NCBI GenBank assembly: GCA_033439265.1
Contig: JAVTVX010000016.1
Location: forward strand, 21,642,701 to 21,706,700
DNA length: 64,000 nucleotides
Direction of reading: 5' to 3'
Source of the DNA: Dillenia suffruticosa
Lineage: Eukaryota; Streptophyta; Magnoliopsida; Dilleniales; Dilleniaceae
Every line of letters starts with the position of its first letter. The first letter of the stretch is position 1. Made by a program: the position numbers and the translations under genes. This document shows positions 1-64,000 of the stretch, piece after piece. The notes below the pieces were generated by a model. The model was not told the origin of the DNA and searched no databases. It saw only the letters and a program-made list of their open reading frames with translations.

Positions 1-188
1 CTCAAGCAATGGAACATGCCATTGCTTGCGAGATTTTGCCAAGAGGAGCCTTGTTTAAGTGACTGAAAGACCCTCATTGATTCAATAAACTGAAAGACTT
101 TCTTCCACAGGTTTTCTCCACCGGGTTGAAAGCGAGCTTGAGCTGTAAACCTCAAAGGCATGAAGCACATTGTGGGATATAGAGCCAT
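1..188 (-). other. Possible reading frame open to the left window edge
   Basis: On the minus strand an ATG at 188-186 opens a frame that stays open for about 62 codons to the window edge. I do not recognise the product, and there is no clear splice site or conserved motif. It could be the start of a gene lying to the left, or chance. Positions 3-28 hold a perfect 10-bp inverted repeat with a 6-base loop. Confidence 0.15.
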
Positions 189-251
189 CCTCCTTGAGAT
201 TCCTGTGCTTCAAAGTAGATATATCTATGCCATGCAATGCGGAATCCTTAA

Positions 252-1904
252 TTCACTCCATAAACTTTTAGACTTTTTTTCCTAAACTAAAAGAGTCTGA
301 CAACCACTAAATAAATTAGAGTTATTATTAAAATTCAAATCTATTCTACTAAATAAAACTATCGGGTTACACAACCGTTAAACTATACATGCTTGAATAA
401 GGCCCTACCCGTTTGAGCAAGGCGTATCACCATTTTTTTTGTATAACGAACCGGTATTTGAAATTATATTCTGATTAATTCCGTTCGAAAGTTGTTGATC
501 CCAATTTAGAGAGAAGTCTTCTCAATATAGTCTTTTTCACTCTTAAATTTCAAATTCGAAACTTGATTAAAAGATCTAACACCCTTAATCATTAAACCGA
601 TTTCGTTAATCATTATCACTGAGATTTGTGGTAATTGTGATCCCCTCTTTACCAATCGGTCCAAGAGCTAATTTTACCAATCATTTAAACAACACTTATT
701 GGTTTTAGAGTATGCATCAATGCATCTATATGACTTACCACCTTTAGTGGTTCAAAAATTTTTTCAGTTTCTCCATTTTGGTTCTAAACCACTAATTTTT
801 CTAATCGGTACTAAATTCAACTTTCTTGGTAGATAATAAGCTAGAACTCTCCACAAAATACCTAAAGAATACATCTAGCACATCAGAAGCACATCAAGAG
901 AGGAGCCTATATATAGCTTTGACCTCATCTCTGTAGCAATAAACAAGATATGTTCTCATCACATCCATCTTATTAACACCCAAGATGAAACAAAAGTCTA
1001 TGTTCAGGAACATATATGAATAAAAAATTCTAATTATTCTTATACAAGATTATAGAACATCTGGCCATATGTGTTCATGGGCTCATTTGAGATTCTAATA
1101 AAAAAATTATTAACAATGATGCAATGAGAAATTTTAGATGAAATTTTTGTTGCATAACTATTGATAGAACAATAATTTTAATTGTTTTTATAGAAAAATT
1201 TTACTTCTATTTGTAAATCAGTATATTTTATGTTAAATATTATTCAGATTAGTTGTAAAATATTATGAGTAGTATAAAATTAAATAGAAGTAAATTGAGC
1301 AAAGTTAAGAGAAGTTAGGGTTCCTAAAATGAGCCCCATGAAAGTCCAACGTCAGGTGATTTCTAATGATTATTATATCTATTTCTTTTTCTTCTTCTTG
1401 TTCTTGTTGTTCCGTTGGTGTTGATGCTGCTCAAGTTTCTTTCTCATATTAGAGAAGGGATTTTTTAATTAAAAATAATAAACGAACCAGGTGGTAATAA
1501 AATATTTCGTATTTTTTTTTTAACCGATTTATTATCCAATTATCAACTAATCGGTTCAAACTCTATGGGAGCCATTTTAGGGGATGATTCTTTTACATCA
1601 ATTTTTTTTTTATTCTCAATGTTTGAATTTAAGATTTGGATTAAATAAATTTAGTATTCTGTCACTATTAGTGTAGTAATAAAATATTTTTTTCGTTTTC
1701 GTCATAGGTATTAGAGTTTACCTGACTAATTCGGTTCGAATACTGTGGAGCCCATTTTTAGAGATTGGCTTTCCCAAATCTTTTTTCACTATTTTTAGAA
1801 TTCGAATTCGAGATCTTTGATTAAAGGAATAAAGTAGTCGATCACTCAACGCAAAAGAGTTTTATATCGTAATAAAATATTTCAAATCAAATAATTGTAG
1901 CATT
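252..1904. other. AT-rich intergenic DNA with degenerate SINE-like copies
   Basis: No gene is visible. Two stretches, about 430-600 and 1680-1850, look like old minus-strand copies of the longer SINE family seen elsewhere in the window. Both contain the reverse complement of its 3' module, a block reading like CTGATTAATTCSGTTCGAA. The remainder is AT-rich sequence without a recognisable feature. Confidence 0.4.
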
Positions 1905-1918
1905 TTCACTTAAATATG

Positions 1919-2009
1919 CCGATGAGTATCAACTCAAGTGGTACCAATTTTTCATCTTTTTATAATAGACTTGAGTTCAAGATTCCCCGTGAATCATAAA
2001 AAAAAAAAA
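1919..2009 (+). mobile_element. Ultrashort tRNA-derived SINE-like element with a 14-bp target-site duplication
   Basis: The 91-bp insert has an A-box-like stretch (CTCAAGTGGTA), a B-box-like stretch (GAGTTCAAGATTCC) about 35 bp downstream, and a poly(A) tail. It is flanked by a perfect direct repeat TTCACTTAAATATG at 1905-1918 and 2010-2023. The flanking repeat and A-tail are the marks of LINE-assisted retroposition. The head resembles a tRNA gene promoter, but no cloverleaf was folded. Confidence 0.75.
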
Positions 2010-2242
2010 TTCACTTAAATATGGGAGACTAATTAGGCCCACAAGCTTGGAAGATATTACCTTAGCCCCAAGCAAGCTTATTGGGCTGAGCAGGCGTTAG
2101 ATTCCAAATCAAAAACCATTGAAAAGGTATCTGGAAATTTTCAATAAAAATAAAAAGGAAACTCCCTCCTCTGCCCTCATGCAGAAGTAGAACCGACGCG
2201 TTTCAATCGTGGAAAATGAGCTTCGTTTTCACTCGCAATTCT

Positions 2243-2260
2243 AGGGTTCTATAAAACCCT
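2243..2260 (+). promoter_or_regulatory. Inverted telo-box pair around a TATA box, PHIP1-like promoter
   Basis: AGGGTT at 2243-2248 and AACCCT at 2255-2260 form an 18-bp inverted pair that encloses the start of the TATA-like CTATAAAA at 2249-2256. The ATG lies about 70 bp downstream. In plants, telo-box motifs (AAACCCTA type) are common in promoters of growth and ribosome-biogenesis genes. Function here is inferred. Confidence 0.45.
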
Positions 2261-2328
2261 GAAACGGAAGGCTGAAACTAAAACCTCTCTCTCTGGATTC
2301 CATTGTGCCCTTAAGCATAGCAGGAAGG

Positions 2329-5300
2329 ATGGTGTTATCCAACAAAAAGCTGAAGCAAAAGCTTAGAGCAACTCTAGCTGAATCATTAGTATCAACAACG
2401 ACCAAAATCCAAAACCCTAATTCCGATTTGTCCAATCCAGACACAAGTTCCCAACACCAATCTCTGAAAGACCTCCTAGTCTCAGCAACCCAGAAACCTA
2501 GATTGTCAAAGAGAGAGAAAAGAAGAAAATCTCTCTCTTCAGAAAGCGTTCAAACTGCAAATGCTTTTGAGAGGCAGAGAAAGAAGGAAAAGAAGAAGAG
2601 AAAGAGAGAAAGTGATGGAGAAGAAGCGAAAACTAGAGATACTCAGATGGAACAAACGAAGAAAAGGAAGAAGAAAAAGGGAGAAAATGATGGAGAAGAG
2701 AAAATTGGAGATACCCAGATGGAAAAGAAGAAGAAAAAGCCAATATGGAAGAAGAATCAAGTGAATCATGAGGAAGAGGTTAGAGAGACAATTGAGACCA
2801 ATGAAAGGTATGTATTGGTACAATGTACAAAAAAAATTAGGTTGGTTTTTTTTTGGGGGGGGTGGGGAATTCTAGTGTTAATTTTATGGGCTATATGTCA
2901 TATGTATCTGCAGTGGAAAGAATGAGCATGTTGCTAACAAAATGAAGAGTGAGGAAGAGGCTGAGGGTATTATGGCTGAAAATGGACAAAGTGGTGAAGG
3001 ACTGGCCAGAGGGGCAATTGAGATTAATTTCAGGTATTTAGTGCTTGTGGAAATTGTGTGGTAAAGATTTATGTTGTGATTCAATTGTGTTGCTAATTTC
3101 ATATTCTTCTGCTTGTTCCCCTATATCTTTTTTTTTAAGTTGCTGAGTGACATAGACAATTGAAACCAATGAGAGGGGTATGCGGTAAAGATTTGGAGAA
3201 ATTCTCAATAAATGTTGCTACAAGAAAAAGGAAAAAAATTGATTTAACTATTTTATTTATATTGGTTTGGTCTTAAGGTCGTGATGCCATGATTTTCTTC
3301 TATTTCTTCATCAACATTTTTAAATTGGGAATTTAGAAATTTATGAATGAAAGTTTTCTGCAGAGAAGGAAAGGAGAAAATTGATTTGAATTATTTCATT
3401 TCTTCTGGTTCTGGGTTAATGTGGTTCTGCTATTTGTGATTTGTTCTTTTTCTTTACCAAAGGTTTGTTGATTCTATTGGATGTATAAGTAAGGACATTG
3501 TCGGAGTGATTTTGGTTTGATTAAAAGATGGCGCCCAAAAATTTTCACTTCTCCCTGCTTAGCTAGGGACAGTACAAGAGTTTGAGTTGCTTAAAGTGCA
3601 TGTTAGCGTTTAACGCTCTTACTGAAATTATTGTCAGACTTTCAAAGGAAGTGTATAAACACTTTTGGTTTACTTAAGTGTGTCTCAGATTTTTTTTCTT
3701 TTTTATTTAAAAAAAAAAGGTGTGCTTCTGAAATTTTCTCATGGTTTAATGGGTTGTCATATAATCTGCAGTCAAAAAGATGAAGATGTTGCTAACAAAG
3801 TATATGTTGGAGGTATCCCATACTATTCATCAGAGGAGGATATTCGAAGTTTCTTTGAGGGTTGTGGCACCATAACTGAGGTTGATTGTATGATGTTTCC
3901 TGACAGTGGAAAGTTCAGAGGGATTGCTCTTCTCAGTTTCAAGGTATTTGTGCTTATCTGAGCTCAATTTACTGCTTTCTCACTTGTGACAGATAGAAAA
4001 CATCTTCATAAGGCACTACATTTGGATAAAAGCCTTGTTTTCATCTTAGAATGCCAAGCTCTTGTAATCATTAACGGACTTCATCTGTGATCCTGCATAT
4101 TCACCATGAGATGCAGTCGATAACCCTGCTCGAAAGACCTTACCCTGCCATTCTTGCCCATTTTGTGAGCACATGATGTCTCTTATGCATCTTTGTAGTA
4201 ACACAGCGTAGAAGCCAACACATAGTATCCCTCCTGGCCCTGGGATGACAACTAAGCCAACAATGTCTGATTTTCATCATCGTAGCTTCTGTTCATGATA
4301 GAAAGAGCTACTTCTAGAGGAAACAAAAATCACCGTCTTGCAATTATTTACTTTGACGTATGTGGGTAACAAGCTTTATTTAATAGTGTGTATGCATGTA
4401 TGTGTTTATTGGTGGTTAGACCTTAAGTTGTTTGTTAGGACTCTACTAATGTCTTGGTTGCCAGGGAATAATCTGAATTTTCTTATGCACATTGTAGATG
4501 TGCATTATAACTGTTTTGGCAATTAGTTGATTTAGCCCTCTCATGAAAGAATTTATCGGACGATAAAAATAAACCTCCCTCGTAGACCAAGAATTTGTGT
4601 GATGTTTCACAAGCTTACAACTAAAATGTGAATTGCACTTGAAGTCCTGCATCTTCATGAGTGCAGTAAATCTGGAAAACAAGAGCTTGAATTCTGTTGC
4701 TCAGCTGAGAAAATGCTGTGAATTCGAAGGAATATATTCTATCATCTGTTAAAACAAAAAACAAAAATACACATCTATGCCTCTCTTTAGAAGAAAAATG
4801 TAATGCAGTGTAGTCTTGGGAATTTCTTGAGGACATCACCACCTCAACATCTAACATATCCTAGATAAAATGCATTCACAAATCTGAATTTTTTTCCCAT
4901 TCTCCACTGTTGTCATAGTCGATTGAACAACCATCCTGTATGAGAATATCACATTAAACATCTTCTAGGAAGACCAAAGAGTGAAAAGATGGTCCTTGTT
5001 CCTGGCTACATTGAACTGACAAAATAAGTATGCTATTGGAATGAGACTAGAGATTCCGGTCTTGCAACTCCAACCACATGGTCCTTTTTCTTCTTCAACC
5101 CTGCCATAATTGCTTTTGCCATAGGTCAAATCAGATCATATCATCCTCTTGGGAAAAGCTTACCTATATCACTTTGGGATTATCTTATATGCTTTGATGA
5201 GTAATCTTTTTGAGGGAGGGATCTGCTCATATGTATGATAACGGGCAGCAGTAGCTCACATGGATTATAGGATTTGTGACCTGTATGACTTGTTATTGGA

Positions 5301-6350
5301 GACTGTAGTGAAGCAAAAAAGGTCTATAATTCTCATCAAAATTTTAACCCTTGGATTTATTTTGATTGACGGTAAAATAATCTTCTGTTTGCAGACTGAA
5401 GCTGCAGCTAAAAGGGCCTTGGCACTTGATGGAGCTGACATGTAAGTCAGCCACCACATCAGTCAATTAGGTTTTTCCCTTTCTACCTTGAAGTTGCAAT
5501 GGCATTCTTATCCATTTCAATATGAAACAGGGGTGGGCTGTATTTGAAAATTGTACCATACAAAGCAAATCGAGTTACCAAGGAATCTACTGACTTCTCC
5601 CCAGCTATTGTGGAGGGATATAATAGGATCTATGTAGGAAATTTGTCATGGGATATAACTGAAGATGATCTGAGGAGTCTCTTTTCAGACTGCAGTATAT
5701 CATCCCTTAGGTGGGGAGAGGACAAAGAAACAGGAGAGTTTCGTGGCTATGCCCATGTTGATTTCAATGATAATGTCTCTCTAAAAAAGGCATTAATGTT
5801 GGATCAGAGAGTTGTCTGTGGGAGACCAGTAAGGATCCGAGGTGCTGTTCCTGCAAAAAAAGCTGTGGAACCTCATCCAAAATCTGTTCCAACAAGTGAA
5901 AATGCGGATGCTGGTGGGACAAGCTCCGACAGTGGGAAGAACAGGAGGAAAGCCTGCTATGAATGTGGTGAGCGAGGTCATATATCATCAGAATGTCCAA
6001 AAAAGCAAGCTGCTGATTTTGAATCAGCAGACTCACCTCCAAAATCTGTTCCAGCAAGTGAAAACACAGATGCTGGTTGCTCCAACAGTGGGAAGAAGAA
6101 CAAGAATAGAACATGCTATGACTGTGGTGAGCGAGGCCATATGTCATCAGAATGTCCAAAGAAGGAAGTTGTTGATACTAAATCAGTAGACCCTTCTCCA
6201 GAATCTGTTCTGACAAGTGAAACCGCAGACACTGGTCAGATGAGCTCCAAGAATGGGAAGAAAAACAAGAATAGAACATGCTATGAGTGCGGTGAGCGAG
6301 GCCATATATCATCAGAATGTCCAAAGAAGGAAACTGCTGATGCTAAATAA
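2329..6350 (+). CDS. PHIP1: PHIP1-like RNA-binding protein: lysine-rich N terminus, two RRMs, three CCHC zinc knuckles
   Basis: Five coding exons with GT-AG junctions and continuous frame: 2329-2807, 2914-3033, 3772-3943, 5395-5441 and 5531-6350, giving 545 aa. The ATG at 2329 starts MVLSNKKLKQKLR; the open frame further upstream begins only with GTG. Residues 1-200 are very rich in Lys and Glu and likely hold nuclear signals. RRM1 spans about 209-287 (RNP2-like VYVGGI, RNP1-like KFRGIALLSF). RRM2 spans about 304-380 (IYVGNL; EFRGYAHVDF). Three CX2CX4HX4C knuckles lie at about 415-428, 468-481 and 523-536, each in a repeat of about 54 aa. Arabidopsis PHIP1 binds phragmoplastin and Ran2 mRNA at the forming cell plate. 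That role is carried over by family. Exon 2 appears to be part of a local duplication. Confidence 0.88.
5880..6340 (+). repeat. Three tandem zinc-knuckle repeats inside the last PHIP1 exon
   Basis: Three in-frame repeats of about 53-55 codons each contain a Lys-Ser-Val-Pro or similar linker, an Asn/Lys-rich stretch and a knuckle of the form CYxCGERGHxSSECPKK. Only two knuckle positions vary among the three copies. This suggests recent internal duplication or gene conversion. Confidence 0.8.
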
Positions 6351-7596
6351 TTGCAATTTCCATGATGAATTTTGTTTCATAATTAGTAAAAGGATTAGAC
6401 ATACTGCAATTTGCAAAACTTCTTGAAGTGCCTTTTGCATTCTTGACTCTTTAGGGCAGTAGCAGGAAAATAACCTGTCAATCTGCAATCCATGACCATT
6501 AAGTCTGACATCAAAAGATGTACCTTTTTGGAGTCGGGACCTTTCAATTTAATTTATTTATTTATTTTCTTTGCAGTAACTTATTCAAATGAGGCAATAG
6601 AAGACACATTTTCCCTTAATTTTTTCAGTTTCAGCTTAACTTTGTAGAATTGCATTCTTCTGCGATGCACAAAAACAGAATAAAATAAAATAAAATTCCA
6701 TGAATAAAGAGGGGGAAATCTAATCTAGCCCCAAATTTGTTTTCTCTTCGTTTTTGGGTCCTAAAGTATTGGATTGAGTTACACAATTAGTAAAAAGGAC
6801 TTTAGATTCAGAAAATTATCATCCCAAGAAATTTTACTAGTTAAATTAGCTAAATATGGGTTTCTTCTGTTTGTTTCCTATACAAAAGATGCACATTGAA
6901 CATTCATGAATCTACTAAAGAAGGGTTAGAAATGCGATGCAATTCCAATTCCAAGTACTAGCAAGTTCATATTCATAGCGCAACTTGCAAGTCACGGCAC
7001 GCCATGTTTGGCGGTTGCCAAACCAGGTAAGACAAAGGAGAAAGAATTAATGGTCAGTCAGTCTATTAAGATAAAATATTAAAATTTTTAATTAAATATA
7101 AATTAGAAATAAAAAAAAAAAACCTAAACTAAAAGAAACTATCTTTTAAATAGAATTCTTATAAATAGTCGAATTAGATCAGAGTATCACTTTTGATACC
7201 CGTGTTGAAAAACAAAAAGACAAGAAAGAAGGGCTGGAGTCCCACCTCAATTCTTCAATTTGGCCCATTTTGAGGATTCTCAAAATCACTCTTTAGTGAA
7301 AGTTGTGTTTTTGGAAGGCAGAAACCGTCTTTTCCCCCCCTCTTTTGTGTTCTGTCACGGGACTTTGTTTGACTTTGGAACCATAAAAAAAGGGTAACGT
7401 TGTTGTTCCGAGTTTTTTTATTTCGATCAAATTTTAAAAGGTATAATAATAAAATATTATATTTTTTAATTATAAATATTAGATTTGAGCTATGAAAATA
7501 AAAAAATAAAATTTGAGTGAGCTAATTTCATAATAGATTTTAAAATGTTTAAATCGGATTATTCAGGTGAATCTCAGATTCCGATAGGTGAAAACT

Positions 7597-7632
<36 letters not shown>

Positions 7633-8917
7633 TTCTAGTCATAGGTCCGTGGGCTTCTGGGGTTGGCTTTCATCATCAATTCTATAATGTGCTTGCAGAT
7701 TGTTGAACAACCGTCCCTGCATTATGAATGTATGTCCTGTTCCTACCCACAATCTCCTATTAAATTATTCTCTACCTAATTTCATAGTAACTTGCTTTTA
7801 TGTCATTTCGGTTCATTAGAGGAACCCACAAATGCTTCCATTTTTCAGCCTCCCTCCCTCCCTCTCTCTCAGTGAATGTCTTGTTCCGAACCCACAATCT
7901 CCTATTAAATTATTCTCTACCCAATTCATAGTAACTTGCTTTTATGTCATTTCGGCTCATTAGAGGATCCCACAGATGCTACCCTTTTTCACCCTCTCTC
8001 TCTCTCTCTCATTGACCAAAACAGAAAAACCCCATCAATGCTTTGACCTCAATGAGATGGATGGTGGGGCTAGCCCAATCGTTTCCAACTATGATGTTTG
8101 ATTAATAATAATGGTATATTGTATAATTTTATATAAAAAATATATTCCCACTTTTTCCATTATTATAAGTATGAATAATTACTACATTTTTCTCGCATCT
8201 TATTTAATTTAATAAGTTGTAAATGTCATTATAGATAAATTTTCATTTCTTATTTTCGTAAATTCAATCCAGCAAATGTGATCTCTCCTCTCTCTCTCTC
8301 CCCCCCTCCCCTCCCCTCCCCCAACAACAATCATTTACCTAAATAGAAGAACCCCACCAATTTTTTGACCTCTTTTCCTTTCTACCTTCCATTATGTTAC
8401 ATCTTTTCTTGAAAATAACCAAGTAGCCACATGGGGTGTGGCCGTTCTCATAATCAAACTCATTACCGGGGGACAAGGCAATCACTTGGTAAAGTGGCTT
8501 TTGGAAGCAGCAAGCCAGCAACACGAGAGCATGGAAGATGACCTTACGTTTTATTGCAATTAAACAAGGTTGTAACATGCCACAGTTCAACAATTGTCAC
8601 TTCCTTTCTTATCAAGGATTAATAAACTTTTTCAAGGAAAAGGACACCCCCCCCTTAATTTCATTTTCAACTTGTTTTTGTCTATATATCATATTTACAT
8701 ACATACAAACCTATAAACGTACATGCATAGCCACGCACTAACATGAATGATTAGTAACTATGCAACCCCCAAATCATTCGAAAAGACAATACATAATTCC
8801 ATTTTCTCATGAAAAAACGACTTTTATTTTACAGAAAAATTTTCTCATGTTCGTATATAAAATTTTATTTAAGCGGTATAGAACTAATAATATTAACATA
8901 ATTGTATTTTTTTTATC
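6351..8917. other. Intergenic DNA with microsatellites and a 145-bp tandem duplication
   Basis: No coding gene is supported. The stretch contains an (AT)n run at about 7600-7629, a tandem duplication at about 7735-8020, CT-rich tracts near 7855-7880, 7995-8010 and 8284-8330, and AT-rich spacer. Open frames at 8339-8593 and 8538-8741 lack any recognisable domain. Confidence 0.5.
7735..8020. repeat. 145-bp direct tandem duplication
   Basis: A block containing CCCACAATCTCCTATTAAAT at 7746 recurs at 7891, giving a period of 145 bp. Similarity runs through TTTATGTCATTTCGG and ends in a CT-rich tract in both copies. A shorter third resemblance, around an ACCCCA(C/T)CAAT block ending in TTTGACCTC, occurs near 8350. 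The duplication lies upstream of the SOSEKI gene. Confidence 0.8.
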
Positions 8918-9100
8918 AACGGTCGGTTGGTCTAATAGGATATATTGTTAGAACTCTTAACCAAAGTCACGAATTCGACTCGCAATTTGAGTGTGGAGCA
9001 GATTATATTGGGAGGGTAGCCCCTTAATAGTCACTATAAATCTCGGACCGAATTAATCAGAGTATGACTCTAAATAGTGATCGGTATAATAAAAAAAAGG
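8918..9100 (+). mobile_element. Longer SINE-family copy with imperfect target-site duplication
   Basis: The 183-bp element has an A-box-like GTTGGTCTAATAGGA, a B-box-like GAATTCGACTCGC, a 3' module with CCGAATTAATCAGAG and GATCGGTATA, and an A-rich tail. The flanks are similar: TTGTATTTTTTTTATC at 8902-8917 and TTGCATTTTTTAATC at 9101-9115. Related copies are at 14238, 37405, 61610 and elsewhere. Confidence 0.65.
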
Positions 9101-9515
9101 TTGCATTTTTTAATCTAATGTCTAAGACGACGGTATCATTAACATAACATGTTAACCCTGATGGATTTGCCCTGATTATTACAAAAACAATCCATTAAAA
9201 AACATCTCTTTGGACATTTGAGACTGCAAGAGTCTATATGCAAACAATTTGACAACCCCACTTCCCCCAACTACAGAGACATAAATTGTTTCTTTGTTAT
9301 ATCCCATAATAAGGTTGTTCTTGCTCCTATCCTTGCCCTCACAAGTGAGGCATAACATTTGGCATCATCATGCAGTCCCACAGTCCTAAAAATCATATAC
9401 AAATCCACATACATGCACATATGTCTCTGGATATATCTGTGTACATATCTACGTGCATATCCTCCATTCATGCAGACTCCCCATTAAATATTCTTCACTT
9501 TCTCCACATTGTCCC

Positions 9516-9563
9516 CTATAAATTGGACACTCATCATGTCAGTTCCAAAACCATCACCAAAAA

Positions 9564-9602
<39 letters not shown>
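9516..9602 (+). promoter_or_regulatory. SOSEKI gene core promoter and (CT)n leader
   Basis: A TATA-like CTATAAAT lies at 9516-9523. The presumed 5' UTR then ends in an uninterrupted (TC)n tract at 9566-9602, only six bases before the ATG. Pyrimidine or GAGA tracts in plant leaders can bind BPC-type factors and affect expression. That effect is inferred here. Confidence 0.55.
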
Positions 9603-9603
<1 letters not shown>

Positions 9604-9608
9604 AGGAA

Positions 9609-10907
9609 ATGGCAGTGAGTTCTAAAGGATCAAGAACAACAGAGATTAGCGCGATATCGAAGAAATATAGAGAGAGAGAAACAAGTCCAGAAAGAACCAA
9701 GATCTGGGTCGAACCAAAACCACATTACACTCATAGAACTGTTCCTGTTGTCTATTATCTTTCTCGGAATGGTCATTTGGATCATCCTCACTTCATTGAA
9801 GTCCCTTTCTCTTCTTCTCATGGACTCTATCTCAGAGGTAATATTTCAATACACTCATACTCTTCTTTTTCCTGATGAAAAGAGAGGGGCTTTACCTGCA
9901 TTGCCACTACTGCGAGGGCCTCTTCGAACCCATATTCACTGATGAACAATTGTTCTGATATTTTGCAGATGTGATTAACAAACTGAGCGTTCTTCGAGGG
10001 AAAATCATGCCAAGCATGTACTCTTGGTCTTCGAAAAGGTAAAATTTCAACCCCAAATCTCCACAAATTCCAATTCACCTCTTCCCCCCGCCCAAAACTA
10101 ATCAGAATTCTCGAAATTTGCAGGAGCTACAAGAACGGATTCGTGTGGCAAGATCTAACGGAGAACGACTTCATTTATCCAGTTCACGGTCACGAATACG
10201 TCCTCAAAGGCTCCGAAATCGTCGACAACTTCTCCAGTTTCAGATCCTATGACTCAATTTCATCGGACAAAGACAAACCCAACGCCTCGAATAATTCGAA
10301 TTCGAATCATTCGAATTCCACATCGCTCGATTCCAACGAGTACAAGATCTACAAGGTGGAATCCGCCGGAGATCTCGCCGGAAAAGCCTTGAATGCGGCG
10401 ACGCAGACTGAGGAGGAGACGAAGACGAGGAAGAATAAGAAGAGTGATCGGATTCAAATACGTCGTCGTTATGAAGTTGAAGAAGAAGAAGAAGAAGAAG
10501 AAGAAGAGGACGAGTTGTACGGACACTTCACCATTGATTTGAGCAAAGACGAGATTCCACCTAGAGCGTCGAATTCTAGTCCGGAGGAGGAGTTGGACTC
10601 GGCGAGTCGAGTTGGAGAGCCGGTGATGAATCGGGGGAGAAACATTGTTGACTCGGTTGAGGTGGGGCTCGGGCCTGCTGATATCCGAAATCAGACGGCT
10701 AAGAATGAGTTTCATTCTCATAGTGCGAGAATGAAGGCGTCGACGGTTTTGATGCAGTTGTTCACTTGTGGTTCCGTTTCTGTTAAAGACTCAACGGTCG
10801 GGAATGGACGAGGGTGCACGGTGAGGTCGCAGTCTGCGAGGATTAGCAAGGCTGAGGTGGGGAGAGCGATTGGACAGGCGGAGGATTGTGGCGAGGTTGC
10901 TCTGTAA
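9609..10907 (+). CDS. SOK: SOSEKI (DUF966) polarity protein with DIX-like domain
   Basis: Three exons: 9609-9837, 9969-10038 and 10124-10907, joined in frame to 360 aa. The DIX-like domain covers about residues 42-130 ([46 protein letters not shown]). In SOSEKI proteins this domain polymerises and drives polar accumulation at cell edges. An Asn/Ser-rich linker follows, then a run of Glu at about 217-228 from a GAA repeat. The family's conserved C-terminal block with [14 protein letters not shown] is at about 301-324, near the end of the protein. The N-terminal 40 residues are basic and variable. The upstream leader is a (CT)n tract. I think it corresponds to Arabidopsis SOK4/SOK5 by neighbourhood, but the exact paralogue is not settled. 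Confidence 0.9.
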
Positions 10908-11857
10908 TTGTCTTCCGAACCGTAAACGACGTCGTTTCTTATTTTTCCTCTTTTTTCCCTTTTAACCTTTTTCTTTTCCTTCTCTTCAAATGGAGATTTA
11001 AACTTGAAGAACCAAAATCGTGAATGATCATGACATCCTTGTATCTTATACCTTGCAATGGTCCTACCCTACATCAAACTTAAGTCTAAAGACCAGTGTG
11101 CAAAGTGCCCATTTCAAAGAAAAAGAAAATAGATCCTAAAAAAAAAAAAAAAAAGAATTTTTCAAAAATATCTGAAAATACGTTCAATATATCAAAATAT
11201 ATTAAATATAATTTTAGCGAAACATAAAATTAAGATAAAAGGGTTTTTTTTTTCTTCTTTTGTCGATTTCAGTTATTTAATTAATTTTACAAACACAAAT
11301 GTTGGGTTTTTTTTTTCCCTAGATCTTTCGGTATTCGGGATTTCGTCCCGACTAATCCGGAATCGACCTGATTATCGGGTCTTATTTGAGGAGAAAGTCT
11401 TCTAATATTATTTTTTTCGTATCTAGTGGGAGTCAAATTCCTGATCTGATTAAGGGACGAAAATATTCTTCCTATCTATATCAATAAGTACCGATAAAAA
11501 TATACTATCGTCATAGCGAGACTGACGTAGGGTATTGCATTCAATAGATATTTGAGCAACAAGGGTGTGCTTTATATTTGAACTTGTTTACTCATTCAAA
11601 TAGGGAAACAAAATGGGCACATGAAGGAGACTAATACAGTGCTTAAATTCAACTTTTGCATCTAATACTCGATTTAAAATTAAATTCTTTTATTATTTAA
11701 ATTGAACTCGAACAATGTTACATGATTCGAATTTGTAATACATAAGAAATAATTTTAACTTTGCTCATTTTATTATTTTATAAGCAAATACACTTAAAAA
11801 GAGGTAAAAATTTAGGGAAAACAATATTTAACCCTACCTTTTCCCTTCTCTTGTACG
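10908..11857. other. 3' flank of SOSEKI gene and AT-rich intergenic DNA
   Basis: The first 200 bases probably include the 3' UTR. About 11310-11520 resembles a minus-strand copy of the longer SINE family, with GACTAATCCGGAATCGACC. No other gene or element is clear. Confidence 0.35.
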
Positions 11858-12217
11858 ATATGTTGCACGGAAAAAAAAATGGAGAAATAGAAATGAAAAT
11901 GATTTGAATAAATACATAAATATAAAAAAATATAAGGATTTTTATATAAATATTAATTATGTTATGAAAATAATAAAATAACCATATTTTATAAAAAAAA
12001 AATCTAAAATAATCAAATATGTAATTATTAATTATAAGATAAATAATATAAAAATAAAAATTGTAATTAAATAAAAAATTAATTCATTAAATATGAAAAA
12101 AATTGTAAATATAAAAAATATAATAATTTTTATATAAATATTAATTAATTTAGCGTATTGAAATGTTTTTTAAAAATGAGAAAATATTAGTATTAAAAAA
12201 TTTCCATGTATCACAGC
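11858..12217 (+). mobile_element. AT-rich MITE-like element, hAT-like family copy 1
   Basis: About 360 bp. The left end reads ATATGTTGCACGGAAA and the right end CCATGTATCACAG, which are imperfect inverted copies of the 17-bp termini of the well-bounded copy at 28625-29025. The interior shares its AT-rich core (AAATATTAATTA). No matching target-site duplication was found, so this copy is older or its ends are eroded. Confidence 0.6.
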
Positions 12218-12558
12218 CGGTACATGTCTCTAAGGGGACAATCTAGTGGTATAAACTTTTTCTCCCAAATCTAGTGATTCTAGATTTAAATTTTTGTATA
12301 ATAAAAAAAATAGCCGATACACGCCCCTTTTAAAGCAAATATGAGAATACATATAAAATCATATATAAGAAATTTTAATTTTCTAATTTAATATAATATA
12401 TAAGAGGAGAGATCAATCGACAACGATAAGAGAAAGGAAAATCATATAATATTTTCTCTTATGACAATTGAACTATTTTAATCCGACATATGTGAATACA
12501 TTTTCTTTAAAACATTTTGAGAATTTAGGATTGAAGTTTTAAAATATATAATAAATAA

Positions 12559-12673
<115 letters not shown>

Positions 12674-12893
12674 ATATATATAAATCACCTAAAATTCTTT
12701 GACTTAACTTTTTCCTTTCAACAAACAACTACAATTTCGTAACCCATTAAACGACAGGTAAAGCTGCGTTTCGGTGCAGCCTTATTACCCGACAACCCAA
12801 CGGACCCAAAAGAAAAGCCTCTAAATTCTGAGAAAATTTCAAGGATTAGGATTTAAAGGGTTCTGCATCAAATTCCCTGAAACTTTTCAAGAA

Positions 12894-13142
12894 ATGGAAG
12901 CGAAGAAGCTTCTCAAGGACAAAATGCTCTGGTTCGCTTCATTCCTCATTGTTTGGGCTGCTGCACTCCAGGTTTCATCTCTCTGTCTCTCTCTCTCATA
13001 TGGTTGAAGTTGAAGCTGAATTTGAAGTTTTTCATTATTTTGGGTTTAGGGGCACATGATGTGGATGCAAAGGCAAGACGCTTTCAAGCAGAAATTTGGA
13101 ACCCCAAATGAGAACAGTGATCAAAAGGACCAGCGCACTTAA
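12894..13142 (+). CDS. Small 56-aa single-pass membrane protein, unnamed
   Basis: Two exons: 12894-12971 (26 codons) and 13050-13142 (30 codons plus stop TAA), separated by a 78-bp GT-AG phase-0 intron. The protein starts MEAKKLLKDK and has one hydrophobic segment at about residues 11-25 (MLWFASFLIVWAAAL). A polar, charged C-terminal tail follows with HMMWMQRQDAFKQKFG. No signal cleavage site is obvious, so it is probably a small anchored protein. I do not recognise a named family. The precise splice sites, positive-then-hydrophobic layout and a TATA-like element at about 12673-12684 make a real gene likely. It is close to and converges on the defensin-like gene, with about 360 bp between stops. 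Confidence 0.65.
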
Positions 13143-13504
13143 GAAAGATAAGTTTTTTCTTTGCCAATGTGGGAAGCAAAGAATTGGGTTTTTTTTTTGT
13201 GGGTTTTGAGAACTTTAACTGCAATCATTTTGTACTCTCGAATCGAATGTTAATGAACGCCGATTGATCAATGTTATCCATGTTGTTTGTGCAATTATAC
13301 ATTAAAGGGAGGCGGGAGACGGGAGGCGACCGGTGTTGCCACCCTGCGGGCGGAATGCCCAATTTTGAGCTCATGCAATTTACACATTTAAGCTTATGCA
13401 GGGAGTGGAATTTATTTATTTTTATTTCAATAAATAACATGATTTATCACAATTAGCAGATGAAAAATTGATTATTTTGCGACACTTATTAGTGGCTAAT
13501 AAAT
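13143..13504. other. Convergent 3' region with a short GC-rich island
   Basis: This is the space between two converging genes. A block of about 50 bases at about 13305-13360 is strikingly GC-rich compared with the AT-rich surroundings. I see no RNA or protein feature in it. Confidence 0.4.
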
Positions 13505-13818
13505 TTAACATTGAAAGTGGCATAGACAGCGTTCTGAGATAGAATGCGGTAGACACTCTCCCCAACTAACTCTGAAGAGTCCTTTGCATTGTATATCACA
13601 TATGTCGTGTTCCGAGCATAGTGCCGGTTCTTTGAGCCACATATGACAGTCTTTTCCATCAACATGTGCCACCATTACCACTGTTAAACCTATAAACCAA
13701 TAACAAATCTCATAATTTCATTCTTTTCTGGTAAATACAGAGAGAGAGAGAGAGAGTAACCTGTGAGAACTAGAACTAGAAGGAAAAGCTTGTTGCAATA
13801 AAGCTTCATCATCTCCAT
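13505..13818 (-). CDS. Defensin-like (DEFL/LCR-type) secreted cysteine-rich peptide
   Basis: Two exons on the minus strand: 13818-13761 and 13689-13505, with a 71-bp GT-AG intron in phase 1, giving 80 aa. The first 28-30 residues form a signal peptide (MEMMKLYCNKLFLLVLVL, then a hydrophobic stretch to VAHVDG), and the intron interrupts it. This is the usual gene structure of plant defensin-like genes. The mature part has eight cysteines with spacing C-X9-C-X5-C-X3-C-X10-C-X8-C-X-C-X3-C, ending on the last Cys. That fits the CSalphabeta defensin-like fold, though the gamma-core GXC appears only as WGEC. Such peptides act in defence or pollen-pistil signalling; which applies here is unknown. 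It is too short and split to appear as one open frame. Confidence 0.82.
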
Positions 13819-13894
13819 TGTAAACCTCGGTGATGATAATCGAATACTACTGATTGATCAGAGCACTGAATAAACAGAATGAGTCAAAATATTG

Positions 13895-14111
13895 TTGGTA
13901 TGTTGGTTTTTATAGAGCGATTAATGTAAATCTTGCTAATAAATGTAAATTTTGATAATTCATTTGGTAGGTGATATTTTAACAGAATTTTTTTTAATAT
14001 ATTTTTGGTATGTTGGTTTTTATAGAGCGATTAATTTAAATCTTGCTAATAAATGTAAATTTTGATAATACATTTGGTAGGTGATATTTTAAGAGAATTT
14101 GTTTTAATGTA
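13895..14111 (-). promoter_or_regulatory. Tandemly duplicated core promoter of the defensin-like gene
   Basis: A block of about 107 bp at 13895-14001 is repeated at 14005-14111 with a 110-bp period and few mismatches. Each copy contains, on the minus strand, a TATA box CTATAAAAAC (about 13906-13915 and 14016-14025). The near copy lies about 90 bp upstream of the ATG at 13818, a good distance for a real promoter. The far copy could give a second start site. Confidence 0.7.
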
Positions 14112-14237
14112 TTTTTTTTCTTTGTAATTCCTCTTTCCAAATAATAGTAAGTGATATCATTAGCAATGTTACCAAGTTAACGAGACAATCAGATCATACT
14201 AAGTCAAGAAATGATTTTGCGGAAATATATATAAAAC

Positions 14238-14415
14238 ACCGACGGACATTTGATCTAGTGGGATGTGGTGCTAGATCTCTTAACAAAGTTCCTGAATTTG
14301 ACTCGCGGCTTGGGTATGGAAAAAACTACGTTGAGAGGGTAGTCTCCTTAAACGAGTCACTGCAAGTCCCGAACCGAATTAGTCGGAGTATAATTTTGGA
14401 TACCGGCTGGTATAG
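14238..14415 (+). mobile_element. Longer SINE-family copy
   Basis: The element shows an A-box-like TTGATCTAGTGGGA, a B-box-like GAATTTGACTCGC, an AACTACGTTGAGAGGGTAG block, and the 3' module CCGAATTAGTCGGAGTATAA ending GGCTGGTATAG. It is flanked by TATATATAAAAC at 14226-14237 and 14416-14427. The low-complexity flank makes this duplication weaker evidence than at other copies. Confidence 0.65.
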
Positions 14416-14427
14416 TATATATAAAAC

Positions 14428-17107
14428 GTTTTGCAGGTGTTGCACTTGAAAAAGGTTTCGTGTGTCTTCTTTTCATTATGGATATCTATGCATACTAAAT
14501 ACAATCATGCTTAAAATTGCAATGCTCATTTCACTTTTCTTAATAGACATACCTTCACATTTAAGTGTTATGTTATTTTACAAAAAATACTTGTAGGCAA
14601 TAGGCATCTTACTCTACTAGCCAATCTAACCGCACAATACATCAAGTACAGGTGGGAGTAGCAGTTGTATGAAAGAACGACCAGACCAGGGTCTCTCTCC
14701 AATTTAGTGCAACTCAATTAAACATTTTGTGTCAGACTAACTGGGGTTAGCGACATGTTTTCATCTTCTAGCTCTACCCTATTTAGGACTTCTTGGTGTG
14801 TAAACAATAGTAGCTGATCCAGTCTTGCTACCTCCAGAGTGTTATTAGATCTTTTCTCCACTCCCCTGTCCCGTATGTATATTTCCTTCTTTCTATTCTA
14901 TAGTCTGCTATGTTTGGACAAAGAAGGATGGTAGAGGTTGATAGCCAGTAGAAAAATATAGAATAAATAATATGTATTTACACAAGTACAACCTTGGTCC
15001 CCTTTAGCTCAAATTATTCTTTTACCGCTCATACTATGAGCTATAAACTCCGATAGAGAAAATTGAAGCATGAAAGACAAAGAATAACTTAACTGTCAAG
15101 TTAACTGAAAGAAATAATTGCATGAACTGTTGCAGATCGAAGCCCTTCTTGCCCTGGTGTTTCCAGGTCTGTTAATGAATAGGTTTTGAGGGGGTTATGG
15201 GGCATCTCATGTAGTGTTGCCGTGAGAAGTGCAAAGCTTTTGCAATTGCCTTTTGGGACGGGCCATGAGAACCACACTTTATTGTTACGCAATTTAGGCA
15301 TATCACAATTTCGGACAAATATACCCTAATCGAGTGTGGTATATAATACAGAACAAGTGTCGATTCCATGAGAATATTATATATTATCAATTATAAAATA
15401 TCCTATTTAAGTTAGACAAAACGAATTAATATAGTTATAATATTAAAACTACAAAAATATTAAAAATAGAAATATTGATAGACAAAAACCCTAGTTTTAT
15501 AAAACCCTAAGATATCGATTTCATCTATTTTCAATTTTTTCACATGGTTGAATTCTTTCAAATTCCTTAAAGTTTATTAACTAAAGATTTATTCTTGATG
15601 ATGACAAATTTTCTTAAATTAGATTCACCCGATGGTCATGCAATAAAACCCTAATTCGACTAATCAAAACCCAATGGTCATGCAATATTGATTAAACCGA
15701 ACTGCATTTAGATTTATGGAATATTTATAATCTAGGGTTTTTCCAAAAATCCTCACACACAGAGTTAATCATCCATCGATCTCATAACCCTATATAGATT
15801 TTATTGTATTGATCAGATTTTATGCAATCTTCTCTCGATCTCATGCATGTAATTGCAAATCATCAAATTGTAGGGCCCTTTATGATGAACCATTAAGTTT
15901 AACAATGAAATCTCATAAAAAAAAGAACATACCAATAAAAATTTAAGAGAAAGAAATGAATTAAACTATGCTATTAATCAAAGAACAGAATTCATCGAGT
16001 TCTAGGAACAAGAAATCTAAGTAAACATGATAAAAAAATGTAAGAAAAATAAAGGATATCTCCTTCTTGTAATATAATTACTAAGAGTCCTAAATGACTA
16101 AAAATTCATGGGTCTTCATAACAGCTTGATATTTCACTTGGACTTGGGCTTTTAGAACTCTTGGGCCTTGATTTCTAACATTGCAGTAACTTCGACTCAA
16201 ATTTCGAATATCTTCTTGTTTGACCCAGCTTCTTCTGAAGTCTTCATAAGATTTGTAGGCCTTGAAGTCTTGTTTCCAACCCAACAAGAATCAGGTCAAT
16301 CGGATATCGAAATAGAAAGTTATGCTCAAAATACTAACAACTGTCTGTGTAGTCCAATATCTTTAAATAAGCCCAATAATCCTAAAATAAAACCCCCGAA
16401 AATAATTAATGTAAAATCATAAAATAAAACCTAAAAATAGTTCTAAAAGTCATAAATAAAACATGAAATAAAATAAAATAAAATAAATTCAAGTGTATAA
16501 AAATATCGCTATCACTCATCTCTTCTCAAAACTATTTCTTTTGTCATTTCTTTTTCAGTAATTTGATTGAATGGGAGAAAGAAAATTGTAGAAGCACAAA
16601 CTCATTGCAGTTTAACATCCTGTAACTTAGTCCTTTATCCATCTTCTGCTGAACAAAATTCATGGAAGTTGTTGAATGTTTTATGTTTGTGACCTTGTGT
16701 TATGCGCATAATCAGATATCTCGCCTTCTGTTTCTGAATTAAGGTTCTCACTAAGAACAAGAAGCTTTGCCCCATCCTAGAAAAGTCTTGACTCTGTGAT
16801 TGCCCACTGCATAGTTTAGCATTTCTCACCTTGTGAATCACCATAATCGCAGATATAAAATATAGAATATTGAGACATAGTTCAATAATGTTGAGCAATA
16901 GCATTGTGAGGAATACAAGTAAAAACAACGGGAAAAAAGGGCAAGATGAATGATTTGGAACTTGCATTCATGAGACATTGTTTTCTTGGTTCAAAAAACC
17001 TTGGTTAGCTTCCACTTAAATAGCATTTGTGTGCTTCTTGTAAGTGTCACCATCATCTTCCTTCTTAAGAAATTTGAGTCAATAAAGGGTACATTAATTC
17101 TCCATAC
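14428..17107. other. Intergenic DNA, partly of possible retroelement origin
   Basis: No gene is supported. Open frames near 15101-15390 have no recognisable domain. The stretch 15295-16500, with TGTCGATTCCATGAGAAT and an AAATAAAATAAAATAA-rich end, has the look of a dispersed retroelement untranslated region. I cannot name the family. Confidence 0.3.
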
Positions 17108-17122
17108 CTTAATGTATTGTTT

Positions 17123-17294
17123 GAGGGCGAACCTTGACGTAACAGTGGAGTCGCTCCTTTGGTGATCTCGAGATCACGGGTTCGAGACATAGAAATAGCT
17201 TCTTTGCAAAAAATGGGCTGCGTACATATACGCCCACCCTCCCCTTACCCCCGCACTAAGCCGGGGAGCACTTTGTGCACCATGTGAGCCCTAT
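17123..17294 (+). mobile_element. Au SINE
   Basis: The 172-bp element matches the known Au SINE layout. It has an A-box region (CCTTGACGTAACAGTGGAGT), the B box GATCACGGGTTCGAGAC, the body with GGGCTGCGTACATATACGCC, and the GC-rich 3' part ending with GCACTTTGTGCACC. Target-site duplications CTTAATGTATTGTTT (17108-17122) and CTTAATATATTGTTT (17295-17309) differ at one base. Au SINEs are tRNA-derived and widespread in flowering plants. Confidence 0.92.
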
Positions 17295-17309
17295 CTTAAT
17301 ATATTGTTT

Positions 17310-19580
17310 ATTGTTTAGACAACTATATTCATTTTTAGCTTGCAACTCCTGTGTCAGCAAGGCCTCAGAAGCCTCAAAATCACCATGTAATTGTTCCTCC
17401 TACCTTTTAAATGTCCACAAGAGTACTCTGATGTAATCGCCTGGCATGTCAGTCTTGCCTTTTTTTATGAATAAAGTCTTGTTAGGATTAATATAAAAAA
17501 TATCCTGAGATTAGGGAGATATCTCCACCTCTGAGGCCCTCCTACAATGTCAGTCTTGTCGGGACTTGTATGCACTCAAATTTTGAGAACCTTAGGCAAA
17601 GTAACTTCTTTGAGACTTTTAGTTCCAAGCTAGGGTTGGGAAGTTATCATAAGTCATACTATATTGTATATCCTTATTTTAGGCTTTAAAACCTAGGTCC
17701 ATTAATGTTGTCCAGGCTACTAGGAGATTTCAAAGCTAGTTGAAACATTGCACAATTTGCTATAGGCAGGGCATATTTTTGATTGACATAAATCTAAGTG
17801 GCTGCATGCTTGAGTATCTTCAGTTTTGAGCGTGCTCTGCATCGTATTGTCATGGTATTTGGTTTTCTACATGCTAGGACATACTAATGCAGGAGATTGA
17901 AAATTGAGATGCATGCTACAGAGAACTGCATTGAATTGATTATGTATCACCCTTTGTCATCCATATAAAGTCTATGATGGTAATCATGTTGGCATCAAAC
18001 AAAGCAAGGTGAGACTTTCTGGGTTGTTATGAGAATCTTATAGAACTGGATAAAATAGCATCAGGTTTTTTTTCAACCTGTGTTATTAAGATTATGACAA
18101 CTTCTGCTGTACATGAGAGAGGATCCCTTTTTTTTTTGTTTTCCTTTGCTCTGTTTCTTGGTTGGTCATTGTAGCACAGCAATAGCATAAAGTATCAGGC
18201 CTTTCCAAACATTTTCTACCGACTGAAAACCAGATCTCAGAAATCTTTCCATGCATACCGACTTCTAATGACTTCTAGGCTTGCCTGCTACGCAAACACA
18301 TGGTATGTGAGATGAATCTGTTTCAACAAAAGGGGTTGGCTGCAGTGTGACAGCTAATACTTAGGCTGCTTAATCATATTAGTAGCTTTACTTAAAAATC
18401 ACTTATCCTGAAGCTGCTACTTTTGGCTGGATTGCATTTTGAATTCAGGGGATCTGCTTATTAATTAACATGGTAGGTGTCTCTACTCTACCGTATCGTG
18501 TGATATCCTTTCTAGTTTGTCTGTAACTTCTCCTAGAAGAATCTGACACAAAAATAGAAGGAAAAAGGCTTTCAGTACCATTTCCTGTTCATATTTAGCA
18601 TTTTAAAACAGGTTCCAGAACATCATTTTTTATGGGGAGCAGAATAGTTCATTATCACTCAAAAAGGGGGGGAAAATAAGAATAAGAACAAGAAGAGGAG
18701 AAACTCAAAAGGAAAACAAAGTCATGATTCTTTATTGGATATGAACTGAGCCTACTGTCTGATGAATTGATTGGCTACTTGCAAGAGAAAAGCATATGAA
18801 CTATTATTCTATGCTAATCATTGTTCTTTATATAGTTGTCACCTCAATTATTTCATATGTTAGAATAGAACAGAATTCTTATTTTATACACTGGTTTTCT
18901 TTAAAGTCATGGCAATTTGGGCAGATATCTTCGTTGGGTTTTATTTTCTAATTTATAATGGGTCAATAAAATGCTTTACTGTTAAAGTTCTAAGCCAGTT
19001 AGTCAAAATTAAGGTTTCAGTAAAGGGAGAAAAAAGGTTTGGCAAAACTTGACAATGAAGGTCTTATACTGTAAAGTTTGACCAAGATACGTGGAATCCT
19101 CCTGATGGTTTGACTTATTTTTTGGGTACCGTTCCTCTATGTGTTTGGTTTACATGGATTATGAGAATAGATGTGGAAAAAGTGGGAAAGGAGCTGTTGG
19201 AAGGCTGTATTGTGTTTCAATCAGCTGCCTACTTACCTCTGTAGTTTATTATGATTTTGCAGATGGCTACTACTATTGCCAACCAAAATTTTGGAACTCT
19301 TAGCTGTTGAATGTTTCCAATAATTAGTTCCAGTTTTTGCAATTTTTCTTTTTTTGGTGTTTCTCTTATTGTTTGTTAGATGACATGATTATTTAGGATT
19401 TGTTTAATCCCACAAAAAGAAAACTTTAAAGATCTTATAAATTGGTTGTCAACTTACCATGTTGTCATATTGCTTCCTGTTTTTCATGTCCCCATCTAAA
19501 ATTTTGCTTATGAGGATTTATGCAGGTTTATTACCACAATGGTGTTCCATTGTACCTTGTTTTGTTGCTAAGCATATGGA

Positions 19581-19616
<36 letters not shown>

Positions 19617-21169
19617 TTCATTTTTGCCACCAGTTTTCTTCTGGTGTTGTTCTTACAACAGTGCATGAAATTCTTGCCATTGCTTACCGGTCTCTGTAGT
19701 TGATATAACATTCAAAAAGATCATATGTAAAGGGCAATGAAACATGGTCAATTCTAGTAACATCATGATACATGACCACATTATAGTCCAGGTAAGCATA
19801 CACCAAAAAAGTGGCATGCATTACTCGCAGCCACGTCTTTCTTGCTTGAGAGGTGATGGAACTTAGAATTCAGCAGCAGCCCAGATTAGTAATTTTTCCA
19901 AAGTCTTGAAAATAATGTCTTAGACTATGGTGATATATTCTTTTGCTTACACAAATTTTGTTGACTTCTGTTTTATCTATGGATAGAAATCCATTAATGT
20001 TGCTTGCACCTGCCAGGAAGCTGTAGCATGCTTCACCTGCCAATTTGGACTTCTGGTTATTCTTGAGTCTCAATTTGGTTATCAAGAGCATGCTTGAATT
20101 AAAATAAATAAATTTATTAGTTAAATAAAAACCAAAGTATTGAATTTGGTTTGAGATCTACATTGCATATTTTCTTTCAGAAAATATGCCTATCCATGTT
20201 GTGTATGTGTCCAACACATCCTTTCAATACAAGATAATTGAACATATTTCAACTTGCTATAAAATTTTTAGAACTTTTACTCCATGTCATCTCTTATGCC
20301 TGTCTACTACAAAATTCATGTTTTTTTCCCCATCATTCTTTTATCTCATACTTTTCATTAATACTAATTTTATTTCTCAATAGGAGGCTTGTGCCATGCT
20401 CGTGCTTGTGGGTTTTAGGCTACACAATGAGAGGTAACACTTCTCACTACAAGCATTAAATAAATCAAAGTTACTGCTAGGACTTAAACATGCTCCCTTA
20501 AAGAAGGTTACTAACTACACTTACCGTCAGACATGAAGCTGGATTAGCGGTTTGGCCACTTAACTGGACTCATAGAGGTGGTAATTTTGGAAATGACATG
20601 AAGCTGTCAAGAGGTACACCGTATATAGGTCAACAGTGTGGTTAACACACTAAGTTGTAAATAAGAATATCACACCAAACTTTTCGTCTGTAGTTAAATT
20701 GTAATATCTAGAACACATCTTTATCAGAAATTATTATTAATAATAGTATTTGTGTTGTATATTCAAAGGGTTTGACACTCTATGGTGGTGTATTAAGCTT
20801 GCTTCCCCTTTTTTGTTTTTGGTAGAACTTTGGTTTCTTGAGAATTTGCTATTTTGAGAGCCCCAAAGCTTGACATGACATCCTATAGAGGCCGAAAGGT
20901 CTATCTATTGAAATGGTTTGTTTAGCCCTCTTCGTTTGGTGTTGTTGTTGCTGTATTACTTGAGTAACTTGGATCTTCAAATAAAATGCATGATTAATGA
21001 AATTGTCAACAATTTTTGACTTCTGATTCTTTTTCACTAACTCATTTACAATGGATGTTGTATTCATACTTTTAGAAGTTATTGTAACTGTGATTTTTAT
21101 GACATTATCCAACCCAACACTTTGTAATTTATAATAATAAGAAATCTTTTATAATTTTGTTGTGTTTGT
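17310..21169. other. Long intergenic stretch without a recognised gene
   Basis: This is about 3.9 kb of moderately AT-rich, largely non-repetitive DNA. I found no exon chain on either strand. A (CT)n run lies at about 19581-19609. The sequence resembles intron or lncRNA DNA in composition, but nothing proves transcription. Confidence 0.35.
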
Positions 21170-21180
21170 GTATCAGGTTA

Positions 21181-21268
21181 CATTTTTTTTTTTTTTTTAC
21201 AAGGATTTGAACTGGGATTACCAAATTGGGGAGGGGCATTTGTACCACTTGACTGTCCCCTTGGGGAC
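21181..21268 (-). mobile_element. Ultrashort SINE-like element, minus strand
   Basis: The 88-bp insert, read on the minus strand, has an A-box-like CAGTCAAGTGGTAC, a B-box-like CAGTTCAAATCCT and a poly(A) tail of about 16. A perfect direct repeat GTATCAGGTTA flanks it at 21170-21180 and 21269-21279. Confidence 0.75.
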
Positions 21269-22034
21269 GTATCAGGTTATGTTGTGTCATGCTCTGTTTG
21301 ATGTTTGTGCCTGTGTTTTATAGGTCGCTGTTTGGATTGTGGATTGAGTGGGTTTCCCCCCCCCCCCCCCCAAATTTTGAAGGTATTCGAAGAACTTTGT
21401 TTGAAGAATGGCCCAAAATTGCCTCAAGACTACTATAGCATATCCTGATTAGCTAATTTACTGCACAAAAAAATTGTATAACAACATCAATCTTAAGTTG
21501 AAATAAGCCATTTTAGACCCCCTAAGAAATAGTAAATGGTAGAGAACCATATAAGTTATTTCTTAGGGTGGAGGTGATTACTAGCTACTAGAGATTGATC
21601 ATTTACATAAAAGGTTATGCAAAAGCCCTAGCATGGGTTCTGAGGGTGGACTCTTAACTATAGAGCTACAAAGAGAGTTTGCTAGCTTGACTCTCTCATC
21701 CATTCCCTTCTGACCCATGCAAGCTAGAAATTTTGCATGTCAAGCAAATTTATTGGTTAGAGTAAATTCTTCATTAAGCACTCCTAAAAGACTAATGCTT
21801 GACAATCTTGTACTCTGTGGCTTTATTTGTAGAAAGCTCCGTAACTGATATGGCATGCACCCTACCGAATGTGGATGAAAAAGTCAAATTAGGACAAGTC
21901 ATGCAATGAATTGTTTTGGAAAAATACTAGTGCTCTTGCATGTGTGAGATTATGCTTGGGGCAAAGGATCTATATACAAGTTCATATGTCGATGTCTAGG
22001 TAGATTACTTCTTGTGGACAATAGTTGTTATATA

Positions 22035-22122
22035 TATATATTTTTTTATACAGAAATTCGAATCTGAAATCTCTAGATCGGAGAGGGGGATTTTGATCAC
22101 TAAGCCATCCTTTTGGGGACTC
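22035..22122 (-). mobile_element. Ultrashort SINE-like element, minus strand
   Basis: The element of about 88 bp has, on the minus strand, GGCTTAGTGATCAA (A-box-like), AGATTCGAATTTC (B-box-like) and an A/T-rich tail. Flanks AATAGTTGTTATATA (22020-22034) and AATAATTGTTATATA (22123-22137) differ at one base. Confidence 0.7.
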
Positions 22123-22474
22123 AATAATTGTTATATAAGAACATAAAATATATAACCAAGCCCTCACTACTTTACCTTTTCTTAGTTCATATGTTTATTC
22201 AAACTTGTTACATTTTGCACCGAAGGGAGGAGAACACCGGCAGTCGCTCCCCTGAAAATTTTAAGAAAACGCTTACGTATGTAATTTCAAAACTTATAAT
22301 TTCAGATATTATTTGCTCTTTAAAAATTATAACTCCTTTTTGAAACTATAGCATCAAATGCATATTGTACTTCATTCTCTATATAAATTGCTATTTTCTG
22401 CCATAATTTTTGCACACAAATTGCAAATCACACACACAATGTGCGTGTTGTAGAAAAATGAATGAGGTTATTCG

Positions 22475-22695
22475 CTAGATTGGTCTCGTGGTAAGATACT
22501 TGGTAAAGCACTTCCATGACATTAAGAGGTTGAATCTCTCTTACTGCAGTTTGAGCTTGATGGATAATGTATGTCCCCAGCCAAATTTGGTGCCTTGGGG
22601 GATCACTCCAGATGAGAAGGGCGGAGGAGAAATTGTAATTGTCATGCTTGCGCGACCAACCAGTGTCTGATTTTATCTATACAGGTCATTTTATT
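22475..22695 (+). mobile_element. Possible further tRNA-derived SINE-like sequence
   Basis: The start has an A-box-like TTGGTCTCGTGGTAAGA and, about 45 bp on, a B-box-like GAGGTTGAATCTC. The body contains a CCTTGGGGGATCACTCCAG block. Its end, GATTTTATCTATACAGGTCA, resembles sequence inside the following tandem array at 28146. No target-site duplication was found. Confidence 0.4.
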
Positions 22696-23349
22696 GTGGG
22701 ATATTGAGAAGCACCCGTTTGGAAGAGATGAAGCTTATATTTGTTAATATTGAGTTTGATTCATAACAAGAAGATTAGGGACATGGTCCTAGTGATTGTC
22801 ATGTTTAAGCTGTTTATCTTTTCCATCCTTCTAACATTTTTATATAATCTATCGGGTATTTTATGGAGTTAATAGAGATATGTTATCTATTAGGATCGAT
22901 ATGATTCGAGAAAAATGGACAATCCAGTGACTTCCTTGCTTATGCCAGTTTGCTTGTTTGACGGGTGTTCAAGTTTGGAATACAAAGAAACTCAAGATGA
23001 AATGATCTGACTGAAAAGAAAAAAGCTACACGTATCTCATTTACTTGTTCCTTCATCTTTTGCTCATCTCTTGGAAAGCCCTTCCTCAACTCGACCAATC
23101 CTTCTTGAAATTAAAAATTTATATTAAGGATAAATTAATATATATTTGAAATTATGGTTCTAGAAGATGAAATTTTTAAACAGCAAACAACATTTAAAAT
23201 TATAATTTATAAAATAAAATTATAAATATCTAATATTTTTCTCAAAATTTGAGGGGAACCCCTCTGTCTGAATGGGAAGTGCTTTTCCTAGTAAAGTTTC
23301 AAATAACAAATTTGAATTGGGTCAGTTATGTGTGCCCACACGCATATCG

Positions 23350-23510
23350 GACGCTTTTTCTTTATCGTTCGTTGAATTATCGATATTTAAAATTATATTT
23401 CAATTAATTCAGTTTAAATATCTATAAAAATTTTTAAGAAACGATTCTCTTAATATAATTTTTTTTTAATTTTAAATTTAAAATTTAATTAAACGACATA
23501 ATATTCATGT
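23350..23510 (-). mobile_element. Old minus-strand copy of the longer SINE family, present in all array units
   Basis: The reverse complement of the SINE 3' module is recognisable here (ATTTAAAATTATATTTCAATTAATTC). Matching copies occur at about 26365-26490 and 29445-29560. Presence at the same place in all three units means it inserted before the array was duplicated. Confidence 0.45.
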
Positions 23511-24049
23511 TTTTTTTTTTTTTTTTTGGTAAGACACGAAATCCATGTCTTGTTAAAATAAAAAATGTCCGTTGGTCTCTCTCCATCCCCCACATCTTAC
23601 TTTGTGTGCGCCCACACGCATGATCTCTCTCTCACATTTATGTTGCGCGGCTGCGCCCACACGCAGGAGTTGCGTGCATAGAGAAACAAGAACCAGTCTC
23701 GGGTGGTTCACATCATTTCCATTTCCAAGTCGCCAACTAACAGCTCGAGAAACCTTCCCACAATATGACTTCTTTCCTTTTCATAATAACCAGAGTAGTA
23801 TTGACTTCTTTCCTTTTCACCAAAAAAAAAAAAATAACCAGAGTATGCCCATATTACTGACTTTGTTTGCTGATGGCAATTTTTGCTTGACTTTATAGGC
23901 TACGTTCTTGATTTCTCATTCTCTCTCTCTCACGCATGCTATGTAAGGTTCAAAGAATTTGTAGGTAATAGAATTCACTTCTCTAACGTCACTATTTTTG
24001 TTCTATTTTTCTCTTGGTAGGTTTCTCTTGATGGAAAGCAACATGTATT

Positions 24050-24132
24050 TTATATATATATATAAGAAGTCTTGAACTCAAAATCTTTAACAGGAAGGAT
24101 GATAGTGACAGTTAAGTTATCGTTCGTCAACA
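24050..24132 (-). mobile_element. Ultrashort SINE-like element inherited by array units 1 and 2
   Basis: On the minus strand the element has TAACTTAACTGTCA (A-box-like) and GAGTTCAAGACTTC (B-box-like). Flanks CAACATGTATT (24039-24049) and CAACATGCATT (24133-24143) differ at one base. A diverged copy at the equivalent place in unit 2 (about 27012-27076) indicates insertion before that duplication. Confidence 0.6.
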
Positions 24133-25440
24133 CAACATGCATTCTTATCATATGGGTATTCTTAACCTTGTTCAATCTGTTGGGGGGAATGCTAATATTA
24201 TTCTTGGCCACCGATTTTATTGTTTAAGTAATATCTAATTTATTCCTCAACTAGTGAAATGAAATCAGAAATTCGAATTCCTCAAAATCTTAATAAATCA
24301 AAATACAAAATGCTAAAATTTTTTAAAATTTTACTAAATAGTCGATATTCGTTCTATCTGATATTTAATTGTCACCATCTACGAAAGCATTGAAACCAGA
24401 GAATTCTCATGGTTGGCTTCCTTAGGACCAAATTTGTGACATACACACCCATTTCTTTTTGAATTATGGAGTAGTCATTGTATGGAGAAATTGGAGGGGA
24501 ATTGTGAGATGAGAGTACTCTCTAAAAAATGAAACCCAATAGAAAGTGTATATTATTATAATCTTCTATTGGTGTCTAAACTGAATCCTTAGGAACAAAT
24601 TTATACTTCCTTTTTAATAAAATTACTCTGGATTTTCCTCAAGTAATCAATTTTTACAAGGTTATTGTTGGAAAAGACCCCAAATCCTCTCCTTTCTTTT
24701 GGGTTAGTTTACTATTTGATCATTCTTGCAAAATACCAAACAAAATTTGTCCTTCAGTCATAGGGCATGACACTGGACTGGACTTGTAGGGGCTCTGGAT
24801 ACTACTTGAAAGTGATCATTAATTAATTGGGAAAAGTAGGACCAGCCAACCGCATAGAAACTTCTCATCAAAGTCATCAAATGTTTCTTGTCATTTGGGA
24901 CATGGAACACACATCCGGTGTTTGTGATATGGTCCAAATGAGAAAATAGAAAAAATGTTGAACTGATTGTGACCCTTTTTGATGCATTCAAAATTACCTC
25001 TTCTAGAATTATTCTTACAGTTAGGACCCAAAGTACAACTCAATCACTGAATCGATGTTAACATATTTTGATTTTTGAATCCGTACTGGTATTATAACAA
25101 GAGTTTTTATCGATTAATTTGGTAGTGATGAGTTAATGTCTGATTTTCTTTATACAGGTTTTTTTAATGTGGGACTAAAAGCTTGAGACAGACAGATTAC
25201 CTTTGAAGACGTTATGGGTGAATGCCGATGGTGACTGTTTTCTTCATTGTAAAGTCAACATGAGAGATCAGGTATGAAAAGTTTGAGTGTTAATAAAAGA
25301 CCAGAAAAATTTTAACGTACAATGTATCCATGTGTAGTTAATAGGGAGTTGTGGGAAATTATGATCGGGGTTGTGAGAAAGAGAAGACTTTTGCTCCAAG
25401 GGTTTGTATTAATATTAGGTACAAAGTTGCAATTATCATT

Positions 25441-25604
25441 ATCAAACTCTTTTATTTGAGTAGTCGGACATTCTACTTCCTTTAACAGAGATCTCGAATT
25501 CGAATCCTGAAAATGATAAAAAATGATTTGGAATGACAAATTTTTAAACTCGAACTGAATTAATCAAATAAAAACCCGAATACTAGTGATGAAAAAAAAA
25601 ATTA
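25441..25604 (+). mobile_element. SINE insertion proven by an empty site in the next array unit
   Basis: The 164-bp insert has a B-box-like GAATTCGAATCC, the family 3' module (CGAACTGAATTAATCAAATA, then CCCGAATACTAGTGATG) and an A-rich tail. A perfect 12-bp direct repeat GCAATTATCATT lies at 25429-25440 and 25605-25616. Unit 2 has the uninterrupted site GCAATTACCATTGCAAG at about 28393-28409. This defines the element ends exactly. Confidence 0.85.
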
Positions 25605-28600
25605 GCAATTATCATTGCAAGTTAGCTCGGCAATGTTGTTGCCAATAACAAAGTGATTGAATTGGGTCCTGTTTATTTGAAACTCTACTGCGAAAAGCTC
25701 CTCCCGTCCTTTCTTGCAAGCCTAATGCTTTTGATTATTGAGAAGCACCAATTTGGAAGAGATGAAGCTTATATTTGTTAATATTGAGTTTGATTCATAA
25801 CATGAAGATTAGGGATATGGTCCAAGTTACTATCATGTTTATGCCATTCTCTTTTCCATCCTTTTAACATTTTATATCTTCGATCAGATATTTTACGGAG
25901 CTAATAGAGATATGTTATTCATTAAGATTGATATGACTCGCGAAAAATGGACAATCTAGTGACTTCCTTCCTCATGCCAAGTTTGCTTGTTTGACAGGTG
26001 TTCAAGATTGGAATACAAAGAAACTCAAGATGAAATGATCTGACTGAATAGAATATGTCATTTACTAATTCCTTCGTCTTTCGCTCATCTCTTGGAAAGC
26101 CCTTCCACCAATCCTTCTTGAAAAATTTTTTCACTCGGGTAAAATTAAAAATTTATATTAAGGATAAAACATAATATATATTCGAAATTATAGTCTTAGA
26201 AGATGAAATTATTTTAACAACAAACAACATTTAAAATTATAATTTATAAAATCAAATTATAAATATCTAATATTTTTCTCAAAATTTGAGGGGGCACTCC
26301 GATCTATCCCTATTTGTATCATTGTATTTGAGTGTGACCACGGACTTCTCCTCTCTCTTTCTCTTTTTTGTTAGGTTATCGTATTTGAAATTATGATCTG
26401 ATTAATTCATTTCTAATGTTTACCTAATTCTTTTTAGGATGTAACTCTTTTAATATAAATTTTTTATTTATAAATTTTACGATTTAATACTGTCCCATCA
26501 AAATGACTCTCGGTTAGTCCCCTTCACATCCTACCTTCTGTGGGGCGCCCACACATATATGGGAGTATTGAAGTGCAGGATCTCTCTCGCACATTTATGT
26601 TACGCGGCTGCGCCCACACGCAGGAGTTGCGTACATGGAGAAACAAAAACTGGGCACGGTTAGTTTACTGTCACATCATTTCCGTTTCCAAGTCGCCAAC
26701 TAACGGCTCGAGAAACCTTCAAACAATATGACTTCTTTCCTCTTCATAATATCCAAAGTATGGCCATATTACTGACTTTATTGGCTGATGACAATTTTTG
26801 CTTGACTTTGTAGGCTACGTTCTTGACTTCTTTCTCCTCTCTCCCTCTCTCTCGCATGACATGTGAGGTTCAAATAAATTATGGGATTGATTATATGGTA
26901 ATAAAAGAATTTGTGGGCAATGAAATTCACTTCTCTAATGTCCCTATTTTTGTTCTATTTTTCTCTTGGAGGAAAAAAATACAAAATACATAATATTTTG
27001 TAACATGTACTTTTTTTTTAACCAAAGTTTTAACTCGAAATCTTTAAAGGATAAGCGATGGTATCAGTTAAGACACAAAATGCACTCTTATCATATTGGT
27101 ATTCTTAACCCTCTTCGTACTCTTGAGGGAAATGCTGATATTATTCTGGGCCACCAATTTTATAGTTTTAGTAATATCTGATTTATTCCTCAACCAGTGA
27201 AATGGAATCAGAAATTCAAGTTTCCCTTCTCACATCACTAACAGCCGGCGAAATAATGATCACCACAACTTCTGATCATCATTCAAAATTTTTCAAAATT
27301 TTATTTAATAGTAAAATTTTATATAGTCGATGTTCGATCTACCTGATATTTAATTGTCACCATCTACCAAGGTATTGAAACCAGATCATTCTCATGGTTG
27401 GCTTCCTTAGGACCAAATTTGTAACATACACATCCATTTCTTTTTCAATTATGGAGTAGTCATTGCATGGAGAAATTGGAGGGGAATTGTGAGATGAGAG
27501 TACTCTCTAAAAAATAAAACACAATAGAAAGTGTATATTGTTATAATCTTCTATTGGTGTCTAAATTGAATCCTTAGGAACCGGGTTGTACTTCCTTTTT
27601 ATTAAAATTACTCTGGATTTTCCTCAAGTTTTATCAATTTTTATAAGGTTGTTGTTGGAAAAGACCCCAAATCCTCTCCTCAATTTTGGGTTACTTTACT
27701 ATTGATCATTCTTGCAATTTGCAAAATACCAAACAAAATTTGTCTTCTAATCATAGGGCATGACACGGGGTTGGACTTGTAGGGGCTATGGATACTACTT
27801 CAAAGTGATCATTAATTGATTAGGAAAAGAAGGACCAACCAAATTTCATAGAAATTTCTCATCAAAGTCATCAAATGTTTCTTGTCATATGGGACATGGA
27901 ACACACATCCGGTGTTTGAGAAATGGTCCAAATGAGAAAGAATTGAATGAGGAAATTGAAAAATGTTGAACTGATTGTGACCCTCTTTGATGCATTCATT
28001 TTATTGCCAAAATTTATATCAAACCCTCTTCTAGAATTATCTTACAGTTAGGCCCGAAGTACAAGAGTTTGATTTTTGAATCCGTACTGATATTATAACA
28101 AGAGTTTTTATCGATCCATTTAGAAGTGATAAGTTACAAGGGTTTGATTTTATCCATACAGGTCATTTTTAATGTGGGACTAAAAGCTTGAGACAGATAG
28201 ATTACCTTTGAAGACATTATGGGTGAATGCCGAAAGTCTGAAAAGCTTGAGTGTTAACAAAAGACCAGCAAAATTTTAACATACAATGAATCCATCCGTG
28301 GTTATTAGGGAGTTGTGGGAAAATATGATTGGGATTTGTGAGAAAGATAAGACTTTTGCTCCAAGGGTTTGCATTAATATTAGGTACAGAGTTGCAATTA
28401 CCATTGCAAGTTGCTTGGTAATGTTGTTGCCAATAACAAATTGATTGAATTGGGTCCTGTTTATTTGAAACTTCACTATGAAAAGCACTTCCCGTCCTTT
28501 CTTGTAATCCTAATGCCTTTGATTAAAAAGCACCCATTTGGAAGAGATGAAGCTTATATTTGCTAATATGACATGAAAATTAGGGATATGGTACAAGTTA

Positions 28601-28624
28601 TTGTCATGTTCAAGCCGTTATCAT

Positions 28625-29025
28625 CTATGTTGCATGAAAACAGAAATGGGGAAACAGAAACGGATACGGATACGAAACGATACTGTAAAACTACATTTTG
28701 TAAAAATATAAGAAATGGAAACGTGGATAAATATGTAAATATAAAAAATATAAAGATTTTTACATAAATATTAATTATCTTCCAAAAATAATAGAATAAC
28801 CATATTTTATAATAAAAATAAAAAATAATCAAATATATAATTATTAAACATAAGATAAATAATATAAAAAATAAAAATTATTAAATATGAAAAAATATGT
28901 AAATAAAAAAATAGAAGGACTTTTGTATAAATATTAATTAATTTAACGTGTGAAAACGTTTGAGAGTTGAAAAACGTTTCGAAAACTGAGAAACGCTAGT
29001 ATTGAGAAGTTTTCATGCATCATAG
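28625..29025 (+). mobile_element. 401-bp MITE-like element with 17-bp terminal inverted repeats and 8-bp target-site duplication
   Basis: Left end CTATGTTGCATGAAAAC and right end GTTTTCATGCATCATAG are inverted repeats with one mismatch. GTTATCAT flanks both sides (28617-28624 and 29026-29033). Units 1 and 2 of the array lack the element at the equivalent site near 22808 and 25845, which confirms the boundaries. The interior is AT-rich and codes for nothing. An 8-bp duplication suggests the hAT superfamily. Confidence 0.88.
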
Positions 29026-30449
29026 GTTATCATTTCCATCCTTTTAACATTTTATATAATTGATTAGGTATTTTACGGGACTAATAGAGATATACTATCT
29101 ATTAAGATCGATATAATTCGAGAAAAATGGACAATCTAGTGACTTTCTTCCTTATGCCAAGTTTGCTTGTTTGATGGGTGTTCAAGTTTGGAAAACAAAG
29201 AAACTCAAGATGCAATGATCTGACTGAATAGGAAAAAACTACATTTGAAATTATAGTTCTAGAGTATGAAATTCTTAAACAACAAACAACATTTAAAATT
29301 ATAATTTATAAAATAAAATTATAAGTATCTAATATTTTTCTCAAAATTTGATGGGCACCCCTAGCTGTCCCCCTTTGTATCATTGTATTTGTGTGTGCCT
29401 ACATGCATGACGGACGCCTTCTCTCTCTCTTTCCTTTTTATTTGACTATCAGTATTTGAAATCATAGTTTAACTAATAGAGAACAGTTCTCTCATTATAA
29501 TTTTTTTTATTCTTAAGTTTTGAAACCAAAATTTAATTAAGTGATCTAATATTTCTTTCCATTAAGATGTTTGTCCGATGATCTCTCGCTTCCCACTTCC
29601 AACCTTTCTGTGCATGATCTCTCTCTCACATTCATGTTGCGCGACGGCGCCCTCACGCAGGAGTTGAGTACATAGAGAAACAAAAACCGGGCATGGGTGG
29701 TTTACTTTCACATCGTTTCCATTTCCAAGTAGCCAACTAACAGTTCCGAGAAACCTTCCAACAATATGACTTCTTTCCTCTTCATAATATATATCCAAAG
29801 AATGGCCAAATTACTGACTTTGTTTGCTGATGCCAATTTTTACTTGACTTTATAGGTTACGTTCTTGACTTCTCTCTCTCTCCCCCACGCATGCTATGTG
29901 AGGTTCAAATAAATTATGGAATTGATCATGTAGTAATAAAAGAATATATGGGTAATGGAATTCACTTCCCTAACGTCACTATTTTTTTTTTCTATTTGTC
30001 TCTTGGTAGGTTTCACTTTCTAGAAGAAAAAAAAAATACATAATACATAATATTTTTCTTGTTCCTAACACCAGTATCCGAATCTATATTTTGATTAATT
30101 CGGTTCGAATGTTTACGAATATCCTGTTTAGAAAGTGATTTTCCCATAAAATTATGCAACATGCATGCTTATCATATATTCTTAACCTTGTTCATACTCT
30201 TGAGGAAAATGCCGATGTTATTCTTGCCCACCAACTTTATAGTTTTAGTAATATCTGATTCATTCCTCAAATAAATTGAATCCTCTCCTCTGGTGTATAT
30301 TATTATAATCTTCTATTATTATAATACTCTCTTTTTTATTAAAATTACTCTGGACTTTCCTTAAATTATCAATTTTTATAAGGTTATATTGTTGGAAAAG
30401 ACCCCGAATCCTCTCCTCACTTTTGGGTTATTACAATTGATCATTCTTG

Positions 30450-30538
30450 TATCACATTCTTTTAGATTGAGTGGTCAAACACTTTATCCCTTTAACCAAA
30501 TATCTCTCGAGCAAAACCTAAATATAAAAAAAAAAAAA
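30450..30538 (+). mobile_element. Ultrashort SINE-like element with empty sites in units 1 and 2
   Basis: The 89-bp insert has GATTGAGTGGTCAAAC (A-box-like), a B-box-like stretch around CTCTCGAGCAAAACC and a 13-base A tail. Flanks TGATCATTCTTG (30438-30449) and TGATCATTCATG (30539-30550) differ at one base. Unit 1 near 24717 and unit 2 near 27704 read through as a single TGATCATTCTTGCAA, so this copy is young. Confidence 0.8.
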
Positions 30539-30965
30539 TGATCATTCATGCAAAATATCAAACAAAATTTGTCTTCTAGTCATAAGGCATGATACTGGGC
30601 TGGACTTGTAGGGGCTATGCAAACTACTTAAAAGTGATCATTTATTGATTGGGAAAAGTAGGACCAACCAAATTGCATAGAAATTTCTCATCATAGTCAT
30701 CAAATGTTTCGTCATGTGGGGCACGGAACACACATCTGGTGTTTGTGATATGGTCCAAATGAGAAAGAATTGAATGAGGAAATAGAAAAATGTTGAAGTG
30801 ATTGTGACCCTCTTTGATGCATTCATTTTATCTCCAAAATTTATATAAAACCCTCTTCTAGAATTATTCTCATGGTTGGGGCCTGTAGTACAACTCAATC
30901 AATATCGACATATTTTGATTTATGGATCCGTATTGACATTATAACAAGAGTATTTATTGATTGAA

Positions 30966-31561
30966 CTTAACTAATATCTGTAGTCTGAAACCCCACATAA
31001 GAATTCCTTCATAGACTAATTAAAATGCCACGTAGTAACCCCAAGACTAGTTAAAAGAAAGAGAAAAAGCAAATTCCTTGGCACGTGACATAATCATAGA
31101 CTGATAAAATCATTAATTAGTGCTTAGTAAGGGGTTAGGTTGAGCCGCTTATTGATGCCATGGATGATGGAAAAATTAGGGTTTCCCTATTTACCTTACT
31201 CCCAAAAAGTCAAGAGTGATGGATAAGATTTAACAATATGAGATCATTAGTTTCTTGTTTTGTAAGTAATTATATTAATAAGGCATAAGAATTTGCAATT
31301 TTATCTTGCCTACCCAGGCTTCTAGAAGGAAGTCAGCCTCCAAGAGGCCCTTGGGTTTTAGCTAATTTAGGACGATTGGTTTTAAGACATTATCGGGTAT
31401 TTTAAAAGAATTTCAATACTTGATTTTGAACTTCTTAAGAAAAATAGTGATTCCGTTAGAGTTAGTGACAAAGTTTAAGTACCATTAACTAATCCAATGC
31501 ACAAAGAACTCGGTGCAAAAGAGATATAAGGGCGAAAATTTCTTTTCAACTCATGAAGGTT

Positions 31562-31598
<37 letters not shown>

Positions 31599-31853
31599 CT
31601 AACTAATAGTGGATCTAGTAGCATGAGATATTAAGTCTCCTAAGCAGGTCTTGGGTTTAAAATTTGGAAACGAAAAAAATTATATTATGAGAGTAACCCC
31701 TAAATAGGATCCAATAGACGCTTGAATCTGATTAATTGAAATCTGACTCTGAATACTAATGATAGAAACCAAAGTATATATTAATATTTTTAACTTATAA
31801 TTTCATTGTTATATTTTATTTTTTATATAATTTTTTGGCTTTGTCTCGGGTAA
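30966..31853. other. Intergenic DNA with a degenerate SINE copy
   Basis: No gene is seen. About 31605-31775 resembles the longer SINE family on the plus strand (AGTGGATCTAGTAGCATGAG, then CTGATTAATTGAAATCTGAC). An (AT)n run lies at about 31567-31595. Confidence 0.35.
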
Positions 31854-32186
31854 TTATGATACAGGGAAACTTCTCAAACTAACTTTTCCCTGTTATCTGT
31901 TTAACATGATATTGGATGAATTATTTATTTATTTAATTATAATTTTTATTTTTTACCTTATTTATCTTATAGTTAATAATTATATATTTGATCATTTTAG
32001 ATTTTTATTATAAAAATGATTATTTTATTATTTTTATAAAATAATTGATATTTAAATAAAAATTTTATACTTTTTATATTTATATATTTATCTACTTTTC
32101 ATTTTTTGTATTCTTATAAAGTATTGTTTTCTCTTATCATTTCTTATTGCTTTTCATTTCTCTGTTTTCATTTTCGTGCAAGCTAA
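31854..32186 (-). mobile_element. MITE-like element, hAT-like family, minus orientation
   Basis: The left end TTATGATACAGGGAAAC and right end TTTTCGTGCAAGCTAA match the family termini in reversed orientation. The AT-rich core is that of the copy at 28625. The flanks share only CGGG, so the target-site duplication has decayed or the ends are off by a few bases. Confidence 0.55.
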
Positions 32187-32426
32187 CGGGCTATAGATGA
32201 AGCCAAATTCAAGATTTAATTAGGTAATTGATTTCTAAATTTTGAAAGATGCAATTTGCCTACATTGATGTTTGTTGACTTATTTAAGTTCTATTATGTA
32301 AATAATACTTTACCCCAAGCAACCCCACCTGCCAACACAAAATATCTTTATCATTTTTTAAGAAAACAATAAAATATTAACCAGTCAATAGTTAATGAGA
32401 TAGTCTCTTCGAAAATGTTGGATGAT

Positions 32427-32480
<54 letters not shown>

Positions 32481-33425
32481 TATGAAAGGTCCACATTTTT
32501 GTGTGAGTTGATCATATCTCATGCTTTGTTTATGGCTGTAATTAAATACGTATGAAAAGCGTCGGTGAAAATTAATTATGATAAGCTCTACATTTAATAA
32601 AAAATACAAATCGACCTCGATTTATTTAAAATAAATAAATAAATAAATTTTTAGAAAAAAAAATCTTAAACAAACAATATAAAGCCTGTGTTTTTTAATT
32701 TTTTAAATTTAAATGTTTAAATTTTTAATTAACACTGTCAATCTCAAACCCAAAATTGCGATAGATGGAAGGTTTTTGTTCACACAAAATAAGAGACCCA
32801 AATAAGAAAAAAATTATCTTCGAATAATATTTATTAATAAATTATAATATAATGACATGTTTTTTATTTACAAGAACTCTGTACCTCTTGAATATTTTAT
32901 TTTAGTTTTTTTTTTTTTAAATATAAAGCCTCATAAAAATTAATCATGAGGTGGTTAGGTCACAGCCCAAGTTGATTACCTGAAATTCAATAGCACCAAA
33001 AGCCCTACTTTCTTCATTAGCTCTAATCCTGGCTTGGCCCCTCTCAAAAACTTGAAGCCATGCCAAAAGCTTTAGGGTGATGTGAAAAGACCAACTTTTA
33101 TTTATTTTTTTATTTTTTTATTTTTTTATTTTTTTATTTTTTTATTTTTTTATTTTTTTTATAAAAGAGCTTTTAAAAGACCGTCCACTCTTGTTAGAGC
33201 CAAAGCCAGCAACTACCCATTCAACATCCTCTTCGTGTATATATATATCCTGACGGACAGTCAGCCTAATAGATAATAATATTAAATTTCTTAATCAAAT
33301 CTCATATTTAAAACTTAAAAAAAAAAAAAATTACGTTGAGACAGGTTTTTCTTAAATTGAGTTCGACAACGATTCAATCAAATTAATCAAAATATAATTC
33401 TGGATACTAATTGATTTACACAAAA

Positions 33426-33466
<41 letters not shown>

Positions 33467-34201
33467 TAATATTTTTTGTGATGATTACCAAACCACTTAT
33501 ATTAAATTAGCATAATTCATATAAATTTTTTAATAACGATATGGGATATCTCAGTTACTACTATTTAGATATACACCAGTAAAAATATAGGCATACTCAA
33601 TAATTCAGAAGTTAGTATACTAAACATATAGCTAAAGAAAACCAATGTTAAACTACTACTATAATTAGAACTTTAAATTTTGTTTTAAAAAATATATGTT
33701 TTCTAGTGATCTATCAAATATTTGAAATACCCCTAAAATCATCATAAATTCAGTCTTGGCAAAGCCTTTTTTATGCCTCAACAATACCCCAAACTCAGGT
33801 TGCCCCATTTTTTTTTCATTACACAAAAATTACGAAAATCGTAAAAATACATATATCCATGAATTTTCAAATATTAAATCTAAAAAAAAATATTTGAATA
33901 ATAGTTCTTTGTCGCTGTATCCCTACAAGGATAGGGTTGCCCAATTAAAAGTTAAGATGGGTTCATAGCAAATGAATCCAAAACTCCAAAAGGCAAAGAG
34001 AGGATTTGGGCAGGGAGCCATACCCAGAAATTTTAAGAGAAAAAATTATGTACACAGGCGATTCCAAACTATCCAAATTCTTGCGCTAGATGAAATAGTA
34101 ATATAGTCCTGACTTATAATTTCAATTATTATTTATCTCATTAAAAATTATAATCTCTATTCTCTAAAAATATAAATCTGAATCTACATTAGATTCGGCA
34201 C

Positions 34202-34238
<37 letters not shown>

Positions 34239-34253
34239 ATTGGGAGTTTCAAT
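32187..34253. other. AT-rich intergenic DNA with microsatellites
   Basis: This stretch holds a (GA)n run at about 32426-32477, an unusual heptamer array of A followed by six Ts at about 33096-33160, (AT)n runs at about 33429-33465 and 34206-34235, and a degenerate SINE-like stretch at about 33250-33430. No gene is supported. Confidence 0.5.
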
Positions 34254-34653
34254 TTCTGATATATGAAAATTTCTCAATATTTTCCCATTTCTGAAATGTT
34301 TTTGGTTTTCAAAATGTCTCAACACTCTAAATAAATTAATATTTACCCAAAATAACTTATATTTTTATATTTACATATTTTTTCATATTTAACAAATTAT
34401 TTAATTATTTAATTATAATTATAATTTTTTATCTTATTTTTATGATAATTAATAAGTACATATTTGATCATTTTATATTTTTATTATCAAATATTGTTAT
34501 TCTATTATTTCTATAAAATAATTAATACTTATATAAAAATTATTATATATTTTTTATATTTATATATTTTCGTATGTTATTATTTTTTTATTTTTATAAA
34601 GTATCGTTTTTTCTATATCATTTTATATTTGTTTTCTTTTCCGTGCAACCTAA
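34254..34653 (-). mobile_element. MITE-like element, hAT-like family, minus orientation
   Basis: The ends TTCTGATATATGAAAAT and CTTTTCCGTGCAACCTAA correspond to the family's 17-bp termini, and the interior is the same AT-rich core. A second, more decayed partial copy follows at about 34795-35145. No target-site duplication was found. Confidence 0.5.
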
Positions 34654-35159
34654 ATTTTGAATCGTAATAATGTAACCTTGATTGGTTACCATATAACTTT
34701 GATATTTCCATGGAGAACACACAAGTAATCAAGTCTCTCTTCTCGCATTTGTCCCCATTTTAGAGTCACATTTGACGGCAAGTGCCTACCTTCCTCTTAA
34801 TTTTCGTTTTCATAACAGTCTCAACACGCTAAATACATTAATATTTATATAAAATTATTTTTATTTTTTATATTTATATATTTTTTATATTTAATGAATT
34901 ATTTACTTATTTAATAATAAATTTTTATTTTTTATATTATTTTTTGATAATTAATAAATACATATTTGATCATTTCAGATTTTTATTATCAAATATGGTT
35001 ATTCTATTATTTCTATAAAATAATTAATATTTATATAAAAAATTATTATATTTTTTATATTTATGTATTCTTATATGTTTTTTTTTTAATTCTTGTAAAG
35101 TATCATTTCTTCATATTGTTTTATAATTCTGAATTGTAATAATGTAATCTTTATTAATT

Positions 35160-35936
35160 TTCATTTTTTTTGTATAGAGAGAGAATTGAAATCGAGATTT
35201 TAAAAAGAAAAGAAAATAATATCAGTTGAATTATAATTTATTGATTGTAACTTTTAACGGTTACCATGTAACTTCAATGTTTTCATGGAGACCACACAGA
35301 GTAATTAAGTCTCTCTTCTCACATTTGTCCCCATTTTAGAGTCACATTCGATGGCAAGTGCCTACCAGCCTCTTAGTTGATATTGATGGAACATTTTTTG
35401 ATGTTGAACTTGTAGAAAAATTTTCTTAAACTCATAAATGAAATTCCTATTCTTTTTGTCACATCTTCATTCATTATGTGGGACAAGTTATATCAAATTA
35501 AAACTTGAGACACATCTTGGAAGGTGCTAGTCCTACATGTCGCACAAGATAATTATCGATTTCAATTAATAATTAATTATCATATAATGGGTGAATAATT
35601 ATATATGTCCATGTTGAATTATAATCTCACATTTATCTGACATAAGTTTTAACTTTATTTCTTATCAACTTTGCGTATAGAGTGAGACAAAGAGAACTCG
35701 AACTTAAAATTGTATTTCATGTAAAAATTTCAACTCATTTAAGTAAATGTTTGAATCGAATTCCTAACCCTAATGTATTTGGTAATAACTCTTGATATAC
35801 AAAATCATAAGATTTTGAATTCAAATTTTATTTATATTAATAAGAAAGATTATATTTATACGTTGGGAGAGACCATATAATTCAACAATATTTCAAAAAA
35901 TAAAAAAGGGATATGAATTTTCGTTCATGGTTTTAC
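35160..35936. other. Intergenic DNA with possible short SINE remnants
   Basis: Stretches near 35165-35245 and 35690-35760 look like minus-strand remnants of the ultrashort SINE head, with the complement of the A box in TATCAGTTGAATTATAA. Boundaries are not clear and no gene is seen. Confidence 0.3.
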
Positions 35937-36655
35937 TTGATTGCACAGAATTTTAAATGAAGAAACAAAAACAAATATGAAAAGATACGAGAAGTTGACA
36001 TTTTGAAAGAATACAAGAAACAAAAACGTGGGTAAGCGCGTAAATATAAAAAGCATAAAGATTTTTATGTAAATATTAATTAGATATTTTCTGATCTCTA
36101 ATAAAAATGGGTATATATCTCTCATGGAAGATTTAAGTAAAATTACCCAGCAAGCACACTGAAAGTCATTGTCATATCGGAGTCTCAATTCCGAACTCCA
36201 TCAATCATAGACAGCTTCCTTCAGATAATGGGTGACAAGTCTGATCTTATATTCCTAGGTAACCATAAATTTATAGAAGAGCCTCTGCATATCTGCAATC
36301 CAAGTCTCTGCAACCTGAGTATCATCACTTCTTAAAAAATCATCGGCTCCATCTTCCTAAACTCAGTCATCAATTTCTGAAATCGACAGTCATCTCGAGA
36401 CACAATAGTGTTCCCTCTATCTATATGTTCCTCTCCGTATTTAGTGACTCTAGTCTGATACGATTCAAAATTAATTAAAATGATTGAAGTTGTTGTTGAA
36501 AAATAATTTATTAAATATGATAAAATATATAAATATATAAATATATAAAAAATTTTATATAAATATTAATTAATTTAACATATTAAATAATTTTAAAACG
36601 TAGTTTAGAAGATGAAAAACATCGGCATCAAAAGGTTTCTATTTCTGTGCACCAG
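35937..36655 (+). mobile_element. MITE-like element split by a gypsy gag fragment
   Basis: The left half (about 35937-36090) and right half (about 36475-36655) match the beginning and end of the family at 28625. The middle of the element, about 130 bp in other copies, is replaced by about 380 bp of unrelated sequence that reads as Ty3/gypsy gag on the opposite strand. It is either nested insertion with deletion or captured sequence. Confidence 0.5.
36095..36470 (-). pseudogene. Ty3/gypsy gag fragment, broken
   Basis: Minus-strand translation, with stops and a frameshift, contains pieces in the order expected for a retrotransposon gag domain: AETWIADMQRLFYKFM, then EYKIRLVTHYLKEAVYD followed by a stop and W, then SELRLRYDND. 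The family pattern is a Trp near the start, then E-x-K-x-R, an alpha-helical block and a Trp pair. The fragment is non-functional. Confidence 0.5.
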
Positions 36656-37393
36656 GGGCATTTATTATCAGGGAAGGACCATTTTACTAGTCCACCGATA
36701 TTTTCTTTCTTCTTCTTCCTTTTTTCCCACACAAGAAAATGATGCCTTGTGGGGCTCTCTTCTGGATGGAAACCACGCAAAGACAATAATGCCGCATTCG
36801 AACAAAGGATGGTACCAAGAATACATTTTATTATAAAATGCATATTTTTTGGCACATCTTTGTGAGATTTTTGTCACATTAAAAATGGGATATTATTATT
36901 ATTTTTCTTTTAAAGAGAAAAAGACACTACACCCATCTAACATTATGTTGAAAATAAGTGAAAAACATTGTGTGTCAAACCCAATTTTGATGCTATGCCA
37001 AGAAAAATCCATGCACCCATCTTGGCACAAACAACTTGTGCTTGGTATGGTTCACGAGGCATTATATTCATTCATGGGTCACTCCATATTATTGGTATGC
37101 TTGACTATTTTTGGCTCAAATTTCGATTTGTAGGCTGAAAAATGTGAAACAATCATTTGCTTTAATAGATAAAATTGATAATTCATGTATTTTATCTGAT
37201 AAAATCTAATTCGTATTTGATTGTCTTATTTTTTAAAAGTAATGAATTATGTAATAGTATTATCTGATTGAGTAATATCAGTATTTTTTATCTTAATAAA
37301 TAATAAAGTTTAAAACCCTATATTCTTTCCGTTTCTAATTAGACCGCAATTCTGACAATTAAAAAAATATTAATAAAGCATTTGATTAACCAA
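36656..37393. other. Intergenic DNA, no recognised feature
   Basis: Open frames at 36612-36836 and 36849-37133 have no domain or splice context. I see nothing else here. Confidence 0.3.
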
Positions 37394-37404
37394 TAGTTGA
37401 CCTA

Positions 37405-37597
37405 ATTTACCAATGGGCAGTTAGTTTAGTGAGATATGACGTAAAGTCATTTAACCAAGTTTTCGAATTCGACTCGTGACTTGGGCATGAAAAAAATTAC
37501 GTTGGGAGGGTAACCGCCTTAATGAGCCACTGCAAGTCCTGAATCGGATTAGTCAGAATATAACTCAAGATACTAGTTGGTATAGCATAAAAAAAAT
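37405..37597 (+). mobile_element. Longer SINE-family copy with perfect 11-bp target-site duplication
   Basis: The 193-bp element has an A-box-like AGTTAGTTTAGTGAGA, a B-box-like GAATTCGACTCGTGA, the block ACGTTGGGAGGGTAACC, the 3' module CGGATTAGTCAGAATATAAC and a tail TAGCATAAAAAAAAT. TAGTTGACCTA flanks it at 37394-37404 and 37598-37608. The duplicated target includes the first bases of the adjacent MITE. Confidence 0.8.
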
Positions 37598-37605
37598 TAG
37601 TTGAC

Positions 37606-38036
37606 CTAGCTTGCACGGAAACAGAAAGGAAAAACAAAACCATATATGAAACAATGTGGGGAAATGATATTTTGTAAAAATAAAGAAAACGGAAACATGA
37701 AAAAATATGTAAATATAAAAAAAAAAGAATTTTTATGTAAATATAAATAATTTTATAGAAGTAATAGAATGGTCATATTTTATAATAAAATTTTAAATTG
37801 ATCAAATATATAATTTATAATTATAAAAAAATAACATAAAAAATAAAAAAAAAATTATAATTAAATAAGCAAATAATTAATTAAATATGAAAAATAAAAA
37901 AATAAAAAAATATATAAGAATTTTTATATAAATATTAATTAATTTATTTGAAATGTTTTAAAAATAAAAAATATTTTAAAAAGAGGAAATATTTTAAAAA
38001 TGAAAAACGTTAGTGCCACCAAATTTGTGCATAGAG
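37606..38036 (+). mobile_element. MITE-like element, hAT-like family, with near-perfect 8-bp target-site duplication
   Basis: The left end is CTAGCTTGCACGGAAAC and the right end includes TTTGTGCATAG. The flanks are TAGTTGAC (37598-37605) and TAGTTGAT (38037-38044). The AT-rich interior matches the copy at 28625. The SINE at 37405 duplicated this element's left junction, so the MITE is older. Confidence 0.7.
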
Positions 38037-38044
38037 TAGTTGAT

Positions 38045-38105
38045 TAGTCCTCTAGCCGTCCATGTCCATCATCAGTAGGATTTGGTCTTGTTAAACTACC
38101 TCACA

Positions 38106-38177
<72 letters not shown>

Positions 38178-39460
38178 CACAAAAATGAAGTTAGGGTTAA
38201 AGCAACTACCCCTCAACGACTCCATACCCCAGAGTCCATGTCCATAATATTTTATTTAAGAGACAAAAATTTGGTTCGACGAGTACACAAGATGCCCCTT
38301 CATAGTAAATGGAATTCTCTCTTCCTGCCCCACACGCACACACAACACAACTGAGGTGGCAAGACCATCCCTTACGTTGGATTACCACGTTGTCTCAATA
38401 AGGCCCTCTACCTTGGCATCCCCAACACATTCTTCTTTTCATACTAGAAAGCCATCTTAGGGAATTAACCTAAAGAAACAATTGCTTTGACTTTACTCAA
38501 GGACCAAAGAAATGGCAAGCAATGTTAAAAGTCCTCGTGGTCCAATTTTTTCCCTTTTTTTTCTTTTTTTTTTTAATGCATAGAACAAACTTAAAGTCAA
38601 GACATAAGGAAATGGTACCAGTTGAATTATAACTCATTGATTTTCTTTTTTTTTTCTTTTAAAACAAAAATATGTAATAACTAAAAAATATTATAATTTT
38701 AAATATATATTATATTTCATTATTTAATATAAAGTTTTATCTCTGATGATAATAATAAGCATAGAATAACACTATAAAGAGTTGATTATAAGAGTTTTTA
38801 TGTATTATAAAATACTACTTTATTAAGTTAAACTCGTTCGATCAAAATTTAGGTATTCTTTTAAAAATATTTTTGATTTACAAATTTAGGTAACCATATC
38901 CAAATTAGTTACCTCTGTTTGGGTAGGTGCAATTAGCTAATGTCACCAATTTGAAATAAAACCCTAGTGTGATAGAGTCAAAGATTTGCTAAATTAAGAA
39001 TTAGCAAGCCAAAGTTAACTTCAAAAAAAAAAATCCCAAGATAATAGAAAAGAAAGGCCTTTTCAACAATTCAAATATATATATATATTTGATCGATAAG
39101 ATATTAATACTATAGATTCCTTAAAACGTCGGTAATTATAATTCAAATTGATAATACTAAAAATTAATAATTTTAGGACGGCTAACGGCTAACTGTCTCA
39201 ATTCATTCATTTTTTATTTTTGCTCTAATTTAAATACTAATTTTGGAAATAAATTAATTTTTATTTATAAATTTTAATAATTTTAGAGAAAGACTCGATT
39301 AAAAGAATACACAACACAATATTCCATTTTCCAAACCTTATTAAAAGTCATCATCCCTCTCCACAAGCCATGATGCTTTTCCACAAGAAGCAACTAGGGG
39401 GCATGTATGTCATCACATAAAAGTCAAATAAAGTGAGTCATCCTTCCCATCGTATTAAAA
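38045..39460. other. Upstream region of the ZAT gene with a (GA)n run
   Basis: The stretch contains a (GA)n microsatellite at about 38110-38174, a possible short SINE remnant (minus) at about 38560-38640, and AT-rich DNA. No coding gene is seen. Confidence 0.4.
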
Positions 39461-39461
39461 T

Positions 39462-39544
39462 CTATAAAGATATATATATATTCCCTGGGAAGGGCTCATA
39501 CTTCCATTAGTCATAACATTCACAAAAAACCCTTGCATCTCCTT

Positions 39545-39612
<68 letters not shown>
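39462..39612 (+). promoter_or_regulatory. ZAT gene TATA box and (GA)n leader
   Basis: CTATAAAGATATATATATA starts at 39462 and is a good TATA box. A (GA)n run at 39549-39612 lies in the presumed 5' UTR, about 100 bp before the ATG. TGAGTCA, an AP-1/GCN4-like motif, is at about 39434-39440. Confidence 0.55.
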
Positions 39613-39619
<7 letters not shown>

Positions 39620-39711
39620 GACCCTTCTTTTCTTTTCACACTCTCATATACCATAAAAACCTTTCAAAACCAAAACCCTTATCTTCCTTCTTGAGTTCAT
39701 CTTTCTCGGCC

Positions 39712-40245
39712 ATGAAGAGAAGTACAGAAGTTGGAGAACTAGAGGGCATAACCACCATGGCAAATTGCTTGATGCTTCTCTCTAAAAGCCGGGTTTCGGA
39801 CCTCAGCCCGATCTCAGGCCAGTCATCTCGGGGTCGGGTCTTTGAGTGCAAGACATGCAACCGGCAATTCCCATCCTTCCAAGCCCTCGGTGGCCACCGT
39901 GCCAGCCACAAGAAGCCGAGGTTAGGGGCCGGAGCTGGAGACGAAGCCCTAACTCAGCTTGAACTCTCTCCGCCGTCAATTATGAAGCCCAAGACACATG
40001 AGTGTTCAATATGCGGTATTGAGTTTGCGATAGGACAAGCCTTAGGAGGACATATGAGGAGGCATAGAGCTACCATGCATGATCAAATCCAACAACCATC
40101 CATCATAGAGCGAGACGTTTTGAAGAAATCAAGTGGGAAAAGGGTTTTGTGTTTGGACTTGAACTTGACACCTTTGGAAAATGATTTGGAGTTTAGACTT
40201 GGAGGAAAGGTGGTTGTTGCTCCCGTGGTCACCTTCTCTCCTTTG

Positions 40246-40248
<3 letters not shown>
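39712..40248 (+). CDS. ZAT11: C2H2 zinc-finger repressor with EAR motif, ZAT11/ZAT12 type
   Basis: An intronless 178-aa gene. The first true ATG is at 39712; the frame upstream opens only with TTG. Two plant QALGGH fingers are present: finger 1 with Cys46, Cys49, His62, His66, and finger 2 with Cys98, Cys101, His114, His118. An L-box-like segment (MANCLMLLS) lies near the N terminus. The C terminus has the EAR repression motif LDLNLTP at about 148-154. Such proteins are nuclear repressors induced by oxidative, cold, light and wounding stress. Length equals my memory of Arabidopsis ZAT11, while neighbours match the ZAT12 locus, so the exact name is uncertain. A (CT)n run begins one base after the stop codon. 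Confidence 0.92.

Positions 40249-40287
<39 letters not shown>
40249..40287 (+). repeat. (CT)n run directly after the ZAT stop codon
   Basis: The dinucleotide tract starts one base after TAA and lies in the 3' UTR. Together with the (GA)n leader, the short transcript would carry complementary purine and pyrimidine tracts at its two ends. Confidence 0.95.
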
Positions 40288-40291
<4 letters not shown>

Positions 40292-41725
40292 CTCGGTATA
40301 TTGAGAGTTTGTTTTATCTTTCTCTCTCTCTCACTCTCTTGTTTTCTCCCCTAATCTTAGGACATCTCTACCTTGTATTTTTGCTAGATTTGTTGATTTG
40401 TTTATAGACAATAAAACTAGCTTAGATATTTATTACTTTTCTTAGAATAATTTTGGTTTTTCTTAATTATTTCTCTACCATCCTTTGTTTGAATGTTTTC
40501 TTTTTCTTTTCCATTTTTTGTGGCAATTATTTTCCTTCCGATAATGGTAGATCTTAATTTTGATGGCATTAATATAAGGCAAGCAATAATGCCTTAGATA
40601 AAGTCAACCAAAAAATTAGTGTTGATATTGAGGTATTATCGTTCAATTATATATATACACGTACATATATAAAATTTATGACACTAACACAGACCAAATC
40701 TAGAGAATGAAGTGAACCATACGTTGGTATCGAGTTGACTGGTTGGGTATTGGTATTCTTAAGTAAAGTTTCAGACTCAAGTGTCGTATATAACGAAAGT
40801 AGATGTCGAAATAGATTTAACCTTTGAAAATTCAATTTGAATCAAATCGAATTTAGTATAATTAATACAATATGGTTATTAGATACACATGATTTATATA
40901 TAAAAAAATTGCTATCGAAATATGTAAGGCCCGCAGTTTTAGAATGAATTTTAACATAAATTATTATACACTTTCATATTTATTTTCTTCATCTTATAAA
41001 TTGTTTTCCAGGCAAGAGATTAGGATAATTTTCATTTCAACTGTGAAAATCAAGTGTGTATAGTCTAATATTATATGCACATTATTTTAAAGTTGTTGAT
41101 TTTTTTCCCCTTTTTTCTTTACTTTGGAAAGTTTTGCTCTTTATGAGGACATATAAAAATCGATGCGAATTGACAAAGAGACTCTTTTTCGAGCAATCTA
41201 AGTCAGGGTATAAACAGAAAAGAGGTGTGAAAATTCCATAAAATATACTATGATCATTGGTGATATAATCTATATATCAGAAAATAACACATGTCTAGTA
41301 GATGAACTAGGCGATGAACTTCTTACTCCTATTATTTATTATCATTTTCTCATAGGCTATTTTGGTTCATTTATGGTCAAAAGCCTCTCAAAACACCAAA
41401 AGAATACTGGGCAAATGGGTAGCACCATTACGATTTCTAATAGGCAGTTCAAGTATTAAAGAAAACATCAAACATATTATAAACATAATCTAACTATATT
41501 GCTATTACATTCTTTAATCTAAAGTGATTTTCATCAAGCACACTTCGACCCCAGATGGTCATTTCCTCTTTTGATTTCTTTGGTAAATTATGGAACCGAG
41601 TTTAAGTCTCCTCATCCGACCCCATTAAGTAGAGAGGGAAAAACAAGAGAAAAAGAGTCAAAGTTTGATTATTACAGATGTAGCCATAACCCCACTAAGA
41701 ATGTTGGAAAGATTAAGTAATACTA
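40288..41725. other. Intergenic DNA, no recognised gene
   Basis: AT-rich sequence. Frames at 41056-41241 and 41250-41459 lack any domain. Nothing else is recognisable. Confidence 0.3.
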
Positions 41726-41741
41726 ATATTACCGTTATGAC

Positions 41742-41938
41742 ACTATCGTTTGATGATTCAATTGATTCAGGGATTGACGTCCTTTAAATATAGTAGGGAG
41801 TTCGATCCCCCATGAAAACGGAAAAATCAGCGCTGAGATACCTGTCCCCTTAATTGGGCCCTACAAACCGTCGACCCAGATTAGTAGGGATGAAACCCCG
41901 GATACTGGATTGATAGTCTAGTTATGGTGCCAAAAAAA
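41742..41938 (+). mobile_element. SINE of a related subfamily with 16-bp target-site duplication
   Basis: The 197-bp element has a good B box (GGGAGTTCGATCCCCC), a body with CCTTAATTGGGCCCTACAA, a 3' module CCAGATTAGTAGGGATGAAA and an A tail. Flanks ATATTACCGTTATGAC (41726-41741) and ATATTATCATTATGAC (41939-41954) differ at two bases. It is more GC-rich than the other copies, so it may represent a younger or different subfamily. Confidence 0.7.
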
Positions 41939-41954
41939 ATATTATCATTATGAC

Positions 41955-42128
41955 TAATGGGCAGTCGGTCTAGTAGATTATAATATTTAACCTCTTAATC
42001 AAATTTTGAGTTTAAATTTTAAGAACGAAAATGACAACGTTGAGAGAATTATATTTAAATCGAATTCTTATAAATACTCGAATCAGAGTAATTAAAATAT
42101 AATTTCAGATATCGTGATGAAAAATATA
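41955..42128 (+). mobile_element. Degenerate longer SINE-family copy
   Basis: GGGCAGTCGGTCTAGTAGAT is the A-box region, followed by CTCTTAATCAAATTTTGAG and CAACGTTGAGAGAATTATA. The 3' module is CGAATCAGAGTAATTAAAAT, and the element ends near an A-rich tail. It lies directly downstream of the preceding SINE. Confidence 0.55.
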
Positions 42129-43850
42129 TATATATCGCGGATATGCAAATGAATGCAAGAGATTGGGAGTAACATGATAATATTACCATTACGTCAAAAG
42201 GTACACGCCGCATTTGATTTGGTCATTGAAACCAAAATGTGAAAGGTTACAAAAGCACCCTTTAAATTGTGGGGGTCCTTTAAATCTTAGTCGGGCCTTA
42301 AAACCAATGAAAACATTTCAAACTACAAAATCTCCCTTTCATTGCTCTGTCGCATCAATCTTAGTTGGGCTTAACTCCAGTGGAAACATTCCCAACCCTA
42401 ATGCAGAAAAGGATTTTCAATGGGCTCTTTAGGCTCCAAATATTGTTTCTCCTTTTTCTTTTTGATTTTTTGGTGATAATTGTTTCTCTTTCGCTATCCT
42501 ACCTAACGATAGGATTCGAATCATCGGTAGAATTTGTCCATCGGGCACAGCCGAACGATAGAGTCATTTTATTTTTTTTTTTTTTCGATACGATTCTATT
42601 TAATTATATTTTTTTATAAAAAAAAACTTAAATAAAATTTAAATCTACATCTTCTTAAAAGAGAAATCTTAATTAGATTTAATATAATTATCGAATATCC
42701 GTTATTTATTAAAAAAATAAAAATCAATATTCTTTATTTTTTTGGGTTACATAGAGACTATGAAAATATGAAAAAATATATATCTATAAAAATTCGAATA
42801 TCCCATTTTCCGACATGAAAAAAAATATCCTACTCTACACCTCTCTCTCGGTATCCCTTTATAAATGTGCATTGATAAACTCCCTCTCTCTCACCGCATT
42901 TTTGTTAACGTAAGAAAATCTTCTTAAGTCTACCATTTTCCAAATATGCATAACATTACTCGAATTAATACTCCAAATTAACGCTTGCTCTTCTTTATTG
43001 TAGTTGTCGTTACAATTTATAAAAAAGAGAAATTTAAAAAGAATAGTGTTATAAAAAAAAAAACTTGAAAAGAGATACTAATTAATTTTTTTTTCCTTTT
43101 GAGTTATAGTTCAACTGATACCATTCTCTTTCCTTTCGTATAAAAAAAATCGAATTCAAGTTTCTTGATATATAAAAAAAATAGGCAAAAGGAAAATCCT
43201 TAGAGAGTAAGTTTCTCAAAAAGGGTAAACCTAGAATTTGAATCTTAATTACTATTCTCAATTTAGAGACAGAAAACTTTTTCCCCATGATTAAAGTTGA
43301 ACATAATTAACAATGTTCCAATCCCAAAAAAAAAATGCTTCTCAATATTTTTGAATTAAAATAATTTCGTATTAAGAAACATTGAATTTTATAAATAAAA
43401 ATCAATTTTTTATAAAAATTAAATTATTATAATGATGGTAACTTTTTAATCACAAAAAATTAATAAAATAAATGAATATTAGTTTTGAAAGTTTTCTCTC
43501 TCACCGTAATATCCAACTCTAATTACAATAAAAATACTAGTTATAAAATTAAAGTCAAAATTAAATAAACTTAATCTTAAATTATATTTAATTCAAATCC
43601 ACTAAATAAACAATAAAAAAAAAAAAAAAACTTTCACCTCAAATTTGCAAGAAGCAATCAGCATCTTTTCGTCATCATCTGCCACGTGTACGACCATTTA
43701 CCTTTTAAGACAAATGCGTATTCTGTACCGACGTTGTACCCGATAACTCACCGCACCATATTTTTTCTCCTATCTAGGAGACTCACAGACCAAGTTGCTG
43801 TCATTTTCTCATAAAAACGACACAACCCCGCCACCGGAAAAAAACTAAAG
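42129..43850. other. Intergenic DNA upstream of the TDBD gene
   Basis: No gene is supported. About 43090-43180 looks like an ultrashort SINE head on the plus strand (AGTTCAACTGATACCATT, GAATTCAAGTTTC, A-rich tail), without a clear target-site duplication. The last part probably contains the promoter of the next gene. Confidence 0.35.
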
Positions 43851-44188
43851 CGCCGGGAACAGGAACGACGCTTCCTCCGGTGATCAGTCTCCGCCGTCAC
43901 AAGTACCTCTTCTTTTCTTTTCAAAACCCCAACTTTTCAAGAATTAGGATTTCTTTTTTCGCTCTCTCCTCTCCTCTCTCCTCTCTCCCTAAATGAATGC
44001 ATGTTGGTTTATAATCGAATTACATTAGGGTTTTTAAATTGGGTAAGCTTTTTCTTCTTTGGGTTCTGTTACTATTCTGTAATTTTATTTTTTTAATGGA
44101 AAATTTGTAGGTGAAAGCATCTATTGGTTGGGTTAAAGAGTGGGAGTGTGTTCAAGAAGCTGTTTCTGGGAAGAAAGTGTACTGCGAA

Positions 44189-47100
44189 ATGGTAACTTTT
44201 TTTTTGAACTCTAAATGAATTCTCTTAAATAGCATTTCTTAGTTGTTTATTTCTGTTGTTGCTGTGGGTTTTGAAGATAATGTGATTATATGGTGAGCCG
44301 TTTTACAAGTGGATGGATTTTGGATTGTCGATTTGGTTATTAGGTTATTTTTCTTTGATTAATTCGGATTTTGCAGGAGGTAATCCAAAATTCCATCCCA
44401 ACCCTATTTGTTTTGTGCAATTATTAGAAGGTACGAAGGCATTTATGATTAAATTGACAGTCTCAAGTGGAAATTTAAGAGCTATCTTGTCGTGTTGGGG
44501 CAAGGGCATTGTGTAGGTTGATGTTTATTTGATTAATTGGGATTTCGGGAGGTAGTCTTTCTTGTTTTGCAAAGGTGGGATCGGCCGCTGGATTTCTAGC
44601 TTAATAGAGTTCAAGAATGGTTACTGCTTAACCTGCATTTAGTTATCAAGTTGGGCTTACCTTTTTGTCATGCTTTTGTGCAATTGAATTAGAACATATG
44701 GTTTGGTAGAATAAAAAAATAATTATGGCATTTATTCGTTGTGAGTTATTCTTTTTGTTGACTCAGCTTAGCTATCTATGCCAAACCCCTGCATGCTGCA
44801 ATTGCTTAAGGGCATCCAAGGCCAAAATCTAACTATTATAAAAAGAAAAAGAGTTGAGGTTGTATGCATGGATGGATTTTTATTTTTTTTTAATGTATTC
44901 CATTTCTCTCCCACTGCTCATTCTCTCTCACTAGGTTGATCTTTTCAATTTTGTCTTTCTCTCAACTGCACTACAACTACTCATCTCATTGTCTCTCTTG
45001 TAATGGTCACAATGCTAGCATAAAGGCATTTAACTAAAATCATTAGTCATTGATTACTCATGTATTTGATAATCACCATTTTCATGACTTAGTATATATT
45101 TGCTAAAGCCAACAAATTTTCTATGTTGTGGTCAAACAAAATGATGAGCGCAGTACAAATCAAAAGACTATTGATTCTGGCACATTTACCATTTTATAAA
45201 CCTCAAAATAGGAAATAGAATTTATAGCCAAATAATGGTGTGTCTCTTAGTTGATTTACACTAGCATAGTATTTTTTATCGGAAGATCTGGATCCTATAT
45301 ATAATACCAAATCATATCAGTCCCTTGCTATGAACTTTGTATTAGGTATTATTTTGTTATGAACCTTTTTTTCAAGTATGTTTATATTAAGGAAACTGTC
45401 GTATGCTAATCTCTTAGCATGGATCTTAGTGAAGAAAGGAACATTTACTTTGATACTAAATTACAACCAAAACCATGCACTGCCGTAAACAATTAAGTAG
45501 ATATTTCTTTAATAGACTCCAGGTACCCCTTTTGTTAAGTAATTTATATAGAAAAAAATATGGAAATAAATATCTGGCGACATCCTTACCTCTTTTATAT
45601 CTCAATTATTGTTGTAAACACTGTGCTTTGCATAAAATACTAGAGTCATTTGCTTCAAGCTTTGCCATATAGACGGCAAACACATTCCAAATTCAGAGTT
45701 CTTGTCTCTTGCCTTTACTAGAAATCCCATATAATTTCTTAATCCTAACCACTTGAGCAAGATTTTTGAAAGTGGTGAAAAATCGCTGGAAGTGAAGTTT
45801 GAATAAGATGCTACAATCATCAAGTGAGAAAAAATGCTCCGCTTGACTTGTCTAGTCTTCGAGAAATCTTATCCACAACAGCTGTAGAGTAGAAAGAAGT
45901 AGGATTGCCGTCTTCTGGATATCAACTGGAAGGCTCTGGATTTGGCAACCTAATATAACAGCAAGAGGAAGAGAGATTATTATCATATATAAAGGATTGA
46001 TTATATGCAATAAAGATTAAAAAAAAAAAATGAACTGTTAGTAAAGTGGAAGCCCCCTTTATCCACCCCTTCTTTGGAACTTGCTAAGGTTTTCTGCAAC
46101 AAAATTATACTTGAAAGGGAGAAGGGGCCACTTTGTCAACTTTTGAAGGCAATTTAGGCTCCTTATTTAAAATAAAGGGTGGAAAAGGGTGGAAAAGGAG
46201 AGATTGCTATCTTCAATAATTTTTGTCTTGATACTCACAATTGACCTCGTAATAGGCTTTCTAAATGCCAACCTTCTGATAAGGAAAAGGAAAAAAAGGT
46301 TTCTTAAAGCCAAGCTTGATTTATGACTACTTTTTCCACCTCTTCTCTCAACATCGCCCACCACTTCATTAACAATTATATTAGCATTAGTCTATCTTAG
46401 ATGAAAACATCTTCATGGTAAGAGATGGTAGTCACAAATCTTGACCTGCCTTGGTGATCTTGTTTGGACTAAATCCTAAGCAAATTGGTCTGTTCACCCT
46501 AATAGATTGATTTTCATAGGGACACTAGTCATAAAAGTGAACTCCATGCTTGTACAATAACCACTCCACTCTAAAAACGTTCGAAAGAGATCATCCCTGG
46601 TTCATGTTTTAATACTGGGAAAGAAACCCATAATAAAGCAAGCTTGCTCAGGAGCCTTGTCTTTATCCATTTGAAAAACTACTCTTTGTACTTCCTCCAA
46701 GTAAAATGGTCTCTAGCTAAGCACAATACTTCAATCAAGCTGTTGTATGCGTCTCAAGCTTATCTTGTATAAAGATAGCTTGACCAAGTGCTCTCCTTTA
46801 CCATGGTATTGGGAGATCTTGCACCTTTTACATTCAGATGGTTTCAACAGAACTTTTGTTTTTTTTTTTTTTTGCTAATTTTGGCCACTCTACCTAGTGT
46901 TCTGAACGCCCTTGTTAGTCCACTTTGTTAAGCTTTATACTCTCATATTCTAATCTATCGACCTGATAGGATTGTAGGATAATGTGGAAGCTATCAGACC
47001 CGGGGTGAGAGATGGTTTCTTGGGTTAGGTGGGAAAATTTAATCAGTCTATGGAGAATAGGGAATGTCCCATTCAAGCACTCAGGGGAACCAGACCAAGT

Positions 47101-50100
47101 AAACTTGCTACTAGAGAAGGGAATATGTTGAAGCTCACACTCCTGTCAGAACTCATAACAGCGGTATTCTAGATGAGCCTGACTTCCTATTAAAAACTCT
47201 AACCATGTTAAAATGTTCCTCTTGGACAAGGGCCTTCTGTGGTGGCTTTCTTTTCTGTAGTTTTAGTATGGATGGGTTGTATTAAATGATCAGGCACTTA
47301 TTCATAGACATAGGCGAACTGTCAGCTTTGCAAGCCTTTGTAGATATGAATTATTCGCCTCGCTATGATGAGATGGACCCAATAAATAGAGTGGAGCTCT
47401 CGCAAGAAGAAGGAAAATAGTAGGATAAAAAATCATATAAACCTAAATCAAATAAAAATCGAAATGCAAACAAAACGAAATTATATGTTCCCTGAAATAA
47501 TAGTCTGAGAGTTTTCCCGGCAAATAAGAATTGATGTATAGCATATTGCAACTTGATCTCAGCCGAATTCCTCTCACTTAGTTGACCATATCTGGACATG
47601 ATGTTTATTTGATCAATTGCTATTGGACAGATTAATGCTTATTATGGGTTTCTCCCTATGAGTAGGCTGCATAATTTGCCACCAAATTGGTGAATTACAA
47701 AATTATTTATTCATTTCAAATTCATGTTGACTAATTTCTTCACTATTTTTTTACCAGTGTTAGGTGCTTCCTCAACATTCTTGTAAATCTTAGGAGATTG
47801 ATTTTAAGGGATTTGAGTCATCTACTAATGCCAAGATTCTTTTGAATTGTGCAAAATGGTCGTTCCATAGCATGTTTTGGCTGGAGAGGAATGCTCGGAG
47901 TCTTAATAACCAGAGTCATCCTATTCTCATCATTTGGGATAAGATAGATTCCCTGCTGCATTTTGGGCTATAGCTGTAGGTGCTCTCAGAAAGCTTTTGC
48001 GAAGCAAGATTGGAAGAGTGGCCTGTCTTTGTTAGTTTCTGATAGCTGTGCTGTTTTCTTTACTTAGAGGATCTCTTATCCTTGTCTATGTACATATTTC
48101 TCTAATTAATACATTCTACTTTTTCTATCAAATGGGTTTGTGGCATCCTTGATGAACACTGGATATTTCAAGAGAAACTAGAAGATTTGATGTGCATATA
48201 GTTGATGCTGTTTTGGTCCTGTAAGGATGAAAAGCTGCAATTTCATTGTGGAATGTTGTCCATTATGTGGTCTTTTTGTCTCAAGTTTTGTGAGGGTGCC
48301 TCTTTCTTATATCCTGAAAGCTTCTCTTATGATCTCAAATGAAACTCATATTTCTCCATTAAAGAGAACTCTGATTAGAAGGTTCATTTTCAGTCCTACT
48401 AGCTATCATTGCACTAACCTTGCTAGATGACTTGAATTTCATACATTTGAATAAGGAATTTGTGGGAAATGCTGGAAAAGAGATTGTATTGTATTTAGTG
48501 TTTGGAGCTTGATTTACTTGTTCATTAGATGTAGTTCTAGTTTGAGGAGGTTGAAAATCTTTGGCCAAGCGTCCGTAGAATTCATTGTGGTACTTTAATT
48601 GGGGAGAATGATTGGTTGTGTTGAGTTATAGGATTTAAGCACAGGAAGGCCTGCTGAGGAACAAATTCAAGATTTATCCTTACATCCTTCAGAAGAGTAT
48701 TTGTGGTAGGTTTGAGCAATTCTAAACTGCAACAATTATGATATTGCGGACAAAGGGGAATTGCCTCCCAGAAGAGAGAAGTGTGCTCTCCTTAAGATTA
48801 CCTGAGCTAATATTCCTGGTTACTTTTTTATAAGTAAAGGCAAAAAGACCCTCTTTATTTGACATCCATGTTTTATATGCTAGACACCATAGAAAAGAGA
48901 TCAGAAGATACAAATTGAGAATTTTTTGGGATAGCCATCAAGGAATGTCAAATTTTGGTGATTCTAAAGTGATGAGGCAGCTATTAAGGATGCGAGGAAT
49001 AGGGGAACACCATAGGACATCATTTTATTCTATGCTAAAAGTTTGTGGAGATTTACATTGGGGAGGAGTCACTCGTGAAGCCGTCCAATTAAAGATAACT
49101 GCAAACTAGACCCCCACCAGTGGAATTGAGGCTGGTTGGGAGTGGTGAATCTCATGAGAGGTTCAGGTTAAGGTCAGTCGATGTCCTTTTCTCCCTTTTT
49201 TTCCCCTTTTGTGTGGACATAAAGGTGGCCACATGCAGCTAATTCTTTTTTCTTAGATTCTCAGACAGGGATGGCCTTTCATGAAGGGCCTGCTTCTCAA
49301 TTCATTGTGGTTGGTTTGGAGCAGGAAATTCCACAAAGTTTGTAACTAATTTGTGGTATGTGTACATTAAATGTTCCATTGGAGAGAAAGGCCTAAGATT
49401 GGTATGTATACAGAAGCAGGCATGATTAAGATTTATCAGATTGAGTCCTCCAGGCATGCAAAGAATAGATCAATCACTTTATTTATATTATATATCATCC
49501 CTTTCTTGCAACACCTTTTTTTTTGGGGGGGGGGGGGGTGGAGACTCCTTTAAAATAGGGAAGAATTTCAACTCATTTGGATGGCAGTTTGAGCGAAAGC
49601 ACTTGGTCATTTCTTGGACTAGTTGCTGTACTTCCTGAAATGTTATATCTAACAACTTGCACTCATTGTTTATTCCATCCTTCTCTGTATTTATTGGAAT
49701 AAATCTCTTGATTTAGTTTATTCAGTTTCTGAGTGCTGGTGAGTATATGCCATCTCTTTCTATCACACTATCTTATCTTTCACGCATTTTCTTCTGTGGC
49801 TGTAATAATTACTGTGGTTGCCAAGGTTTATACTGCTTCTCTTTGGGTTTTTTTTTTCCACTGTTGGGGAGAGAGACTGGAGCTTAACACTACTCTTTTT
49901 TGTGTTTCTGTGCCACTTTGTTTTCGAGTGGCAGACCATTCTAATGGTTCTCTTTTCAGTCTTTTCAAAATAAGAGCATGTGGATGCAAAGGGATGCTGG
50001 GTGTCTAACTGATGGAGCAATTGCTTATAACAGTTCTTCCAGAATTGAACCAAAGCGCAGCCATCAATGGCTTATGGATGCTACTGAATCAGAACCATTC

Positions 50101-51984
50101 TGCAACAAGAAGCAAGCAATGGAAAATCTTAACAGCAGACCAATTTCAGGAATTTCAAATATAAATGTATCTCCATGGGAAAACCCTTCGAATTTTCAAT
50201 CACTCTCTGGACAATCCTCAGATAGACTTTTTGGATCTGAGTCAATAAGGACTATGAACCTTGTTGATAGAACCATGCCTACATTTGGTGCTGACGTATT
50301 GAATATGGGGAGGAAGTGCTATGATGATCAATTTAGAAATGATTCTTCAGTGGGCTTATCAATGTCACATTCTATGGAAGATCCTGCATCATGTCTTAAC
50401 TATGGGGGGATCAGAAAAGTTAAGATTAATCAGGTTCAGGACTCTGACAATGGGATGTCTGTGGCGATTGAACAACCCCACAGCAGAGTAAATGATAGTC
50501 ATATATCAATGGGATCAGTCTATAGCAAGTGCGAAAATACCATTTCCCTAGGCTCAAACTTTGATAATGGGACTGAGAATAGTATGTCAGTTGGCCCTGC
50601 ATTTAATAAATCAGGAAACTCTTTTATCTCTATGGGTCACATCTTCAATAAGGAAGATGGCAGCTTCATTTCCATGGGGCATAACTATCACAAGGAAGAT
50701 GGTATTTTAAGCATGGGTCCATCCTTTGACAAAGTTGATAGCAATTTTATATCAATGGGTTCATCTTATGAAAAGGAAGATGGCAATATCATGTCAGTTG
50801 GTGCAGCCTATGAGAAAGGGCCTGAGACTTTCATTCCAATGGGTCCTACCTTTAGTAAAGCAAATGAAGGTTTCATCTCAACAGGTGCTGCCAATGACAA
50901 GGTGAATGATAGTATCATGACAATAGAACAGGCCTACAGAAAGGTGGATAACAATATGGTCTCAATGGGCCTTGCGTATAACAAGGGTGATTCGAGCATC
51001 CTCTCTATGGGCCAGAAACACAATAAGGTTGAGAGCAATACCATATCTTTTGGTGGCTTTCAGGATGAGTCCGATCCGAATCCTGCTGATAGGATCATCA
51101 GCGGCTATGATTTGTTAATGAGTCAACACTCAGCTCAAGCTTCAGAAGCAGTTGGCCAGAAAGATCTGGTTGACTTGAGTGCTGATCCAAGTTCATTATC
51201 TGTTCCTAAACCTGATAATGGTCCCAAAAACAAGGAACTGAAGACATCTAAGAAGGTTGTGCCCAACAATTTCCCTTCCAATGTCAAAAGCTTGCTATCA
51301 ACTGGTATACTTGATGAGGTTCCTGTAAAATATATTTCCTGGTCACGGGAGGTAAGTCTTAATTCTTCTGGGGTCATGTAGGCTGATATATTATTTCTCT
51401 TTTTAAACTTGTCACATGCATTGCAGAAAAATCACCAAGGAATCATAAAAGGAACTGCTTATCTGTGTGGCTGCAAAGAATGTGGTTTTTCTAAGGTGTG
51501 TTAGCTTCTTTGTAATTAGTTTTTAATTTTGTAGAGTCTGCAGCTCATGAGCTAACCATTTGGCCGAACTCTTTTATGCAGTCTCTCAATGCATATGAGT
51601 TTGAGCGTCATGCTGGTTGCAAGACCAAACATCCAAATAACCACATTTATTTTGAGAATGGAAAGACCATTTATGCAGTAGTCCAGGAGTTGAAGAACAC
51701 TCCTCAAGAGAAGCTGTTCGAAGCAATTCAATCAGTTACTGGATCTCCAATCAATCAGAAGAACTTTCGTATCTGGAAAGGTAACAGATATTTTATCATT
51801 TTGATTCAAGGCCCTAGTCTGATGTCGAATATTGGAAATGTTGTGAAATTAGATGCAGTCATCCTCTGAAGCCGATTTTCTGATAAATTTCATATTCTTC
51901 TCTTTTCTATCAGCATCATATCAAGCTGCAACACGTGAACTTCAGCGTATCTATGGAAAGGATGAAATAATCATGCCATTGTAA
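44189..51984 (+). CDS. Nuclear protein with Tify-domain-binding-type C terminus (At5g59830/At5g13660 type)
   Basis: Coding exons: 44189-44191 (the ATG alone), 49960-51351, 51427-51495, 51582-51780 and 51914-51984, giving 577 aa. A 5' UTR intron is likely at 44042-44110. Using the ATG at 44189 gives MSFQNKSMWMQRDAGC; an alternative start is the internal ATG at 49978. Residues about 183-366 form 13-14 degenerate repeats of about 14 aa of the type ISMGxxYxKxDxN. The C-terminal domain (about 440-577) includes NVKSLLSTGILDEVPVKYIS, LCGCKECGFSKSLNAYEFE, HAGCKTKHPNNHIYFENGK and a closing RELQRIYGKDE. This is the TDBD module also seen in IDM1-type chromatin proteins. The biochemical role of this subfamily is not known to me. 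Confidence 0.87.
45600..47235 (-). mobile_element. Decayed L1-type LINE, endonuclease and reverse transcriptase parts
   Basis: Minus-strand translation with many stops and shifts shows L1 landmarks in the right order from high to low coordinates. The endonuclease part is IPFSSSKFTWSGSPE and HPGSDSFHIIL at about 47110-46970. The reverse transcriptase start is EEVQRVVFQMDKDKAPEQAC at about 46710-46640. ANIIVNEVVGDVERRGGK is at about 46380-46330, and a decayed FADD-box region, MTLVFYAKHS, at about 45650-45615. It lies antisense inside the TDBD gene intron. Confidence 0.6.
47868..47975 (+). mobile_element. Possible LINE C-terminal fragment
   Basis: One plus-strand frame reads WSFHSMFWLERNARSLNN and then a segment with IIWDKIDSLLHF before a stop. 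This resembles the conserved tail of plant L1 ORF2 (a W-x-ERN-x-R motif, then W-D-x-I/V). It is short, so confidence is limited. Confidence 0.4.
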
Positions 51985-52665
51985 AAAAGCAGACTCCTGT
52001 ACCATTTCCAAATTTTTTGGTGGGTGCAATCTTGGACTTGTGCATAGAGGCATACATCCTTTTAAGTAAATCATGAACAGTATGAAAGTTCAGATAGTCT
52101 GACAAGAGGGATAATTTGTGTTTATTATTGTTAAGCTTTTATGAGTCAGATGCAAAGTTTATCTGCTTTTTGGACCAAAAACTATTTCTAGACTTTTGCT
52201 TATGTGAAAAGAGTTGATTTTTGCAAAAGATCAAGCCATGCCTACTCCCTGTGCTGGCCATTGGCCAGTTTGTATTGATTTGTTCCTTTGTTACTTTATC
52301 ATGAGACAGTCTCATGCACATGCTTGCACACGCACACATCCTGGCGTAGAAAGTTTTAACCTTTTCCCTAAGCTGAACAATAGGCATGAAGACTTGGATT
52401 TTGGGTTGTCACATTTCCCATGTGAATTCAAATTTTGCATCTGTATAATGCTTTATACAATCACAGCTGGCTAGGTGCCAGAGCATACTGATGAATTACA
52501 TGAGCTTGTGAAAAGAAAAGTATGAGATGGACACCATAATTCTTATTTTAAACTAGAGACCAAAGCGAATGTCTATCAATGGAAAAAGGTGAGTTTAAAT
52601 GACATTAAGCCATAAGGATCGAGGTCATTATCTAAGACAACTTGAAAATGGATTTGGCATAATGC

Positions 52666-52704
<39 letters not shown>

Positions 52705-54331
52705 CGCTCTCCCCCCCCCCCCCTCCCCCTCAGTGGCCACCAAATTGATTCGTTTTGTGGCCACAGATGAAGCTTCTTTTCTAGATATCGTGATACCACC
52801 CTTACGAGGCAAGTTTTTTTGTTTTTTTGGTGGAGAAGAAGCAACAAAATAGCTACACACCTAGGCCTAAACCCCTGGGATGAAGAAACACAACTATTTT
52901 TGGCCTTAAAGTCTTGACACCCAACATGTCATCTTGAAGCAGACTGGTAAGAGAATGCGGGGGGAAATGAAGCCCTGGACTGTAGCTATGAAGATGATCT
53001 GCGCACTTGTTACCCTCCTTGCAAGTGTGTCTAATTTCGACCACCTTAGTCTCTTTTATGAGCTCCTGACATTCTTTGATGATAGCTCCAAGAGGCCGAA
53101 GCTCCCTCTTTAAGGAGTTTTGTAAGAACCATAGAGTTCATTTCCAACTCAATATTTTCGAAACCTTTCTTACTCGCCAGCAACAGGCCCTCCCTAACTC
53201 GCCATATTTCTCTTGAGATGACTGAACAGGACCCCACGTTAACAGCATATCCTTTCTCATTCCTCAGGATACCACCTACTGCAGCATGCCCATCAGATCT
53301 TAATTACATTTGTGACTAGTGACATCAAATTTTCACGTTCTTAAAATAATATAACGATGCCTCCTGTGGATCAAAATATATGTCCCAGTCAGAAAGATGT
53401 CATTAACACAATAACCATGACCATGAGATTAGTGTAATCTGATATGGATATTCAAATAAAATGGGAACTTTGTTGATTAGCGTAAACCTAATAAAGAGTA
53501 TTTAAGTTTGATAGATTTTTCTTGTTACATTAGCTATTTATTTTCATGGAAGGTAAATGTTAATGTATGTGATCAAGTTTATTTTTATTATTTTATCATA
53601 CGCTAAATCTAATTCAAATCAGGTTCCATCCCACAACAAAATTCATATGCATATTTTTGTTATACACAAGATTTAAACTTAATATCATACTTGACGATAC
53701 CGATATCCAATTACCAGACTAATTAAGTTTTACTAAATAATCTCTTTGAAATACTGTCATTATTGCGAATTTATATTTTAAAAAAAAAAAAATGTCTTGT
53801 TGGGACGAGACAAATATTACTTTTGCTCTGATTGCTTAAAACAAAAATTTCAGCTTACAATAGGGTAACACCCAAGCGTGTTATGTAAGTGCTACATGGT
53901 CTTCAATCATTTGAAGTTCAATAACATCAGAACCCTAAGAATCCAACGAGAAACTGCAGTAATTGGTTATTAATAATAAGTGGAGGCACAAATGGATTGG
54001 ATGCAAAACCATACAAATAATGAAGAGCCCCCCGTGCAATGTGAGAGTAAGGCCACCACGGTGGATGGCGTATCACTTCTTTTACATATCACTGAAGGTA
54101 GCATGCAGCTCCGAAGCATATTTTACCTCAACAGAACAAGAAAATGAGAACATATGCAAGAGGGGAAAAAAATATGCAAGTCTCTGACTCTGCGCTGCAT
54201 CTTTCCTGTGTATATAATCAACTCCAAGAGAAAGGTAGTTTTAATGAAGTATCTTCAACCCTGCATCAGATCTTGCATGCAAATATTCTTCTTTTATTAA
54301 AAAAATAAATAAATATAAGGCTTTCCCGGCT
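51985..54331. other. Region between converging TDBD and OGDH genes
   Basis: It contains the 3' UTRs, a (CT)n/(C)n tract at about 52671-52730 and a retroelement RNase H remnant. A possible short SINE remnant is at about 53640-53710. No other gene is supported. Confidence 0.45.
52850..53285 (-). pseudogene. RNase H-like (RVT_3) retroelement fragment
   Basis: Minus-strand frames read REIWRVREGLLLASKKGFEN and IELEMNSMVLTKLLKEG, then after a frameshift VEIRHTCKEGNKCADHLHS. This matches the C-terminal RNase H domain of plant non-LTR retroelements (A-x-x-W-x-x-R-x-G-L-x-x-A; E-x-D-S; R-x-x-N-x-x-A-D). The second Asp is lost and the frame is broken. Confidence 0.6.
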
Positions 54332-57300
54332 CTAAACAACAGCAGCAGGAGCCTCAATAGGTTCGGGTCGCAAAGCTTTTTGCACAAGTTCAGTTTGTTC
54401 CCTGACATGAACTTGATAGAATCCGGTGGCTGTTGCAGCTGAAGGAGCACGACCAACATATTTGATGTCTTCCATGGTGCCTCTGCCCAAATCCTTCATT
54501 GCAGTCCAAAGGCGTGGTGCAATGTAGCTGTATGCACCCATGTTCATTGGCTCTTCCTGGCACCAGACAATCTCTGCATCTGGAAGAAAGACCATAAAAG
54601 AACAAAATTAGCCATGGTCACCGGATGTGACTTCGCATACCAACCACATTATAGGTAGGTTGTATAGCACCAAACTACAGCAATCCTCTTAATTGAACTA
54701 TGACTGAGTGGCTCTCTCTCTCTCACACATCATTCAAAGGCAATCATTGTCTTTCACTTCAATGTAGATTTTATTCCTCTTCTCATTTCAACAAAATACA
54801 AAATCAATGGGTGATACATGGATCACAAAAAGAAAGTCAATTTCAAACTTCTGCAGGCCACGCCTCTGAAAAGAAGATTCTCGCTACCTTTCCCATGGCA
54901 GAATTTTCATGCTTTAGTCCATTTCCATTTGAGCATTGTTTTGATTCCTCAAGGGGTGGGTAGACTAATGGGGGCAAAAGATAAGAGAGACAGGATGCGG
55001 CAGTACACCATCCTCTCCAACTATTTGGATGTTTTAAGCAAATGACAAGGGGAGGGAAATTTTCATTATTATTATTAGACCACAAAAATCTCACGCTCAC
55101 TCTAGGTTTTTTATAAAACATGCATAAGGACATCAAGGATGTCATTCATTCATATAGGGTTCACTATATTTGTATTTATACCTATTTCTGTGCAAACATA
55201 GACCTTCGTATGTTGATGAACAGAAAGATGACAAAAATTTATAAAACCAGAGAACTAAGCAAAAGGTGGGTAATTTTATATGCGCTAAACAAAATATGTT
55301 AAACTACATTATTGCTGGTTCAGAATACATACTTGGATATCTCTTCAGCTCTCTCTGAATGAGATCATATGGGAAGGGACAAAGCTGTTCCACCCGACAT
55401 ATTGCTACGTCTTTGCCATGGACCTTCTTTCTCTCCTCATCAAGCTCATAATAAACCTGAAACATGAAAATCACCATAAAAGAAAAATTAGTCATAGAAG
55501 CTAGTGTCAGCAAGAGGCCTTAGAACCCAAAAATGAGACAATACAATAACTTGGATCTCCAAATGGCAATCCAATTGATAATTTTGTACTAATACTTTGC
55601 TACATTTTCGATTTCAAAAAGCATCCACATCAGATGTAGTATCAATATAAAGCTTGGTGAATTTGAGTAGAACATACCCATTCAGATTTACCAAAAGGAA
55701 AAAAAGAAAAAGAAAAAAAAAAAGGGACCAACTTGAACACTCGCCAGATAATTTCAAACAAAGGTCAATAGTATGCAACATTCATAAGATTGAAATTTTT
55801 ATACAAACCTTTCCAGAACATAGGATCAGTCGTCTGATGCCTTCCTCAAGATCAGAATGGTCGTTCTGATCCTTAATAAGACGCTTGAATCTGGTACCTT
55901 GTTTGTCGAACCCTGGGTGGCCTTGGACATCATCAAACTCAGATAGGTTTGATTTACAGTCTTTGTGCCTGAGCAAGTTCTTGGGAGACATCACAATGAG
56001 AGGCTTACGGAACTCCCTGTGTATCTACAGAAGGAAACATAGACATTGAGAAACATGTTAACTCTCCTAGAGCAGATGAATATGCTTTTCCCTGCTAAAC
56101 AGCAAGAAGAATATCAAAATCCACATCACTAAATCTGACCTGACGCCGTAGCACATGGAAATAGTTGGCAGGGGTTGTAACATTTACAACCTGCCAGTTG
56201 CATTCTTGGATCTGTTTTCGAAGAGTTGGATCCATCTCTGGTATGACATAAGGATTATCATCACTCATCTGCAAGTAGATCATTTAGCATTTGTAAGCAG
56301 GGGTCAGGCTGGTCCTCATTGAATTAGACAAAATCGTGACAAGAATAACAATATCACTAACAAGTTTTTTCTCCTTATTTGAAGCTGAGAAAGTGAAATA
56401 CTAGCACAACATCAAGCTCATACCTGGAGGAAACGCTCCAATCGAGCACTTGAATGTTCAGGGCCCTGGCCATCATAACCATGAGGAAGAAGCACGACAA
56501 GCCCAGTTTGACGTAGCCACTTAGACTCCCCACTGCTCAAAAACTGATCAAACATCACTTGTGCACCGTTTGCAAAATCACCAAATTGAGCTTCCCACAT
56601 GACCAAAGCATTGGGATTTTCCATTGAATAACCCAACTCAAATCCAAGAACGCCAAACTCAGAAAGAGAACTGGAAACAAGAAACCACATTGATTAGAAA
56701 CCAACAAATATGAGACACAAATTCTCCAGAGATGACAAAGCTCAGGTACTCAGAGACTGTGATTTTGAAGTCTCCAATCCAGGAAAAGAAACAACATAGC
56801 TCAGGTGAATAACGAGGAGACTTCAAATCTTAGATGTTCAAATTTTAAGTTGTTATGGCTCTACACATCCTATATTTACCAAACAAACAGGTAACATTAA
56901 CATGTTTTCAAGGAATCAAGAATGCTGATGATAGATTGTAAAGTCTCTGACAATCGATCAGAAATATAGAAAAACAAGAAATAAATCCTACAGATTGACA
57001 AAAACAGCATTTTCTAGATGAGGCCAATATTATCCAACTGCAACTGTTCCAAAATTTAATTGACTGGGACAGAAGCATATTCAAACTAATACAGTATATA
57101 ACCAGAAATAAGATGATGGGACCATGAAAGTTGATGCCAAGACAGCCACTAAATGTTACCTGTTGCTAACAGTAAACATCTCCTCATCTTGGTTCAGTAT
57201 AACATGATCCAGGGGGCAGTACTTTTCTCCTGTTACCTGATCATGAACTATAGCATGCCGGTGACTAAAAGTACCTCTTTCAACATCCTGACCACTCAAC

Positions 57301-59547
57301 CGCACATGGTTTCCTTCCACCAACAATGTTGCAAAAGCTAGTGCCTCCCCAACTGCCCAATCAATCCCCTCCTCTGTGTCTATCATCTGAGCACGCTGCT
57401 CAAAAATCTTCTTTACTGCTCTGTGAGGCTTAAAGTTTTCTGGAAGTGTTGTAATAGCTTTTCCCACATTCTTCAAGATCTCTGGCTTTACCCTAAAGAA
57501 CAGCACAATCTTGTTATGCATAAGATATTTATAACGCAGAAAACAAGGAAAAAGGAAGGGAAAAAAATGACTTAGACAATAGCATACCCGGTATTTCGGA
57601 TACGAGAAAGCTGTTCAGGCGATTTAAAGCCAGTCCAATAAGCAGAGAGCCAGTCCCTCCTTTTTGGGACATAATCTTTGCTTTGTAAAAACTCTTCATT
57701 TAGAATTTGATTGACCTTGTCTTGAATTCTGTCAATATCTTCTTGTGACACCTGCCCGGATTCTAAAAGTTTCTTTTTGTAGATCTCAAGTGCTGAAGGA
57801 TGATTCTTAATGACCTGTCAGCTCGCATCACAAGAAAGATGACTTTTATTTTACTCCTTTTCAGGGAATAACATAAAAGGATAACTTAAAATCAGGATCC
57901 AGACACCACACAAAAGAAAACAACCAACAAACACATTTACACACGCATAAAAGCATAATGTGAAGAAATTTTGGCTGAAAAAAGAGAAGGGCTAACCTGA
58001 TACATCTTGGGCTGCGTGAAAGATGGCTCATCAATTTCATTGTGCCCAAATCTACGATAACAAACAATGTCCACAACAACATCAGAATGGAATGTCTGGC
58101 GCCATTCTGCTGCAAGCTCATATACATGAACAACTGCTTCCATGTCATCTCCATTTACATGGAAAATGGGTGCATTTAAAGCTTTAGCAACATCAGTACA
58201 GTACTGTGAAGACCTCCCAGACTGGGGATCAGTAGTAAAGGCCACCTGATTGTTAACAACAATGTGGATAGTCCCTCCAGTGGTATAATTTGGAAGAGCA
58301 CTGAGATGTAGGGTCTCATACACAACACCTTGTCCTGCAAAACTACCATCACCATGAATCAAAACACCCATATTCTTTGTCCTGTCAACATCATTCGAAT
58401 AATACTGTTTTGCTCTAGTTTTTCCAACCACAACAGGATCCACAGCTTCCAAATGACTAGGATTTGCAACCAAAGACAGATGAATTCTCTTTCCCCCCCT
58501 AGTTGGTCTGTCATAAGAAGTTCCCAAGTGGTACTTGACATCACCAGTTCCGGTGTAGAGTCCAACTTCATCCACAGGCTTTGTACCACCACTGAATTCA
58601 CTGAATATCTGACGAAGGGGTTTACGAACAACATTACCCAGGACATTCAGCCTTCCTCTGTGAGACATGCCAATAACAATGCTCTCAACCCCAAGATCAG
58701 CTGCCCTGTCAAACATCTCCTTCATGCCAGGAATTAGGGTCTCCCCACCTTCAAGACCAAACCTTTTGGCTGCTGTCCACTTAGTGGCCAAAAAGTTCTC
58801 AAATTGTGTACTCCATATAAGCCTATCAAGTATAACCTCACGCCTTTGCCGATTGTACTGCATAGGCGTCGGTGTCTCAATCTTGTCCCTTAACCAATTA
58901 CATTTCTCACGATCAGCAATATGCATGTACTCAAACCCAATGCTTCCACAGTAAGCCTGCTCAAGCCTAGTCAAAATGTTCCTAAGGGTCTGAACAGGCC
59001 TATTCTCAGACAAAAATCCAGACATCCTCCACACTCCAAGGAAAAACTCCCTATCAAGGTCCACCTCTGTGAACCCATATAATGCAGGGTCCAAATCATC
59101 TGGGATCTCACGTTGTTCTAAACCTAAGGGATCCAACTTAGCTTTCAGATGACCATAAACCTGATAAGCCCTCACCAACAACAGCAAACGCATACTTTCC
59201 TGAATCGTCTGACCCGAAATTCCAGGCGAAGTGGCAGCCTGACCCACAAAATTTCTAAAGAAATTATCCCATGACTCATCAACACTATTTGGGTCAGCTT
59301 CCCAAGCCCTCTGAAGCTCCTCTAGATAAACACTACTGGTCCCATCTAGGAAACTATCAGTCAACCTAGAAAGCGGAACCGGGCGAGGAACAGGCGCTGC
59401 CTGTGCCTTTGATTTGAACACAGTTGTATGAAAATATCGATTCTGTGATGGAACAACACGTGTTCTTGTCACATGTAACCTACCCTGTGATAAAGTTCTC
59501 CTGATAGCTAGTTTTGCTACACTTGACCCAGCTCTAAACCAAGCCAT
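54332..59547 (-). CDS. OGDH: 2-oxoglutarate dehydrogenase E1 component, mitochondrial
   Basis: Eight coding exons on the minus strand: 59547-57997, 57814-57588, 57492-57160, 56670-56424, 56268-56140, 56024-55809, 55456-55333 and 54579-54332, in frame to 1024 aa (about 1017 in Arabidopsis from memory). A 5' UTR intron is likely at 59870-59665. Residues 1-45 are an Arg/Ser-rich mitochondrial presequence. The N-terminal E1 domain (about 60-105) precedes the thiamine-diphosphate part, with [11 protein letters not shown] at about 295-305 and GDGSFAGQG to VNNQ at about 399-434. The pyrimidine-binding domain with [10 protein letters not shown] and [16 protein letters not shown] follows. The enzyme decarboxylates 2-oxoglutarate in the TCA cycle and passes succinyl to the E2 lipoyl domain. 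All splice junctions are GT-AG, and no break was found. Confidence 0.95.
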
Positions 59548-59664
59548 ATCTAAACGGATCCAATTTATCTAAAACCCCCACCAATCTATCGCCAAAAGAA
59601 ACCAATAACCAAAGCTTTCCAAACCAAACTTCAAACCCTGATCACAGCATCTTTTCTTATTTAA

Positions 59665-59922
59665 CTGCATGAAACAAAACCTAATCAACAATCATTTCAA
59701 TCAAATAAAAATCATACATATTTCACTGATCATAAGCTATACAGATACAGATCAAAATCCAACCATAATGAAAATCTATAGAGAGGGAAATGAAAAGGAA
59801 GAGAATGAAATCGAGAATAGAAACCGAAGAAAAAATTGAATGGAATTGGAGAATGAATTTTAATTATTACCTGTGAGATTTTCCGGAGAGAAACCCTAGT
59901 TCGGCGAAGACTTTTCTGGAAG

Positions 59923-59979
<57 letters not shown>

Positions 59980-60030
59980 GTAAGAGTAATGCCACCTTGG
60001 CCTTCCATTGAAGTCGCTTTATACCTTTTT
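59665..60030 (-). promoter_or_regulatory. OGDH 5' UTR with intron, telo-box and (CT)n leader
   Basis: On the gene strand, a donor CACAG/GTAATA at 59871/59870 and an acceptor CATGCAG/TTAAA at 59665/59664 suggest a leader intron. A telo-box AAACCCTAG (plus strand) is at 59891-59899. A pyrimidine tract, (GA)n on the plus strand, lies at 59925-59976 near the start of the transcript. Confidence 0.5.
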
Positions 60031-60097
60031 CCTACTTTTCCCATCCTCCATACTAATATTTTTTTTTTCTAAAAAATATATATATATTGTTTAATTA

Positions 60098-60144
<47 letters not shown>

Positions 60145-60505
60145 ATATTTCCTACTTTTCTAGATATTTCTTTTGATTGCAACTATCTTGTCATCTATAT
60201 TAGATATTTATTTTTCTTTGAAAAAATTCTTTTTCTTTTTTTTTTCTCATCCTTAACGTATAACTATTTCTTTATTAATTGTTAATCATTAAAATATATG
60301 TATAGTCTAAAAATTATAAATTTGATTTTTTTTTTACTTATTATTATGTTAAACATATTTTCCCAACCAAATTTTATTTATTGGGTTTGAACAAGACTTT
60401 GGTGGTTATGCTATTTACAATTTTTAATATTCTAAAATTTAAATATATAAATATTAAAAAAAAAGAGTGGCATTTAAAAATACAAATCATAGATTCAAAA
60501 GCCAA

Positions 60506-60568
<63 letters not shown>

Positions 60569-61455
60569 CTAAGATTTATTCTAACTTTCTCAAATAATAT
60601 AAAATATAGATCTGTATTTCATATTTATATTTTAGATATATATATTTTTATGAGAAATATTGGTATTTATGAACTATATTTAATTTTTTGAATAGCTAAA
60701 CAAACTAAATAAGCAAACTTCCATTTGGGGAGGGGGGGATTGGCACACTTAAAATGAAAAATAAAGACAAAAAACTCATAATTCCATTTTTTTGTCCACT
60801 TGAAAATATATTACACCTTGTATATCCTAAACCTTATATTTCCTATCGATAGTTTGTGGGAATGGAAAAACAAATGTTATAAGAGTTAATCTTTTAATTG
60901 GAATTCATAACTGATCGAATTAGATTATTTGAGTTTTTCAGATATCAAAAATAAAATAAAAAAGAAAATAATTGTGAGATTAGGTCGTCCTAAAGGCTTA
61001 GCTGACACAGGTCGACATGGTATCGGCTTAGACTCAAGTCCAAGTCCAAGTATTCTTAAGTTGCTTGCTGAACTGATTTGGCTTTTGGCCCACTTCACTT
61101 ACCCCTATGCCCAATAGGATACACGAGTTTCAACTCAAACGATATCAATCTCTCTTCTTATAATATATTTGATTTCGAGTTTCATTATAAACCAAAAAAA
61201 AAAAAAAAGATACGAATCAAACTAAGTTGGTGAGACGGTACGTATCAGTGGTCTCCTTGATGTGGGGCTTGTCACATCCTTCGGGAATTGAAATACTTAT
61301 AATTCAACTCAGTTTAATTAAGTTGTTAATAATGGTCACTGCAACTTTCGAATTGAATTAATCGAAATATAATCTTAAATACCAATTGATATAGCGCAAA
61401 AAAAAAGAATTAGTAATAATTGATTTGAGAGAATTAAAAATGACATATATTTCAC

Positions 61456-61492
<37 letters not shown>

Positions 61493-61609
61493 AACAACTA
61501 TTATAATTATTTGAAAGAAAAATTGAAATCAGAAAAATAAACGATATGTCTGATAAATAAAAAAAAGATAAATTTTCATGTGTAATCATCTTAATGAATA
61601 TGATACCAT
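60031..61609. other. Intergenic DNA with microsatellites and a SINE-like remnant
   Basis: It holds (CT)n at about 60100-60140, a compound (AT)n(GT)n at about 60511-60567, an interrupted (AT)n at about 61455-61492, and a degenerate longer SINE copy at about 61220-61410. No gene is seen. Confidence 0.5.
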
Positions 61610-61790
61610 CGAACAGTTGATTTAATTGGATATAGAGTTAAATCTCTTAATCAAATTTTCGAATTCGATTGGCGGTTTGGATATGGAAAAAATTACGTTA
61701 GGAGGCTAACCCCTTAATAGACCACTACAAATCTCGAACCGAATTAGTCAGAATATAACTTCGGATACCAATCGGTATAGCACAAAAAAA
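61610..61790 (+). mobile_element. Longer SINE-family copy abutting an RTE LINE tail
   Basis: The element has CAGTTGATTTAATTGGATA (A-box region), GAATTCGATTGGCGG (B-box-like), ACGTTAGGAGGCTAACC, the 3' module CGAATTAGTCAGAATATAAC and the tail GGTATAGCACAAAAAAA. Its tail meets the (CAA)n end of the LINE directly. No target-site duplication was found. Confidence 0.65.
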
Positions 61791-63108
61791 TACAACAACA
61801 ATCTGAGCGTTAATCCCAACAATTTGGGGTCGACCATTTGAGAGATAAATATGAAAAATAATAATAATAATAATGAAATGAATAGATAAAAAAATAAATA
61901 TGATAGTTTAATTTATGCGGATTTTTTTACGTCATTCATTTCTATCTAATGTCATCCTCTCATCTAAACTATTAACTATCATATCTTTACGGATAACTTG
62001 TATCTAAATTTTCAGCGAACTATCTCTACATTTTACTAAATCTCCTATATTTAAGTTTTCTATCTTCTAACCGGTGCATTTTCGGGTCTTCTTTGTATAT
62101 GCTCAAACCATTTCAACCAATACTCTTACATTTTATCCACAATCAAACTAATTCCCAATTTTGTACGAATCTCTTCATTTTTAATTCTATTTTTTCTAAT
62201 TTTACCACACATCCACCTAAATATTTTCATTTCTGCTATCGTCATTTTTTGTTCTTGTTATTTTTTAATAACCCAACATTTAGTACCATATAATAGTGCA
62301 GATTTTATTGCGATTTTATAAAACTTTCCCTTTAAATATAGTGGTATCATGTGTTCACAAAAAACTCTAGATATCTTTCTCCATTTCATCCAACCCGTTT
62401 GAATCTTATGATTCACATCTCTATCTATATTGCCATCATTTTGAATGATGGAAACAAAATATTTAAATCGTTCACTTTTTGGTACATTTTGTCTATCTAA
62501 CCTAATCGTTTCTTTATCGTTCTGATCATTGTTGTTAAATCTATATTTCATATACTCAGTTTTCAATCTACTAAGTCTAAACCCTCTGAATTTCAGTGTA
62601 TCCCTCCATAACTCTAATTTAATACCAATACTTTCTCTAGTTTTATCAACTAATATTATATCATTTGCAAAAAATATATATCATACTATTTTATTTTGAA
62701 TGTTTTATATAATTTCGTCTATCACTATTGCTAAAAGAATGAAATTTAATACCGAATCTTGATGGAGACTGATGTTAATGAGAAAATTATCGTTCATGCC
62801 TCCGCAAATTCTTATTGGTTATAGCTCTGTCATACATATTTTTAATGAAATTAATGTATTTCAAGAAAATATCTTTTTTTATCAGCGTCCACCACAATAT
62901 GTTTCTAGAAAATCTATCATATGCTTTTTTTTAAATTAAGGAATACTTTATATGCTCTATATGTATTTATCAAATGTCTTAATATGTGAATTGTCTCCGT
63001 GGCAGATCTTTTCAATATAAATTTAAATTGATTTTGAGACACATTTATATTAAATCTCAATTTATGAAAAAAATCTTAATTAACGTGATGAGTTGCGTAT
63101 ACGAAGGG
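61791..63108 (-). mobile_element. 5'-truncated RTE-type LINE
   Basis: On the minus strand, a decayed reverse transcriptase reads from about 63040 (VSQNQFKF, then a GRST-like box, ETIHILRHLINTYRAYK) through KAYDRFSRNILWWTL at about 62925-62880. The C-terminal part at 62566-62258 is intact over 100 codons (RLDRQNVPKSERFKYFVSII, HKIQTGWMKWRKISRVFC, LKGKFYKIAIKSALLYGTKC). The 3' end carries the RTE hallmark, a CCCAAATTGTTGGGATTA box followed by a short (TTG)n tail at about 61802-61791. The element lacks its 5' end and is interrupted by stops, so it is dead. Confidence 0.85.
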
Positions 63109-64000
63109 ACCACAAAAAAAATAAAAATAAAAAATAAAAAAAAAGAGGAGGAAACTTCTGAGAGCAGGAAAGCTGAAGCCATCAAAATTTGTCAAAATAT
63201 AACACATTATGTTGTTAAAATATCAAAATCCATCAAAACAAAAGGGCAAAGAGAAAGCAAAAGGAAGTTGCAACATGGGATATCCTGAGAAGATCCTCCC
63301 TCCACCATCAATACAAAAGCCCACTAACAATCCGCACAAAGTATTCATCGCTTTAAATTTCACAAATCTCTTCTTCTCCATTCAATCCTCAGTTCGGCTT
63401 AAGCTTGAGCTTGAGCTTGTGCTTGGACTGCAATGGAGCTTGCAGTTGATGGAGATGAAGACAGCAAAGGTGAGGACGAGGAGGAAGATTAAGGAGACTT
63501 GTGAAGTTCAGTGATGATGGTAATTAAGACCCTTTTGGGCAACCTAAATCCTTTGGCAAAACAATGTAGTATTCTTAAATGACATTATGAAAGCATTTGA
63601 GTTATATATATATGGGGGAAAATCTCCTTTCTTTTTTTTTTTTTTTTTGGATTTTTGCCTATTATTATCTCTTCATGAGACATCCGCATTTGCCAGTTCT
63701 TTGAACTGAAAAGGGGTACTAGCTAAAATCAGAAGAGATCAAAAAATGGAGTCACATTGCAAGTATATTGTGTACCTTTTTTCCAAATTGCCACACACAT
63801 GAACAACATATGAACTATACGTTTGGACTATTGTATATGAATTTGCATCTATTTAAGCTTCTGGGCTAGACACTTTGAACGCCAATCCTTTAAGGGTTCA
63901 AACAGAGGATCATGTTCGAAGCTCTATCAGAGACTCTAATCCCCTTCGCTTTATAGGACACATGATAACCAAGGCCACAATGTTGCAGTTCAAGAAATCT
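63109..64000. other. Right edge, possible start of another gene
   Basis: An ATG at 63433 opens MELAVDGDEDSK, followed by a possible splice donor GTGAGG. Upstream is a non-repetitive leader-like stretch. I could not find a convincing second exon before the window ends, and the unspliced frame closes after 19 codons. It may be a gene start, a short ORF or chance. Confidence 0.25.

Follow-up and report, generated by a model that had tools for sequence, protein, structure and literature searches.

Short SINE families without a body, and a head-only copy of a longer SINE, in the genome of Dillenia suffruticosa

In mammals, simple SINEs such as the rodent ID element consist of a tRNA-like head that runs directly into an A-rich tail, with no body in between; the ID element is about 75-100 bp long and is bordered by target site duplications (TSDs). 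Two groups of short elements in the genome of Dillenia suffruticosa, referred to here as families A and B, share this size, the head leading straight into an A-rich tail, the lack of a body and the TSDs. They differ from ID in their plant host, in that no clear parent tRNA was found and, for family A, in a 14-bp palindrome (GTCCCCAAGGGGAC) at the 5' end. Plant SINEs are presented in a passage of PMC9033089 as elements of a few hundred bp, and the tRNA-derived plant families TS, Au, SB and p-SINE, as far as the passages of PMC9033089 and PMC3747384 describe them, carry A and B boxes and TSDs; most of the families listed there (over half) also have an A tail. The passage of PMC3747384 further states that the LINEs of flowering plants belong almost only to the L1 clade and that more than half of flowering-plant SINEs end in poly(A); as only three SINE/LINE pairs are known in flowering plants, a relaxed recognition of poly(A) was proposed there. 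Families A and B have the A and B boxes and the TSDs in common with these plant SINEs but possess no 3' body, their tail starting 7-16 nt past the B box. The simple-SINE layout, known from mammals, is unusual for a plant so far as the literature compared goes. Among the titles and beginnings of abstracts that were searched (several searches returned mostly off-topic items) we found no body-less plant SINE, and an earlier description is possible.

The window, i.e. the whole stretch of 64,000 nucleotides that was analysed, is AT-rich (34% GC), and loose matches to the B box are common in it. Its open reading frames match the SOSEKI, 2-oxoglutarate dehydrogenase, C2H2 zinc-finger and zinc-knuckle families, and a tandem 159-bp repeat (2.9 copies, 5876-6348) lies inside a zinc-knuckle + RRM reading frame. 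At 59935-60144, a (GA)n tract is separated by about 120 bp from a (TC)n tract with which it is able to pair; Rfam reports sub-threshold matches to miRNA precursors there, most likely a simple-repeat artefact.

The first-pass annotation of this DNA had described five ultrashort SINE-like elements as members of one family. A check of the sequence found all five at the positions given, together with their direct repeats, with the corrections that E2, E3 and E4 lie on the minus strand and that E3 ends at 22121 instead of 22122. E1 (1919-2009, plus strand; TSD 1905-1918 / 2010-2023, 14/14) is a short SINE of family B, E2 (21181-21268; TSD 21170-21180 / 21269-21279, 11/11) and E3 (22035-22121; TSD 22019-22034 / 22122-22137, 15/16) are short SINEs of family A, E4 (24050-24132; TSD 24039-24049 / 24133-24143, 10/11) is an older short SINE with a weak assignment to family B, and E5 (30450-30538, plus strand; TSD 30438-30449 / 30539-30550, 11/12) reads as a head-only copy of a longer SINE. 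Rescoring confirmed that the repeats are perfect at E1 and E2 and have one mismatch at each of the other three. With 138 right flanks that begin at A runs as background, the TSDs reach p values of 0.007 (E1, E2 and E3), 0.029 (E4) and 0.022 (E5). Perfect direct repeats of at least 11 bp at a spacing of 85-125 bp number 10 in the window versus 2.0 in shuffles, an excess that proves little because two of the 10 are the TSDs of E1 and E2 and three belong to a single tandem array at 13889-14116. Of the A and B boxes ascribed to all five copies, the B box of E5 and the A box of E4 are poor by eye. Functional tRNA genes were ruled out, as ARAGORN reported none in the window and there was no Rfam match at the gathering score; weaker, sub-threshold Rfam matches were queried as well and contained no tRNA. 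The proposed single family did not survive, since profile models split the elements into A, B and the E5 type. Six further short copies were located in the window, one of family A and five of family B.

Family A is a real, dispersed, body-less SINE family, and for it the original idea of minimal retroposons with A and B boxes, an A tail and TSDs holds. It includes E2, E3 and a copy at 12225-12311 (plus strand) that is new relative to the first-pass annotation and has a decayed TSD (about 12215-12224 / 12312-12321, 9/10). A genome search with E2 returned 163 candidates. Forty of these were scored, E2 itself included, and all 40, spread over many contigs, reached E <=2.4e-11 and spanned at least 70 of the 77 nt; among the non-self matches, the best identity was 88% and the best E value 1.7e-19. 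The copy set analysed below comprises the 36 sequences fetched from the 39 non-self matches. The search for short copies that had been proposed as a check thus gave short elements in 36/36 cases, each with a unit of about 77 bp followed by an A-rich tail, and each carrying a version of GTCCCCAAGGGGACAGYCTAGTGGTACAAA...TTCAAATCCTTGTACAACC ahead of that tail.

Pairwise comparison of these copies showed that core matches core in 630/630 pairs. The flanks, compared for the 36 copies of family A and 4 of family B, match in 1/780 pairs downstream (68-103 nt each) and 1/780 pairs upstream; it is the same pair on both sides (L026/L030), i.e. a duplicated locus. As the cores match and the downstream flanks do not, family A has no shared body behind its tail. 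A run of at least six A residues starts 7-16 nt past the B box in 34/36 copies and the remaining two are A-rich, so that the tail directly follows the promoter region, as in a simple SINE, in all 36 fetched copies of family A, and likewise in 4/4 fetched copies of family B. The boxes themselves have partly diverged: the strict A-box motif is present in 27 copies and missing from nine, and the strict B box GTTC[AG]A is kept in 18 and altered in the other 18. An exact 28-base pattern of the family has 21 matches in the genome versus 0 for the reversed-pattern control; this figure is not a copy count and would be in keeping with a family that is old and diverged. When the model was made from 20 genome copies alone, E2, E3 and the copy at 12225-12311 scored 75.6, 42.0 and 46.7 bits, respectively, the best controls being 19.8 and 15.6 bits. 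The consensus of about 77 bp includes the 5' palindrome and a 3' end reading TTGTACAACC. The palindrome is perfect at, e.g., 21255-21268 and is kept in many copies, and a 5' hairpin in the family-A RNA is possible.

For family A, the true TSD scored higher than every mismatched pairing of flanks in 22 of 29 rows of one set and in 13 of 16 rows of another. The 29-row set includes 9 copies from the window and from stretches placed by hand, and L026 and L030, the duplicated locus, fall just outside the cut in it (p 0.04); among its 22 winning rows the TSDs of L028 and L039 are A-rich and that of L031 is ambiguous. A TSD filter was passed by 32 of 42 rows; L030, a paralogue, was left out, as were rows whose TSD was weak or A-rich. 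In the filtered rows the TSDs are 9-21 bp long (11-18 bp in 29/32), the elements measure 78-113 bp with the tail, and in 26/32 the 5' end is no more than 1 nt away from the predicted start. The TSDs have an A-rich start, a feature that cannot be fully separated from the tail.

Family B is a second short SINE family, older and less well supported than A, to which E1 belongs and E4 only weakly. A direct genome search with E1 gave 5 candidates in all, including 4 other genome copies, every one of them short and with an A tail. When left out of the model, E1 scored 49.2 bits (best control 10.8), and E1 together with four window copies ranged over 24.8-49.2 bits (best controls 8.6-13.5); a model made from the four genome copies only gave E1 54.7 bits, its best control being 8.1. 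Another window copy lies at about 61121-61208 (plus strand), with 34.9 bits when left out and 33.2 bits with the four-copy model. Three family B-like copies follow, at 43099-43180 (plus strand; 37.5 and 16.5 bits, respectively), 35165-35246 (minus strand; 25.1 and 10.9 bits) and 38560-38641 (minus strand; 24.8 and 7.7 bits), the last of which falls below the best control of the four-copy model and is not separated by it. E4 scored weakly when left out (16.7 bits versus a best control of 14.0) and had no match with the four-copy model. Since a tandem paralogue of E4 is found in the next unit of the array (27008-27078, minus strand, array unit 2), the E4 insertion predates the duplication; array unit 3 has another insertion near this spot. 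Most family-B TSDs in the window have decayed. Of seven rows, representing six insertions, four are not significant, namely the E4 paralogue and the copies at 61121-61208 (p 0.49), 43099-43180 (p 0.63) and 35165-35246 (p 0.12), and a fifth, at 38560-38641, is A-rich only.

The same DNA also houses SINEs of a more conventional kind. A SINE-like family of about 180-190 bp is represented in the window at 8921-9100, 14244-14426, 37415-37596 and 61612-61790, and across 224 kb, made up of the window and the sampled stretches, its model gave 20 matches above 18 bits, while the best control reached 9.8. Its 3' domain (CGAACCGAATTAGTCAG...GATACC) also occurs behind other heads, and it aligns with two window relatives of E5; it was not seen in A, B or E5 itself. 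The strict motif of this domain is present in both of these window copies and in 2/20 genome relatives of E5. The 3' domain of the longer SINEs may resemble the Angio-domain of angiosperm SINEs. A 37-bp 3' Angio-domain of angiosperm SINEs is mentioned in the passage of PMC9033089.

E5 shares its 5' end and head with SINEs of about 165-200 bp from the same genome, which in addition carry a body. Its head has 21 other matches in the genome, and all 20 that were fetched share the 5' end and continue, by eye, into a body of about another 100 bp; a body model trained on 10 of them was found in 10/10 of those held out, the weakest at 18.3 bits. By the best direct repeat, 15 of the 20 relatives are 171-198 bp long, with several low TSD scores, and the other five (L082, L088, L089, L091 and L095) have no credible TSD. 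As these relatives possess a body, E5 fails as a simple-SINE family and its proposed place among the short elements had to be given up: its fetched relatives are longer SINEs, an outcome that the first-pass annotation had itself named as a refutation. Two long relatives with the same 5' end are situated in the window, at 1690-1868 (minus strand, 179 bp; TSD 1676-1689 / 1869-1882, 14/14) and at 25441-25604 (plus strand, 164 bp; perfect 12-bp TSD). The former is part of a region, 1494-1882, in which two long SINEs stand in tandem in the same orientation and one 14-bp target occurs in three direct copies (1494-1507, 1676-1689 and 1869-1882), as if the second SINE had inserted into the TSD of the first.

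For E5, and in two sister units of the array, an empty site is available. On both sides of E5, the 30.4-kb unit can be aligned with those at about 24.7 and 27.7 kb, and the site is clean at 24660-24800 and 27645-27785, in agreement with the earlier observation that the element is absent there. The TGATCATTCTTG-like target is present once in each empty unit and flanks E5 in two copies, which constitutes direct evidence of the E5 insertion.

What is directly seen in the copies is that they are dispersed, have constant ends, A tails and TSDs and share no body; for E5 there is the empty site as well. On this basis we suggest that families A and B are very probably short SINEs in which some 75 bp of promoter-like sequence precede an A tail, most likely copied by way of Pol III and L1, and that E5 arose by internal priming. 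Judging from the motifs, Pol III would transcribe the short elements from their A and B boxes, and the RNA would carry or gain an A tail. At a nicked target, this RNA could then be reverse-transcribed by a plant LINE of the L1 type whose choice of template is relaxed, leaving the TSD; this would be target-primed reverse transcription by a LINE that needs little beyond poly(A). A SINE without a body fits the proposal of relaxed poly(A) recognition (PMC3747384). In the case of E5, the RNA of a SINE of about 180 bp may have been primed internally at an A-rich stretch after the B box, so that the body would be lost and the head followed by A residues would remain. The tail of E5 starts where most of its parents have, by eye, an A-rich AAAATGATAAAAAA-like stretch, a few nt past the B box, and it is this position that internal priming would explain most simply; a transcription stop or a later deletion could yield the same sequence.

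It might be argued that every short element derives from a longer SINE by a 3' truncation of its own and that there is no short source gene. Truncation is true in effect for E5, and this DNA is rich in longer SINEs, as the 20 matches in 224 kb show. Independent truncations would scatter, whereas the 36 copies of family A end at about one point and share nothing behind the tail. Moreover, the E5-type body model matches only one of them (L039), upstream of the short element, and none of the copies examined is a long form of A or B. We regard this explanation as very unlikely. Still less credible, to the point of being negligible, is the view that the elements are chance lookalikes of A and B boxes beside A runs. 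The boxes are short and, in AT-rich DNA such as this window, loosely matched ones are easy to find, but chance does not account for genome matches down to E 1.7e-19, for the TSD controls, the flank comparison and the empty site of E5, or for left-out profile scores above those of reversed and shuffled controls. Chance resemblance is refuted for family A, E1 and E5; the margins are weaker for E4 and the copy at 38560-38641.

Alternatively, the cellular RNA of a tRNA or tRNA-like gene could have been copied directly, so that the elements would be retropseudogenes and not self-perpetuating. A tailed tRNA retropseudogene likewise consists of a head and an A tail, and the 3' half of the family-A consensus reaches a score of 32 with one tRNA-Lys (357-kb contig), the shuffle maximum being 30. 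This similarity is suggestive at most, in a comparison that covered 16 genes of five isotypes identified by ARAGORN (Lys 4, Cys 6, Ile 4, Asn 1 and Tyr 1). Against these genes family B scored 24; its shuffles reached 22 at the 95% level and 31 at most. The copies share a consensus that includes the 5' palindrome and the TTGTACAACC 3' end, as a SINE source gene predicts, and the same is predicted of the finding that neither program recognized a tRNA in the copies given to it: ARAGORN found none in 5 of the 36 family-A copies, and Rfam gave no tRNA covariance match in 7 of the 36. An origin as retropseudogenes is therefore unlikely, and we retain the reading of A and B as SINE families. As there is no tRNA covariance match, the head appears tRNA-like by its boxes rather than by its fold. 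Of the tRNA-like head proposed at the outset, then, the boxes stand, and the comparison with tRNA genes established no particular tRNA as parent. A cluster of tRNA-like genes on contig C1 near 1.31 Mb (L006-L008), in which ARAGORN reads a gtag anticodon, perhaps consists of intron-containing tRNA-Tyr genes.

The abundance of the short families was estimated from 16 stretches of 10 kb (160 kb in total) that were picked by hand, two of them near the window and one of those two with a family-A match. With the genome-copy model, 4 clear family-A copies (33-66 bits) were found; two more candidates, at 15.6 and 18.5 bits, do not stand out from the best controls, which reached 19.8 and 15.6. Four copies per 160 kb correspond to about 15,000 copies of family A in the 596-Mb genome, an order of magnitude only, with a Poisson 95% interval of roughly 4,000-38,000. 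Family B has 3 copies above 15 bits in the same 160 kb, two of which scored no more than 15.1 and 18.9 bits in the left-out test, where the controls had 12.4 and 11.6.

Elements of this layout may easily escape annotation. The B-box motif of the plant SINE finder SINE-Finder is presumably GTTC[AG]A, and it was used in this form in the comparison below. The passage of PMC8825457 prints another motif and requires 20-500 nt from the B box to the tail. Applying this spacing and the A-box motif given there as a rule, we estimate that 3/36 family-A copies would pass; by this approximation, family A lies mostly outside the search rule, which points to an annotation gap.

One can go further and propose that flowering plants harbour an overlooked class of body-less SINEs, with some 10,000 copies in this genome, which arise repeatedly from longer SINEs and are mostly skipped by structure-based searches that ask for at least 20 nt from the B box to the tail. 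Each family would comprise hardly more than a Pol III promoter with A residues. Such elements would originate when priming takes place at an A-rich patch shortly after the B box, in the manner that E5 suggests. This wider proposal is tentative, and we would put it at somewhat less than an even chance. If true, body-less SINEs would be natural evidence that the plant L1 machinery needs only poly(A).

E5, together with its empty site, provides an example of a long SINE yielding a head-only copy, and the short families indicate that a mobile element may get by with very little sequence. Our observations suggest that in plants retroposition can require no more than a Pol III promoter with an A tail, which bears on the recognition of poly(A) alone by L1 elements, as put forward in the passage of PMC3747384.
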